Assembly (NCBI GenBank): GCA_964017065.1
Contig: OZ024790.1
Span: forward strand, 6,499,422 to 6,563,421
Reading direction: 5' to 3'
DNA: 64,000 nt
Source of the DNA: Haliclona indistincta
Taxonomy: Eukaryota > Porifera > Demospongiae > Haplosclerida > Chalinidae
Both the position numbers and the translations under genes were made by a program. Under the pieces are notes generated by a model that did no database searches, had not been told where the DNA came from, and worked only from the letters and a program-made list of their open reading frames with translations. This document shows positions 1-64,000 of this stretch, one piece after another. Each line of letters starts with the position of its first letter. The first letter of the stretch is position 1.

Positions 1-299
1 TGCACCAGACGTGTAGCTAGTCATAGAAGAGTTCACTTGTGTGTGTGTCAGTGTGCTGTTATCACTGGTATTATAAGACACTACATAGTGAAAGACTGGG
101 AAACCATCTAGAGGCTAAAGCAACAAAAATAAATAATTGTTAGTATCAATGTCATTAATTATTGCATTCATACCTGCCATAGCACATTAATATTTGTTAG
201 TTGTAACTGTACTATGAAGCTCACAATATCAGGAACTGTGGTAATGGACAGAGTATAATTTTCAAGAATTCATAAATAATTAGATAGTCCATATCATCA

Positions 300-1947
300 C
301 AAGAAAATTAAAAAGATTTCTATCGAAATCAAAAGGATGTAGTGATGAAGAAATCTACTACTGGTCCACAATGTAAACCAACAAGGAACAACCATGGAAT
401 GGTAACACGATTGACTTGCTAACAGACCATAGATCCCTACATCAGTGGCTGCTGTGGCTGACTATAGCTAGTTCAGCTAGTTGCTGTTGACTGACACATG
501 GCGTGCATTGAATTGAATTCAGCTTGTGACAAAAATATTGATCTTATGTACAGCCACTGATGTAGGGATCTATGGTCTGTTAGCAAGTCAATCGTGTTAC
601 CATTCCATGGTTGTTCCTTGTTGGTTTACATTGTGGACCAGTAGTAGATTTCTTCATCACTACATCCTTTTGATTTCGATAGAAATCTTTTTAATTTTCT
701 TGTTTGTGTCCTTTTTTCTTTTTCAGTGAAGTGCAGTTCAATATCATGCATGTACTGAGCCGTCTTTGTTTCCACCATTAGTTTACTTTTACTGTTGTTG
801 ATGCCTTTTCTTTATAATTATTACAGCTAAAAATTGATTGTCATATCAGTTCGCCTACGCAGTGCATACGAGCCCCGCCCACACTTGCTTGTACACGTAC
901 ACACGTAGGACAGGTTATTATTATTTATTATTATTATTCACTTCACAACAATCAATAGAGTGATTGTTGAAGGACAACACATATAGTGAAGCCTAGTATA
1001 GATAAGTTCCATTAAGAGAAAGGTGAGCAGGAAGAACAAGGGCATAAAAAGTGGTAGGAACATGGAAATAATCTGGCAAGCGCAGAATAGTGATCCTACA
1101 CGAGCTTACCATTCTTCGAAGACTCCAGACAAATAAATTATGTGTTCTCTGTGATTGATACGGCGCGACGATACTCAAGCTGGTGCTTGGTCACGTGCGC
1201 TAACCACTGCTTGGTCACGTGCGTATTGCGCAATCACAATAATGGCGTCTAACACTTAGCTGACAATTATTATTATTATTATTATTGAGAACACACACCA
1301 ACATAGGTGCATAATTATAATTATGAAGTTAGAATAGTCCGGAGCATTAGTTCAGTATCAGAAGTACCATGAATAATGTCAAGATTCCTTTTCAAAAAAG
1401 GGCGAACAACAGCAGCACAATATTTATCATCATCATGGTAGATTTTCAAAAATTGCGACCCAAACACAGAATTGAGACCAGCGAAAGAATACACCAGAAC
1501 AGATGAATCACGAAAAACAGCACGAACAAGCAGATTCGATGGATCATGATCGAGAAGTCGCAGAATTTATATCGCCGTTTCGCTAAAAACGAAGTTCGAA
1601 AGGCACCTGCCAGGAGAATTTCACGACTGGTCGTGGGTGTTTTGGTCTCGGCACTGCTCGCATAAAGGCGCTAGGCGCGCTGAAGAAAGAAAGAAAGAAG
1701 AAGAAAACGAAGATGACGAAACTCGATTTTCACCGTTTCCAGGTTCGTCACCTTAGTAACAATTTCGAGCGATCTCCTTGCTACTGTAAGATGGGGCAAC
1801 GCTAGAGAGCAGATCTAAGTGTCTTTGGACGTTTAAAATTCATCACCAGGCGAAATATCAGCGTTTGAACGCTAATACATTGTATGTAGCCGCCATCTTG
1901 TTTTCTCGTTCATCCCTACATAGGGAGTCACTACCGTGCCTCCCTAA
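300..1947 (+). mobile_element. Foldback/hairpin repeat, copy A
   Basis: Starts CAAG at 300. The first ~400 bp are a large imperfect palindrome: arm 300-470 is the reverse complement of 540-701. Then come a T-rich spacer, a block beginning catacgagccccgcccac, an aagaaagaag-rich stretch, the sequence gtagccgccatcttg, and a terminal hairpin (tagggagtcac...gtgcctccctaa) at about 1919-1947. The same order recurs in copies B, C and the diverged E. No coding capacity is seen; it looks non-autonomous. Confidence 0.75.
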
Positions 1948-1953
1948 TATAAA

Positions 1954-2097
1954 TTTTTAGTTCACGTACAGCTGTTATTATTAATCCTGAGGATAAACAG
2001 GTGATCTATCTGAATGAATGCTATTTTCATTGTTGTATCTAGAACTTGAATGAGAGAATAAACACAGAAATTGATTTTGTGTTCATAGCTTGCACAA
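1954..2097 (+). promoter_or_regulatory. Conserved upstream region of Ig/ITIM-like gene 1
   Basis: From tttttagttcacgtac onward about 145 bp is almost identical to 4421-4564 upstream of gene 2, ending at both start codons. Conservation of non-coding DNA together with the gene suggests a shared promoter/5' UTR, although recent duplication alone could explain it. Confidence 0.45.
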
Positions 2098-3552
2098 ATG
2101 GAGTCTCATCACATCGTCAGCTTATTGTTGATATTTCACAAGATTGCTCAGTATTGCTCAGGTGAGCTAATCTGCATACTTGTTGCTATTGACAATTTAT
2201 AGCCAACCACAGGTCAGTGTATGTATGAGTACACTCAGCAACCTCCTTCAACTACATTAAGCAGCTGTAATCCATATCATAATGATAATATTATTTTTAT
2301 AGCAATCGATTGTATTGTGAAGTATCAAACTAATGAGTTTGAAATACGATGGTTCAGAGAGAACACAACTGGAGCAGTAGAGGACCTGGGACTTGGCTAC
2401 AGTGAAAGCTTGAACTCGGGAAACATGCATTGGCTGTCAAGGTATCATGGTTCCTTCAACCAGCAGTACAACCCCAGCTATCTCGGCAAGTACTGGTGTC
2501 AGGTGATCAACACAACAGCTGATCCTGACCAGCCTCTGATGAGGAGCAATGTGTTCACTCTACTGGCTCCTGAGAACTACACTCAACCAACATGTGTTAA
2601 CCAGAGCACAACAATACAGACAATGACTAATATAACATGTGCTGATCTACCAGTTCACTCTGAACAGACCACATTACCTGCTCCTACCACTACACTGAGT
2701 TTATATGTTTCAGTAAATCCTAATAAATATGCAGAGTTTACTTCATTTCAACTATCGCCTTTTGATACTGCAGTAGACCCAACTACCTCAAGCTTAATGA
2801 TGCCTACTAAAGGACATATGATCGTACTAGTATCAGTAGTAGGAGTGTGTGCAGTAGTTCTACTACTCATTGTCTGCTCATCACTGATTGTAATACTGAT
2901 AGTGATACACCAGAGGAGGAGGAGGAAGAAGAAGACACAAAACTACTCTACCAGCAAAGACAATGGTTAGTGAAAAATTGGTATTAAAATCTGTCAGCTA
3001 GAGAAGTACATATACAATGCTTATACATTATTATTATAATACATTTTGTGTAGATGGTTACAATGTCACCTCTGCTTCACTTCACGAGATGCCCATTGCT
3101 AGTGAAAAGCAAAGACTACAACAGGAACCTGAAGTAGTCTACAGTGTTGTGAATCTAGCTAACCAAACCAAGAGAGATAACGAGGACAACAAAGATGGAG
3201 CGCCATCTCCTGGTATAAGAAAAATAGGAAGTAAGAAAACTTTGAATGGTATTTTATTGTGTTTGTGTCAATTACTTGTATGATGGTAGATCATCAAATG
3301 ACTGAAGATCCACAATATTGGAATCCTCACTATTATGATCTTCGGCCAATGCCACACACTCACAATGATGACCAGCAGAGCTCCCACTACCAACCACTGG
3401 ACACTGTTACCACTGACTACACCAGTATGTACACCACACCCTGCACTAGTGCTGGGAAGAAAGGAGCACCCTCAGTGAAGATAGGAGACCTGGATTACGC
3501 CATTGTAGACCCTACTAGTAGAGAGGAACACACCTACACTATTCCACAATGA
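2098..3552 (+). CDS. Single-Ig transmembrane receptor with ITIM-like tail (gene 1)
   Basis: Exons 2098-2161, 2213-2965, 3054-3212, 3290-3552, joined in a consistent frame (GT-AG, all phase 1), give 412 residues. A signal peptide (MESHHIVSLLLIF) is followed by a V-type Ig domain: cysteine in IDCIVKY, tryptophan in IRWFRE, and YLGKYWCQV as the F-strand Y-x-C. A Thr/Ser-rich stalk with N-glycosylation sites leads to one membrane helix (IVLVSVVGVCAVVLLLIVC onward) and a basic stop-transfer run RRRRKKK. The cytoplasmic tail carries EVVYSVVNL, SHYQPL and LDYAIV, each fitting the (I/V/L/S)xYxx(I/V/L) pattern, plus EHTYTIPQ at the end. Such motifs recruit SH2 phosphatases in vertebrate inhibitory receptors; that role here is inference. 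Tandem with gene 2. Confidence 0.8.
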
Positions 3553-3957
3553 TAACAGTAAATTAGTATGTATTCCATGAAAAACTTGAGTACATTGTAC
3601 TAGCTTGTATTGTTGCTCATTTCTTTGTAAGAGAATACCATTGAGGAGACTCTTCACTCCATCTAAAGTGTATGCATATATGCAATACTGTTTGTAGTTC
3701 TGAGAACACCACTAAACTCATTCAATATTTCTTTGAATGAGTGTTCATTATTACTAGTTGTGTTGTAGTGGAGCCGCATGAATGAGTGACAAACACATAC
3801 ATGTAGTAAAAACACTGACCATTTTAATTTGAGGTCATGATCTGTCCAGTCTTCATGAATCAACGGAGTCTATTGATACACTGTTATCAGCTTATTGGTG
3901 ATCATAAATATCTGTTTATTTGGAGTTGTTCAGATGAGTCGAGTTATAGATAAAATT

Positions 3958-4350
3958 TCTCCTTTTAAATACACACAGCAACCTCCTTCTAATACATTAA
4001 ACTGCTGTATTCTTTATCATAATGGATTCATCACAATATGACACTGGAGTGTATTGTGAGATATCAGAGTAGTGAGTTTGAAAATTAAATTATTGAAATA
4101 CGATGGTTAAGAGAGACCACAAATAGAGCAGTAGAGGACCTGAGACTAGATGACCCTAGTGGATCACTAACTCAAGTAAGAGAAGGAAGCATGCATTGGT
4201 TCTCAAGATATCATGACAGTGACTTTATCAACCAGCTATGCAACCCCAGCTATCTCGGCAAGTATTGGTGTCATGTGATCAACTCAACAGCTGATCCTGA
4301 CCAGCCTCTGATGAGGAGCAATGTGTTCACTAATACAGACCACATTACGT
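3958..4350 (+). pseudogene. Decayed copy of the Ig/ITIM-like Ig exon
   Basis: The stretch resembles the Ig exons of the flanking genes: acacagcaacctcctt near the start, then the tryptophan region, the NPSYLGKYWC-like segment near 4245-4270 and the ADPDQPLMRSNVFT-like segment near 4290-4330. Stops, indels and lack of the signal, membrane and tail exons show a relic. It points to at least three tandem copies in the past. Confidence 0.7.
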
Positions 4351-4420
4351 ACTATAAGTGATTGCATCAGGGTTTAGGGTTTACACAGTGACTCTATGTA
4401 TGGATGTATCATGTGTATAT

Positions 4421-4564
4421 TTTTAGTTCACGTACAGCTGTTATTATTAATCTTGAGGATAAACAGGTGATCTATCTGAATGAAAGTTATTTTCATCGTT
4501 ATATTTAGAACTTGAATGAGAGAATAAACACAGAAATTTATTTTTGTGTTCATAGCTTGCACAA
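4421..4564 (+). promoter_or_regulatory. Conserved upstream region of Ig/ITIM-like gene 2
   Basis: Matches 1954-2097 base for base apart from a few substitutions. In this copy the repeat A end is absent, so the match defines where copy A joins native DNA (after 1947). Confidence 0.45.
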
Positions 4565-6213
4565 ATGGAGTCTCATCACATCGTCAGCTTATTGTTGATA
4601 TTTCACAAGATTGCTCAGTATTGCTCAGGTGAGCTAATCTGTATAGTTGCTGCTATTGACAATTTATAGCCAACCACAGGTCAGTGTATGTATGAGTACA
4701 CTCAACAACCTCCTTCAACTACATTAAGCAGCTGTAATCCTTACAATCATATCGGAATCATTACAATAGTGATGGACTGTATTGTGAGGTATCAAACTAA
4801 TGAGTTTGAAATACGATGGTTCAGAGAGAACACAACTGGAGCAGTAGAGGACCTGGGACTTGGTTACAATGAAAGCTTGAAGTCGGGAAACACACATTGG
4901 CTGTCAAGGTATCACGGTTTCTTCAACCGGCAGTACAACCCCAGCTTTCTCGGCAAGTACTGGTGTCAGGTGATCAACACAACAGCTGATCCTGACCAGC
5001 CTCTGATGAGGAGCAATGTGTTCACTCTACTGGCTCCTGAGAACTACACTCAACCAACTTGTAATAATCAGAGTACAGCAACACAGACAATGGAGAATAT
5101 AACATGTGCTGATCTACCAGTTCACTCTGAACAGACCACATTACCTGCTCCTACCACTACACTGAGTTCATATGTAAACTTGGAGAAATTCAGCTTTTCT
5201 CAATTATCAAACTATGCAACAGTTGGTAAGGATGCAACGACATGAGAATTTTGAAGAATTACAGTAGCAATTGTAATACAGTGCTGCATAGTGCTATATT
5301 TTAGCATTCACATTTATAATATTTTCTCGCTCTCCACTCTATAGCATTCCTCAGCTCAACTCCATTATCGTCATCATTTACAACAGCAGTAAACCCAACT
5401 ATCTCAAGTTCAGTGACACTCAATGAAGCACCTATCATTGTATCAGTAGTAGGAGTGTGTGCAGTAGTTCTACTAGTCATTGTCTGCTCATCACTGGTTG
5501 TGATACTGATAGTGATACACCAGAGGAGGAGGAGGAGGAAGAAGGGACAAAACAACTCTACCAATAAAGTTAAAGGTTAGTTAAAGAAATTCTGCATCAT
5601 CTTAGTCATTATAATCAGGAGCTTATAATGAGAATGAGTGAAGTAGGAAGCTTTCCTATACTATGCTCAACCTCAATAATATGCCTTCTTGTTACAATTC
5701 TTCAGCATTACTTAATAAATTTATCTATTATAGATGGTTACAATATCAGCACTCCTCCACTACAGTGAGTACTATATTACCATTACTTGCTAACTCCATC
5801 GTGTGTGTACATACAGGAATTTAGAATCATCTGTTGTAACTGAGAGTGCTTTTAGCAACTCACGTACTTACGATATGCCCATTGATAGCAATGACCAGCA
5901 ACAGGAACCTGAAGCGGTCTACAGTGTTGTGAATCTAGCTAACAAAACCAAGAGAAAGGACAACAAGCATGACAAAGATGGAGTACCATCTCCTGATATC
6001 AGTGAGGTACCACCCACACTAGATAATCCAGTGTACATGACAGGATGTGTTGGAGGGTTGGATCACCAGTACAGCTCTCTCAACCATCAGGTGCAGCTGT
6101 CAGCTACCACTCATGATGATCAGCAGTCACTAAAAAGAGATGATACTGATAGTGATGGACAGTATTCTAAGATCAAGATTGATATTTACAATCAGCCTTT
6201 AGAAGATACTTAA
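4565..6213 (+). CDS. Single-Ig transmembrane receptor with ITIM-like tail (gene 2)
   Basis: Exons 4565-4628, 4680-5225, 5345-5575, 5734-5764, 5817-6213 give 422 residues in a continuous frame. Signal and Ig exons are near copies of gene 1 (same RWFRENTTGAVEDLGLGY core). Unlike gene 1 the membrane helix has its own exon (IIVSVVGVCAVVLLVIVC, then RRRRRKK). The tail has diverged: it keeps EAVYSVVNLANKTKR but gains NPVYMTG, HQYSSLN, GQYSKIKI and DIYNQPL, so several YxxL/I/V sites remain although the -2 residue is often not aliphatic. The pair may therefore share a ligand-binding design but differ in signalling strength. Function is inferred from domain layout only. Confidence 0.78.
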
Positions 6214-7321
6214 TTTGCAGACTACTATGTAATCATAGAATGTTAGAAAATAAAAAGATTTCTAACGAAATCAAAAGGATGTAGGGATAAAGAAATCTGC
6301 TACTGGTCCACAATGTAAACCAACAAGGAGCAAGCATGGAATGGTAACACGATTGACTTGCTAACAGACCATAGATCCCTACATCAGTGGCTGCTGTGGC
6401 TGACTATAGCAGTTCAGCTAGTTGCTGTTGACTGACACCTGATATGAATTCAGCTTGTATCAAAATCAAAATCAGCTGTCTTATGTACAGCCACTGATGT
6501 AGGGATCTATGGTCTGTTAGCAAGTCAATCGTGTTACCATTCCATGCTTGCTCCTTGTTGGTTTACATTGTGGACCAGTAGCAGATTTCTTTATCCCTAC
6601 ATCCTTTTGATTTCGTTAGAAATCTTTTTATTTACTTGTTTGTGTCCTTTTTCTTTTCATTGAGTTTCAAATTTTTGGTGCAGTTAGAAATCGGCAAGAT
6701 AATGTATCTCTTTGATTCTACCATTGGTTTGGTTTGCTGTTGTTGATAATTGCTTTTTAACTTGTAGCTCCAAACTAGCTCATGCATGTTGCAGGATTGC
6801 ACTGCATACGAGCCCCGCCCACTCTGGTTTAGCAATTTCTGTATGGCTGTGATACTATCTGGCAAGCAGCAGAACGATGATACTACACGAGCTTACTCGG
6901 TGAGTTGTTCTTCGAAGACTCCAGACGCCAATATGCGCTCTCCATACGGCGATACTCTACTAATAAATTCGAGATTCGTGTGATAGGTCACGTGCGCATT
7001 ACGTAATCACAATAATGGCGTCTAACACTTAGCTGAAAACTGTTCGTGATCGTGAACTCGTCAAATTTATATCGTCGTTTCGCTAAAAACAAAGTTCAAA
7101 AGGCACATGCCAGGAGAATTTCACGACTGTTCGTGGGTGTTTTGGTCTCGGCACTGCTCACGTAAAGGTGCTAGGCGAGTGGAAGAAAGAAGAAGAAAAC
7201 GAAGATGACGAAAGTCGATTTTCACCGTTTCCAGGTTCGTTACTTTAGTGACCATTTCGAGGAATCTCCTTGCTACTGTAAGATGGGGCAACGCCAAATA
7301 GCAGATCTAAGTGTCTTTGGA

Positions 7322-7391
7322 CGTATAATATTCATCAACAGCCATCCACGTATAATATTCATCAACAGCCAGCCACGTATAATATTCATCA
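7322..7391 (+). repeat. 27-bp tandem repeat at the LINE 5' junction
   Basis: Two and a half copies of cgtataatattcatcaacag plus a 7-bp tail. Other copies of the repeat family have this sequence once, so it was expanded at the 5' end of the LINE insertion. Confidence 0.8.
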
Positions 7392-8601
7392 GCCTTGACT
7401 TGTCTAAGGCTTTCGACAAGGTGCCCCACCATAAGCTCCTTTCCTCCTTGTCTGATGTTGGTGTCTCTGGTTCTCTGCTGAGTTGGTTTGAGTCATACCT
7501 CTCCTGTCGTTCCCAACAGGTTGTCTTAGGTGGCTCTTCTTCCACTCCACTCCCTGTCTTGTCAGGTGTCCCACAAGGGTCCATCTTAGGGCCTCTTCTG
7601 TTTATCATCTACGTTAATTCGTTAGCAAATCTATATCTTTCTCCTGGCTCCTCTCTTATTTTGTACGCAGATGACATCTTGCTCTATCGTGCACTCTGTT
7701 CTGCTGATGATAACTCCATCCTTCAGCGTGCTGTTGACTCGTTGCTTGCTTGGATAACTTCAGCCGGCCTCTCTGTCAACCTGGCTAAGAGCACGCTTCT
7801 CCTCATCTCACGTATGAGATCCAAGCCTAGTCTTTCTATCCTCTTAAATTCCACTCCTGTTCCTATATCTGATTCGGTGAAGTATTTGGGAGTCACTATA
7901 TCTAGCGACCTGACTTGGAACCGGCATGTCTCTAATATCTGCCTCTCTGCCAGGAAAAGGCTTGGTTTGCTCTACAGGACATTCAGCCAATGTGACAAGC
8001 AATCTTTGTCTCGATTATACAAATCTCTGATTTTGCCTAAGCTTGACTATTGTTGTGGTGTTTGGGATCCCTCTACGTCAGTCCTTAGAGACAAATTGGA
8101 GTCCACTAACAAATTTGCTGCTAAGATCTGCACTAAGCGTTGGTCCAGCCCTTCTCCTTTGTCTCACCTTGGTTGGTCTGATTTAGCTACTCGCCGTAAG
8201 ATCCAAAAAGTTTTGCTCTGTCGCAGGATTCTAAGGAATCAATCTATAATTCTGCCGTCTGCCTATTTCTCTTCTCCTCCCGTGAGTAATACTCGTTCTT
8301 CTACCCTCAAACACGCCGTCTCTATCCCATTTGCAAGAACTAATTCATTTCAATCTTCTTTTTTTGTTTCTGTATGTCATTTGTGGAACAGTCTTCCTTT
8401 CAATATCACTTTATTGTCTTGTAATCGTTTGTTTAAGTTGTCTGTTACTCGGTTTTTTAATTAGTCGTATTTTTCTTGCCACCTTTATTTTGTAGTTTTA
8501 CTTTTGGACAGTCTTATTCATTAGCATTAAGTTGCCATTTGTTCTGTTCCTTGCTTTGCTAAATTCTATTAAAGAAAAAAAAAAAAAAAAAAAAAAAAAA
8601 A
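7391..8601 (+). mobile_element. 5'-truncated LINE (non-LTR retrotransposon), RT domain and 3' end
   Basis: An open frame (7205-8464, whose first part is host repeat sequence) encodes a reverse transcriptase C-terminal half: DLSKAFDKVPHHKLL (palm A), VPQGSILGPLLFIIYVNSL (finger/palm B), YADDILLY (catalytic YADD, palm C), and the thumb-like KLDYCCGVW region, ending at a TAG at 8462-8464. A ~27-base poly(A) at 8575-8601 closes the element. The N-terminal endonuclease and much of ORF2 are missing, as in target-primed reverse transcription that stopped early. It resembles the Jockey/CR1/L2-like group; clade is not resolved by eye. Dead on arrival. Confidence 0.85.
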
Positions 8602-9535
8602 CAGGCGAAATATCAGCGTTTGAACGCTAATACATTGTATGTAGCCGCCATCTTGTTTTCTCGTTCATCCCTACATAGGGAGGCACTACCGTGCCTCCCT
8701 AATATGTGACTGTGAGTTGATCACTCCATGGTCCACGTTGTCCTGTACTGTCAGTAACAGCCACAGCAAATGAGTATAGTTGTGTCCACGAGTGATCAGG
8801 TCATCAGTCAGTATCAGTGACTCAGTGTTGCTAGTACTGTAGCACGAGCTAGAGCTACTGTAGTTAGTGATATTGATAGTGTAGTTGAAGACACAGTCTA
8901 TGTGGGTCCATTAGGAGGAGCTAGCCATGTTAGTGATACTGGTGGCTTGCTGGTGATACTAAGATTATATGGAGAACTTACTGCACCTAAAATACACAAT
9001 CATTGTAATACATGTACATGCATGAATTATCATACATCATCAATGATGTCAGGTACTTCTGCATTGAAATTGCACTGACCTGCTACACTAATCTCCCTAG
9101 ACTCAACCACTGTGCCTGTTTGACATCTTATCTCACTGTTGTGATAAGACAATGGAACACTAAGGATAGTGACAGTTGACATCACTGTGCTGTTCTCAAA
9201 AGAATTAAATACAGCAGTAAAGATGCTGGGATCATAGGTTCCTGATGTAGTCCCATCACTGCGAGTAGCCATAGTTTTGTTGTAGACCCAAATTAGTGTT
9301 GGCAGCAAATTATTTTGATTCACTGTTCTAACAACAGTGCAGTTAAGAGTGACGTCTTGTCCAGGACAGGCTGATCCATTAGCTGTCAGGTTAATAGGCT
9401 CGAGTACAATGGTTTCAGACACTTGTGCAGCTGAATTAAATAACAATGTAGCAATACAGGCGTGACATAATAATGCTGCTTTGTCTCACCTATGCATATG
9501 ATGTGATCTATTAACAAAATAAGAATGATTTTCAT

Positions 9536-9903
9536 AATGGCTCAGTGGCCGGAATTCTTTTTAAGGGCATTCAGACAACCTTTCTAGATGTTCCTATCAG
9601 TTTCGCCTGCCTTTTCAGTGCGATCCGAAAGATTATTTCTTCAGCAAAATCCGTACTGCGGGAGCAGAGATACAAGCGCAGTAAGCATTTTTTGCTGAAT
9701 CACGTTTAGTGGGTGGGGCTGGTCATCTCGACAAGCTGTCTCGAATTCTACTCCAATGGCATATGTCTCGTTCTTTTCACAATAAAATAGACATTCTTAC
9801 AGAAGTACAAAATGGAACTATCAACGTGCTATGTAGACACCTCGAATCCATCGTCTAACCTATAATTATTTAGCAACACCTAAACACAATCGGCTTATCA
9901 AGA
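9536..9903. other. Unassigned segment separating L6 signal exon from its upstream box
   Basis: In other units the CACCC-like box is 28-56 bp from the start codon; in L6 it is 369 bp away. The extra ~320 bp match nothing else in this window and have no coding exon that I recognise; an old insertion is likely. Confidence 0.4.
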
Positions 9904-9917
9904 CTACCACACTCACC
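9904..9917 (-). promoter_or_regulatory. CACCC-like upstream box, unit L6
   Basis: ctaccacactcacc, the mirror of the GGTGTGGTAG box found before other units, here displaced to 369 bp from the start codon. Confidence 0.4.
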
Positions 9918-10014
9918 TCATCAAACCATTGATAGATGAATAAAATTACTAGTTCAGATCTTCAATTACATGCACTACAGTCTACAATAGTCAAAAATTA
10001 ATATACATGATTTT

Positions 10015-11963
10015 TTATAGTTGTATTTGTTGATAAGCCTCATTGTGTTTGAGTGGTATTGTCCCTCCATAAGCTACGTTGTGTTGAGTAGTGATGGTGT
10101 GTTGTGTTATTGGTGTGTCATAGATCACTGGAGCTAGCTCAATGACTCCTCCTCCTCCTGCTGATGGTGGTGATGGTGTAGTGACTGGTGGTTTATCATG
10201 ATGAGGTCTCATAACACACCACACAATGATACTAGTGATAATAGCTGTACTGATGGCTGTCACTAATACACTAACAAGAACAGAGCTGGATATTACTGTG
10301 ACAATGAGAGTAATAAAATAAATTTGGAACACACACATCAAGTATGTTGTGTTGCTATAGTTGTAACTCACTTGGTACAATAGATCCACAATCACGATCT
10401 ATATTATGATCAAGCAAATTGAGCATTAAGGTTAGTCAATATAATAATGAACTTGTTTTAAATGTTGCTGAGTAAGTTTATAGAATGTCAAGCAATCTGA
10501 CATAGAATGCATTTTGCATTGCAATTATAAAGCCAGTTATTACTAATAGTTATCTTATGTAGCAGAGCTAAGTATCTTACAGAATGATGACTCACAGGCT
10601 ATGCACTACATGCTATGTGGTGTTTTACTTTTGACTTACCTGTGATACTAGGTGTAGTGGTAACATAAACAAAAGAAGAACTTGTATCAGCATTAGTTGA
10701 AGTTTGTATTACAGTTATTGTTGCAGTGCTTATAGGAGACAGCATCACTACATAGATGGAAATGGTGATGATGAACTGTAGTAGAACACTGTTACCAGTA
10801 GCTATAGAGTCATTATAAATTTATATATAGTTCCAGGTCCCAGAGCATTGACAGCAAGCACTGTAATATAGTAGGTTACTCCTGGTACACCAGACACTGT
10901 GTAGCTGTTGACGGTAGGGTTCAGTTTAGCTTGTAACTCAATGTTATCACTGGTATTATAAGACACTACATAGTGAAGGACTGAGAAACCAGCTATCAGT
11001 GGAGGAGGCTGGAATAAAGAAAAGATCCAGTAATCAGAAATTTAGCATAATTATTTTATTCTCACTATACATACCTGCCATGTCACATTAATATTTGTTA
11101 TTTGTAACTGAGCTATAAAGTTTACAATACCAGGAACTGAGACAACATAACATCATGTAAAACTGAATAAATTTTCATACCATCATATGTGGCTGCGAGT
11201 TGATCACTCCATGGTCCATGTTGTCCTGTACTGTCAGTAACAGACACAGCAAATGAGTAGTTGTGTCCACGAGTGATCAGGTCATCAGTCAGTATCAGTG
11301 ACTCAGTGTTGCTAGTACTGTAGCACGAGCTAGAGCTACTGTAGTTAGTGATATTGATAGTGTAGTTGAAGACACAGTCTGTGGGTCCATTAGGAGGAGC
11401 TAGCCATGTTAGTGATACTGGTGGCTTGTTGACGATGATACTGAGATTAGATGGAGGACTAGCTGCACCTTGTGTATTATTAATTAAAAATTAAGCAGTT
11501 ATTAGTACTACTTCAAAGTTACCTGCTATCATGATGGTCTCGGATTTTACAATCCCAAAAACAGCTGATTCACAGGTGATAGCTCTGTCATGATCAGATA
11601 TTTGAACACTATTAATAGTAGCATTTGACATCACTGTTAATCCCACAACGTGAGATACAACAGTATAGTAGACACTGGTATGTGATGGGTTATTGTATAC
11701 TATGAGATCTCCTCTATACTGCCATTGCAATGACGGTGGATTTTCGGATACATTTTTCATTCTAACAATAGTGCAGTTGATAGTGACATCTAGTCCAGGA
11801 CAGGCTGATAGTCCACTAGCTGGTTGAACAGGATGAAGTATGACTGTGTCTTCAACTTGACCAGTCACAAGATCTGTGGCTACTGTAGGTTGAGAACAAA
11901 ATATCACCTACTATTGTAATTACCTGTAGCTAGAAGACAGACTAGCACAATGTGTTGTAGCAT
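10015..11963 (-). pseudogene. Ig-FN3-FN3 receptor unit L5 (frameshifted in FN3b)
   Basis: Exons: signal 11924-11963, Ig 11523-11882, FN3a 11181-11468, FN3b1 11075-11136, FN3b2 10796-11008, stalk 10640-10747, mini-exon 10372-10398, TM/tail 10015-10295. The Ig is nearly identical to that of R5 (MKNVSENPPSLQWQYRGD), making L5 and R5 mirror sisters across the array axis. The tail is the proline type (MRPHHDKPPVTT) ending IYDTP...AYGGTIPL...EAYQQIQL. FN3b2 is 8 bp longer than in L1 near 10810-10835, which shifts frame and brings an in-frame stop before the donor, so this allele would lose membrane anchor and tail unless splicing differs. Confidence 0.8.
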
Positions 11964-12015
11964 CTGATCTGATCCAGTTCAGTAAACACACTCGACTTTC
12001 AGCTAGTTATCATAA

Positions 12016-12029
12016 CTACCACACCCACC
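12016..12029 (-). promoter_or_regulatory. CACCC-like upstream box, unit L5
   Basis: ctaccacacccacc, 53 bp upstream of the L5 start codon; same motif and similar spacing in nine other units. Confidence 0.5.
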
Positions 12030-12557
12030 TCACTAAACCATTCAAGTGAACTATGAATAAAGTTACTAGCTATAACCTTATGTAGAATATAAACTGATTC
12101 TCAAAATTAATTAATAAGGAAAATTGTTCAGTTAATATTCACTTGTTGATAAGCCTCATTGTGTTTGAGTGGTATTGTCCCTCCATAAGCTACGTTGTGT
12201 TGAGTAGTGATGGTGTGTTGTGTTATTGGTGTGTCATAGATCACTGGAGCTAGCTCAGTGACTCCTTTATCACTGTGATTAGCACTAGTACCAGTAGTAC
12301 TAGTAGTTGCTGTAGCATGTGATGATGGTCTCCTCCTCATAACACACCACACAATGATACTAGTGATAATAGCTGTACTGATGACTGATACTATCAATAC
12401 ACTAACAAGAACCACAGATACTGTAGTTACTGTAGTGAGAGAGAAACACACACTAATGATGACACACACAAAGTATTCTGACATTGTGTCAACAGGTCAT
12501 TGTTGTTTTAGTAACTCACCAATAATAGCAGATCCTGCAGTGCCTGACATTGGCTGT

Positions 12558-12562
12558 ACTAC
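12558..12562. other. Target-site duplication (left) of LTR element
   Basis: ACTAC, repeated at 17923-17927 on the other side of the element. Confidence 0.85.
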
Positions 12563-12757
12563 TGTAAGCGCCACGACAGCCCAGGATTGGCTGGATTCAG
12601 TTTCCCTTGGTTGCGGCCATGTTGTTATTGCCACAAAACTAATTATTATTCACAATACGTACAAATTACAACAATGAGAGTGAGCGAGTGGGAAGTGAGA
12701 ACAGACAGTGTAAACAATAAGATGAGCAAGAGAAAAAGACCATAATAAGCGTGAACA
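12563..12757 (-). repeat. 3' LTR of the pol-less element
   Basis: 195 bp from tgtaagcgcc to gcgtgaaca; matches the right LTR over its full length once copy E is removed. Confidence 0.85.
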
Positions 12758-12842
12758 TACCGCCGGCCTAAAGACAGAGTCTTTACAAAACCAAAGAAAC
12801 GATACAATAACAAAGACTATCTGTTCCAAATCATAACATACT

Positions 12843-13046
12843 ACAGTCGATTTCAGTTCCGTTCGAACAGAGGCTTTTGCTGGCGTGACGAGTGAGTGCC
12901 GTGCGCTGGCCGCGTAACGCATAGCCACGCCCCACAACAGTCCACACATGTAAAAATGGATGAATTACTACAAGCGTTACGCAACGGGTCAAACACCACA
13001 CGGAAGTACGCGATACGTGATGTTCGAACGGAACTGAAATCGACTG
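12843..13046. repeat. Inverted repeat inside the LTR element
   Basis: cagtcgatttcagttccg at ~12844 is the reverse complement of 13028-13046, with about 150 bp between; part of the 3' internal region. Significance unknown. Confidence 0.5.
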
Positions 13047-13229
13047 TAATGATACTAACAAGCGAAGAAGATACAACAAAATGAGAAACAATGCATGTAG
13101 TCAAACAATGAGATAGGTTACAACAACAAATAATGATCACAACATACCATAGAGTCAATAGATGAGATAGTCCGTATCCAATGTGTTCATAACCATAGAA
13201 TCCAATAGTCGGTTAGATAAGCGATGTGA

Positions 13230-14507
13230 TCATGTGACATGAGAAGGAGTGAGAGAACGTATGATCTCGATGCACAAACGAGAGTGAGCGAAAGTGTTCT
13301 GGGTAGAGTGCCGCCGGCCATGACAGACATGGAGAAACAGTATGAGGTAAGACTTGATGAGAATGGCGACGCCCGTAGAGGTTCGAATCAATCTGTCAAG
13401 CAAGGAATGAGGTGAGCAGGCGAGCAAGGAATGAGGTGAGCAGTCTAGCAAGGAATCAACGCCATTGATGTGAGAGAAATCTGCAGCACAACAAGTGATG
13501 ATTGGTATGCAGAGTTTGTGAGTTGAATGTCCAGACGACAATATAGCAAGTGAGGTCCCAGAGTTGACGACTTCTGGACATCGATCAATGGAGTAAGTAG
13601 TTTCACAGGAAGGATGAGTAGAAGGTTCATCTGTAACAACCATGAGAACAGATCTCTCGCAAGTTTCAATGGAATCAAGGGAAGGTTGTGAATCAGAGGT
13701 CAGAGTTTGTGTCTCATTACTGTGTGAGCTTGTGTTCACAAGAGTTGAAGATGTTGCAACTATGAGTGACATGTCTGGAACAGCTGGTAATTCCTTTTCA
13801 ATCTGAGGAGCGATGCCTTTATCAGACTCAAGCAGCGAAGAAGGGGTGAGAGAGGTATTAGCTGAAGGCAATAGTCTTCTGATCTTCAGACAACAATTGA
13901 ATACATCCTCGTCTAGTTGAGATTCAAGAGAGTATATCTCGTCCGAGTCTGACACGTCCAAATTGTACGATTCAAGGCATATCTTGCGTAGTTCGGCTTT
14001 GTAGCTACGAATAGTTTTGGCATATTGGTGAAGATGAGACTCAGGAGTTGACGAAGTGACATTGTCGTGAATAGAAAGAATCTTCTTTTGCAAGTAACAT
14101 AGTTCAGACAAACATTTCCTGCGTTGTTGTTCAGTAGACATGGAAGATTGCAACAGGCTGATGCGAACAAACAATGAACTGACTAGGTCGTCATGATTGT
14201 CAAGTAGCTCCTGTTCTCTGGAGAGGAGGGTTTCATCGTCAATAAGATCAATGACAGCAAAATGACGCTTCCAAAACTCAGAGTCCAGAGAGTTAAGTTG
14301 CCGTTCGATATCTTGAGCATGATGAAGATTGGCTTCCATCTGATTGCGTTCCAAGTTTTCCAGTCTCTTAGCGAGATGTGTGATGGAAACAGAAACTACA
14401 TTTCTTTGTAGGCGTGCAATTGATAACGAAGACATGACTGCTTTCTTTGAACGGAACTGACGAATGAGTATCGAGAATGATAGTGTCAATAGCAGCAAGA
14501 ACAACAA
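13230..14507 (-). CDS. Gag-like protein of the pol-less LTR element
   Basis: 425 codons. After a hydrophobic start (MLFLLLLTLSFSILI) the region ~residues 20-200 is helical and charged: SIARLQRNVVSVSIT, DDETLLSREQELLDNHDD, SLFVRISLLQ and LCYLQKKILSIHDN. This resembles the N-terminal coiled-coil segment of BEL/Pao gag polyproteins. The rest is Ser/Thr-rich and low complexity. No zinc knuckle, protease or polymerase motif follows. Translation may begin at the internal methionine MSSLSIARLQ (25 residues in) since the hydrophobic lead could be outside the real start. The BEL assignment rests on primer site and general composition; the protein match is tentative. Confidence 0.45.
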   Translation of the reverse strand: MLFLLLLTLSFSILIRQFRSKKAVMSSLSIARLQRNVVSVSITHLAKRLENLERNQMEANLHHAQDIERQLNSLDSEFWKRHFAVIDLIDDETLLSREQELLDNHDDLVSSLFVRISLLQSSMSTEQQRRKCLSELCYLQKKILSIHDNVTSSTPESHLHQYAKTIRSYKAELRKICLESYNLDVSDSDEIYSLESQLDEDVFNCCLKIRRLLPSANTSLTPSSLLESDKGIAPQIEKELPAVPDMSLIVATSSTLVNTSSHSNETQTLTSDSQPSLDSIETCERSVLMVVTDEPSTHPSCETTYSIDRCPEVVNSGTSLAILSSGHSTHKLCIPIITCCAADFSHINGVDSLLDCSPHSLLACSPHSLLDRLIRTSTGVAILIKSYLILFLHVCHGRRHSTQNTFAHSRLCIEIIRSLTPSHVT

Positions 14508-15589
14508 GAATAGAGCTGAGATGATATCCAGTAAGACAAGTAGTCTAGTAGCTTATCCAGATAGTAGTGTGATACAAGATCAACAAGCAGAGGCGAGAGA
14601 TAGATCCTGTAACGAGTGTGAATGACGGTTACGAAATGATGGAGTGATGGATTAACAAGGTCAATTTGAATTGTATGTAAAGCGTCAGAGTCAAGATCGT
14701 ATCAAGAGATGATGAACAGATTACAAGCGTGTTGGAACCTTGCTGTAAGCGAAGAGTAGTTATGCTTCAAACAAGAACAATACAACAGCAAATTGAAACA
14801 AGTGAGGCGACTGACAACAAGAGAATCGTCTGGCGATATTGTGTCCAAGAGACTGTATCTAATAATGCGAGGTGTCCGAGTAACACGAGGTAATGAGCGA
14901 AGAATTCTACTTGGAGATAGCGAGTGCAAGAATCAAATGGCTCACGTTAGATCAGAGCAACGAGTGGGAGCTTTGACGAGAAACAAAGAAATTGATGTAC
15001 AGATGATGCAACGAGTGTTCATGTACCAACAAGAGTGTCTTGTGTCAAGCAACAGGGATAAGTATCACTGTCAGCAGGTGATTATACAACTATGAGTGTT
15101 CTTTGTACTAGCAAGCAGACGAGTTATCAAGTGAAGGTGACTTCTCAGTAGATCAATAGTCACGTACGATGAGCGAGGTGTCTTGGTCAGCACCAACGAA
15201 TAGTGCGAGTAGAAGAATCGATGAAGGATTAAGAATGTACTAACCGTCAACCAAACAAGCCGAGTGGCAGAAAGTGAAATCAATAGATGAATAGAAGAAT
15301 TACGTCTTTGCTAGCAAACAGATGGATGAGCGAAAGATAGTCAATTTGTCAACAGTTCTATGACAAGTGATTCACTGTACTAGTGAACAACCAAGCACTG
15401 CAGTTGAGTGGGAATGTGAGCAATCACGTAACACGTTCTGTAACGGAATGAGTGAATTCTCTCTGTGTACACTAGTCAGGCAAGCGAAGGAGTAGAATGC
15501 AACTGTCGGGGGTGCCAGTGAAGAGCTTCGTGTACGACGATCAGACAAGTGGAAGAGTACAATAGTATGAGTCTCTCTGTGCCAGTGAA

Positions 15590-16085
15590 ACATACAAGTT
15601 CTGGAGGCACCAGCGATCAGACGAGCGGTAGAGTATCTCTCTGTGCCAAGGAACAGACGAGTCCTGTGTGCACCAGTGAGCAGATGAGCGAATGAGTATA
15701 GTCAGATGAATGTTTGAAGTTCTGTGAAGATGAGCAAACGAAGACCGTCAGTGTGAATAGAGCCGTATGTGTAATACTCTCTGTACCAGCAAACAGACCA
15801 GTTCTCTGTGTATACCAGTGAGCAGACGAGTGAGATCTCTCTGTGCTAGTGAACAGACGTGTTCTGTGTGTACCAGCGATCAGACGAGCGAAGGAGTGTC
15901 TCTCTGTACCAGCGAACAGGCGAGTCCTGTGTGCACCAGTGATCAGACGAGCGAAGAGTAGTCTCTGTGCTAGTGAACAGGCGAGTCCTGCGTGCACCAG
16001 CGATCAGACGAGTGTATTCTCCCTGGCCAGTGAACAGACGAGTTCGGTGCACCAGCAGTCAGGCGAGCAACAAGAAGGAGTGTGA
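15590..16085. repeat. Minisatellite in the pol-less element
   Basis: About seven or eight degenerate units built from tctctgtgccagtgaacag and gtgcaccagcgatcagacga, roughly 60 bp each, directly repeated. All reading frames are poor; this is leader-side DNA of the element. Confidence 0.75.
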
Positions 16086-16461
16086 GACGGTCAACAACGA
16101 CAAGGAATCAGTGTACGGTCAACAATGAAGAAGTGTTGAGGTGATGTCCAGCAGGTGAACAGCCACAGCGGTAGCGATGAAGTAGAGAAACTGAAGGAGA
16201 GAACAGCCAATGTACAACCACGTGGTAACGACAATGGAGTGAGAATCGACAGCGGGAGTAGCGACAACAGACTTGAGCATAGTAAGAACCGATGTAACGC
16301 GTCAGTAGATGTTCCAAGACTGTTATAGTACGCAGCAACGAGATTGAGTCAGAGTGGCGATGGTAGCACGTGGTTTCTCAAGATCAGGTAACGATAAGAG
16401 CTGAATCAGGCACAGTTCGATAGAATGAAGATGGACAAAGTGAAAAGATGACACTTCACTT

Positions 16462-16483
16462 TATCCGGTTCGAAGGACCATAA
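16462..16483 (-). other. Primer-binding site of the pol-less LTR element
   Basis: On the minus strand tggtccttcgaaccgga starts a few bases inside the 5' LTR; the same 17 bases follow the 5' LTR of the complete BEL/Pao element at 49434. Confidence 0.75.
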
Positions 16484-17922
16484 TGTAAGCGCCACGACAG
16501 CCCAGGATTGGCTGGATTCAGTTTCCCTTGGTTGCGGCCATGTTGTTATTGCCACAAAACTAATTATTACAAGTAATAAAAACATTTTAACCAAAATGCA
16601 AGAGATTTAGGGTTGGTATATTTATCGAAAAAGTATGGAAACAAGATTTTGAAATGAAAAGGATTGTAACAATAGCAGTATAATGCTACCTCCCTATTAA
16701 ATTAACCACAACTATCGAAAGCAGTTAATTTAGGGAGGTAGCATTATACTGCTATTGTTACAATCCTTTTCATTTCAAAATCTTGTTTCCATACTTTTTC
16801 GATAAATATACCAACCCTAAATCTCTTGCATTTTGGTTAAAATGTTTTTATTACTTGTTTCTTTTCTTTTTTTTATTAATGACTTAGTTGGCACTTATGC
16901 TAATACAGTGTAAAGAGCCTAGTATATCAGCTGACTGCATGCTATGGGCTGGCGATCGACTCTGCACTGCATGCATGCAACACGTACCATGCAACATTAG
17001 CTAAGCTTAAGCTAGCATTCTTACAAGCCTGAAGAAACAAATCCAGTGTAACAGTGATGATTTGCTCGTTGTCTGCTGTGAACACTGCTAGTGGCAGCAG
17101 CACTCGGATTCCAAGCAATTTGTACTAAGGTGCGCTTGTATTAGAATAATTGCATACACGGGCGTGCGCGAGTAGGCGTAACCTAGTAACGGAGTTCAAA
17201 CAGAATGATGGAATGGAGTCTGTTATGGACCAAAAATCGCTGTTTTCCTGGAAATACTCGCTTCTGCTAGTGTTTTAGGCTTAAATAGATATCAGGTGCA
17301 CTGCTCCCAACGACTAGTGTAGTTTCTGTGTAGGTTTTGTCTTGAATAGCTCACTAGCCATGGCGCTAGGCTCTCTGAAGAAGAAGAAGAAGAAGAAGAA
17401 GAATAAGAAGAAGAAAGAAGATGAACAAACGGGTGACCACGTGAACTCTGGTTTACCACCTTAGACCTGGTTTCTTTTGCTTCTGAAGGTCTCATTGTAA
17501 TCGCACAAATCGTGCAAAGAGCTTCAGAGCGTTAGATTAGCTTGAAACGCCCGTACGGCGAAGATATGGCAGTGCCGTAGTAGTGCCTCCGGGCGAGACG
17601 CCATCTTTCCATGCACATAGCAACTTGCCTTATAGTCTTTATTAGTAGACTCATTGTAAGCGCTTATCTCTTAGGATAGCCACTAGGTAGTTAAAATACC
17701 CCTGATGTCGTCAACAGCCAAGATATACGTGAATTATTGCGTTTAGCCTAAGTGTAGCCGCCATCTTATTTTCCGCCCAACCCTAAATATGCCACGACTA
17801 CCGCGTGGCATAATTCACAATACGTACAAATTACAACAATGAGAGTGAGCGAGTGGGAAGTGAGAACAGACAGTGTAAACAATAAGATGAGCAAGAGAAA
17901 AAGACCATAATAAGCGTGAACA
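16484..17922 (-). repeat. 5' LTR of the pol-less element, split by copy E
   Basis: LTR halves 16484-16569 (86 bp) and 17814-17922 (109 bp) add to 195 bp, equal to the other LTR. The intact LTR reads aattatta-ttcacaatacg at the split point, which gives a clean empty site for copy E. Confidence 0.85.
16570..17813 (+). mobile_element. Foldback/hairpin repeat, diverged copy E
   Basis: Starts CAAGTAAT at 16570; arms 16570-16707 and 16723-16857 form a near-perfect 140-bp palindrome. The body has a gaagaag-rich stretch (17371-17419) and gtgtagccgccatctta (17752), and ends with hairpin atgccacg...cgtggcat followed by aa at 17813. Same architecture as copies A to C but almost no sequence identity outside short blocks. 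Inserted between A (16569) and T (17814), no duplication. Confidence 0.8.
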
Positions 17923-19554
17923 ACTACATCCGACGGCATTTGAGAGCTGCTCACAACTATATACACACAATGATGTTCAGTTAAATAATTATAATAGTAC
18001 ATAAAACAGAGCCTACATGTATAACTAACCAGTTGTAAAGCAAAGTGGATCGGCAATAGTTGAGAGATGTGTTAAAGTAGTTGTATGAAGCAGCAATGAC
18101 ACTGGAAATGATGAATAATGATATTATACAGTTATTGTTATTTTTCTTACCATTCACTGTAGAGCATTCAGTGATAGGTCCTGGTCCCAGAGCATTGACA
18201 GCAAACACTGTAATATAGTAGGTTACTCCTGGTACACCAAACACTGTGTAACTATTGTGAGATGGGCTCAGTTTAGCTTGCACTTCAATACTGTTATCAC
18301 TGGTATTATAAGACACTACATAGTGAAGGACTGGGAAACCAGCTATCAGTGGAGGAGGCTGGAATAAAGAAAAGATCCAGTAATCAGAATGTTTTCCCAC
18401 TACTCTTACCTGCCATGTCACATTAATATTTGTTGTTTGTAACTGAGCTATGAAGTTTACAATACCAGGAACTGAGACAACATATAACATCATGTAAAAC
18501 TGAATAAATCTTCATACCATCATATGTGACTGTGAGTTGATCACTCCATGGTCCATGTTGTCCTGTACTGTCAGTAACAGCCACAGCAAATGAGTAGTTG
18601 TGTCCACGAGTAATCAGGTCATCAGTCAGTACCAGTGACTCAGTGTTGATAGTACTGTAGCACGAGCTAGAGCTACTGTAGTTAGTGATATTGATAGTAT
18701 AGTTGAAAACACAGTCTGTGGGCCCATTGGAAGGAGCTAGCCATGTTAGTGATACTGGTGGCTTGCTGGTGATACTCAGATTAGATGGAGGACTAGCTGC
18801 ACCTTTATTAGACAATACAATGCAAAATTATTTGAACATGCATGCTTGATCACATTGTGGTGAATCTATAATGTACTGTACATGGTGTAGTAGAGGAACG
18901 TTTAATGTCTTTGTCGTCTCATTAAACACTCACGAATTCATCAGTAAAATGAAGCACTCAGATCACGAGAAAAAATTAGTGCATGCCTGATGAACTGAAC
19001 TGAGTTCACCTCTATAGTCTGCTATACATCATAATCCATGTATTACCTGCTATTGTGATGGTCTCTGAGTGTATGGTAGAAATCTGTGATCGACATGTGA
19101 TCATTCTGTTATGATCAGATATTTGAACACTATTAATAGTAGCATTTGACATCACTGTTAATCCCACAACATGAGATACAACAGTATAGTAGACACTGGT
19201 ATGTGACGGATCATTGTATACTATGAGATCTCCTCTATACTGCCATTGCAATGGTGGTGGTACAACATTTGGGATATTGCTCATTCTAACAATAGTGCAT
19301 TTGATAGTGACATCTTGTCCAGGACAGGCTGATAGTCCACTAGCTGGTTGAACAGGATGGAGTATGACTGTGTCTTCAAGTACAACTTGACCTGTCACAA
19401 GATCTGTGGCTACTGTAGGTTGAGAGCTAAATATTGTTAGCATCACCTTCTATTGTAGTTACCTATAGCTAGTAGACAGACTAGCACAATGTGTTGCAGC
19501 ATCTGATCTGATCCAGTTCAGTAAACACACTCGACTTTCAGCTAGTTATCATAA

Positions 19555-19568
19555 CTACCACACCCACC
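19555..19568 (-). promoter_or_regulatory. CACCC-like upstream box, unit L4
   Basis: ctaccacacccacc, 53 bp upstream of the L4 start codon. Confidence 0.5.
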
Positions 19569-19681
19569 TCACTAAACCATTCAAGTGAACTATGAATAAA
19601 GTTACTAGCTATAACCTTATGTAGAATATAAACTGATTCTCAAAATTAATTAATAAGGAAAATTGTTCAGTTAATATTCAC

Positions 19682-21644
19682 TTGTTGATAAGCCTCATTG
19701 TGTTTGAGTGGTATTGTCCCTCCATAAGCTACGTTGTGTTGAGTAGTGATGGTGTGTTGTGTTATTGGTGTGTCATAGATCACTGGAGCTAGCCTCAGCG
19801 ACTCCTTTATCACATGCTACAGCAACTACTAGTACCAGTATTACTAGTAGTTGCTGTAGCATGTGATGATGGTCTCCTCCTCATAACACACCACACAATG
19901 ATACTAGTGATAATAGCTGTACTGATGACTGATACTATCAATACAACCACAGATATTGTAGTTACTGTAGTGAGAGAGAGAAACGCACACTCTAATGATG
20001 ACACACACAAAGTATTCAGCCATTGCGTCATCATGTTATTGTTGTTTTTGTAACTCACCAGTAGCTACAGATCCACTGCATCCCACTATATCCAATGGTG
20101 TTTGTGAACAGCTCACAACTATGTACAAACAATATTATGTTGTTTGTGATTCATAATTTAATTAAAAAAACTAAAACAAGCTACATGTAACTAACCAGAT
20201 GTTGTAAAGTAATGTCGATTAGTAGAAGAAGAAATCTGAAATGAAGTAATAGTTGAGATTTCAGTCACAGTTGTTGTCAATTGTAGCATTGAAACTAAAA
20301 AAATGTTATTAATTGCACCGCTTTGAATTCTAACCTATAGCATATCCATTGATAGGTCCTTGTCCCAGAGCATTGACAGCAAACACTGCAATGTAGTAGG
20401 TTACTCCTGGTACACCAGACACTGTGTAGCTAGTCATAGAAGAGTTCACTTGTGTGTGTATCAGTGTGCTGTTATCACTGGTATTATAAGACACTACATA
20501 GTGAAGGACTGGGAAACCATCTAGAGGCTGAAATGACTAAATTGTTAATATCAATGTCAATAATTCTTGCAATCATACCTGCCATAGCACATTAATATTT
20601 TTTAGTTGTAACTGTACTATGAAGCTCACAATATCAGGAACTGTGGGAACAAACAGAGTATTATTTTCAAGAATTCATAAATCAGATAGTTCATACCATC
20701 ATATGTGACTGTGAGTTGATCACTCCATGGTCCATGTTGTCCTGTACTGTCAGTAACAGCCACAGCAATGAGTAGTCGTGTCCACGAGTGATCAGGTCAT
20801 CAGTCAGTATCAGTGACTCAGTGTTGCTAGTACTGTAGCACGAGCTAGAGCTACTGTAGTTAGTGATATTGATAGTGTAGTTGAAGACACAGTCTGTGGG
20901 TCCATTAGGAGGAGCTAGCCATGTTAGTGATACTGGTGCAGTACTGATACTCAGATTAGATGGTGGACTAGCTGCACCTTTAGTAGACAATGCATGATAC
21001 ATGGAATTGTTTTTATTGAGCTAGAGTGATACTTCCTCACTTTGAAATTCATGCATAGTTAATAAAGTTAGGCAACTACACATTCACAAGTAGCTTGGCT
21101 GTGTGTGACTATGTGTGTTATAAGCTTGCATATGAGGTTGAATGCACTAAGGACTAGCGTTTGTCTCTTACCTGCTAGTATGATGCATGGTCTCTGAGTG
21201 TGTGACGGTTGATATCTGTGATCTACATGTGATATTATTGTCATGATCAGATATTTGAACACTATTAATAGTAGCGATCGACATCACTGTTAATCCCACA
21301 ACATGAGATACAACAGTATAGTAGACACTGGTATGTGAAGGGTTATCGTATACTATGAAATCTCCTCTATACAGCCATTGCAATGGTGCTGGTTCAGCAT
21401 TTGGGATATTGGTCATTCTAACAATAGTACAGTTGATAGTGACATCTTGTCCAGGACAGGCTGATAGTCCACTAGCTGGTTGAACAGGATGGAGTATGAC
21501 TGTGTCTTCAAGTATAACTTGACCTGCCACCAGATCTGTAGCTACTGCAAATAAATATATATATTGTTAGTAGCACCTAGTATAGCTGTAGCTATGGTAG
21601 TTACCTATAGCTAGTAGACAGACAGGCACAATGTGTTGTAGCAT
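19682..21644 (-). pseudogene. Ig-FN3-FN3 receptor unit L3 (several frame breaks)
   Basis: Exons: signal 21605-21644, Ig 21172-21544, FN3a 20697-20977, FN3b1 20579-20640, FN3b2 20335-20527, stalk 20196-20294, juxtamembrane 20059-20118, TM/tail 19682-19964. The Ig has ordinary CPGQDVTINC and NITCRS cysteines, but a 4-bp insertion close to its 3' end shifts frame. FN3a lacks one base near 20767. In the tail exon a 22-bp-arm palindrome (19811-19864) replaces normal sequence and gives an early stop after TSSCCSM. The IYDTP and later motifs survive as DNA downstream but are not translated in frame. Clearly a pseudogene with an arginine-type tail. Confidence 0.82.
19811..19864. repeat. Perfect 22-bp-arm palindrome in L3 tail exon
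   Basis: catgctacagcaactactag and two more bases are repeated in reverse complement after a ~9-bp loop. The right arm is the native coding sequence found in L4 and R2; the left arm is a new inverted copy, typical of template switching during replication. Confidence 0.85.
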
Positions 21645-21686
21645 CTTTCCAGTTCAGTAAACACACTCAGCTTATGTTTATCAAAA

Positions 21687-21700
21687 CTACCACACCCACC
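21687..21700 (-). promoter_or_regulatory. CACCC-like upstream box, unit L3
   Basis: ctaccacacccacc, 43 bp upstream of the L3 start codon. Confidence 0.5.
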
Positions 21701-21780
21701 TCATCAAACCATTGATCAATGAAAAAAATTACTAGTTCTTATATGCACTACAGTAGTCAAAATAAATATACATGAATATT

Positions 21781-23767
21781 TCATAGTTGTATTTGTTGAT
21801 AAGCCTCATTATGTTTGAGTGGTATTGTCCCTCCATAAGCTACGTTGTGTTGAGTAGTGATGGTGTGTTGTGTTATTGGTGTGTCATAGATCACTGGAGC
21901 TAGCTCAATGACTCCTCCTCCTCCTGCTGATGGTGGTAATGGTGTAGTGACTGGTGGTTTATCATGATGAGGTCTCATAACACACCACACTATGATACTA
22001 GTGATAATAGCTGTACTGATCACTGATACTAATACACTAACAAGAACAGAGCTGGATATTACTGTGACAATGAGAGGAATATAATAAATTTGGAACACAA
22101 ACATCAAGTATGTTATGTTGCTATAGTAGTAACTCACTTGTTACAATAGATCCACAATTACGATCTATAATATTATTATGATCAAGAAAATTGAGCATTA
22201 AGGTTAGTCAATACAATAATGAACTTGTTTTAATCGTTGCAGAGTAATTTTATAGAATGTCAAGCAATCTGGCATATAGAATGCATTTTGCATTGCAATT
22301 ATAAAACCATTTATTACTAATAGTAATCTTATGTAGCAGAGCTGAGTATCTTACAGAATGATGACTCACATGCTATGCACTACATCAGTGCTATGTGGTG
22401 TTGACTAACCTGTGATACTAGGTGTAGTGGTAACATAAACAATAGAAGAACTTGTATCAACATTAGTTGAAGTTTGTATTACAGTTATTGTTGCAGTTCT
22501 TATAGGAGACAGCATCACTACATAGATGGAAATGATGATGATGAACTGTAGTAGAAATTACATGCAGTATTACCAGTAGATATAGAGTAATTATATATAG
22601 GTCCTGGTCCCAGAGCATTGACAGCAAACACAGCATTATAGTAGGTTACTCCTGGTACACCAAACACTGTGTAGCTGTTATGAAATGGACTCAGTTGAGC
22701 CTGTACCACTATACTGTTATCACTGGTATTATAAGACACTACATAGTGAAGGACTGGGAAACCAGCTATCAGTGGAGGAGCCTGGAATAAAGAAAAGATC
22801 CATTAAAATAATCAGAAATTTAGCATAATTTATTCTCACTACACTTACCTGCCATGTCACATTAATATTTGTTAGTTGTAACTGAGCTATAAAGTTTACA
22901 GTACCAGGAACTGAGACAACATAACATCATGTAAAATTGAAAATGATTCATACCATCATATGTGACTGTGAGTTGATCACTCCATGGTCCATGTTGTCCT
23001 GTACTGTCAGTAACAGCCACAGCCACAGCAAATGAGTAGTTGTGTCCACGAGTGATCAGGTCATCAGTCAGTATCAGTGACTCAGTGTTGCTAGTACTGT
23101 AGCACGAGCTAGAGCTACTGTAGTTAGTGATATTGATAGTGTAGTTGAAGACACAGTCTGTGGGTCCATTAGGAGGAGCTAGCCATGTTAGTGATACTTG
23201 TGGCTTCTTGATGATACTCAGATTTGATGGTGGACTTGCTGCACCTTGTGAATTATTATAATAGTTAAAGCAGATAATTATTATTAGCACCTCTTCAAAT
23301 TACCTGCTATCATGATCGTCTCGGATTTTTCAAACCCAAAAATGGCTGATTCACAGGTGATTGTACTGTCATGATCAGATAATTGAACACTAGTAATAGT
23401 AGCATTTGACATCACTGTTAATCCCACAACATGAGATACAACAGTATAGTAGACACTGGTATGTGATGGAACGTTGTATACTATTGCGTCTCCTCTATAC
23501 TGCCACAGCAATGGTGGTGGTGACACTCCTGATATATATTGGTCACTCTAACAATAGTACAGTTGATAGTGACATCTTGTCCAGGACAGGCTGATAGTCC
23601 ACTAGCTGGTTGAACAGGATGGAGTAAGACTGTGTCTTCAACTTCTTGACCAGTCACCAAACCTGTACCAGCTATGTGGAGAGAAGACAGCAAGTTAGTA
23701 AGTAGCCTATAGCAACTGAGGGCTCACCTATAGCTAGTAGACAGAGTAGCTCAATGTGTTGTAGCAT
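21781..23767 (-). pseudogene. Ig-FN3-FN3 receptor unit L2 (2-bp frameshift in Ig)
   Basis: Exons: signal 23728-23767, Ig 23304-23671, FN3a 22954-23244, FN3b1 22849-22910, FN3b2 22574-22781, stalk 22410-22517, mini-exon 22138-22164, TM/tail 21781-22061. Every exon and splice site is present, and the summed length is two bases over a multiple of three. The excess lies in gatatatatt at 23531-23540, where sister units have two fewer bases, so one TA slippage event breaks the Ig domain between strands B and C. FN3a has two extra codons (AVAVAV). Tail is proline type. Could be a functional allele with a sequencing or haplotype error; as written it is broken. Confidence 0.8.
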
Positions 23768-23822
23768 CTGATCAGTTCCAGTTCAGTGAATACACTGGAT
23801 AAAATCAGCTTTTTAGCAAAAA

Positions 23823-23836
23823 CTACCACGCCTACC
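23823..23836 (-). promoter_or_regulatory. CACCC-like upstream box, unit L2 (diverged)
   Basis: ctaccacgcctacc, 56 bp upstream of the L2 start codon; mirrors the box before R4 and R6 (ggtaggtgtggtag). Confidence 0.4.
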
Positions 23837-23943
23837 ACCAACCAGTAACTCGTGAATAAAATTATCATTTATGACCTTCACTTACTAGCTAACAATATCC
23901 CCCCCAAAAAATTTCAATAATAATTATTATAGAGCACAATAAT

Positions 23944-25904
23944 TTATAGTTGTATTTGTTGATAAGCCTCATTGTGTTTGAGTGGTATTGTCCCTCCATA
24001 AGCTACGTTGTGTTGAGTAGTGATGGTGTGTTGTGTTATTGGTGTGTCATAGATCACTGGAGCTAGCTCAATGACTCCTCCTGCTGATGGTGGTGATGGT
24101 GTAGTGACTGGTGGTTTATCATGATGAGGTCTCATAACACACCACACAATGATACTAGTGATAATAGCTGTACTAATGGCTGTCACTAATACACTAACAA
24201 GAACAGAGCTGGATGTTACTGTGACAATGAGAGAAATAAATAAAGTTGGAACACACACATCAAGTATGTTGTGTTGCTATAGTAGTAACTCACTTGCTAC
24301 AATAGATCCACAATCACGATCTATATTATGATCAAGAAAATTGAGGATCAAGGTTAGTCAATACTATAATGAACTTAATATTTTAATCGTTGCAGAGTAA
24401 TTTTATAGAATGTCAAGCAATCTGACATAGAATGCATTGCAATTATAAAACCAGTTATTACTAATAGTAATCTTATGTAGCAGAGCTGAGTATCCCAGTA
24501 TAGAATGATGACTCACAGGCCATGCACTACATGCTATGTGGCGTTGACTAACCTGTGATACTAGGTGTAGTGGTAACATAAACAATAGAAGAACTTGTAT
24601 CAACATTAGTTGAAGTTTGTATTACAGTTATTGTTGCAGTGCTTATAGGAGATAGCATCACTACATAGATGGAAATGGTGATGATGAACTGTAGTAGAAA
24701 TTACATGCAGTATAACTATTACCAGTAGCTATAGAGTCATTACATATAGGTCCTGGTCCCAGAGCATTGACAGCAAACACTGTAATATAGTAGGTTACTC
24801 CTGGTACACTAGACACTGTGTAGCTGTTGACAGTAGGGTTCAGTTTAGCCTGTAATTCAATGTTTTCACTGGTATTATAAGACACTACATACTGAAAGAC
24901 TGGGAAACCAGCTATCAGTGGAGGAGGCTGGAATGAGAAAAAATCCCAGCATTATTCAGAAATTTAGCTCACTACACTTACCTGCCATGTCACATTAATG
25001 TTTGTTAGTTGTAACTGAGCTATAAACTTTACAATACCAGGAACTGAGACAACATTAAGTACTGTAGACATCCTGTAATACTGATTAAATTTTCATACCA
25101 TCATATGTGACTGTGAGTTGATCACTCCATGGTCCATGTTGTCCTGTACTGTCAGTAACAGCCACAGCAAATGAGTAGTTGTGTCCACGAGTGATCAGGT
25201 CATCAGTCAGTATCAGCTGTGTCTCAGTGTTGCTAGTACTGTAGCACGAGCTAGAGCTACTGTAGTTAGTGATATTGATAGTGTAGTTGAAGACACAGTC
25301 TGTGGGTCCATTAGGAGGAGCTAGCCATGTTAGTGATACTGGTGGCTTGTTGATGATACTCAGATTAGATGGAGGACTAGCTGCACCTTTAGCATTCATG
25401 GTTAAAACTGCAGTAATTACACACCTATCTTTATATGAAAATATTTACCTGCTATTGTAATGGTCTCTGAGTGTATAGTAGATATCTGTGATCTACATGT
25501 GATATTATTGTCATGATCAGATAATTGAACACTATTAATAGTAGCGATCGACATCACTGTTAATCCCACAACATGAGATACAAGAGTGTAGTAGTCACTG
25601 CTAGCTGATGGATTATTGTATGAGATGAGATCTCCTCTATACTGCCATTGCAATGGTGGTGGTTCCACTCCTGGTGTATTGGTTACTCTAACAATAGTAC
25701 AGTTGATAGTGACATCTTGTCCAGGACAGGCTGATATTCCACTAGCTGGTTGAACAGGATGGAGTATGACTGTGTCTTCAACTTGCAGCTGACCTGCCAC
25801 CAGATCTGTAATGAGGTTGAAAGATGTTTAGCAGCACCTACTAGTATATTATAATTGTAGTTACCTATGGCTAGTAGACAGACTAGCACAGTGTGTTGTA
25901 GCAT
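23944..25904 (-). CDS. Ig-FN3-FN3 single-pass receptor, unit L1 (intact)
   Basis: Exons: signal 25865-25904, Ig 25449-25805, FN3a 25099-25386, FN3b1 24982-25043, FN3b2 24723-24927, stalk 24553-24660, mini-exon 24294-24320, TM/tail 23944-24218; together 1362 nt, 453 residues, no internal stop. Order: signal peptide MLQHTVLVCLLAI, Ig with CPGQDVTINC, LQWQYRGD and NITCRS, FN3a with LTWLAPPNGPTDC and HGPWSDQLTV, FN3b with VPGVTYYITVFAVN, Thr/Ser stalk, membrane helix (SVLVSVLVTAISTAIITSII), proline-type tail with VIYDTP, NVAYGGTIPL and NEAYQQIQL. No kinase domain; signalling would depend on recruited SH2/PTB proteins. Ligand unknown. It is the unit nearest the array axis on the left arm. Confidence 0.85.
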
Positions 25905-25946
25905 CTTTCCAGTTCAGTAAACACAATCGACTTATGTTTATCAAAA

Positions 25947-25960
25947 CTACCACACCCACC
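25947..25960 (-). promoter_or_regulatory. CACCC-like upstream box, unit L1
   Basis: ctaccacacccacc, 43 bp upstream of the L1 start codon. Confidence 0.5.
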
Positions 25961-26183
25961 TCATCAAACCATTGATCAATGAATAAAATTACTAGTTATT
26001 ATATGCACTACAGTAGACATTATGTATATGAATTTTAATTTATAGTTCTTTTTAAAATACAACATTACTATAAAATACAATTATGTATTTTATTTTTGTT
26101 TTATATTAATATTAATTTATAGTTGTGAGGACCAACTCGACTCTCTTTAGTGAAAATTATAATGTTTCACTTCATTTTTTGCA

Positions 26184-26819
26184 GGAGCTCCAGACCAGCA
26201 ATTTCATAGACCAGGCAATACGAGGCAATATCCCTGGGTCCGCTAAACACATTCCCGGGATCACCACCGCAATAGGTTACTTCATGTCATTCTCAATTGG
26301 ATCAGTAACTGCAGCTATAGTAGACCATTATTGACTTTTTCTTCCTTCTACACAGGCGTATGGTACAATGGGTATTCTGTTCCCTCTCATCATCCCTACA
26401 GTATGTCAGCTCACTCCTGGCGAGGACAACATGCTGAGAGTACAGATAGCAGCTGCCGTGCTATTGTCAGCTATATAATTATTTGGAAACTGTATGAGTT
26501 GCTCTCAGTACCGCAATTCATGTTTAGCTATCTCTAGTAATATCTTCATTAGCCGATCTGACCATTCTCTCTAAAATATCAACAAAATGTGATATTATAA
26601 AACCGCAGTAGTAAGTCACTTTCTCTCCATCACTTGTCATCTCTCTCTCTCTAGTTGTATGTTCTACTTGTGGGTGGTCTGGCTGTGTTGCTAGGTGCTC
26701 TACCAGTAGGTGCAGGCTGGTACCCATGGTATGCAGGCTGGATCCTGATGCTAGCTGCTCAGATACTGGTCTTTGTGGTCTTCTCATCTGGGCACTCCAC
26801 ATCATCTCGCTATCTGTAG
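26184..26819 (+). pseudogene. C-terminal fragment of a multi-pass membrane protein
   Basis: Three exon-like blocks: about 26184-26333 (PGITTAIGYFMSFSIGSVTA), 26356-26480 (YGTMGILFPLIIPTVCQL) and 26655-26819 (LVGGLAVLLGALPVGAGW, PWYAGWILMLAAQILVFVV, stop). Each carries a hydrophobic helix with Gly and Pro, as in transporters or channels; I do not recognise the family. The second block lacks an obvious donor before a stop and no 5' exons are visible, so it is probably a remnant. It sits at the axis of the receptor array and its last block is repeated in inverted orientation at 27473-27638. Confidence 0.5.
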
Positions 26820-27660
26820 AATAGGGTAGGTTGCATTGGTTGGGAGGGTAACTGCTATCAATGATAATATGTGTGTGTAGGTGTCCTTGTCTGTTCTCAC
26901 TGGTTGATAAGCTATTCCATTCATTGAGAGGTGTGGGAGAGTCACTGTTGCAGCGCGCTGCTTCAAGAGACGCCATAAATCAATCTACAGATACAGGTTA
27001 GATATACCTGTCCGAGCTTGAGAAAATTTTTGTTGGTCACAGGGTCAAAAGCAGATATAAACTTGTCAATTTTTCATGTTTGCATAGATAATTAAAATTT
27101 ATTATACAGTGTCAATATGAATTTATGGTGGGTGTGGTCATTAATGGGCTTGTCTCATCCGGGTCATCGTCTGAGCTATATTTACTAGACACATCAGCAC
27201 TGGTCCTGATATTCTAGAGAACACACAGTGATAGAGAGAGAAGTGATGAGTGTACAGAAGGTGCTTACTGCTGGTTGACGAACGTTGTGCCTTCTCTTCT
27301 TGCAAGACTGCAGTGTCAGGCGTTGCTTCATGACAGACAACCAACTCAATACTGGTTGTAGCTTCTCACACACTCTCTCCCACAACCAGGAGCAAGCAGT
27401 ATACAGACAAGGACACCTATACATTGTAACAACATTGATGGTATTGCTTAGTCTAGGCAGCCTACCCTATTCTACAGAGAGAGCGAGATGATGTGGAGTG
27501 CCCAGATGAGAAGAGCACAAAGACCAGTATCAGAACAGCTAGCATCAGGATCCAGCCTGCATACCATGGGTACCAGCCGGCACCTACTGGTAGAGCACCT
27601 AGCAACACAGCCAGACCACCCACCAGTAGAACATACAACTAGAAAGAGAGAGAGACAAGG
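26630..27660. repeat. Inverted repeat at the array axis
   Basis: 26630-26833 is the reverse complement of 27464-27660, covering the last exon of the multi-pass protein. The pairing continues inward to ggtgtccttgtctg (~26880) against cagacaaggacacc (~27402), leaving a spacer of about 500 bp. Receptor units on both sides point away from this axis. Confidence 0.8.
27473..27638 (-). pseudogene. Inverted copy of the membrane-protein last exon
   Basis: Minus-strand copy of the 26655-26819 exon with the same acceptor, GALPVGAGWYPWYAGW core and terminal stop. No companion exons are visible to its right before the MITE at 27681. Confidence 0.6.
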
Positions 27661-27680
27661 GAGTATGAAGAGAGAGACAC

Positions 27681-28169
27681 TTAAGGGTGCATGCAACTAA
27701 TTAATATTCACGACGCAACGCGTTGCTATGGTCAGTGTTTGTGGAAAAAAAAGCAGCAGACAGCAAAGCTACAATCTAGCAACAGAACAATTTTTTTCGC
27801 TAGCGCGCATATGAAACACCTTTGGCAGTCGAGCAGCATGGATTTTCCTGTTTTTCTCAGCAGTGTGGCGTTTATTTAGAAAAATCGTTCTGTTACTAGA
27901 TCGTAGCTTTGCTGAAACTTGCATTTCTGGAATCTTGAGCTCACAGAAGTTTTCTCGCCGAGTTTTAGGCATAAACACGTTGATCATGGACCGCGTCTCT
28001 CAGTTTTCTTGCGAGCAAGCCAGCCCGTTAAATTTCATGATACAAGTAGCTATCAAGACGCACTTGCTATACTGCTAATTCCGCTCTGTTTGCTGCTTTA
28101 GTTTTCCAGAAACACTGACCATAGCAACGCGCTGCACTGTGAATATTAATTAGTTGCGTGTACCCTTAA
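27681..28169. mobile_element. TTAA-flanked MITE with ~60-bp inverted termini
   Basis: Left end ttaagggtgcatgcaacta and right end tagttgcgtgtacccttaa are inverted copies, each continuing through aattaatattcac and gttgctatggtcagtg. TTAA at both ends suggests piggyBac-type target choice. Part of the same family appears at 45921-46110. No coding capacity. Confidence 0.7.
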
Positions 28170-28263
28170 ACATACCGAGGCTGTTCTGAGATGTGAGTTA
28201 ATATCGCACTGAGTAGAGACCCGTGTTAGCATCAGTCAAATCAGCAAGAGGTGAAATTACTGG

Positions 28264-28486
28264 AGAGAGAGAGAGAGAGAGAGAGANNNNNNNNNNNNNN
28301 NNNNNNNNNNNNNNNNNNNNNNNNNNNNNNNNNNNNNNNNNNNNNNNNNNNNNNNNNNNNNNNNNNNNNNNNNNNNNNNNNNNNNNNNNNNNNNNNNNNN
28401 NNNNNNNNNNNNNNNNNNNNNNNNNNNNNNNNNNNNNNNNNNNNNNNNNNNNNNNNNNNNNNNNNNNNNNNNNNNNNNNNNNNNNN
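28264..28486. other. GA microsatellite and 200-bp assembly gap
   Basis: A GA run stops at 28286 and exactly 200 N follow (28287-28486), a conventional placeholder length. The join between the axis and unit R0 is therefore unproven in size and possibly in order. Confidence 0.95.
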
Positions 28487-28741
28487 TTGACTTAATTATA
28501 TTTACAAGCAGCACTGCATTTTAGTTATAGAGCACATGACTACAAAGTATTCAACTATAATATACCCAATGAGCTGTACAGCACAAGAAAACTATTCACA
28601 AACATCAACTATAGTACAGTCAGTGGGCGGAAATGGTTCTACTGTTATCAGTAAGCTCAGCAACAACAACAAGTTTATACACAATAAATAATTATGTTCT
28701 TGGTGTTTGTCAACATTATTTGTGTGTTTTTCATATTGCAG

Positions 28742-29019
28742 CAACTACAGTATCCGTTGTTCTAGTTAGTGTATTGATAGTATCAGTCATCAGTACAGCT
28801 ATTATCACTAGTATCATTGTGTGGTGTGTTATGAGGAGGAGACCATCATCACATGCTAAAGCAACATCTGATGCTAGTAAAAAACATCTAACTCCAGCAA
28901 TCTATGACACTCCTAATGCTGTTAATGAACATACCATCGCTACTCAAGACAACGTAGCTTATGGAGGGACAATACCACTCAAACACAATGAGGCCTATCA
29001 ACAAGTGAATATTAAGTGA
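28742..29019 (+). pseudogene. Tail-only receptor module R0
   Basis: A last exon alone: acceptor at 28741, helix SVVLVSVLIVSVISTAII, arginine-type stem RRRPSSHAKA, then a diverged segment KKHLTPAIYDTPNAVNEHT and the common AYGGTIPL...EAYQQVNIK end with stop at 29017-29019. A possible juxtamembrane exon ends near 28649. Ig and FN3 exons would have to lie in or beyond the N gap. The spacing EHTIATQD resembles R7 more than the neighbours. Either a truncated gene or the 3' end of one lost in the gap. Confidence 0.6.
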
Positions 29020-29364
29020 CATGATGTGTGCAGGAACTGGGAAAAATATTCATGTTAGACTTATAATTATTGTGAATTGTGCTTGTCACTGTGGTTAATT
29101 ATTATTTGAACTGTCAGTTATAATGTGAAGGTGGGGTTCGTATTCGCTACTGATTTTCAGTGATGACTACATGTATAAGTGTGTAAGATACAAGTACTAC
29201 AAACTATGCATGTGTTATTAATACAATGTAGTATTCATGAACATTCTTTAAGTTAGCTCAACAATAACTTGTATATGACTGAGAATCTCACTTTAGAAAA
29301 TCAATCTGAGACCTGTCGAGACACAAATGATGACAACAATAATTTTCTGATGAATCAATTTTAG

Positions 29365-29989
29365 GTGCTGCTGCTCACCACAATCACTGGAGCACAACTG
29401 TAAATTCTCTGTATATCTGTTACAGACTTCTACTATTGATCAACTCTGCTTTACAACTGGTTAGTTATTAGCTTATTGCATAACCGATATCACAAACAAT
29501 ATACAATGTGTACATAGTTGTGAGCTGTTCACAAACACCATCGGATATAGTGGGATGCAGTGGATCTGTAGCTACTGGTGAGTTACAAAAACAACAAAAG
29601 CATGATGACACAATGGCTGAATACTTTGTGTATGTCATCATTAGTGTGTGTGTTTCTCTCTCACTACAGTAACTACAGTATCTGTGGTTCTTGTTAGTGT
29701 ATTGATAGTATCAGTCATCAGTACAGCTATTATCACTAGTATCATTGTGTGGTGTGTTATGAGGAGGAGACCATCATCACATGCTACAGCAACTACTAGT
29801 ACTACTGGTACTAATGCTGATCACAGTGATAAAGGAGTCACTGAGCTAGCTCCAGTGATCTATGACACACCAATAACACAGCACACCATCACTACTCAGC
29901 ACAACGTAGCTTATGGAGGGACAATACCACTCAAACACAATGAGGCTTATCAACCACTACAACTACAAAAATATTTATGTGTATTATGA
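29365..29989 (+). pseudogene. Tail-only receptor module R1p
   Basis: Stalk exon 29365-29459, juxtamembrane exon 29518-29577 and TM/tail exon 29670-29989, all with good splice signals and matching R2, but no Ig or FN3 exon between R0 and here. The last codons differ: instead of EAYQQVNIK it reads EAYQPLQLQKYLCVL, changing the final tyrosine motif to YQPL. It could serve as an alternative 3' end for a neighbouring transcript or be a simple truncation. Confidence 0.6.
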
Positions 29990-30046
29990 CTACTGTAGCG
30001 CATATATTAACTAGTAAATGTATTCATTGATAAATGGTTTGATGAA

Positions 30047-30059
30047 GTGGGTGTGGTAG
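30047..30059 (+). promoter_or_regulatory. CACCC-like upstream box, unit R2
   Basis: gtgggtgtggtag, 28 bp upstream of the R2 start codon. Confidence 0.5.
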
Positions 30060-30086
30060 TTTTGATAAGCGGAGTGAACTGGAAAG

Positions 30087-32396
30087 ATGCTTCAACACAC
30101 TGTGCTAGTCTGTCTACTAGCTATAGGTAACTACAATAGCTATACTATCTAGTAGGTGCTGCTAAACATCTTTCAACCTCATTACAGATCTGGTGGCAGG
30201 TCAAGTTGAAGACACAGTCATACTCCATCCTGTTCAACCAGCTAGTGGACTATCAGCCTGTTCTGGACAAAATGTCACTATCAACTGCACTATTGTTAGA
30301 GTAACCAATACATCAGGAGTGGTACCACCACCATTGACATGGCAGTATAGAGGAGACACCATCATATACGATGATCAATTTGCTAGCAGTGACTATTACA
30401 CTCTGGTATCTCATATTGTGGGATTAACAGTGATGTCGATTGCTACTATTGATAGTGTTAAAATATCTGATCATGACAATACTATCACATGTAGATCATC
30501 GATTTCTACTACACACTCAGAGAACATCACAATAGCAGGTAATAACTTATACTCAGATGTATAGCACACTAGAGATGAGATCAGTTCTATAAAGTTGATC
30601 AGGCATGCACTAATGCTTGTTGAAGTTTAATTTCTACTTATTACATTTCAGCTGATTCTAGCACAAGCTTATAGCTAGCACAAAACTCATCTCAGCTCAA
30701 ATTAAACATAATTATGGCAATGGGTATTGACATAATTATAATTGTTGCTCATGAGTGTTTCATTTTACTGATTGAATACGTGATAGGTCCGAGGGGATAA
30801 TTATTGGGACGACAAACAAACTAAATGTTCCTCTAAACCATGTACAGAACATTATGGATTCATCACTATGTGATCAAGCATGCATGTTCAAATAATTTTG
30901 CATTGTATTGTCTAATAAAGGTGCAGCTAGTCCTCCATCTAACCTGAGTATCATCAGCAAGCCACCAGTATCACTAACATGGCTAGCTCCTCCTAATGGA
31001 CCCACAGACTGTGTCTTCAACTACACTGTCAATATCACTAACTACAGTAGCTCTAGCTCGTGCTACAGTACTAGCAACACTGAGTCACTGATACTGACTG
31101 ATGACCTGATCACTCGTGGACAGAACTACTCATTTGCTGTAGCTGTTACTGACAGTACAGGACAACATGGACCATGGAGTGATCAACTCACAGTCACATA
31201 TGATGGTATGAACTATTTAATTTGTGAATTCTTGAAAATTATACTCTGTCTATTACCACAGTTCCTGATATTGTGAGCTTCATAGTACAGTTACAACTAA
31301 CAAATATTAATGTGCTATGGCAGGTATGAATGCAATAATTAATGACATTGACATTAACAATTATTCATTTTTGTTGCTTTAGCCTCGAGATGGTTTCCCA
31401 GTCCTTCACTATGTAGTTTCTTATAATACCAGTGATAACAGCTCACTGATACACACACAAGTGAACTCCTCTATGACTAGCCACACAGTGTCTGGTGTAC
31501 CAGGAGTAACCTACTATATTACAGTGTTTGCTGTCAATGCTCTGGGACCAGGACCTATCAATGGATACTCTATAGTGAATGGTGAGTGCATTAATATATC
31601 TGTTCAACTTATTACCTCAACTATTAAACTCAGTGTCTGTGCTTTCCACATCAACAAATAATCCTCGGTTATAATAATCTATATAGAAATAATCCTAGGA
31701 TCAGGACCAGTCCTATAGTGATTTAAATATAGAGAATGGTTATAGAATACATGTATTATTTTATTTATCAATTTTAGTCCCCGCGCTGCTGCTCACTACA
31801 ATCACAGGAACACAACTCCCAACTGTTGATCTGTTTCAGACTTCTACTACTGATCAACTTTGCTATACAACTGGTTAGTTATTAGCTTATTCCATAACTG
31901 ATAATTTTGTATCACAAACAATATACAATGTGTACATAGTTGTGAGCTGTTCACAAACACCATCGGATATAGTGGGATGCAGTGGATCTGTAGCTACTGG
32001 TGAGTTACAAAAACAACAATAACATGATGACACAATGTCAGAATACTTGGTGTGTGTCATCATCATTAGTGTGTGTGTTTCTCTTTCACTACAGTAACTA
32101 CAGTATCTGTGGTTCTTGTTAGTGTATTGATAGTATCAGTCATCAGTACAGCTATTATCACTAGTATCATTGTGTGGTGTGTTATGAGGAGGAGACCATC
32201 ATCACATGCTACAGCAACTACTAGTACTACTGGTACTAGTGCTGATCACAGTGATAAAGGAGTCACTGAGCTAGCTCCAGTGATCTATGACACACCAATA
32301 ACACAACACACCATCACTACTCAACACAACGTAGCTTATGGAGGGACAATACCACTCAAACACAATGAGGCTTATCAACAAGTGATTATTAAGTGA
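30087..32396 (+). CDS. Ig-FN3-FN3 single-pass receptor, unit R2 (intact)
   Basis: Exons 30087-30126, 30188-30538, 30921-31205, 31262-31323, 31383-31581, 31778-31873, 31940-31999, 32095-32396 total 1395 nt, 464 residues, all phases consistent. Signal peptide MLQHTVLVCLLAI; Ig with ACSGQNVTINC, LTWQYRGD and TITCRS; FN3a nearly identical to other units; FN3b with LIHTQVNSSMTSHT and VPGVTYYITVFAVN; cysteine-containing juxtamembrane exon (VVSCSQTPSDIVGC); helix SVVLVSVLIVSVISTAII; arginine-type tail with VIYDTP, NVAYGGTIPL and EAYQQVIIK. The signal and Ig start resemble L1, the stalk and tail resemble L3/L4, so it looks chimaeric relative to the left arm. Best reference gene for the family. Confidence 0.87.
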
Positions 32397-33082
32397 CATC
32401 ATGTATAATGCATGTCAGTTACATATGAATTGTGGTTGTTACTGTACAGCAAAGATTCATTAGACTTGATTAAACTGTCAGTTATAATATCATATTAATT
32501 ATTGCATTATCAGTGATGACTACAAGTGTGTTATAGATAATGATACATGTATTACGAAATGTACAGTGTTGTGTTATTTCCGGCATTTATATACGTTATA
32601 AAAAATTGATGTATGTAGCTCACACAGGAGAAATATTGATACATTGCTGCAAGGTGTTTAGTTCCAGTGATTGTCTTAGTGGATGCACAGAGATTGCATG
32701 ATAGAGAAATTCTGTAAATAGCACTTGTTTAGATATGTACAACCAACGATGAAAACTAACGATCTACTACAAAATTAATGATGACAACAAAAATACGACA
32801 AATCAATAGCTCTAGCTACAATCTTTACATTAAGGTTTGTTTGCAGACCGGTACCAATAGTACATGCCCACCTAAGGCTATGTCTATCAAACCAAACATT
32901 TTCATTCATAGTTTCCATTAATTTTAATGTGAACAGAATTTTCTGCACTGCTTGATTGCTCCCGAGTTACTTGATTATTATTCATTAACAATCGATCATT
33001 TCATCGTCCGGTATAGGCGTGGATAGGGTAGACTGGTCGGAGACACTTTAGGCAAGAGGCTGTAGCTACGTAACAAAACTAA
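32397..33082. other. Intergenic R2-R3, nothing recognised
   Basis: AT-rich; no exon, repeat or promoter motif identified. Longer than the ~130-250 bp gaps between most units, and R3 lacks the CACCC-like box. Confidence 0.5.
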
Positions 33083-35205
33083 TGACTGCAGTGAAAGTCG
33101 ATTTGTTCGTCTTTGCATTGATTAGTGTCACTTCAGATTATTAGGTAAGAAGGATCTCTCATTGCCGTTAATTGTCCAGAGTTGTTGATCCTGCATGCAG
33201 CTCAGGGGCAAGTGTCTGACAGCATTACACTCGAACCTATCAACCCAGCAGCTAATGGATCGGCCTGTCCTGGACAAAACATCACTCTTAACTGCACTGT
33301 TGTTAGAACAGTGGGAAACAGTATGTCGGTATTCCAACCAGTAATGAATTGGATCTACAGAAATACCATAAGCATCAACAGTGATGGAACTAAATCTGGG
33401 AATAATCCCGGTATTTTCACTACAGAATTTATCATTGAGAACTTCTTAGTGGTGTCTACTGCCACAATACTTGAAGTTTCATTGTCTCATCACAACAGTG
33501 AGATAAAATGTCAAACTGCCTTAGCACTGCCTGAGTCTAGGAATATCAGTATTGCAGGTGTGACTACTATCATGCATAAATCATGTTTCAATGCTATCGT
33601 ATTTCAGGTGCAGCGATTTCACCCTCGAATCTGAGTATCAGTACTGCACCAGTATCACTAACATGGCTAGCTCCTCCTAATGGACCCACAGACTGTGTCT
33701 TCAACTACACTATCAATATCACTAACAACAGTAGCTCTAGCTCGTGCTACAGTACTATAGCAACACTGAGTCACTGATACTGACTGATGACCTGATCACT
33801 CGTGGACACAACTACTCATTTGCTGTGGCTGTTACTGACAGTACAGGACAACATGGACCATGGAGTGATCAACTCACAGTCACATATGAGGGTATGAAAT
33901 TTATTCAATTTTACATGATGTTATGTTGTCTCAGTTCCTGATATTATAAACTTTATAGCTCAGTTACAAATAACAAATATTAATGTGACATGGCAGGTAA
34001 GTGTAGTGAGCTAAATTTCTGATTAATGTCGGGATCTTTCCCTTTTTCAGCCTCCTCCAGTGATAGCTGGTTTCCAAGTCCTTCACTATGTAGTGTCATA
34101 TAATACCAGTGATAACATTGAATTACAGGCTAAACTAAACCCTGCCGTCAATAGTTACACAGTGTCTGGTGTACCAGGAGTAACCTACTATATTACAGTG
34201 TTTGCTGTCAATTGTCTGGGATCAAGACCTATCAGTGAATACACTACAGTTAATGGTGAGTTGAATACATTATCATATGATTTTCATGAGCTCATTGTCC
34301 AGTTCCACTGCTTCCTACTACTACTTCAACACAATTTTCAACTAATACAATAATATATACTGATTCTGTTATGATGAAAAGCTCTTAACAAGTCATCTCT
34401 ACAACTAGTTGTAAGTTTACTTCTTCATGTCATAACTGTTGTTCATATATAGCATAGTTACAGAGTATGAGATCTGCAGTACAACACAAATAGTGACATG
34501 TGCTAGCACACCAGATACAGTACAACCAGTCGAGAATAATGCAGCTAGTGAGTTATAACAACAAATGACAATTAGAGAGGTCGGCAAGTCACTTGAGATG
34601 ATCAAGTTTACTATTACTGTGTCATTTAGTGCAGTTTAATAAAAGAGCATGTTAAACAATCCAAGGTAATTTTAAAGTTGACCTCTGTCGGGCGAATCAA
34701 AGTTGGCTAACTTCAATAATTTTGCTGAGTGACTGAGCATCAAATTGGCTGAATTGTGATTCTTGTGGAGATTTTTTTAACTCACACCATTTTTGTTATT
34801 TACTTTCACAATAAGCTTTGCTGCATAATTGTATTGTTTCGTCTCATGTGATCAATGTCAACCTCCTGCAATGAATCGTGTTCCATCATTAATTTTGTAT
34901 ATTCTTCTCTCATTGTCACAGTAATATCCAGCTCTGTTCTTGTTAGTGTATTAGTGACAGCCATTAGTACAGCTATTATTACTAGTATCATTGTGTGGTG
35001 TGTTATGAGACCTCATCATGATAAACCACCAGTCACTACACCATCACCACCATCAGCAGGAGGAGGAGGAGGAGTCATTGAGCTAGCTCCAGTGATCTAT
35101 GACACACCAATAACACAACACACCATCACTACTCAACACAACGTAGCTTATGGAGGGACAATACCACTCAAACACAATGAGGCCTATCAACAAATACAAC
35201 TATAA
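33083..35205 (+). pseudogene. Ig-FN3-FN3 receptor unit R3 (frameshift in FN3a)
   Basis: Possible signal exon from ATG 33083 (MTAVKVDLFVFALIS; its donor is uncertain), Ig 33201-33557, FN3a 33608-33891, FN3b1 33935-33996, FN3b2 34051-34255, stalk segments about 34307 and 34458-34549, TM/tail 34922-35205. The Ig is of the L6/R7 class (INSDGTKSG loop, ACPGQNITLNC). One extra base in agtactatag near 33757 shifts FN3a out of frame. The tail is proline type with five glycines (SAGGGGG). The signal exon would read a stop if the consensus-like donor at 33146 is used. Mixed ancestry: class I Ig with the shared FN3a and tail. Confidence 0.72.
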
Positions 35206-35313
35206 ATTATTGTGCTCTATAATAATTATTATTGAAATTTGTATTTTGGGGATATTGTTAGCTAGTAAGTGAAAGCCATAAATGATAATTTTATTCACGA
35301 GTTACTGGTTGGT

Positions 35314-35327
35314 GGTAGGTGTGGTAG
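35314..35327 (+). promoter_or_regulatory. CACCC-like upstream box, unit R4
   Basis: ggtaggtgtggtag, 47 bp upstream of the R4 start codon. Confidence 0.45.
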
Positions 35328-35373
35328 TTTTTGCTGAAAGCTGATTTTATCGAGTGTAACTAGAACTGATCAG

Positions 35374-37659
35374 ATGCTACAACACATTGAGCTTGCCTGT
35401 CTACTAGCTATAGGTGAGCCCTCAGTTGCTATAGGCTACTAACTTGCTCTCTTCTCAGCTAGCTAGCACATGCACAGATTTGGTGAAAGGTCAAGTAGTT
35501 GAAGACACAGTCATACTCCATCCTGTTCAACCAGCTAGTGGACTATCAGCCTGTCCTGGACAAGATGTCACTATCAACTGCACTATTATTAGAATAACCA
35601 ATACACCAGGAGTGGAACCACCACCATTGCAATGACAGTATAGAGGAGATCTCATAGTATACGATGATCCATTCCGTACCAGTGTCTACTATACTACTGT
35701 ATCTCATGTTGTGGGATTAACAGTGATGTCAAATGCTACTATTAATAGTGTTCAATTATCTGATCATAACAGAATGATCACATGTAGATCACAGATTTCT
35801 ACCATACACTCAGAGACCATCACAATAGCAGGTAATAATAATTATATCATCTGATGTATAGCACACTAGAGTTCAAAGTTGATCAGGCACTATTTCTTGT
35901 TGAAGCTTTTCTAATTTCATTCCAGCTGATTCCAGCACAAGCTTAGCTCAAGTTTAACATAATTAAGAACAATGGGTAGTGATAGCTCTCGAGTGTTTCA
36001 TTGTACTGATTGAATACATGATAGGTCCGAGGGGATATTGGGACGTCAAACAGACTAAATGTTCCTCTACTACACCATGTACAGTACATTATAGATTCAC
36101 CACAATGTGATCAAGCAAGCATGTTCAAATAATTTTGTATTATATTGTCTACTAAAGGTGCAGCTAGTCCTTCATCTAATCTGAGTATCATCAGCAAGCC
36201 ACCAGTATCACTAACATGGCTAGCTCCTCCTAATGGACCCACAGACTGTGTCTTCAACTACACTATCAATATCACTAACTACAGTAGCTCTAGCTCGTGC
36301 TACAGTACTAGCAACACTGAGTCACTGATACTGACTGATGACCTGATCACTCGTGGACACAACTACTCATTTGCTGTGGCTGTTACTGACAGTACAGGAC
36401 AACATGGACCATGGAGTGATCAACTCACAGTCACATATGATGGTATGAAAATTTTTCAATTTTACATGATGTTATGTTGTCTCAGTTCCTGCTTTTGTAA
36501 ACTTTATTGCTCAGTTACAACTAACAAAATTTAATATTAATGTGACATGGCAGGTAAGTGTAGTGAGAATATTATGCTAAATTTCTGATTACTGGATCTT
36601 TCCTATATTCCAGCCTCCTCCACTGATAGCTGGATTTCCAGTTCTTCACTATGTTGTGTCTTATAATACCAGTGATAACAGTATAGTGGTACAGGCTCAA
36701 CTGAGCCAATCTCACAATAGTTACACAGTGTCTGGTGTACTAGGAGTAACCTACTATATTACAGTGTTTGCTGTCAATGCTCTGGGACCAGGACCTATAT
36801 CTAATGACTCTATAGCTACAGGTAATACTGCATGTAATTTCTACTACAGTTCATCACCACCATTTCCATCTATGTAGTGATGCTGTCTCCGATGAGAACT
36901 GCAACAATAACTGCAATGCAAACTTCAACAAATGTTGATACAAGTTCTTCTATTGTTTATGTTACCACTACACCTAGTATCACAGGTTAGTCAACACCAC
37001 ATAGCATGTAGTGCATAGCCTGCGAGTCTTCATTCTGTAAGATACTCAGCTCTGCTACATAAGATTACTACTATTAGTAATAACTGGTTTTATAATTGCA
37101 ATGCAAAATGCATTCTATGTCAGATTGCTTGACATTCTATAAACTTACTCAGCAACAATTAAAACAAGTTCATTATTGTATTGACTAACCTTAATGCTCA
37201 ATTTGCTTGATCATAATATAGATCGTGATTGTGGATCTATTGTACCAAGTGAGTTACTACTATAGCAACATAACATACTTGATGTGTGTGTTCCAACTTT
37301 ATTTTATTCCTCTCATTGTCACAGTAATATCCAGCTCTGTTCTTGTTAGTGTGTTAGTGACAGCCATCAGTACAGCTATTATCACTAGTATCATTGTGTG
37401 GTGTGTTATGAGACCTCATCATGATAAACCACCAGTCACTACACCATCACCACCATCAGCAGGAGGAGGAGGAGTCACTGAGCTAGCTCCAGTGATCTAT
37501 GACACACCAATAACACAACACACCATCACTACTCAACACAACGTAGCTTATGGAGGGACAATACCACTCAAACACAACGAGGCTTATCAACAAGTGAATA
37601 TTAAATTTTCCTTATTAATTAATTTTGAGAATCTGTTTATATTCTACATAAGGTTATAG
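35374..37659 (+). pseudogene. Ig-FN3-FN3 receptor unit R4 (in-frame TGA in Ig, stop lost in tail)
   Basis: Exons: signal 35374-35413, Ig 35463-35831 (acceptor after cagctag), FN3a 36158-36442, FN3b1 36486-36553 (two extra codons), FN3b2 36614-36821, stalk 36878-36985, mini-exon 37222-37248, TM/tail 37325-37659. The conserved core tryptophan codon of the Ig (LQWQY in sisters) is TGA at 35633-35635, a single G-to-A change. The tail lacks 7 bp that include the usual stop, so the frame runs 16 codons on past EAYQQVNIK. All other frames are open, implying recent inactivation or a null allele. Proline-type tail. Confidence 0.8.
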
Positions 37660-37699
37660 CTAGTAACTTTATTCATAGTTCACTTGAATGGTTTATTGA

Positions 37700-37713
37700 G
37701 GAGGGTGTGGTAG
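37700..37713 (+). promoter_or_regulatory. CACCC-like upstream box, unit R5
   Basis: ggagggtgtggtag, 53 bp upstream of the R5 start codon. Confidence 0.5.
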
Positions 37714-37765
37714 TTTTGATAACTAGCTGAAAGTCGAGTGTGTTTACTGAACTAGATCAGATCAG

Positions 37766-39720
37766 ATGCTGCAACACATTGTGCTAGTCTGTCTACTACC
37801 TATAGGTAACTACAATAGCAGGTGATGCTAACAACATTTTGCTCTCAACCTACAGTAGCCACAGATCTTGTGACAGGTCAAGTTGAAGACACTGTCATAC
37901 TCCATCCTGTTCAACCAGCCAGTGGGCTATCAGCCTGTCCTGGACAAGATGTCACTATCAACTGCACTATTGTTAGAATGAAAAATGTATCAGAAAACCC
38001 ACCGTCACTGCAATGGCAGTATAGAGGAGATTTCATAGTATACAATAACCCATCACATACCAGTGTCTACTATACTGTTGTATCTCATGTTGTGGGATTA
38101 ACAGTGATGTCAAATGCTACTGTAAATAGTGTTCAAATATCTGATCATGACAGAGCTATCACCTGTGATTCACCCGTTTTTGGGATTGTAAAATCCGAGA
38201 CCATCATGATAGCAGGTAACTTTGAAGTAGTACAAAGAACTGCTTAAATTTTTATAATAATACACAAGGTGCAGCTAGTCCTCCATCTAATCTGAGTATC
38301 ATTGCCAGCAAGCCACCAGTATCACTAACATGGCTAGCTCCTCCTAATGGACCCACAGACTGTGTCTTCAACTACACTATCAATATCACTAACTACAGTA
38401 GCTCTAGCTCGTGCTACAGTACTAGCAACACTGAGTCACTGATACTGACTGATGACCTGATCACTCGTGGACACAACTACTCATTTGCTGTGGCTGTTAC
38501 TGACAGTACAGGACAACATGGACCATGGAGTGATCAACTCACAGTCACATATGATGGTATGAAATTCATTATTCAGTTTTACATGATGTTATGTTGTCTC
38601 AGTTCCTGGTATTGTAAACTTTATAGCTCAGTTACAAATAAAAAACATTAATGTGACATGGCAGGTAAGTGTAGTGAGAATAATTATTATGCTAAATTTC
38701 TGATTACTGGATCTTTTCTTCATTCCAGCCTCCTCCACTGATAGCTGGCTTCCCAGTCCTTCACTATGTAGTGTCTTATAATACCAGTGATAACAGTATT
38801 GAAGTGCAGGCTATACTGAGCCCGTCTCACAATAGTTACACAGTGTCTGGTGTACCAGGAGTAACCTACTATATTATTACAGTGTTTGCTGTCAATGCTC
38901 TGGGACCAGGACCTATATATAATGACTCTATAACAACTGGTAATGCTGCATGCAGTTTCTACTACAGTTCAGCATCACCATTTCCATCTATGTAGTGATG
39001 CTGTCTCCTATGAGCACTGCAACAATAACTGTAATACAAACTTCAACTAATGTTGATACAAGTTCTTCTATTGTTTATGTTACCACTACACCTAGTATCA
39101 CAGGTTAGTCAACACCACATAGCACTGATGTAGTGCATAGCCTGTGAGTCATCATTCTGTAACATATTCAGCTCTGCTACATATAAGATATACAAACTTG
39201 TTTTATAATTGCAATGCAAAATGCATTCTATGTCAGATTGCTTGAAACTCTATAAACTTACTCAGCAACAATTACAACTAGTTCATTATTGTATTGACTA
39301 ACCTTAATGCTCATTATTTTTTTGATCATAATATAGATCGTGATTGTGGATCTATTGTAGCAAGTGAGTTACTACTATAACAACACAACATACTTGATGT
39401 GTGTGTTCCAAATTTATTTTATTCCTCTCATTGTCACAGTAATATCCAGCTCTGTTCTTGTTAGTGTATTAGTATCAGTCATCAGTACAGCTATTATTAC
39501 TAGTATCATTGTGTGGTGTGTTATGAGACCTCATCATGATAAACCACCAGTCACTACACCATCACCACCATCAGCAGGAGGAGGAGGAGTCATTGAGCTA
39601 ACTCCAGTGATCTATGACACACCAATAACACAACACACCATCACTACTCAACACAACGTAGCTTATGGAGGGACAATACCACTCAAACGCAATGAGGCTT
39701 ATCAACAAATACAGCTATAA
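37766..39720 (+). CDS. Ig-FN3-FN3 single-pass receptor, unit R5 (intact)
   Basis: Exons: signal 37766-37805, Ig 37856-38215, FN3a 38269-38556, FN3b1 38603-38664, FN3b2 38729-38939, stalk 38996-39103, mini-exon 39337-39363, TM/tail 39440-39720; no internal stop seen. Ig shows ACPGQDVTINC, RMKNVSENPPSLQWQYRGD and AITCDSPVFG; sister of L5, which is broken. FN3b has one extra isoleucine (YYIITVF). Helix SVLVSVLVSVISTAIITSII, then MRPHHDKPPVTTPSPPSAGG, IYDTP, AYGGTIPL; in the final module lysine-histidine is changed to lysine-arginine (LKRNEAYQQIQL). A putative surface receptor signalling through tail tyrosines. Confidence 0.82.
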
Positions 39721-39839
39721 ATGATCAACTAATGTTCATGTAATATTGAAGAATCTTTTTATTCATGATCAAAAGTATTGTTAGTAGTAAAAAAAATTGA
39801 ATATTTATTATGAATTTTATTCATGATTCAATGGTTTAT

Positions 39840-39853
39840 GGTAGGTGTGGTAG
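39840..39853 (+). promoter_or_regulatory. CACCC-like upstream box, unit R6
   Basis: ggtaggtgtggtag, 55 bp upstream of the R6 start codon. Confidence 0.45.
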
Positions 39854-39907
39854 TTTTTGCTGAAAGCTGATATTATTGAGTGTATTCACTGAACTGGAAC
39901 TGATCAG

Positions 39908-40750
39908 ATGTTACAGCACATTGAACTAGTCTGTCTACTAGCTATAGGTGAGCCCTCAGTTGCTATAGGCTACTAACTTGCTATCTTCTCTCCACATAGC
40001 TGGTACAGGTTTGGTGACTGGTCTAGAAGTTGAAGACACAGTCATACTCCATCCTGTTCAACCAGCTAGTGGACTATCAGCCTGTCCTGGACAAGATGTC
40101 ACTAGAGGAGATCAAATCTTATACAATGATCAATTTGCTAGCAGTGACTTTTACACTCTGGTATCTCATGTTGTGGGATTAACAGTGATGTCAAATGCTA
40201 CTATTAATAGTGTTCAATTATCTGATCATGACAGAATTATCACATGTCGATCACTTGGAAAAATAAGCACAAAGAACATCACAATAGCAGGTAACTATAT
40301 AATAATATTATGTGCACACAGAATTACATGTAGATGATAAATATAATCATTAGGTGCAGCTAGTCCTCCATCTAATCTGAGTATCACCACCATCGAGCCA
40401 CAAGTATCACTAACATGGCTAGCTCCTCTTAATGGACCCACAGACTGTGTCTTCAACTACACTATCAATATCACTAACTACAGTAGCTCTAGCTCGTGCT
40501 ACAGTACTAGCAACACTGAGTCACTGATACTGACTGATGACCTGATCACTCGTGGACACAACTACTCATTTGCTGTGGCTGTTACTGACAGTACAGGACA
40601 ACATGGACCATGGAGTGATCAACTCACAGTCACATATGATGGCATGAAATTTATTCAGTTTTACATAATGTTATGTTGTCTCAGTTCCTGGTATTGTAAA
40701 CTTTATAGCCTGCTCAGTTACAACTAACAAACATTAGTGTGACATGGCAG
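39908..40750 (+). pseudogene. Ig-FN3 receptor unit R6, truncated
   Basis: Exons: signal 39908-39947, Ig 40000-40290, FN3a 40354-40641, FN3b1-like 40685-40750. The Ig exon lacks about 69 bp in frame, removing the first core cysteine (TINC) and the core tryptophan, so the fold cannot form normally. The FN3a donor is GC instead of GT, and FN3b1 has a 4-bp insertion (cctg) that shifts frame. No FN3b2, stalk or tail follows; unrelated sequence begins just after 40760. This is the right edge of the array. Confidence 0.8.
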
Positions 40751-41902
40751 GTAAGTGTAGTGAGAATAATTTATAGAATATCTGATTAATGGAGAAAATG
40801 CTAGTAAATCAATTATGGCAGCTATAGATGTGTAAATGCAAACAGATTATTATTATGGTAGTAAGTTGACAAGAAGATGATGTACCAATGGAGGACAAAT
40901 CTACATTGAATGATCAACCAAGGCATGAACCATAGAACAGAGATTCAATAACAAGAGCAGAAAGAATCCTGGTGATAGGCATAGCTAGAGTATAGGCACT
41001 GAAGGTCAAGCACTAAAGTTCGAGTCATTTTTCCGTCTGAAAACACGTACAGGCCATAGGGATTTAGTGATAATAAAAAGTGAAATACCACTAATGATCG
41101 AGTGAATTTGACCAGGTTCTTACTGAGGCTTTCCCAGGACTGTTGTTCATGAGGATCTAAGTGTGCTACTGTGCGTTACAGGTTCATCATTATCAATATT
41201 TCTTTGTTATAAAGTGTAGGAGTTCCTGACGTGGAATGAAGGTCCGTCACGTTAGGCATGTGTGTATTTGTGTGTCACTGTTTGTCTGTTATACAGCTTA
41301 TGCTAGGTGTTTTTTGCATGGAGTGTGAAGGTCCGTCATAATGTATCCGAGTTTCATTGTTTCTCTGATAATTATACAGTCTGTTCTTTTCACGGAGTGA
41401 GAATGTTCGTCATAGTGTATTCTGTGTTTCTCTATTATTCATTCTATTATACAGGACTCAAACAGTATGTTTGTTATGCAGGTTCAACCGCAGGGTAACT
41501 GTGTTGCATGGTGAGAAAACTGTGGTTATAACTGTCCGGGTTACCATCTTTATACGTAGTGTTTGTTACCGCAATTTGCCTTTTATTCACATTGTTGGCA
41601 CTATACCATGGAGCTCATGTATTTCTAAAAAAATAATTTTATTATCACCATAAAATTATAAGGTCTTTTCATTGGTATAAAATTACTATTAATGACATTT
41701 TCTAGCTAAATCATGTCACAGAATGGTTGAGTAACACATGACGGAGATCGGTAGTGCACATGTAGGATGGAGTAATCGTAATAGTCTGTCTTTAGTTCAC
41801 TGTATCTTTTCTTGTATGTCAAAGGAGTTTATAGTTCATCCTAGATAACAAGCATAAACAAATTCACACAACTACATGTCTTGTAACAAAAAATGATCTT
41901 AC
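40751..41902. other. Array edge to Ig-FN3 gene: non-coding
   Basis: No receptor exon is found beyond 40750. It contains the degenerate tandem repeat at 41216-41454 and should also hold further 3' exons of the minus-strand gene ending at 41903, which I could not identify. Confidence 0.4.
41216..41454. repeat. Degenerate ~80-bp tandem repeat
   Basis: Three units (about 41216-41297, 41298-41378, 41379-41454), each with gga.tg..aaggtccgtca, a tgtgt/ttcattg stretch and an end at ttatacag. Divergence between units is high. Confidence 0.55.
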
Positions 41903-44900
41903 ATTGATATCTCTTTTAGTCTTCATGAGCTGACGAATTATGCATAACAATATTATAACAATGACAACAATAAAAGATTCGGTAAGAAAAGTTAGAAAAC
42001 TCAAAAAACCTATAAATACTCGATATAGAATCGATTCTATTCGGCCATCACCTGTCGTAAGAAAAAACATCAGTTATTGATTAAGACAATTTGACTAAAT
42101 TAATGATTATCATTATTATTACAACACTTGTCAAGTAGATACACAACTCACAGGCTCTTATGTACACGCTAGCATCTGAAATGAAGATAAAGTGTAAAGT
42201 GGAATTGTAAGACCATACACAGTGACCTACCAAATGAGCTCAGATGGTCATTGTCATCCATCAATGTACATTGATCATCAAATCTGATAGTAACATTGAA
42301 AGATTCTAGTCGGTCACTTGTCAAGTAGGCAGCTCTATCATTAGTACTACAATTCTCTGATGTGACGTTATCAGGAATGTTAACAATATGGCAACTTGTT
42401 AATTGAGTTACATTCCCGAAACTTGGCTCCTAAACAAAAAAAATACAATACAGGAGTCAAAATGACAAATTGGACCCTCTTTATCAGGCATTTTCACACT
42501 ACATTGAAAGCACATTGAACTTGTTTTGGAGAATCGGTGATCTCAATGCACATTGCATGCGTTCACACTACAAGTCAGGAAGCGACAGGAAAGACGAATT
42601 ATATCTCTATCACGCTATTCAACCATAGCCGTGGCACTCTCTTAGCAATTAAGTAATCAGTGCCTTAGTCTTCAGTAGTCCATCCAGCAGCCATAGCAAT
42701 TATATTAACCGTCTGGCATCTCTGATTGGTTCTATACTCACATCTGTGACCGCGGTCAAGAATTTTGACCGGCCAAATCAGGCCTTGACCACACCAATCT
42801 TGCCATGTTGACCAAGTAAGCCTAGCTCTAACTGTTGACTGGAGCGACACGATTAGACCTTGACCACTCGACCATTCCTTTATTTCTGTCTTGACACTTG
42901 ACTAAATCTTGACTATGGTCACATATGTTGGAATAACCACCCCTTGTTTTTGTGATTTAATACTTTGTTATTGAAGAATAATGACACAATTCATTTCCAA
43001 ACCACTTCTTTATAATAATTGTGGCTAGGCTGAAAGGGCATCTCATTATTCAGTCTAAATAGTGCGAATTAAATTCAATACGCATATCTTATGTGCATTG
43101 AAAGGGTTTCATCCAGAGAAGGGACGAAAGGGATATTTTCCCTAACAGCTCAGCTTCCCACAAAAATTTAATTTACCAAAATGCAAATTAGTTATTTATT
43201 TAGACTACTGTTGTACTAACACAGGGGTAAGTATAACACATACACATCGGACATTTGTCCGGTCAAAATGCTTCAATGACCGGTGAAACAAGTGCCAGGT
43301 ATACTCCGTTCACAATCGCCAGATACGCAGCCCGTCTAGATCGACGTTTTTAACCAAGAATCTCTCCATGAGAGTCTTTGAGCATGGCAGAACAGCGATC
43401 ACGATGCTTTAAACAGCTTTTCCGAGGGCGGCACAATGTCTTTTTTGCCGCTAAATCCTTCACTTTTTCTAAAACAAAACAAGGCGCTGTGCTGCACTAA
43501 CAACTGCAAGTTTTCGAGCATAAAACTGTGATGCTCAAACAAATCTATTTGTGTCACCCTCCGAATACCAATAAAGGAAGCATATTATCATGAAACAACA
43601 AGTAGAAATTTAATACACAGACTTTTATTTTGGTTAGTAGTTTGTACAATTGCCATTACATTAGCCACAGCTACATTTTTCGTATAACGGTATTATCTTG
43701 CTTCGCTATTTTGTGGTAGTGTGATATGTGAAAGGGCCTATAGGGGTCACTTTACTAGCTATTGAACCTACAAAACAAACAACAAAATTTTCAAGCATAA
43801 CACTCACCATAATATTAAAATTAACTCTGAACAATATATTGTCAGAACAGTAATCCCCAACAGGCTCTGGTGCCAAAAGACTGACAGTTTGAACAACTGC
43901 AATAAATAAATTAATAATAAATTAATATCAGACCCAGCTACACAAAGAGTAAAAAATAATAGACTCTACATAAGACTCTAAGATGCCACTGCAGAAGCAG
44001 TGGCATAATAGCAGTTGCAGCATGGTTGCAGTAGCAGCAGTACTTACTGTGGCTGCAGGCATTTGACTAATAGTTCTATTCATTTAGGAGCATAAGGAAT
44101 GCAATAATTGCCCATGACATCATAATTAATCGCAAATTTACTTCCATGGTAAAAATTTGCCTGCGTGGCACTCTTGTTCCATTGCAGCTAATGTATAATC
44201 AACGTTTTTTAAATGTGTCACGCGATCTTCTAGACTATCGTCTATTCTTATAAGAAGAGCTACAATGAAAATTTGTACACAACGGTGTAGACTGAACGTG
44301 CATTGGCAGCCTACAGCAGCATTGAGTAGTAGAATGCATGTTCCCGGCTGTTTTATAAAGTCAGAGTATGTTGCATGAACATGTGAGATATAGATTTGTT
44401 GATGCTTATGAAATTCAGGCTTATTTCTAAGCTATAGCATTACTAAACCATGGATGAACAAACAGTATACTTAACCCAAAAACAAGCCAGAATTCGAAGC
44501 GCAGAATAAATCTGTAGCTTTTAGTGTCTACACACAGTGTGCTCTGACTTTATAAAACAACCAGGAACAAGCATTCTACTACTTACCTAGCTTATTGCTA
44601 CTCATAGATCTTCCACTCCAGCGGCATGTGAGTCAGGCTGTAGGCTGCCAGTGCACATTCAGTCTACATCGTTGTGTACAGGAAGGTTCGAATTTTCATT
44701 GTATATAGCTCTTCATATAAGAATAAACGGTAGCACAAAAAGACACACAACATTCAAATAGCACTGATTTTACATTGGAACAAGAGGCAATTCTTTTACC
44801 ATGGAAGTACTATGTCAATTATTTATGAAGTCATGTAAGGAAATCAGATTCCTTGCTCTTAAACGAATAGGACTATTTTCTGCAGACTACTCACAGGCCA

Positions 44901-47900
44901 GTCCAAACATGCCCACTAGGACTCACAATAACAGTTACTATACTTGCTCAGGCTACACACAGTTTCTTATCATGACAATATAAAGGCATGCAATCAACAC
45001 ATGACTCTCCCAACTTTTAAAGTGTTTTTCCAAAAATAGCACCACAGGTGCTGATGACTCATTTTACTGCAGCTCTTGCTGTAGCTATTATGTACAAGCT
45101 ACATTACAGCCTACTTTACTCATTATGCCTCGGTGGGCGGAGCCACGAGGCATACAGTAGTCGTGGTGTCAGTCATTCATTCAGTCTGTCTGTCGCAACG
45201 ATTTCTCGTAGCTCACTGAAAACTAATCGCTGAAACAAGCAACACGGGTAGAAATCGATACTTGCTCGGATTTGAATTTTCAGAAGTTTGATTTTAAAGC
45301 TTAGTGCGTAAGTTACCGCGTGAATTGCTCACGTCTGGTTCAGTTTTGTAGCGCACGCTGAAAGTTAAGCTCTGAAACTAGCAATGCAAGTAGTACACGG
45401 TATTATCTAGCTCTAGAACATGTGAAAACTTTATACGAAGCTTAGTTCGTGAGTTATGGCGCAATTTGCTCACTCGCGATTGATCATGGCTGTTGCTGGC
45501 AATCTGAAGTTCTTCAAAGGCAAAGCTATTCACAGTTGACTGCCAAGAAGCTGATAGGTTAGAATTTCACTACAGCAATTGTGTAAGCAAGCTATGGACA
45601 CTATCTCGCTTGTATGCTGTGCCCTGCACTTGAACTGAACATTATAGACACGCCCAGTTGAATTAGTGGTCAGCACTGATTGGATTCTGATTGCATAACT
45701 ATTATACTGCATTGTGATCGCTGTACAGAAAGGTATAATAGCTGCAGTTTGTTGCTGTGTACAATGGTTGCACAATGGTTGTATGTGAAATGGTTGCATT
45801 CCACCGAGGCATCTGCACCTTTAGTGCTTCATTATTACTGTGAGACTATAGGCCATAGCTGCTTATAGACAACACCAAGGTCTAGAGTTCATAACTGAGA
45901 ATATCAAACGCTCTCAATAGCTTAAGCGTGCTCGCAACTAATTAATATTCACGGCGCTGCACGTTACTATGGTCAGTGTTTCTGGAAAACTAAAGCAGCG
46001 GACAGAGCGACATTAGCAGTATAGCAAGTGCGTCAGGATAGCTACTCATATCATTAAATATAATGGGCTGGCTTGCTCGCAAGAGATATCGTGTAAAGCA
46101 AGAAGACGTCCGGATCCAGTGTGTGATCGATGTCTCTGCACTTTGAGAACAAACTTGTCCTATGGCAGACAATATTGTTCTCAGCAATTAAAAGTCTAGC
46201 AACGTCTATAACAAAGCTCAATTAATTTTAAGCGACTATTGAGTTGAATAGTAGACAGAATGACACACACACATACTGAGCTGTATGCCTCGTGGCTCCG
46301 CCCACCGAGGCATAATAATGGGAACTGAAAATCAAGCTATGGCACTTTTATGGGGTAAGACAGTAAACAGTCGCTTTTTTGATCACACTAACCCAAACGC
46401 TTAACCCTTCAATGCCCACCGTCTAGGGTAATGAATCAGTGACACAATAGAATATTAAACTTACTAGGCCTGTATTCTTTCTTGGGTCCTACTGTACCAA
46501 GTTGGTCCAAACAACGAACTGAAATAAAGACATGTTGTCGTTGTTCTGGTGTAGTGATATTCAGTGCGATACTTGTCATAGTTGTACTAAGAATAGTTCC
46601 ATCGGGTGTTCTCACATGATAGCGATCACAGCATACTCCAGAACTAGGAGGCGAAGTCCAATTCACATGAAAACTGTCCTCTATAACTCTGATTGTATAG
46701 CGAACACGGTCAAAAACTACAAAAAAAACAACTAATGAACTGAAAACTTTATTGAGTGTGCTTACCTTGAAATTGTATCGTAAGGCTCTCTTGCATCAGT
46801 CCATTAGAACATTGCACAGATTTGACTTGTAAAGTGTTCAGTGAAGCAGTTGATTTGACCACAGTAGCACCAGAACTGAGACTTCTTTTAGTGAAAAAAA
46901 ATACACTTCCATCTATAATTTTACTGTCATTGACTTTATCTGCGTTGTCAATAGTGTACACTACTACAGGACCATCGTTGATCTTCCATTGAAGACGACC
47001 ATTTGTACTAGTAGCAGTACATTCCACAGTAGCATTCATTCCACCACAAACAATGCCATATTGATGAAGAACAACTACAAAAGTAAATTATTTTATTTGC
47101 TGTTTTGTACCAAGTAAATTGGTTGATATGATTGTATATGTTTATGCCTCGGTGGGCAGAGCCACGGAGGCATACAGTATTCTGTGTGCATGTGTGTGTG
47201 TGAACAATTTGAATCTCAACAACCGCTTGCTACTAAGCACTGAAACTTACAACATAGGTTGATTTTGATAGTTTATGAAACTTGGCAGATTTGCTATCAG
47301 AGGCTTTGTTTTGCAGTTATGGTATGATTTGCTTACCTAAACACCCATTGCGAACACTCAGGCCTTCTTCATATCTACAGATGGCTACATGCAACTTGAA
47401 GGCTTGATCTGTGATAGTACAGCTCGCACAACTCCATAGGCAGCAGTAAACCTAACGAGCGAAAGCGTCTTCAGAGTTCACTAGCTTCTCGATAAGTAAG
47501 TCAGAGCAGAGATAACGTAACTTCCACGGGGATAGGAAACACCAATTGCAAATGTATTACGTGACGTCACGTAGGCTGGTAAAATACGCGTTATCTGCTG
47601 TGTCACCAGATTTGCTCATGCTGCTCAGTACTAGCTATGTAGAAGCGATCGTTCATGCATCTAGGGTTTCTTGTGACGTTCAAGCTATTCATGGGGTTTG
47701 TACCTGGCTGAAAATTTGCTAATACTGCAATGGAGATAGCAGCGACTGAAGAAACATGTCATCTAACACTTTTACCACTATCTTGACTACTAGTGAACAC
47801 ATTCATGAACCAGTCTTACAATTTTTAGCATCAAGTACAGCGTCTTCTTGTCTCGTGATGCACTGAGAAGGTATCTTAGAAGTGTGCTCATACATGCATT

Positions 47901-50900
47901 AAATTGGAGGTGCTCAAAGATTCATTCGACTCCATGTATAGCACACCTGTAGTCTGGCCTTTATAATAGCTTTTGCTAGTTGGTCTTTTGCCTGTATGCT
48001 CTTGTTCTAGCATCAAACATTTAGAAAAAAAAATTGTACTGAACTGTAGACACATTCACATGATAACAGCTTGTGTTGCGCAGATTCTAAGGGGTACTTG
48101 TTTGAATAGGTATGCATTTAACTGGTTTAGCTTGAATACACACAAAGCATAAGAGCAGTACAGGTCGCTAAAACATCATGTTAAATGGCTGACTTTGCTG
48201 ACTCACGAACAAACTGCGCCAATTAGATATACAAGTAAATTAAAAAGATTTATATCGAAATCAAAAGGATGTAGTGATGAAGAAATCTACCACTGGTTCA
48301 CAATGTAAACCAACAAGGAACAAGCATGGAATGGTAACACGATTGACTTGCTAACAGACCATAGATCCCTACATCAGTGGCTGCTGTGGCCTGACTATAG
48401 CTAGTTCAGCTACTTACTGTTGACTGACACCTGACATGCATTGAATTGAATTCAGCTGTTTGTGACAAAAATAATATTGATCATAGTCTTATGTACAGCC
48501 ACTGATGAGGGATCTATGGTCTGTTAGCAAGTCAATCGTGTTACCATTCCATGCCTGTTCCTTGTTGGTTTACATTGTGAACCAGTGGTAGATTTCTTCA
48601 TCACTACATCCTTTTTATTTCGATAGAAATCTTTTTAATTTACATGTTTGTGCCCTTTTTCTTTTTCAGTGAAGTGCAGTTCAATATCATGCATGTACTG
48701 AGAAGTCTTTGTTTCCACCATTAGTTTATTATTGCTGTTGTTGATGGCTCTTCTTAAACTTTTAGCTAAAATTGACATATCAGCTCTACCTAGTCGCCTA
48801 CGCATGCATGCATTGCATACGAGCCCCGCCCACCCTTGTTTGTAGACCTATACGGCGGTTATAATTATCTGGCAAACGCAGAATGGCGATCCTACATGAG
48901 CTTACCGTTCTTCGAAGACTCCAGAAAAATGCCGGGTATGTGTTCTCTGTGAAATTGATCCATACGGCGCGGCGATACTCTAGCTGCTTGGTCACGTGCG
49001 CTAGCCACTGCTTGGTCACGTGCGTATTGCGCAATCACAATAATGGCGTCTAACACTAAGCTGACAATGGATCACGATCGAGAAATCGCTGAATTTATAT
49101 CGCCGTTACGCTAAAAACAAAGTTCAAAAGGCACATGCCAGGAGAATTTCACGACTGTTCGTGGGTGTTTTGGTCTCGGCACTGCTCGCGTAAAGGCGCT
49201 AGGCGAGTTGAAGAAAGAAGAAAGAAGAATAAGAAAACGAAGATGACGAAACTTGATTTTCACCGTTTCCAGGTTCGTCACTATTCGGACAATTATTATC
49301 ATTATTATTCATATGTATGCATTGATTGATTGAATGAGCACGTTTTTTGAAAGAGAACAGTTTGTGCTGCCTAACTTGTATCCGCGCGCATCCGCCTGAG
49401 CAGATCGGCTCTGAACCAGAACAGGATAGTAAATGGTCCTTCGAACCGGATGTCGGAGCCACTAAGCAAAAAGAAAAGGATGCGCGGCGGGCATCGGACG
49501 TCCTTGAAGAAACTTGTACAGCAAGTCACCGATGCCGTGTACGACCATGCCGGCGGCGATCCCACAAAGAACAGACGCCTCGCACAACTCAAGATCAGTG
49601 TGGAGGACAAGCTAGCGACTCTGAAGAATCTAGATTCGGAGATCTTAGATGGACTTACAGAGAACACCGACGTAAGCGAAGATGCCATAGCCGAGGAGGT
49701 CGAACAAGCCGACGCTATCAAGGAGCTAGCTTATGGAGCGATTGTAGCCATCGATGAGATTTACAAGCCAGAAGCTACTGTCAGTTTGCCGTCGCCAAGC
49801 ACAGTACACACAGTAGACGTGAAACTCCCTAAACTTGAAATCCACCCCTTTGACGGTAATGTTACCAAGTGGATCACTTTCTGGGACTCCTTTGAGTCAG
49901 CCGTCGACAGCAACACACGATTGTCAGACATTGACAAATTCAATTACTTACGATCTCTGTTAGAGAAGTCTGCTGCAGATGCCATAGCCGGGCTGACACT
50001 GACGGCTGCTAATTACAAGGAAGCGGTCGCAATTCTCAAGAAAAGATTTGGAAACGAGCAAAGGATTATTGACAAACACCTGGAGACTCTTATGCACCTT
50101 GATGCCGTGACATCCCAAAGCAATGTTCAAGGCCTACGCAAGCTGTATGATCTGGTTGAGTCTCAAGTGCGTGGTTTGAAGTCGCTCGGAATCAATTCGG
50201 ACACATATAGTAGTCTAATCTCACCTGTGATTATACGCAAGGTTCCGCTTGAACTGCAACTCATACTGAGTCGTGAAGTTGGGGATGGAGGATGGAAATT
50301 CGACCTCCTCTTGACACGACTTCAAGAAGAGATTACTGCGCGTGAAAGACTAGGCACAATCGTGTCTCACAATACTGCGAAACCCGCTAATCCTCTCCCG
50401 ACCGGAATGGCATTGCTGAACAGTAACCAAGAACCGTCAACATGTTGCTACTGTCAAGAACCACACCCCTCACGTATGTGCGAGACAGTTGCGTCGGTGG
50501 AAGCTAGGAGAGCCTTCATCCGAGAGAACGGCAGATGCTTTAACTGCTTGAAAAGGGGTCACATTTCTCGTCAGTGTAAATCCACTACACGCTGTCAACA
50601 ATGTCATGGACGACACCACACAAGTATCTGTGGGAAGAATGTAGAACCTGTTGGACAGATTCCAGCGGCAACTCCGCTGAGTGCTGCACCACGACATACT
50701 CCATCTCAAAACCAACCAACCGGACCTACACGTTTACCACAGCCGGCGATGAACCCAGCAGCACCCCCGTTTGATCCCCCAAAATCTACTTCGCTCTGGA
50801 TTGCTGGTAGTCAAGCTGTCCTACTCCAGACTGCTCATGCCTTAGTGCACAACCCAGATGATCCCTGCCGCTCAAGACATGCTCGCATTGTGTTCGACAG

Positions 50901-53900
50901 TGGAAGCCAAAGATCGTATATCACGAATCAACTAAAGGAGGAGCTGTCCCTGTATCCAAGAGGTGAGCAAAGCATGAGTATTTTGACATTTGGTGCTAGA
51001 GAAGAGATATCTCAACTGTGTGAAATTGTCGATCTGTGTTTCACGTTGAATGACGGAAGAACAAGGCAATTTACCTTGTATGCAGTACCAAATATTTGTG
51101 AGCCTCTCACGTGTCAACCAATCGCATTCTGCCAAGAAAATTTTGAGCATCTTTCTGGGCTATCGTTAGCTGACACTACAGACGAGTGCGACAGATTAGA
51201 GATAGACATATTGCTGGGTTCAGACTATTATTGGACGCTTCTCACTGGTGAGGTGAGACGCGGACCTAGCGGGCCAGTTGGAGTTCAGACTGAGTTGGGG
51301 TGGGTACTATCGGGTCCCGTTGGTACGCCCACACAAGAGCATAACAAGACTACGCTTTTTACTCATACGCTCCATGTGGAAAACCTTGCACGGACTACAG
51401 AACTGAAGGTTCTCGACCAGTTGAAATCATTTTGGGAGTTAGAATCCTTTGGAATTAATAGTTGTGAACGTTCCGTGCTTGATAGCTTTCAGAATGAGAT
51501 CAGTTTTGTAGATGGGAGGTATGAAGTGAGCCTACCATGGAAAAACCCTGATCAGACAATTCCTGATAACTACCAACTATGTCTACGGCGTTTGTGGGGA
51601 CTGCTATATCGCCTTCGAAGAAAACCGGAAGTGCTTAGAGAATACGATTCGATCATCCAGACGCAAACGAAAAGTGGCATAGTAGAGGATGTGACAGAGC
51701 TGTCACAAGAGTATACAGGTAGAATTCACTACCTTGCACATCATGCAGTCGTACGACATGAAAAAAAAACCACCAAGGTCCATATTGTATACGACGCATC
51801 AGCACGAAGCAGCGGACCATCGCTTAACGACTGCCTCCATGTCGGACCAAAATTCGACCAGAAAATTTTTGACATACTCTTGAGATTTCGCACTCACAGT
51901 GTAGCTCTTGTGGCAGACATCGAGAAGGCCTTTTTGATGGTAGCAGTAAAGAGAGAAGACCGTGACGTACTCAGATTTTTGTGGACGGATGACCTCGAAT
52001 CTGATGAACCACAGCCACTAGAATTCAGGTTCACGCGTGTCGTCTTTGGAGTGTCTTCCAGCCCCTTTCTGTTGAACGCCACAATTCGTCACCATTTAGA
52101 GAACTCCAATGCTGATCGAGCATTGGTCATGAAGCTCGTTAAGTCTTTCTATGTCGATGATGTCATCACTGGTGCAGAAAATGAAGCTAGTACTCTTCAA
52201 CTCTACCGAAGTTCTAAAGAAATCATGAGAAGTGGTGGATTTAATCTGCGAAAATTTCGCTCTAATTCATCGCTGGTTCAAAGACAAATTGATGCTGATG
52301 AGGTATTGGTACAAAACAACCATAGTTATGTGGAAAAGAGTGATGAGACAAGCAGGGAGACTACTCTCGCAGATGGTCATGGTATGACCAGTGGAGAAAC
52401 CAAAGTGTTGGGTGTCTCGTGGGATCCTACCTCCGACGACCTGATCCTAGATCTCAGCGATCTCGCTACAGAAGTACCTTCGCTCCAACCTACCAAAAGA
52501 TATGTAGTGAGCTTCGTTGGTAAATTTTATGATCCTCTTGGTCTTCTTGCTCCAGTGGTAGTGCGATTTAAAATCTTTTTACAAGAGCTATCTACAGCCA
52601 AGATAGACTGGGATGAGCTTCTTACCGGCGACTTGTTGATGAGGTGGCAGCGAATGGCTTCGACCTTGTTTTGCTGCAGTCAGATCGTGCAAATACCTCG
52701 CCGTTATTCAACTTGTGCTCAAGAAATCAGAAGCTGCAGGCTATGCGGATTTAGTGATGCATCCTTGAAGGCTTACGCTGCTGTTGTGTACTTGCGAATA
52801 GAATCCGAGACAGGTGTGCAAGTTAGTTTTGTCGCCTCCAAAACACGCGTCTCTCCCCTCAAGCAGCAGTCGATCCCTAGGCTAGAGTTGCTAGCAACAT
52901 TGCTCCTCGCACGATTGTTGTCAAATGTCACTCAAGCTCTGAAAGATGAATTGCACCTACTAGACCCCAGATGTTATACAGACTCGACAGTCGCACTGTA
53001 CTGGATAGTGGGAGAGGAAAAGGTTTGGAAACCTTTCGTACAGAACCGTGTAAACGAGATCCGAGCCCTTTTACCACCAAATCAATGGTCACACTGTCCA
53101 GGGAAAGAGAACCCGGCGGATCTCCCATCTAGAGGTCTCTCCGTACAAGAACTCAAAGAATCGTCACTATGGTGGAGAGGCCCCTCTTGGCTAAAGGACG
53201 AGGTTGACATAAGCGCTAACATCACAATGCCCGAAGACTGCCTTGTTGAGATGAAACACAACAAAATTGAGGTTGTGCATGGTCTTTTGACCACTGTTGA
53301 CTCACCAAGTATTGACAAGGTTATGAATTGTGAAGACTTCAGCTCCTTGCGCCATCTACTCGCAATCACAGCTCACGTGATTAAGTTTGGCCAGATAGTA
53401 CAACAAAAGGCAATTCTTCATGACACAGATTACAAAAATCAAGCAGAAACATTGTGGATAGGCGCATCTCAACAGACCCTAAAGAGTGACAAGAATTTTC
53501 CTCAATGGAAGCGACAGTTTGTGTTATTTCAAGATAATGCTTCATTATGGCGATGTAGAGGAAGACTTCAAAATTCAGATGCCCCAATCTCCACTATCCA
53601 CCCCATTCTATTGAACAAGAATCATCACTTGACAACGTTGCTTATTCGTAGAGCTCATGAACGAGTTATGCACTGCGGGGTAAAGGCCACACTCACGGAA
53701 TTAAGATCCCGATTTTGGATTGTGCGGGGGCGAAGCACCGTACGAAAGATACTGAGTCAGTGCGTGGTGTGCAAAAGATTGGAAGGGAAATCCTATCGTA
53801 CTCCTATTGCTCCGCCACTGCCATCTTTCAGAGTAGTGGAATCTCATCCCTTTACACACACAGGAGTGGATTTTGCGGGTCCTCTGTACATAGGCAGTTT

Positions 53901-56900
53901 GAACAACAAAGCATGGATATGTCTCTATACCTGTTGTGTGACACGTGCGGTTCATCTCGAACTAGTTTCAGACCTCTCAACCGAAACGTTCATTCGTTGC
54001 ATGAAGAGATTTACCTCGAGAAGAGGACTTCCCACCAGAATGGTGTCCGATAACGGGAAAACATTTAAAGGTGCCGCCAAGGAAATAAGATCAATCTTCA
54101 CTCATCAGGACGTTCAAAACCACACATCAAGTCTTGGAATCAAATGGGAGTTTAATCTACCCAAGGCTCCTTGGTGGGGAGGGCTATTCGAGAGGTTAAT
54201 AAAGTCAGTTAAACGCTGCCTGCGCAAAATCATAGGTCAAGCCCGACTTAATTATGATGAGATGACAACTGCTCTAGTTGAAGTTGAAGCGGTGTTAAAC
54301 TCTCGACCCCTCACTTATGTCACTACGGATGATATGGATGAACCACTTACTCCTTCTCACCTTCTGACTGGGCACAGAATCCTCAGTTTACCAGATAACC
54401 CTAAATTGAACGAAGAGGAAGAAGATGAAGAATTTAATTTGATTGAGCGCAAACAGTTGACTAGAAGGGCACGTCACTTGAATCGTACGCTGAACACATT
54501 TTGGACCAGATGGAGACAAGAATATCTATTAGAATTACGAGAAGCACACCGCTATCATCCAGGCTCACCAAATGTAGTACCAATTAAGGTTGGTGACGTC
54601 GTAGTCGTACACTCCAGTGAGCAACCAAGAGCCTTTTGGAAGCTGGGACGTGTGGTGGAACTGGTTCGTGGACGAGATGGACAAATCCGAGGCGCCAAGC
54701 TAAGAGTGTCAGGCAAGGGACGACAAGCGACTACTTTACACCGACCGATCCAAAGGCTTTTCCCTCTCGAGACCTCGGAAACTGAAGCACGTGATCCTTC
54801 TGAACCTGTCGTAAGTGCTCCCTCTGAAACTGATGCACATGAACCCTCTGAAGCTGATGCACATGATCCCTCTGAAGCTGATGCACATGATCCCTCTGAA
54901 ACTGACGCACGTGATCCGTCTGAAACTGACGCACGTGATCTCTCTGAAACTGATGCACGTGATCCCTCTGGAACGGAATCACCTAATCTCTCAGGAGCAG
55001 GCACGCATGATCTCTCGAGTATTGAAGGTGTCGACCAGCCAATCCAGAGCGATATCATGAACAACTCCCCAATTCTAAGGAGACCCTCAAGAATCGCCGC
55101 ACAAGTTGCTCGTGACAGACTGCTCGCTCAGACACTCATGGACAATTGAATATGTATGAACTGTATATCTATCACATTTATCATGTTGACCCCAGGTCAA
55201 GGTGGGGAGTGTATTCGGACAATTATTATCATTATTATTCATATGTATGCATTGATTGATTGAATGAGCACGTTTTTTGAAAGAGAACAGTTTGTGCTGC
55301 CTAACTTGTATCCGCGCGCATCCGCCTGAGCAGATCGGCTCTGAACCAGAACAGGATAGTAAAGTCACTTTAGCAACAATTTCGAGCAATCTCCTTGCTA
55401 CTGTAAGATGGGGCAACGCCAGATAGCAGATCTAAGTGTCTATGGACGTATAAAATTCATCACCAGGCGAAATATCAGCGTTTGAACGCTAATACATTGT
55501 ATGTAGCCGCCATCTTGTTTTCTCGTTCATCCCTACATAGGGAGTCACTACCGTGCCTCCCTAATAGATTTTGGCCTGTCTTTCAGTAATAAAATAGACA
55601 ATAATAAGTTTAGTGTCTATCTTAGCTCTTATAGCTTGCAAATATTCTTTAAGACGACTAGGCTATCATAACGCAATGACATCTCATGTCGTAATAAATC
55701 GTAACATCCGGCTAACGCGCATGTGTCCATCTGGTGTTTCCTATCCCCGTAGGAGTTAGATTATCTCTGTTACGAGAAAATAATATTTTGGCGCTTTAAA
55801 GGCATCTACAAAAAAAGTGAAAGCGACAATTTATCTTGTCTATCGGTGAAAACCCTTTTCTTTCACCAGCCTTGTAATATCGAGTTGTTGAGTTCTTTTA
55901 GTAGTCTTATTGAGCATCAATACAAGAGAAACCTATACGACGCACCATTCTGTTAACTGTTTGATCGGTGAGTGCGATGTCCAGCTAGGTGTCCGAAATT
56001 ACCCCGTATACATGTACATGTACAAAAATTAATACTAAACTTTTTTTTTTTTTTTTTTTTTCCTATAATATTTTTTGCAAAAGCAAAGGAACCACAAAAT
56101 AGCAAAGCTAATACAAATGTGATCCAAAAAAGAAAAAACAGAACACAAAAACAGAGATAATTATTATCTTAACTTGATTAACAGTGATTTAAAAGAAGAA
56201 AAGGATAAAGAAGAAGTAATTTCAGAAGGAAGGGAGTTCCAGTCAGAAATTGTGTTAGGAATAAAAGAATAATAAGAATAATTAGAGTGGGTGAAAGGTT
56301 GATGTAATAAACGGGCATGGAAAAAACGAGTATTGTAAGAATGAGAATTACGAAATGAGATAAGACCAGGAGGAAAATAGCATTGGTTATTAACAACTTT
56401 GAAAAGAAATTGAAGCCTTGACTCATATCTTCTTCGCTGAAGAGTTGGTATATCAAACTGAATGAGCAAATCCTGATAATTTACGGACCAGTTTCTAGAA
56501 GCCATTCGCAAAGCAAACTTTTGAACACCTTCAAGTTTATCAATGTCACGGGCAATGTAAGGAGACCAAACTTGATTGGCATACTCAAGACGGGAACGGA
56601 CAAGGGAGGTGTAAAGATTTAGAATAATGGCTGGATTATTAGCTGAATAGAACCTTCTGTTCCTTCTGAACCTTCTGATTATTAGCTGAATAGAACCTAG
56701 CTTTGGAGCACACGTTGGTAACATGGAGAGACCAGGACAGATCACTAGATAGAGTCACTCCAAGATACCTGAATGAATCAACTATATCAAGCGGCATGCC
56801 ATTTAGATAAAGAGGAGATGGAGGTTGTAGACCTCTTTTCCTAGAGATGATCATGCTTTTACACTTAGATGGGTTGAGGGTAAGGTAATTGTCGGCAGAC

Positions 56901-57463
56901 CAGCGTTGGATAGCATCAATGTCCTGTTGAACGGCATGAAAATCATTAGGAGAAGAGATGGATTTATAGAGCATGAGATCATCTGCGTACAGGGAGGATG
57001 CAGAGGTAGAAATAGAAGTAACTCCATCGACATAGATTAAAAACAATAAAGGCCCAATTACCGAACCCTGAGGAACACCGGAAAGTACCAATGCATCACC
57101 AGAAGTTTCTTCTCGTTGCATTGTTAATCGTGCGTGTTTTCATGTTGCCAGTCGTCACCGAAAAATAAACTTTGCTGACAGACAGCACATAGATAAAGTT
57201 CCACTACGCTATTGTTTTGTTATAGTATTTTTTTCTGCTGTCGAAACAAAGCTCGCTATAGCTACTTTGCTTTGACAACCGGAGGTGTGTCAGGAATTAC
57301 TTACACCGCCCTACATTACAAGGACTAACATGCAGATGATCATGCACTATAGGCTAGATTATAGGTGAACAGGAATTACAGGTTGGAAAAGAAGACTTAC
57401 CTCTTGCAATTGTAACAGAAACCGAGAAAATAAGAAGGAGACAAAGTGATGAAACTGACGCCA
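41903..57463 (-). CDS. Ig-FN3 transmembrane protein of a different family (3' end not found)
   Basis: Exons read on the minus strand: signal 57401-57463 (MASVSSLCLLLIFSVSVTIA), Ig 46766-47074, FN3 46465-46716, 43808-43896, 42231-42429, 42152-42175, TM 41903-42051, with a good donor after KTKRDIN so at least one more exon lies to the left. The first two exons join in frame (IARVVLHQYGIVCGG). The Ig has ATVECTA, LQWKIND and SVQCSNG. The FN3 exon shows VNWTSPPSSGVCCDRYHV. Exons at 43.8 and 42.3 kb are N-glycosylated ectodomain of unclear fold. Helix: VFIGFLSFLTF onward to IVVIVIILLCII. The first intron is about 10.3 kb and holds the BEL/Pao and LINE insertions. Its head-to-head start with R7 is 131 bp apart. 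Linkage of exon 1 to the rest across 10 kb is inferred from frame and orientation. Confidence 0.6.
42430..43807. other. Intron, nothing recognised
   Basis: Intron of the minus-strand Ig-FN3 gene between exons 43808-43896 and 42231-42429. No repeat family known from this window was matched. Confidence 0.4.
44110..44840. mobile_element. Foldback MITE in an intron
   Basis: 44130-44370 and 44548-44830 are inverted copies: for example gcctacagcagcattgag against the complement near 44640, gttttataaagtcagag against ctctgactttataaaac, and taccatggaagta against tacttccatggta. The central ~175 bp is unpaired. Different sequence from the CAAG family. Confidence 0.65.
45122..45840 (+). mobile_element. 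ATGCCTCGGTGG repeat, copy 1
   Basis: Begins attatgcctcggtgggcgg with a short internal palindrome (ccacgaggcata) and ends ccaccgaggcatctgcacct...gcttcatta, so the termini share atgcctcggtgg in inverted orientation. About 700 bp, closely matching 59562-60268. Non-coding. Confidence 0.7.
45921..46110. mobile_element. Fragment of the TTAA-flanked MITE family
   Basis: gcaactaattaatattcac, ctatggtcagtgtttctgg and agtatagcaagtgcgtc correspond to the right part of the MITE at 27990-28169 in reverse. Only one end is present. Confidence 0.6.
46278..46316 (-). repeat. ATGCCTCGGTGG terminus, inverted
   Basis: Reverse complement of the 45122-45160 end. With copy 1 it brackets 45122-46316 as a 1.2-kb unit with inverted ends, which could have moved as one element. 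Confidence 0.6.
47139..47410 (+). mobile_element. ATGCCTCGGTGG repeat, degenerate partial copy
   Basis: Starts tatgcctcggtgggcaga and remains alignable through the gttatgg..tgatttgcttacct segment also in copies 1 and 3; the 3' end is missing. Confidence 0.6.
49277..49281. other. Target-site duplication (left) of BEL/Pao element
   Basis: GTCAC, repeated at 55364-55368. Copies A and B have the site once. Confidence 0.85.
49282..49433 (+). repeat. 5' LTR of BEL/Pao element
   Basis: 152 bp from tattcggac to gatagtaaa; same length and sequence as 55212-55363. Confidence 0.92.
49434..49451 (+). other. Primer-binding site of BEL/Pao element
   Basis: tggtccttcgaaccgga immediately follows the 5' LTR; complementary to the 3' end of a tRNA not determined here. 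Shared with the pol-less element in L4. Confidence 0.75.
49450..55149 (+). CDS. BEL/Pao gag-pol polyprotein
   Basis: 1899 codons, open throughout. Domains in order: charged gag N terminus; gag core around residues 125-310 (KLEIHPFDGNVTKWITFWDSF, typical of the DUF1759 region); zinc knuckles about 335-400 (CYCQEPHPSRMC, CFNCLKRGHISRQC); aspartic protease about 475-620 (IVFDSGSQRSYIT, with DSG); reverse transcriptase about 760-930 (VADIEKAFLMV, FGVSSSPFLLN, catalytic YVDDV); RNase H/Pao region about 1000-1240 (GFSDASLKAYAAVVY, YTDSTVALYW); integrase zinc finger (HERVMHCGVKATL, CVVCKR) and core about 1470-1640 (THTGVDFAGPLY, MVSDNGKTFKG, WWGGLFERLIKSVK); then a GDVVVV...FWKLGRV module. The C terminus has about seven 12-residue repeats of the DAHDPSE type. 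The start codon overlaps the end of the primer site region, leaving almost no leader; an upstream start is not available in frame. Confidence 0.93.
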   Translation: MSEPLSKKKRMRGGHRTSLKKLVQQVTDAVYDHAGGDPTKNRRLAQLKISVEDKLATLKNLDSEILDGLTENTDVSEDAIAEEVEQADAIKELAYGAIVAIDEIYKPEATVSLPSPSTVHTVDVKLPKLEIHPFDGNVTKWITFWDSFESAVDSNTRLSDIDKFNYLRSLLEKSAADAIAGLTLTAANYKEAVAILKKRFGNEQRIIDKHLETLMHLDAVTSQSNVQGLRKLYDLVESQVRGLKSLGINSDTYSSLISPVIIRKVPLELQLILSREVGDGGWKFDLLLTRLQEEITARERLGTIVSHNTAKPANPLPTGMALLNSNQEPSTCCYCQEPHPSRMCETVASVEARRAFIRENGRCFNCLKRGHISRQCKSTTRCQQCHGRHHTSICGKNVEPVGQIPAATPLSAAPRHTPSQNQPTGPTRLPQPAMNPAAPPFDPPKSTSLWIAGSQAVLLQTAHALVHNPDDPCRSRHARIVFDSGSQRSYITNQLKEELSLYPRGEQSMSILTFGAREEISQLCEIVDLCFTLNDGRTRQFTLYAVPNICEPLTCQPIAFCQENFEHLSGLSLADTTDECDRLEIDILLGSDYYWTLLTGEVRRGPSGPVGVQTELGWVLSGPVGTPTQEHNKTTLFTHTLHVENLARTTELKVLDQLKSFWELESFGINSCERSVLDSFQNEISFVDGRYEVSLPWKNPDQTIPDNYQLCLRRLWGLLYRLRRKPEVLREYDSIIQTQTKSGIVEDVTELSQEYTGRIHYLAHHAVVRHEKKTTKVHIVYDASARSSGPSLNDCLHVGPKFDQKIFDILLRFRTHSVALVADIEKAFLMVAVKREDRDVLRFLWTDDLESDEPQPLEFRFTRVVFGVSSSPFLLNATIRHHLENSNADRALVMKLVKSFYVDDVITGAENEASTLQLYRSSKEIMRSGGFNLRKFRSNSSLVQRQIDADEVLVQNNHSYVEKSDETSRETTLADGHGMTSGETKVLGVSWDPTSDDLILDLSDLATEVPSLQPTKRYVVSFVGKFYDPLGLLAPVVVRFKIFLQELSTAKIDWDELLTGDLLMRWQRMASTLFCCSQIVQIPRRYSTCAQEIRSCRLCGFSDASLKAYAAVVYLRIESETGVQVSFVASKTRVSPLKQQSIPRLELLATLLLARLLSNVTQALKDELHLLDPRCYTDSTVALYWIVGEEKVWKPFVQNRVNEIRALLPPNQWSHCPGKENPADLPSRGLSVQELKESSLWWRGPSWLKDEVDISANITMPEDCLVEMKHNKIEVVHGLLTTVDSPSIDKVMNCEDFSSLRHLLAITAHVIKFGQIVQQKAILHDTDYKNQAETLWIGASQQTLKSDKNFPQWKRQFVLFQDNASLWRCRGRLQNSDAPISTIHPILLNKNHHLTTLLIRRAHERVMHCGVKATLTELRSRFWIVRGRSTVRKILSQCVVCKRLEGKSYRTPIAPPLPSFRVVESHPFTHTGVDFAGPLYIGSLNNKAWICLYTCCVTRAVHLELVSDLSTETFIRCMKRFTSRRGLPTRMVSDNGKTFKGAAKEIRSIFTHQDVQNHTSSLGIKWEFNLPKAPWWGGLFERLIKSVKRCLRKIIGQARLNYDEMTTALVEVEAVLNSRPLTYVTTDDMDEPLTPSHLLTGHRILSLPDNPKLNEEEEDEEFNLIERKQLTRRARHLNRTLNTFWTRWRQEYLLELREAHRYHPGSPNVVPIKVGDVVVVHSSEQPRAFWKLGRVVELVRGRDGQIRGAKLRVSGKGRQATTLHRPIQRLFPLETSETEARDPSEPVVSAPSETDAHEPSEADAHDPSEADAHDPSETDARDPSETDARDLSETDARDPSGTESPNLSGAGTHDLSSIEGVDQPIQSDIMNNSPILRRPSRIAAQVARDRLLAQTLMDN
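54790..54980 (+). repeat. 36-bp tandem repeats in gag-pol C terminus
   Basis: Repeats with core gatccctctgaaactgatgc encode the acidic DAxDPSE units; in frame and without indels. Confidence 0.85.
55212..55363 (+). repeat. 3' LTR of BEL/Pao element
   Basis: Identical to the 5' LTR over 152 bp; followed by GTCAC. Confidence 0.92.
55565..56040. other. Intronic DNA between copy C and LINE, nothing recognised
   Basis: AT-rich. A short segment near 55733-55775 (gtgtttcctatccccgt) is inverted relative to one near 47515-47550, possibly an old repeat. Confidence 0.35.
56041..57130 (-). mobile_element. 5'-truncated LINE, reverse orientation, frame broken
   Basis: Poly(T) at 56041-56061 is the poly(A) tail of a minus-strand element. 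Two overlapping frames encode reverse transcriptase: 57121-56639 has VPQGSVIGPLLFLIYVDGV and LYADDLMLYKS (YADD), 56745-56164 has the thumb-like SRLEYANQVWSPY and a C-terminal region ending at 56164. Near 56640-56697 a ~40-bp tandem duplication (attagctgaatagaacct twice) shifts the frame between them. The 5' end is lost near the palm, so it is inactive. A relative, but not a close copy, of the LINE at 7.4 kb. Confidence 0.82.
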
Positions 57464-57594
57464 TTTTGAGTATTCGACTCCCACATAAAGAGTTATTTTC
57501 AAATTAATTTTGTGACCGTTGACCCCTATGAATCTCGGCCGATCGCGTAAAATGTTCTATTGAAAGTCGTTGTAGTAAGCACTGTACGTTGCTA
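57464..57594. promoter_or_regulatory. Bidirectional intergenic region
   Basis: 131 bp separates the start codon of the minus-strand Ig-FN3 gene from that of R7. A shared promoter is the simplest reading. No CACCC-like box is present. Confidence 0.5.
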
Positions 57595-59546
57595 ATGAAA
57601 ATTATTAAAATGGCTGTTGTGACAGTCGTCTTGCTCGTCTGTACATTGAGTTGTTGCTTCAACATACTATTAAGTAAGTTAATATCTCTTTTGGTGAGCA
57701 TGATTGACTATTGACTCTAGCTGCAGGGCAAGTATCCGATTGCATTGTACTCCATCCTATCAACCCAGCAGATAATGGATCAGTCTGTCCTGGACAAGAC
57801 GTCACTCTTAACTGCACTATTGTTAGATCAGTGAATAATGTGCAGGGTGTGGTGCAGCCAACATTGGGCTTGACCTACAGAGAAACTTCAACTACCCGCA
57901 GTGATGGAACTACATCTGGACCCTATAATCCCAGCATCTTTACTGCTACATTTATTACTGGAAACCACATAGTGATGTCAATTGTCACAATATTGAGTGT
58001 TCCATTGTCTCATCACAACAGTGAGATAAAATGTCAAACCGCAATAGCAACTGAGTCTAGAAGGATCAGTGTAGCAGGTGCAATTAATGACCATGTATGC
58101 ATGTAGACTACCAATAAATCTATTATTTTTTAGGAGCAATAAACTCTCCATCAAATCTGAATATCAGCAAGCCACCAGTATCACTAACATGGCTAGCTCC
58201 TCCTAATGGACCTACAGACTGTGTCTTCAACTACACTATCAATATCACTAACTACAGTAGCTCTAGCTCGTGCTACAGTACTAGCAACACTGAGTCACTG
58301 ATACTGACTGATGACCTGATCACTCGTGGACACAACTACTCATTTGCTGTGGCTGTTACTGACAGTACAGGACAACATGGACCATGGAGTGATCAACTCA
58401 CAGTCACATATGATGGTATGGATGTATTTATCTGTTTCATTTTATAATAATCTGCTTCTAACTGTAGTTCCTGGTAGTGTAGGCTTCATGGCTCAGGTAC
58501 AACTAACATACATTATTGTGACATGGCAGGTATAAATACTGAATACAAAATTCATTGCAGTATTAATTTTGTTTTATTCCAGTCTCCTCCACTGATAGCT
58601 GGTTTCCCAGTCCTTCACTATGTAATGTGTTATAATACCAGTGATAACAGCACACTGATACACACACACAAGTGAACTCTTCTATGACTAGCTACACAGT
58701 GTCTGGTGTACCAGGAGTAACCTACTATATTACAGTGTTTGCTGTCAATGCTCTGGGACAAGGACTTATCAATGGATATACTATAGTGAATGGTGAGTTT
58801 ATGATTAATAATATAATGTACCGCATTTATTCATCTGTCTCTCTTTGCAAGTGTTCATCATTGTGACATCAACAACTGTAACAACTAATACTCAGTTATT
58901 TGATACTATTGCAAGCTCTTCTATCATCATTGCTTCCCCTGCTCAAAATAGCATAACCAGCACAGGTTAGTAAATACCATCAATTTTTGTTACATGTTTA
59001 CATTTTTGAGTCCGAATTTAAAAATAAGCACATTTAAACACAAAATAAAATGTTAGTTTATATGCACATTGACTCATGCATCATGTATGCTCATACATGT
59101 GCTGAGTAATGTTATGTATCTGTTATGTGCTACTGTAGGTATCGTACAAGTAAACATGACTAATGGAGTAGAACTGACACCAAGCATTACTATCATATCT
59201 GCATCAATTGGCGGAATCATGGTCATAGTGGTCATCGTACTCTTCTTGATGGTATCAACTGTTATATATTTTACACTTGTGAAAGGTATTGTATTTTATG
59301 CTGATGAAACTAAAATTAATGTTATGTTGTAATGTTAATTTTGTGATAGGAAAGAAAAAGAGGAGGGCTACTGGTGCTAGTGCCGATTACAGAGACAAAG
59401 GAGTGACTGAGCTAGATACAGTGATCTATGACACACCTTATGCTGTCCGTAGAGAACACACCATCACTACTCAAGACAACGTAGCTTATGGAGGGACAAT
59501 ACCACTCAAACACAATGAGGCTTATCAACAAGTGCACATTAAGTGA
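57595..59546 (+). pseudogene. Ig-FN3-FN3 receptor R7, outlying paralogue (2-bp frameshift)
   Basis: Exons: signal 57595-57673 (MKIIKMAVVTVVLLVC), Ig 57721-58077, FN3a 58134-58415, FN3b1 58468-58529, FN3b2 58583-58792, stalk 58852-58965, TM 59139-59285, tail 59350-59546. It is the only unit whose membrane helix (IIVSASI-like SASIGGIMVIVVIVLFLMVS) and tail are on separate exons and whose helix sequence differs. The Ig is the SDGTTSG class. FN3a is the same as in the array 17 kb away. Tail: YRDKGVTELDTVIYDTPYA, AYGGTIPL, EAYQQVHIK. One additional AC in acacacacaca near 58668 shifts FN3b2 and produces a stop. Possibly closest to the ancestral gene form. Confidence 0.78.
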
Positions 59547-59561
59547 CAAGATGTCTATAAT

Positions 59562-60268
59562 TATGCCTCGGTGGGCGGAGCCACGAGGCATACAGTAGTC
59601 GTGGTGTGTGTGTGTATCTGTCCGTTGCCGGCATAGCGCATCGCACGCTAAAAACTAATCGCTGATATCAGCAATACAGGTAGAAATCGCTATTTGCTCG
59701 GAACTGTATTGATAAATTGTTGGTTCTAAAGCTCCGTTCGTGAGTTATGGCATGAGATGCTTACCTCGATGGCTGTTCCCGGCTATCTGGACTCCTCTAA
59801 AGACAAAACAGTTTACAGCTGACTGCCTTACAGCTAGTAAGTTCGTTTGTACTACAAAACAGCTTGATAGGTCCAGCGAAATTCTCTCGAAGGCCTACAG
59901 CTCGAGCTTGAGCTCGCCGGCTTGAGCTACAGTAGTTGCTGATGATCTAGAGTTCTCCGTAGACAAAACTATCCACAGTTGACTGCCTAGAAGCTGATAA
60001 GTCACAGGATAGCAGCGTATTTCTTGTGTAAGCAAGCTATGGACGCTATCTCGCTCGTGTACACCTGTATGTGCTGTGCCGTGCTCTGCACTCGAATTGA
60101 ACTTTATAGACACGCCCAGTTGAATTAGTGGTCAGCACTGATTGGCTTCTGATTGCATAACTATTATAGATTGCTGTACAGAAAGGTATAACAGCTGCAG
60201 TTTGTTGCTGTGTATGTGAAATGGTTATTCCACCGAGGCATCTGCACCTTTGGTGCTTCATTATGCAT
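59562..60268 (+). mobile_element. ATGCCTCGGTGG repeat, copy 3
   Basis: Full-length relative of 45122-45840, directly after the R7 stop codon. Shares both ends and interior segments such as gacacgcccagttgaatta. Non-coding. Confidence 0.7.
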
Positions 60269-61842
60269 GTTGGACTTATGTATTATGAATTGTGCTTGTA
60301 ACTGTAGCAGTGGTTAAGGGTGCTCTGCCACCGCCCACGCAAATACCAATGGTGGTTGCTAAGGACTAAAGCTCAGCTAAAGCAATAGTTATGCCAAAGA
60401 GAATCGCTACAATGATTGCTGTAAAAGGCAATCTTTTTACGGCAACCGTCAAATACTTCATCGGACTGCATCCTCCAAACACTTCACAACTGTCAATATC
60501 ATTACCGAGCGGCAATGATAGCGATAATTTTATACCATCCTCTTCAGTTAATTACATTTTCCCTTCATACAACATTTCATACACTCACTACCCGGAATTA
60601 TGCTGTGCTGTTCAGTATACCAGGAGAGCATAATAATGAGATAACAAAGTACTTCATTATACGCTCCTGAGTATGCCTAATCACTGCTATACACTGGTAT
60701 TATATGTACTGTATTTCTTACAGTCTATATTACTGTGCATGCGGTCCATCAGTTCAGTCCAGTCTTTTTCAGTTGATCGATGATCATTTCAACCAGCTTC
60801 CATCAGTTATATACACATGCTGCATATTCAAATAATTGTGTCTTCAAATTATTGAATTGTGTCTACAGCTACATGCGTGTTTTCTGTTTTGTGTATGCAT
60901 ATTAAGTTGTTTACTCTCTCTCGTCAGTTGATCATTCCACAGCTAATGATGGAACGAAACTGCATCAAAAATTGCTCCTAAATATTCTCAGAATACGTCT
61001 CATCACAGCTACTATTACCATAGCTGTTTACTGTTCACTACATTGTATGTTGTTGATGATGCATTCTTCTTCGTACTAAATCATAACCTCGTATTGTTTG
61101 TCCTTCAATACTTTCAGTATACATGTCAGCACGGCTATATCAAGGCTGTATAATAGTTGTTTGTTGTGTACTCTCTCTCTCGTTGGTTGATTATTCCACT
61201 GGTCATGGAGGAACAATAGCTCAGCTGTGCTATTTTAATTATGACATTATTATTCATCAAGAATAATGATAACATTCATTAGTTAGATCTACTATTATTT
61301 AGTCTATATACAGATAAGTGTTCAAAAGGATATATAAATAATTATGATATGTATTGTGTTATCAATGTTGTGCTCTGGTGGGGACTATTGTCATGTGACG
61401 GATACCAGTAGAGTCTCTAATAGAACACAACCAGTGGGTGAAGGTGTACTGCACGCTAGTGTGCACGTGTGCCATATAGAATGAATACACCCACTATTGT
61501 TCAAAAATGCTATTTGTATACACAGATAAGGCATTAATTTTGATAATGAAGAAGTTCAATCTGTAGTGATGTCATACAACTTTCATTAATTAGATGTGTT
61601 TTTGCACTGTTTTTGTTACCATTAACGCACAAAGAATGATTCGAACATTCAATAATTTTGTTTGTTCAACAGAATGTTCGATAGATCACTTTGTACATCA
61701 GTTCGTCCCACCCTGCTATTTACGCATAAATAATATTATTATTCATGACTACCAGTTATGGGTTTGGTAAGTGCTGTTCTGAAAAATAATCACCGACCAG
61801 TTGTCACCGACTAATTATAATTATCAACAATTATAAGGACTA
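60269..61842. other. Intergenic, no gene recognised
   Basis: AT-rich. Two similar stretches occur at about 60915-60960 and 61165-61215 (actctctctcgt...ttgat.attccac), a possible direct repeat. The start at ~60306 (ttaagggtgctctgcc) recalls the end of the TTAA MITE family. Confidence 0.4.
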
Positions 61843-62670
61843 TTAGGGAGGCAAGGTAGTGCCTCCCTATAAACGAGAAAACAAGATGGCGGCTTCATAC
61901 AATGTATTAGCGTTCAAATGCTGATATTTCGTCTGGTGATGAATTTTATACGTCCAAAGACACTTAGATCTGCTCTCTGGCGTTGCCCCATCTTACAGTA
62001 GCAAGGAGATTGCTCGAAATTGTTACTAAAGTGACGAACCTGGAAACGGTGAATAGAGTTTTGTCATCTTCGTTGTCTTCTTTCTTCAGCGCGCCTAGCG
62101 CCTCTAGTTACGCGAGCAGTGCCGAGACCAAAACACCCACGAACATTCGAGAAATTCTCCTGGCAGGTGCCTTTTGAACTTTGTCTTTAGCGAAACGGCG
62201 ATATAAATTCCGCGATTTCTCGATCGTGATCCATTGTCAGCTAAGTCATAGATAACAAGAAAATTAAGAGATTTCTAACGAAATCAAAAGGACGTAGGGA
62301 TAAAGAATTCTGCTACTGGTCCACAATGTAAACCAACAAGGAGCAAGCATAGAATGGTTACACGATTGACTTGCTAACAGACCATAGATCCCTACATCAG
62401 TGGCTGTACATAACATTTTGACAATGCAATAATTTGTCACCAGCTAACTTCAATTCGATGCACGTCAGGCAGGTGTCAGTCAATAGCAACTACCAGAACT
62501 GCTGTAGTCAGCCACTGATGTAGGGATCTATGGCCATGGTCTGTTAGCAAGTCCGGCAATCGTGTTACCATTCCATGCTTGCTCCTTGTTGGTTTACATT
62601 GTAAACCAGTAGCAGAATTCTTTATCCCAACATCCTTTTGATTTCGTTAGAAATCTTTTTATTTTCTTGT
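61843..62670 (-). mobile_element. Foldback/hairpin repeat, copy D, reversed and rearranged
   Basis: Minus-strand hairpin end (ttagggaggc...gcctccct) at 61843, followed by the complement of the gtagccgccatcttg, aagaaagaag and cgatcgagaaatcgc segments, then the CAAG palindrome 62250-62670. The ~560-bp middle section is missing, and the spacer after the palindrome (62671-62800) is in plus orientation, so an inversion or recombination within the palindrome is likely. Confidence 0.7.
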
Positions 62671-62814
62671 TTGTGTCCTTTTTTCTTTTTCAGTGAGTTT
62701 CAAATTTTGGGTGCAGTTCAAATTCGGCAAGATAATGTATCTCTTTGTTTCCACCATTGGTTTGGTTTGCTTTTGTTGATAATTGTTTTTTAACTTGGTC
62801 ACCCTCTGATTTAA

Positions 62815-63395
62815 CCCTTTAACCCCTATTGTCGCCATCTGGCGACATACATACTTCAGACACCATAACTTTATCAAAAAGTGTTAAAATAATATTATTC
62901 CAAAATTAAGCTAAATTGAACAATACAAATAACCGTAAAAAATCCAGTGGTTTTTGGCGCGCCCTGCGGTAAATGTTATGGCGCCGGCATTTCTATAGCT
63001 TCAGTGCAAATTTCACAACATTTCAGGATAAAAAATGGCTGCCAAGAAAATTTGGACATTTTATGGCTTCAGGATGCTCGGAAACACACATTTTTGCGCA
63101 TTCTCTATGAACTGGGCTACATTTTTCACTCACCAAAACCACTGCTATTTGTATGTACTTTTCAGTAGCCAGCCCCAAAGTACTAACTTTGAGCAAAATG
63201 TGACGAGATCGCTTCACTTCCGAAGTGGGAGGAGCATCTTCACCGACTTTAGTGTGGGCAATTGCGGCTACTCACTGGCGAAAAAGGACGCAAATTTGAG
63301 ACCAGTAGCACAAAAGACACATGAGATATTAACGAGAGAATTTGTCAGCATTTACGAGGTTAAAATTCTAGTAAGATAATTTAGTAATTAAAGGG
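62815..63395. mobile_element. piggyBac-type MITE
   Basis: TTAA-CCCTTTAACCCC at the left (62811 on) and AATTAAAGGG-TTAA at the right (to 63399): inverted CCCTTT termini with TTAA duplications, as in piggyBac-derived elements. Interior has no transposase-like frame. Confidence 0.7.
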
Positions 63396-63491
63396 TTAAA
63401 CTGTCCCCCGCTGCACTGCACAAGAGGGGGTACGACAAGCTAATTTAATATGACGTATTGCTGACATACGACACGCCCACTACAATGAATG

Positions 63492-64000
63492 TTAGGCTTT
63501 GGAATGTATGCAGGATAGTTTAACAGTTTGCCATCGCGCTATAGTATATGATATCGAGCTCAAGTGTGCATTGTTTACACTCCAGGTCAAGGCAAGTAAT
63601 ATTCCAGAACAATCTACTGAAAATAGCTGAAACGAGTTTTCTACTGTTACAGTGATTGGACAACGTTTGTGCGTATTGCAGCCAGAGTTTGTGCGCCACA
63701 GTCGCAATTTCTTTACATTATCAACCGAATGATTCTCAAGAATGATAGCGATGCTGTTTTGATCACGTTGGTGCTTTCTTGGGTGAATATTTTTGCCAAC
63801 CAATTCTCCATCTTCATCTCTCTGTACTGCAAAAACTAAAAGAGGTAAGGGTGGGGTAAGGTAGCTTAAACGAAAGCTCTTGGGTAGTAGTATCCATTCC
63901 GCAACACACTTACCGTTGAAATTGTCCTCTAAAGACGAAGCTGACCAGGAAAGTCGCAATGTATTTTGATTTACCCTACGAGCATCAACGTCAGCATTAC
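63492..64000 (-). CDS. FN3-like exons of a gene extending beyond the right edge
   Basis: Exon 63915-64000 (runs off the window) reads NADVDARRVNQNTLRLSWSA and ends with a donor after DNFNG, resembling the start of an FN3 domain. After a ~90-bp intron the next block begins after tttttgcag near 63827 (QRDEDGELVGKNIHPRKH) and is open to a stop at 63492-63494, with KKLRLWRTNSGCNTHKRCP; part of it may be intron. Same strand as the Ig-FN3 gene at 41.9-57.5 kb. The family is not recognised. Confidence 0.4.
   Translation of the reverse strand, partial: NADVDARRVNQNTLRLSWSASSLEDNFNGKCVAEWILLPKSFRLSYLTPPLPLLVFAVQRDEDGELVGKNIHPRKHQRDQNSIAIILENHSVDNVKKLRLWRTNSGCNTHKRCPITVTVENSFQLFSVDCSGILLALTWSVNNAHLSSISYTIARWQTVKLSCIHSKA

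Follow-up and report, generated by a model that had tools for sequence, protein, structure and literature searches.

A multi-chromosome Ig-FN3 receptor family in the sponge Haliclona indistincta with a near-identical FN3a core beside a variable Ig exon

In fugu, the clustered protocadherins are described as recognition receptors arranged in tandem, whose N-terminal ectodomain is variable and which include a stretch homogenised by regional gene conversion, raised GC3 there being used as a mark of conversion (PMC1852091). The Haliclona indistincta receptors analysed here resemble them in these respects; however, they carry Ig and FN3 domains in place of cadherin domains, each complete unit has its own TM-tail exon rather than drawing on a shared constant exon set, the homogenisation spans chromosomes and starts inside one exon, and the variable head has a history decoupled from that of the 3' part. 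The zebrafish NLR-B30.2 genes are likewise described as a large recognition family in which conversion differs between domains (PMC4852459). These are cytoplasmic NACHT proteins, unlike the transmembrane receptors of Haliclona, and it is their recognition exon that is thought to be exchanged across groups, whereas in Haliclona the constant stretch lies next to the recognition exon. The Alr complex of Hydractinia, with at least 41 loci, is also a cluster of Ig-superfamily transmembrane genes in an early-branching animal (PMC11067881, PMC11999971), a likeness of description rather than of compared sequences; allelic control of fusion has been shown there, and the available excerpts of these papers mention no FN3 pair. 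Receptor tyrosine kinases and LAR-type phosphatases share the order of Ig followed by FN3, but have a catalytic domain, and none was found in the Haliclona family.

Among the papers listed in literature searches, no title or abstract opening describes the Haliclona family or conversion in it; the results section of PMC5041008, which surveys very large gene families and covers Amphimedon, does not mention the family, and the main text of an Amphimedon graft paper (PMC5450542) contains none of the words immunoglobulin, fibronectin or receptor. What is new in our analysis is a near-identical FN3a core that lies beside a variable Ig exon and recurs across chromosomes. Self/non-self discrimination in sponges is an old open question for which the family offers concrete candidate receptors, and a variable Ig head next to an interchromosomally homogenised joint is a testable mechanism of diversification. 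The results would extend domain-limited conversion, known in fish protocadherins and NLRs, to an apparently early-branching animal, and conversion in recognition families to exchange between chromosomes.

The window, a stretch of 64,000 nucleotides of the H. indistincta genome, had been given a preliminary description from its sequence alone. Spliced gene models and exon searches confirm the receptor units proposed there, with six units on the minus strand, and five units and two tail fragments on the plus strand; each gene occupies about 2 kb in the order SP-Ig-FN3a-FN3b-TM-tail. The features are as follows, in window coordinates.

8696..9485, minus: L6, divergent-type Ig and FN3a exons; two frameshifts and a terminal stop; truncated after FN3a
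10015..11963, minus: L5, full seven-exon unit; one frameshift and a stop in FN3b2
12134..12418, minus: L4 TM-tail exon, cut off from the L4 ectodomain by a 5-kb insertion
12645..17922, no strand: insertion splitting L4, flanked by 113-bp direct repeats (99%)
18149..19502, minus: L4 ectodomain; SP, Ig, FN3a, FN3b
19667..21644, minus: L3, full-length; model with three frameshifts
21781..23767, minus: L2, full-length; Ig exon with one frameshift
23944..25904, minus: L1, open throughout
26612..27683, no strand: palindromic element at the "axis"; arms 26612-26894 and 27403-27683, 86%
28287..28486, no strand: 200-N scaffold gap between the two arms
28735..29013, plus: R0, TM-tail exon only
29681..29965, plus: R1, TM-tail exon only
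30087..32396, plus: R2, open throughout; RRRPSS-type tail
33149..35205, plus: R3, Ig of the divergent type followed by a 3' block like that of L5/R5; one FN3a frameshift; linker exon missing from the model
35374..37602, plus: R4, full-length; Ig with one in-frame TGA
37766..39720, plus: R5, open throughout; reference gene model
38334..38557, plus: homogenised FN3a core in R5, FN3a exon codons about 21-94
39908..40760, plus: R6, truncated after FN3b1; Ig with an internal deletion
57717..59546, plus: further unit beyond 40.75 kb; divergent-type Ig; two frameshifts

Three of the 12 units in the window (L1, R2 and R5) are open throughout, and the other nine are broken, with a frameshift or stop in their models. 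The 3-base exon modelled in the first intron of L1 and R2 is an aligner artefact, as a single intron keeps the same frame. The open reading frame at 13230-14552 of the insertion gave no Pfam match over the cut-off, and an Rfam search at gathering thresholds gave no match. The array does not end at 40.75 kb as first described: a further unit follows at 57.7 kb, and the cluster on contig C8 runs from about 6.45 to 6.92 Mb. A genome search returned at least 150 FN3a matches on several chromosomes among the matches listed, family counts from such searches being lower bounds. The array in the window is one section of a large family of single-pass receptors with a short signal peptide, spread over several chromosomes. 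Some of its units are of recent origin: a block of 5.3 kb that carries two units has a 98.7% identical copy about 101.5 kb away.

The FN3 domains are supported by Pfam fn3 matches of 45.6 and 48.1 bits (cut-off 25), in two stretches each with FN3b the best, while a structure model of FN3a alone is of low confidence (pLDDT 58). Pfam Ig models scored below their cut-offs on the receptor units; the Ig fold is supported by a structure model (pLDDT 86) with six Foldseek matches (E 3e-5 to 9e-4, TM-scores about 0.5-0.6), mostly to Ig domains. PDB sequence matches of the receptor were to titin and RPTP-F/S. A cytokine-receptor reading of FN3a, suggested by a weak Tissue_fac match (15 bits, below its cut-off of 27), was rejected, as the 60 PDB matches listed lend it no support.

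The proposal that the receptors lack a kinase domain holds, since complete gene models stop about 60 residues past the TM and PF07714 is absent from the receptor clusters among the matches listed (133 of 1135 candidates scored). The statement that all units end in the same tail does not, with L6 and R6 truncated and the TM-tail occurring in two variants. Of 40 units examined, 33 have a recognisable tail, and 29 of these match IYDT, NVAYG and NEAY together; tail pN/pS is 0.63 in the motif block and 1.35 in the spacer; the motif block is partly homogenised within C8 (pS 0.065). The ITIM/ITAM consensus is [ILVS]xYxx[ILV], or paired YxxL/I in the tail. Compared by eye with this consensus, none of the tail motifs (VIYDTP, NVAYGGT and NEAYQQ(I/V)) fits.

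Codon comparisons started from 46 units, less units 2, 3, 4 and 7 (divergent cluster or fragment) and units 36 and 37, which nearly duplicate 30 and 31; this leaves 40 FN3a and 39 Ig sequences; aggregate FN3b values and correlations cover 37 units and the tail 31, with spurious exons in truncated units (including L6, R6 and L4) left out. Across the 40 FN3a copies, codons 21-94 (about 220 bases) have a pS of 0.038 within C8 (666 pairs) and the same value between C3 and C8 (111 pairs). The corresponding values are 0.21 and 0.30 for codons 1-20 and 0.34 and 0.50 for the adjacent Ig exon, and the introns flanking FN3a are 31-55% different in the same comparisons. The 3' edge of the uniform stretch is the FN3a exon edge, pS falls to 0.000 in codons 51-60, and GC3 in the core is 0.418 against 0.28-0.33 elsewhere; both marks of regional conversion, a local synonymous collapse relative to the flanks and raised GC3, are thus found here. 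FN3b patches are also partly homogenised within C8. Core pN/pS is 0.65 within C8 and 0.48 between C3 and C8, so the low divergence is not mainly protein constraint. In C8 the deviation from the core consensus is 1.6% in 21 units scored disrupted and 1.2% in 16 scored intact, with Ig deviations of 20% and 18% for the same sets; these labels are rough, as the ends of fetched pieces cut some units and some frameshifts fall in badly modelled 3' parts. Protein selection alone is therefore insufficient, given the core pN/pS and the near-equal uniformity of broken copies, and ectopic gene conversion would explain the pattern.

A second subfamily on C3 (L037, three units in the 6.84-Mb cluster) has another core consensus that is uniform there too; its Ig is 29% different in two of three pairs, the third pair being a recent duplicate. 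In a C4 copy (L041) the 5' part of the FN3a exon has clearly diverged but the core after it is near-identical, and a C9 copy (L042) shows an average difference of 26% over the exon. Proteins P0003-P0014 were at first taken to come from a second species that has a core consensus of its own; this was rejected because L037 in H. indistincta has nearly the same core; as L037 shows that they represent the second subfamily, an argument between species was dropped. Core identity is 96.2% within ten of these proteins, 96.4% within 36 genome units and 78% between the two sets. The best long genome match of P0004 is 76%, with no near-identical copy, and those of P0002 and P0057 are 50%; the latter two may come from another animal and are kept out of the argument.

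Variation in the predicted Ig domain peaks on its C-C'-F-G side. Among 31 C8 units, entropy is high (1.1-1.5 bits) in BC, C/C', C'D, F, FG and G of the predicted fold and low (0.5-0.8 bits) in A, AB, B, D/E and EF, the strand names being our reading of the model. The mean pN/pS of Ig is 0.77, not above 1.

The histories of head and backbone are decoupled. The Ig is correlated with the intron directly 3' of it (r 0.54), as are the introns downstream of the core among themselves (r 0.77), whereas the Ig and the first intron downstream of the core are not (r -0.10, p 0.87). The correlation of Ig with FN3b2 is small and not clearly zero (r 0.09, p 0.11). Some linkage across the core does persist: the Ig-FN3a intron and FN3b2 are correlated (r 0.31, p 0.003), the 5' end of FN3a shows a weak correlation with either side, and the core is correlated with the intron that follows it (r 0.21, p 0.04). 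Mosaic pairs in the window are L1/R2 (Ig 0.09, 3' part 0.29), L3/L4 (0.08, 0.25), L3/R2 (0.15, 0.07) and R3/R5 (0.49, 0.12).

We propose, as the probable explanation, that the family consists of recognition receptors in which Ig heads and FN3b-tail backbones are reshuffled around a joint homogenised by ectopic conversion. Tandem and segmental duplication would create new genes, and mutation and insertion would kill them; ectopic gene conversion, presumably in the germline, would keep the final three quarters of this FN3a exon near-identical within a subfamily, and recombination through this common stretch would join different Ig heads to different backbones. The Ig face would most likely bind partners that vary, whether self cells, non-self cells or microbes, and the tail tyrosines would most likely signal after phosphorylation by a separate kinase. 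That the FN3a similarity comes simply from recent gene amplification is scarcely credible: the 98.7% identical block shows that some units are recent, but the genes concerned differ strongly in their introns and Ig, and intron distances contradict it for the whole set. The near-zero synonymous divergence in parts of the core, and the coincidence of its 3' edge with the exon edge, would also be expected if the core were kept constant not by conversion but by selection acting directly on its nucleotides, as an element for splicing, for regulation or with a role at the DNA level. We consider this improbable, as uniformity is hardly lower in copies scored disrupted than in those scored intact, core pN/pS is about 0.5-0.65, the second subfamily keeps a different yet internally uniform core in the same genome, and both the diverged 5' part in L041 and the diverged exon of L042 argue against it. 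More speculatively still, and in our estimate a long shot, the core may be a DNA-level recombination joint, uniform because exchange occurs there, which moves Ig heads onto FN3b-tail backbones of other chromosomes, in the germline or perhaps even in body cells. If so, exchange at the FN3a joint would be a combinatorial receptor system of an early-branching animal, with no relation to V(D)J or VLR assembly.

As to function, the receptors might serve ordinary adhesion or developmental signalling, with Ig diversity a by-product of birth-and-death evolution and relaxed constraint; we give this real weight while thinking it unlikely. The mean Ig pN/pS below 1 and the many broken copies agree with it, but the Ig variation is uneven, being high on the C-C'-F-G side with its loops while strands A, B, D and E and loops AB and EF vary little, and the size of the family and its head-backbone mosaicism seem typical of recognition families. 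A diverse family of putative recognition receptors is well supported by these sequence features, and an allorecognition complex may be one use of it. The immune or allorecognition reading of the preliminary description is favoured by the variable Ig head, shared tyrosine tail and tandem complex; against it stand the Ig pN/pS, the departure of the tails from ITIM/ITAM, and a layout that crosses a gap.

The units had been said to point away from an axis near 27.1 kb. Their strands are as described, but the arms are joined across the 200-N gap, so the inverted geometry rests on scaffolding rather than on contiguous sequence. Spacing of about 130-250 bp is roughly right for eight of the 11 measured junctions (121-187 bp) but not for L5/L6, R0/R1 and R2/R3 (529-752 bp). 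The mirrored junctions are borne out, L1/L2 matching R3/R4 at 94% over 167 bases and L4/L5 matching R4/R5 at 97% over 163, and an inverted match of 21437-25392 to 40104-36152 (86%, 4740 bits) is far above chance, as are multi-kb direct matches that are also present. R0-R6 and the 57.7-kb unit lie on one 45.9-kb contig with a 200-N gap at each end, one of which separates the arms. The L1 and R0 tail proteins (P0078 and P0117) are assigned to separate public contigs of 111,032 and 404,698 bases. Both observations would fit a misoriented plus-strand contig in a truly head-to-tail array, a scaffolding error that we hold to be quite possible, if somewhat short of an even chance; against it, units of opposite orientation occur elsewhere in one contig (6623139 plus, 6644939 minus) without an intervening gap. 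The arms are 86-91% identical, which makes a duplicated haplotype an unlikely source of the arms and is still compatible with a flipped contig. The palindromic element at the axis has more copies on C8 and C9.

Gene models were built with a purpose-written spliced aligner on the assembly that holds the window (C8:6499422-6563421 of 144.0 Mb in 46 contigs). The spliced alignment of unit R5 (37766-39720, plus strand), our reference model, yields in order a short signal-peptide exon, Ig, FN3a, two FN3b exons, a linker and a TM-tail exon; its introns are phase-1, except for one phase-0 intron inside FN3b. By the same aligner twelve units in the window carry FN3a, with two tail-only fragments in addition. 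Three of the twelve (L1, R2 and R5) are open throughout, and the remaining nine contain a frameshift, stop or truncation, some of which may stem from sequence errors.

The family extends well beyond the window. The FN3a query gave at least 150 matches in the genome (150 of 299 candidates scored), and most of the FN3a clusters were retraced by tail and Ig queries.

FN3a matches among those listed, on the window's contig (C8) and further contigs of the assembly
C8, 6.45-6.92 Mb: cluster
C8, 9.50-9.55 Mb: cluster
C3, 0.62-1.64 Mb: cluster
C3, 12.75-12.77 Mb: cluster
C5: matches
C4: matches
C6: matches
C3, 5.97-6.93 Mb: more distant matches
C9: more distant matches

Public protein sets contain 71 relatives of the Ig-FN3a part (query P0004) and 105 of the tail. 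At C3 0.62-1.6 Mb there are also interleaved FN3 exons with only 40-43% identity to FN3a, a further subfamily. Two genome pieces about 101.5 kb apart on C8 share a two-unit block (L029 1-5347 and L030 18-5370, 98.7% identical), which reflects either a segment duplicated recently or two haplotypes left unmerged in the assembly.

For comparison between copies we sampled 20 stretches of 10 kb, nine of 2.6-10 kb and five of 901 bases, with 40 units in the FN3a codon comparison. In 30-base windows, the first 60 bases of the FN3a exon differ by 15-25% and the remainder, the core, by 1-5%, while the adjoining introns differ by 35-52%. The core differs about as much among C8 copies as it does when C3 copies are set against C8 copies; core pS is 0.038 in both comparisons, where Ig pS is 0.34 and 0.50, respectively. 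Since core pN/pS is 0.65 within C8 and 0.48 for C3 versus C8, amino-acid constraint alone is insufficient to explain this uniformity. Copies classed, roughly, as disrupted are almost as uniform as those classed as intact (1.6% and 1.2% from the core consensus), and GC3 is higher in the core. In a C4 copy near-identity is confined to the core, and in a C9 copy the FN3a exon is 26% different. In the second subfamily, which has its own core, two pairs with 29% Ig difference show 0-4% in 45-base core windows (C3 cluster piece L037). From these comparisons we infer that the core is kept uniform by ectopic gene conversion within a subfamily, across chromosomes. That nucleotide-level constraint, instead of conversion, holds the core uniform seems to us improbable.

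Linkage across gene parts was assessed by Mantel tests on distance matrices of C8 units. Ig distances track those of the intron on its own 3' side (r 0.54, n 23), and the two introns downstream of the core track each other (r 0.77, n 32); no correlation was found between Ig and the nearer of these downstream introns (r -0.10, p 0.87, n 31), FN3b1 (0.06) or the tail (0.02). Counter to this decoupling, however, a correlation joins the Ig-FN3a intron and FN3b2 (r 0.31, p 0.003, n 22), and FN3a at its 5' end is weakly linked to Ig (0.24) as well as to the following intron (0.28). Between FN3b2 and the tail these units show no correlation (0.04), and therefore the tail exon may also be exchanged between copies. 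Mosaics occur in the window: L1 and R2 have a common Ig (9% different) but not a common 3' block (29%), L3 and R2 have a common 3' block (7%) and less similar Igs (15%), and R3 joins a divergent Ig (49%) to an R5-like 3' block (12%).

The predicted Ig structure (pLDDT 86) matches Ig domains in a fold search. Across 31 C8 units, with the divergent Ig type left out and strands named from our reading of the model, mean entropy is high in the C'D region (1.5 bits), FG loop and G (1.4), BC loop (1.3), C/C' (1.2) and F (1.1), and low in the AB loop and B (0.5), EF (0.7), and A and D/E (0.8); the FN3a core averages 0.16 bits. On the predicted model, variation is thus concentrated on the C-C'-F-G sheet and the loops that belong to it, a face that forms the binding surface of many Ig-superfamily receptors. 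Ig pN/pS averages 0.77 and 10-codon windows reach about 1.3, so the domain as a whole shows no sign of positive selection.

The tail carries three tyrosine motifs, VIYDTP, NVAYGGT and NEAYQQ(I/V). Among 40 units examined, a tail could be recognised in 33, and 29 of these match all three patterns (IYDT, NVAYG and NEAY). The three tyrosines are kept in all 14 tail proteins inspected, of which two come from the window itself, with small flanking changes in P0077 and P0153; a relative, P0089, has NVAYGGTIPL three times in tandem before NEAYQQ. With pN/pS of 0.63 versus 1.35, the motif block is constrained relative to the spacer, although it is itself partly homogenised within C8 (pS 0.065). The motifs fit neither ITIM nor ITAM; we take YDxP to resemble Crk/Nck SH2 sites and YQQI to resemble a YxxPhi sorting signal. 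The simplest mechanism would be that the Ig face contacts a ligand, a separate tyrosine kinase phosphorylates the tail, and adaptors then dock on it.

In the literature collection searched, no paper listed describes this family. Regional conversion spares the variable recognition domains of fugu protocadherins (PMC1852091) and takes another form in zebrafish NLR-B30.2 genes (PMC4852459), and the Hydractinia Alr complex (PMC11067881, PMC11999971) is nearest in outline to the sponge arrays, for which an allorecognition role is one possibility. Unlike these three systems, the sponge family has its own architecture, limits inside one exon, a proposed exchange between chromosomes, and a decoupled head and backbone.

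The preliminary description had the units in two inverted arms about an axis. The units and junction matches are present; read outward from the axis in that numbering, the mirrored junctions agree at 94% (L1/L2 and R3/R4) and 97% (L4/L5 and R4/R5), and junctions L3/L4 and L4/L5 share 164 identical bases. The relative orientation, however, is a scaffolding decision, because the right arm lies on one 45.9-kb contig with fixed 200-N gaps at both ends, one of which (28287-28486) separates the arms. The palindromic element at the axis has further copies, near 6.800 and 6.830 Mb within this C8 cluster as well as on C9, and is therefore a repeat and not a landmark.

Inside L4 lies a five-kb insertion (12645-17922) with 113-bp direct repeats (99%), whose 440-aa ORF gave no Pfam match over the cut-off. 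Reverse-transcriptase ORFs at 7175-8464 and 56164-57139 adjoin L6 and the 57.7-kb unit, both damaged; the piece 56164-56754 had no match by itself. At 49282-55363 a retroelement-like ORF of 1924 codons, with DUF1759 in its first part, is flanked by 152-bp identical repeats. A second receptor-like family occupies 1950-6213 (plus strand), with one Ig-like exon (YWCQV), a TM and a tail bearing, by eye, ITIM-like VVYSVV and LDYAIV; its larger clusters are on C2 (1.90-1.98 Mb) and C10, with only 3 of 112 matches on C8.
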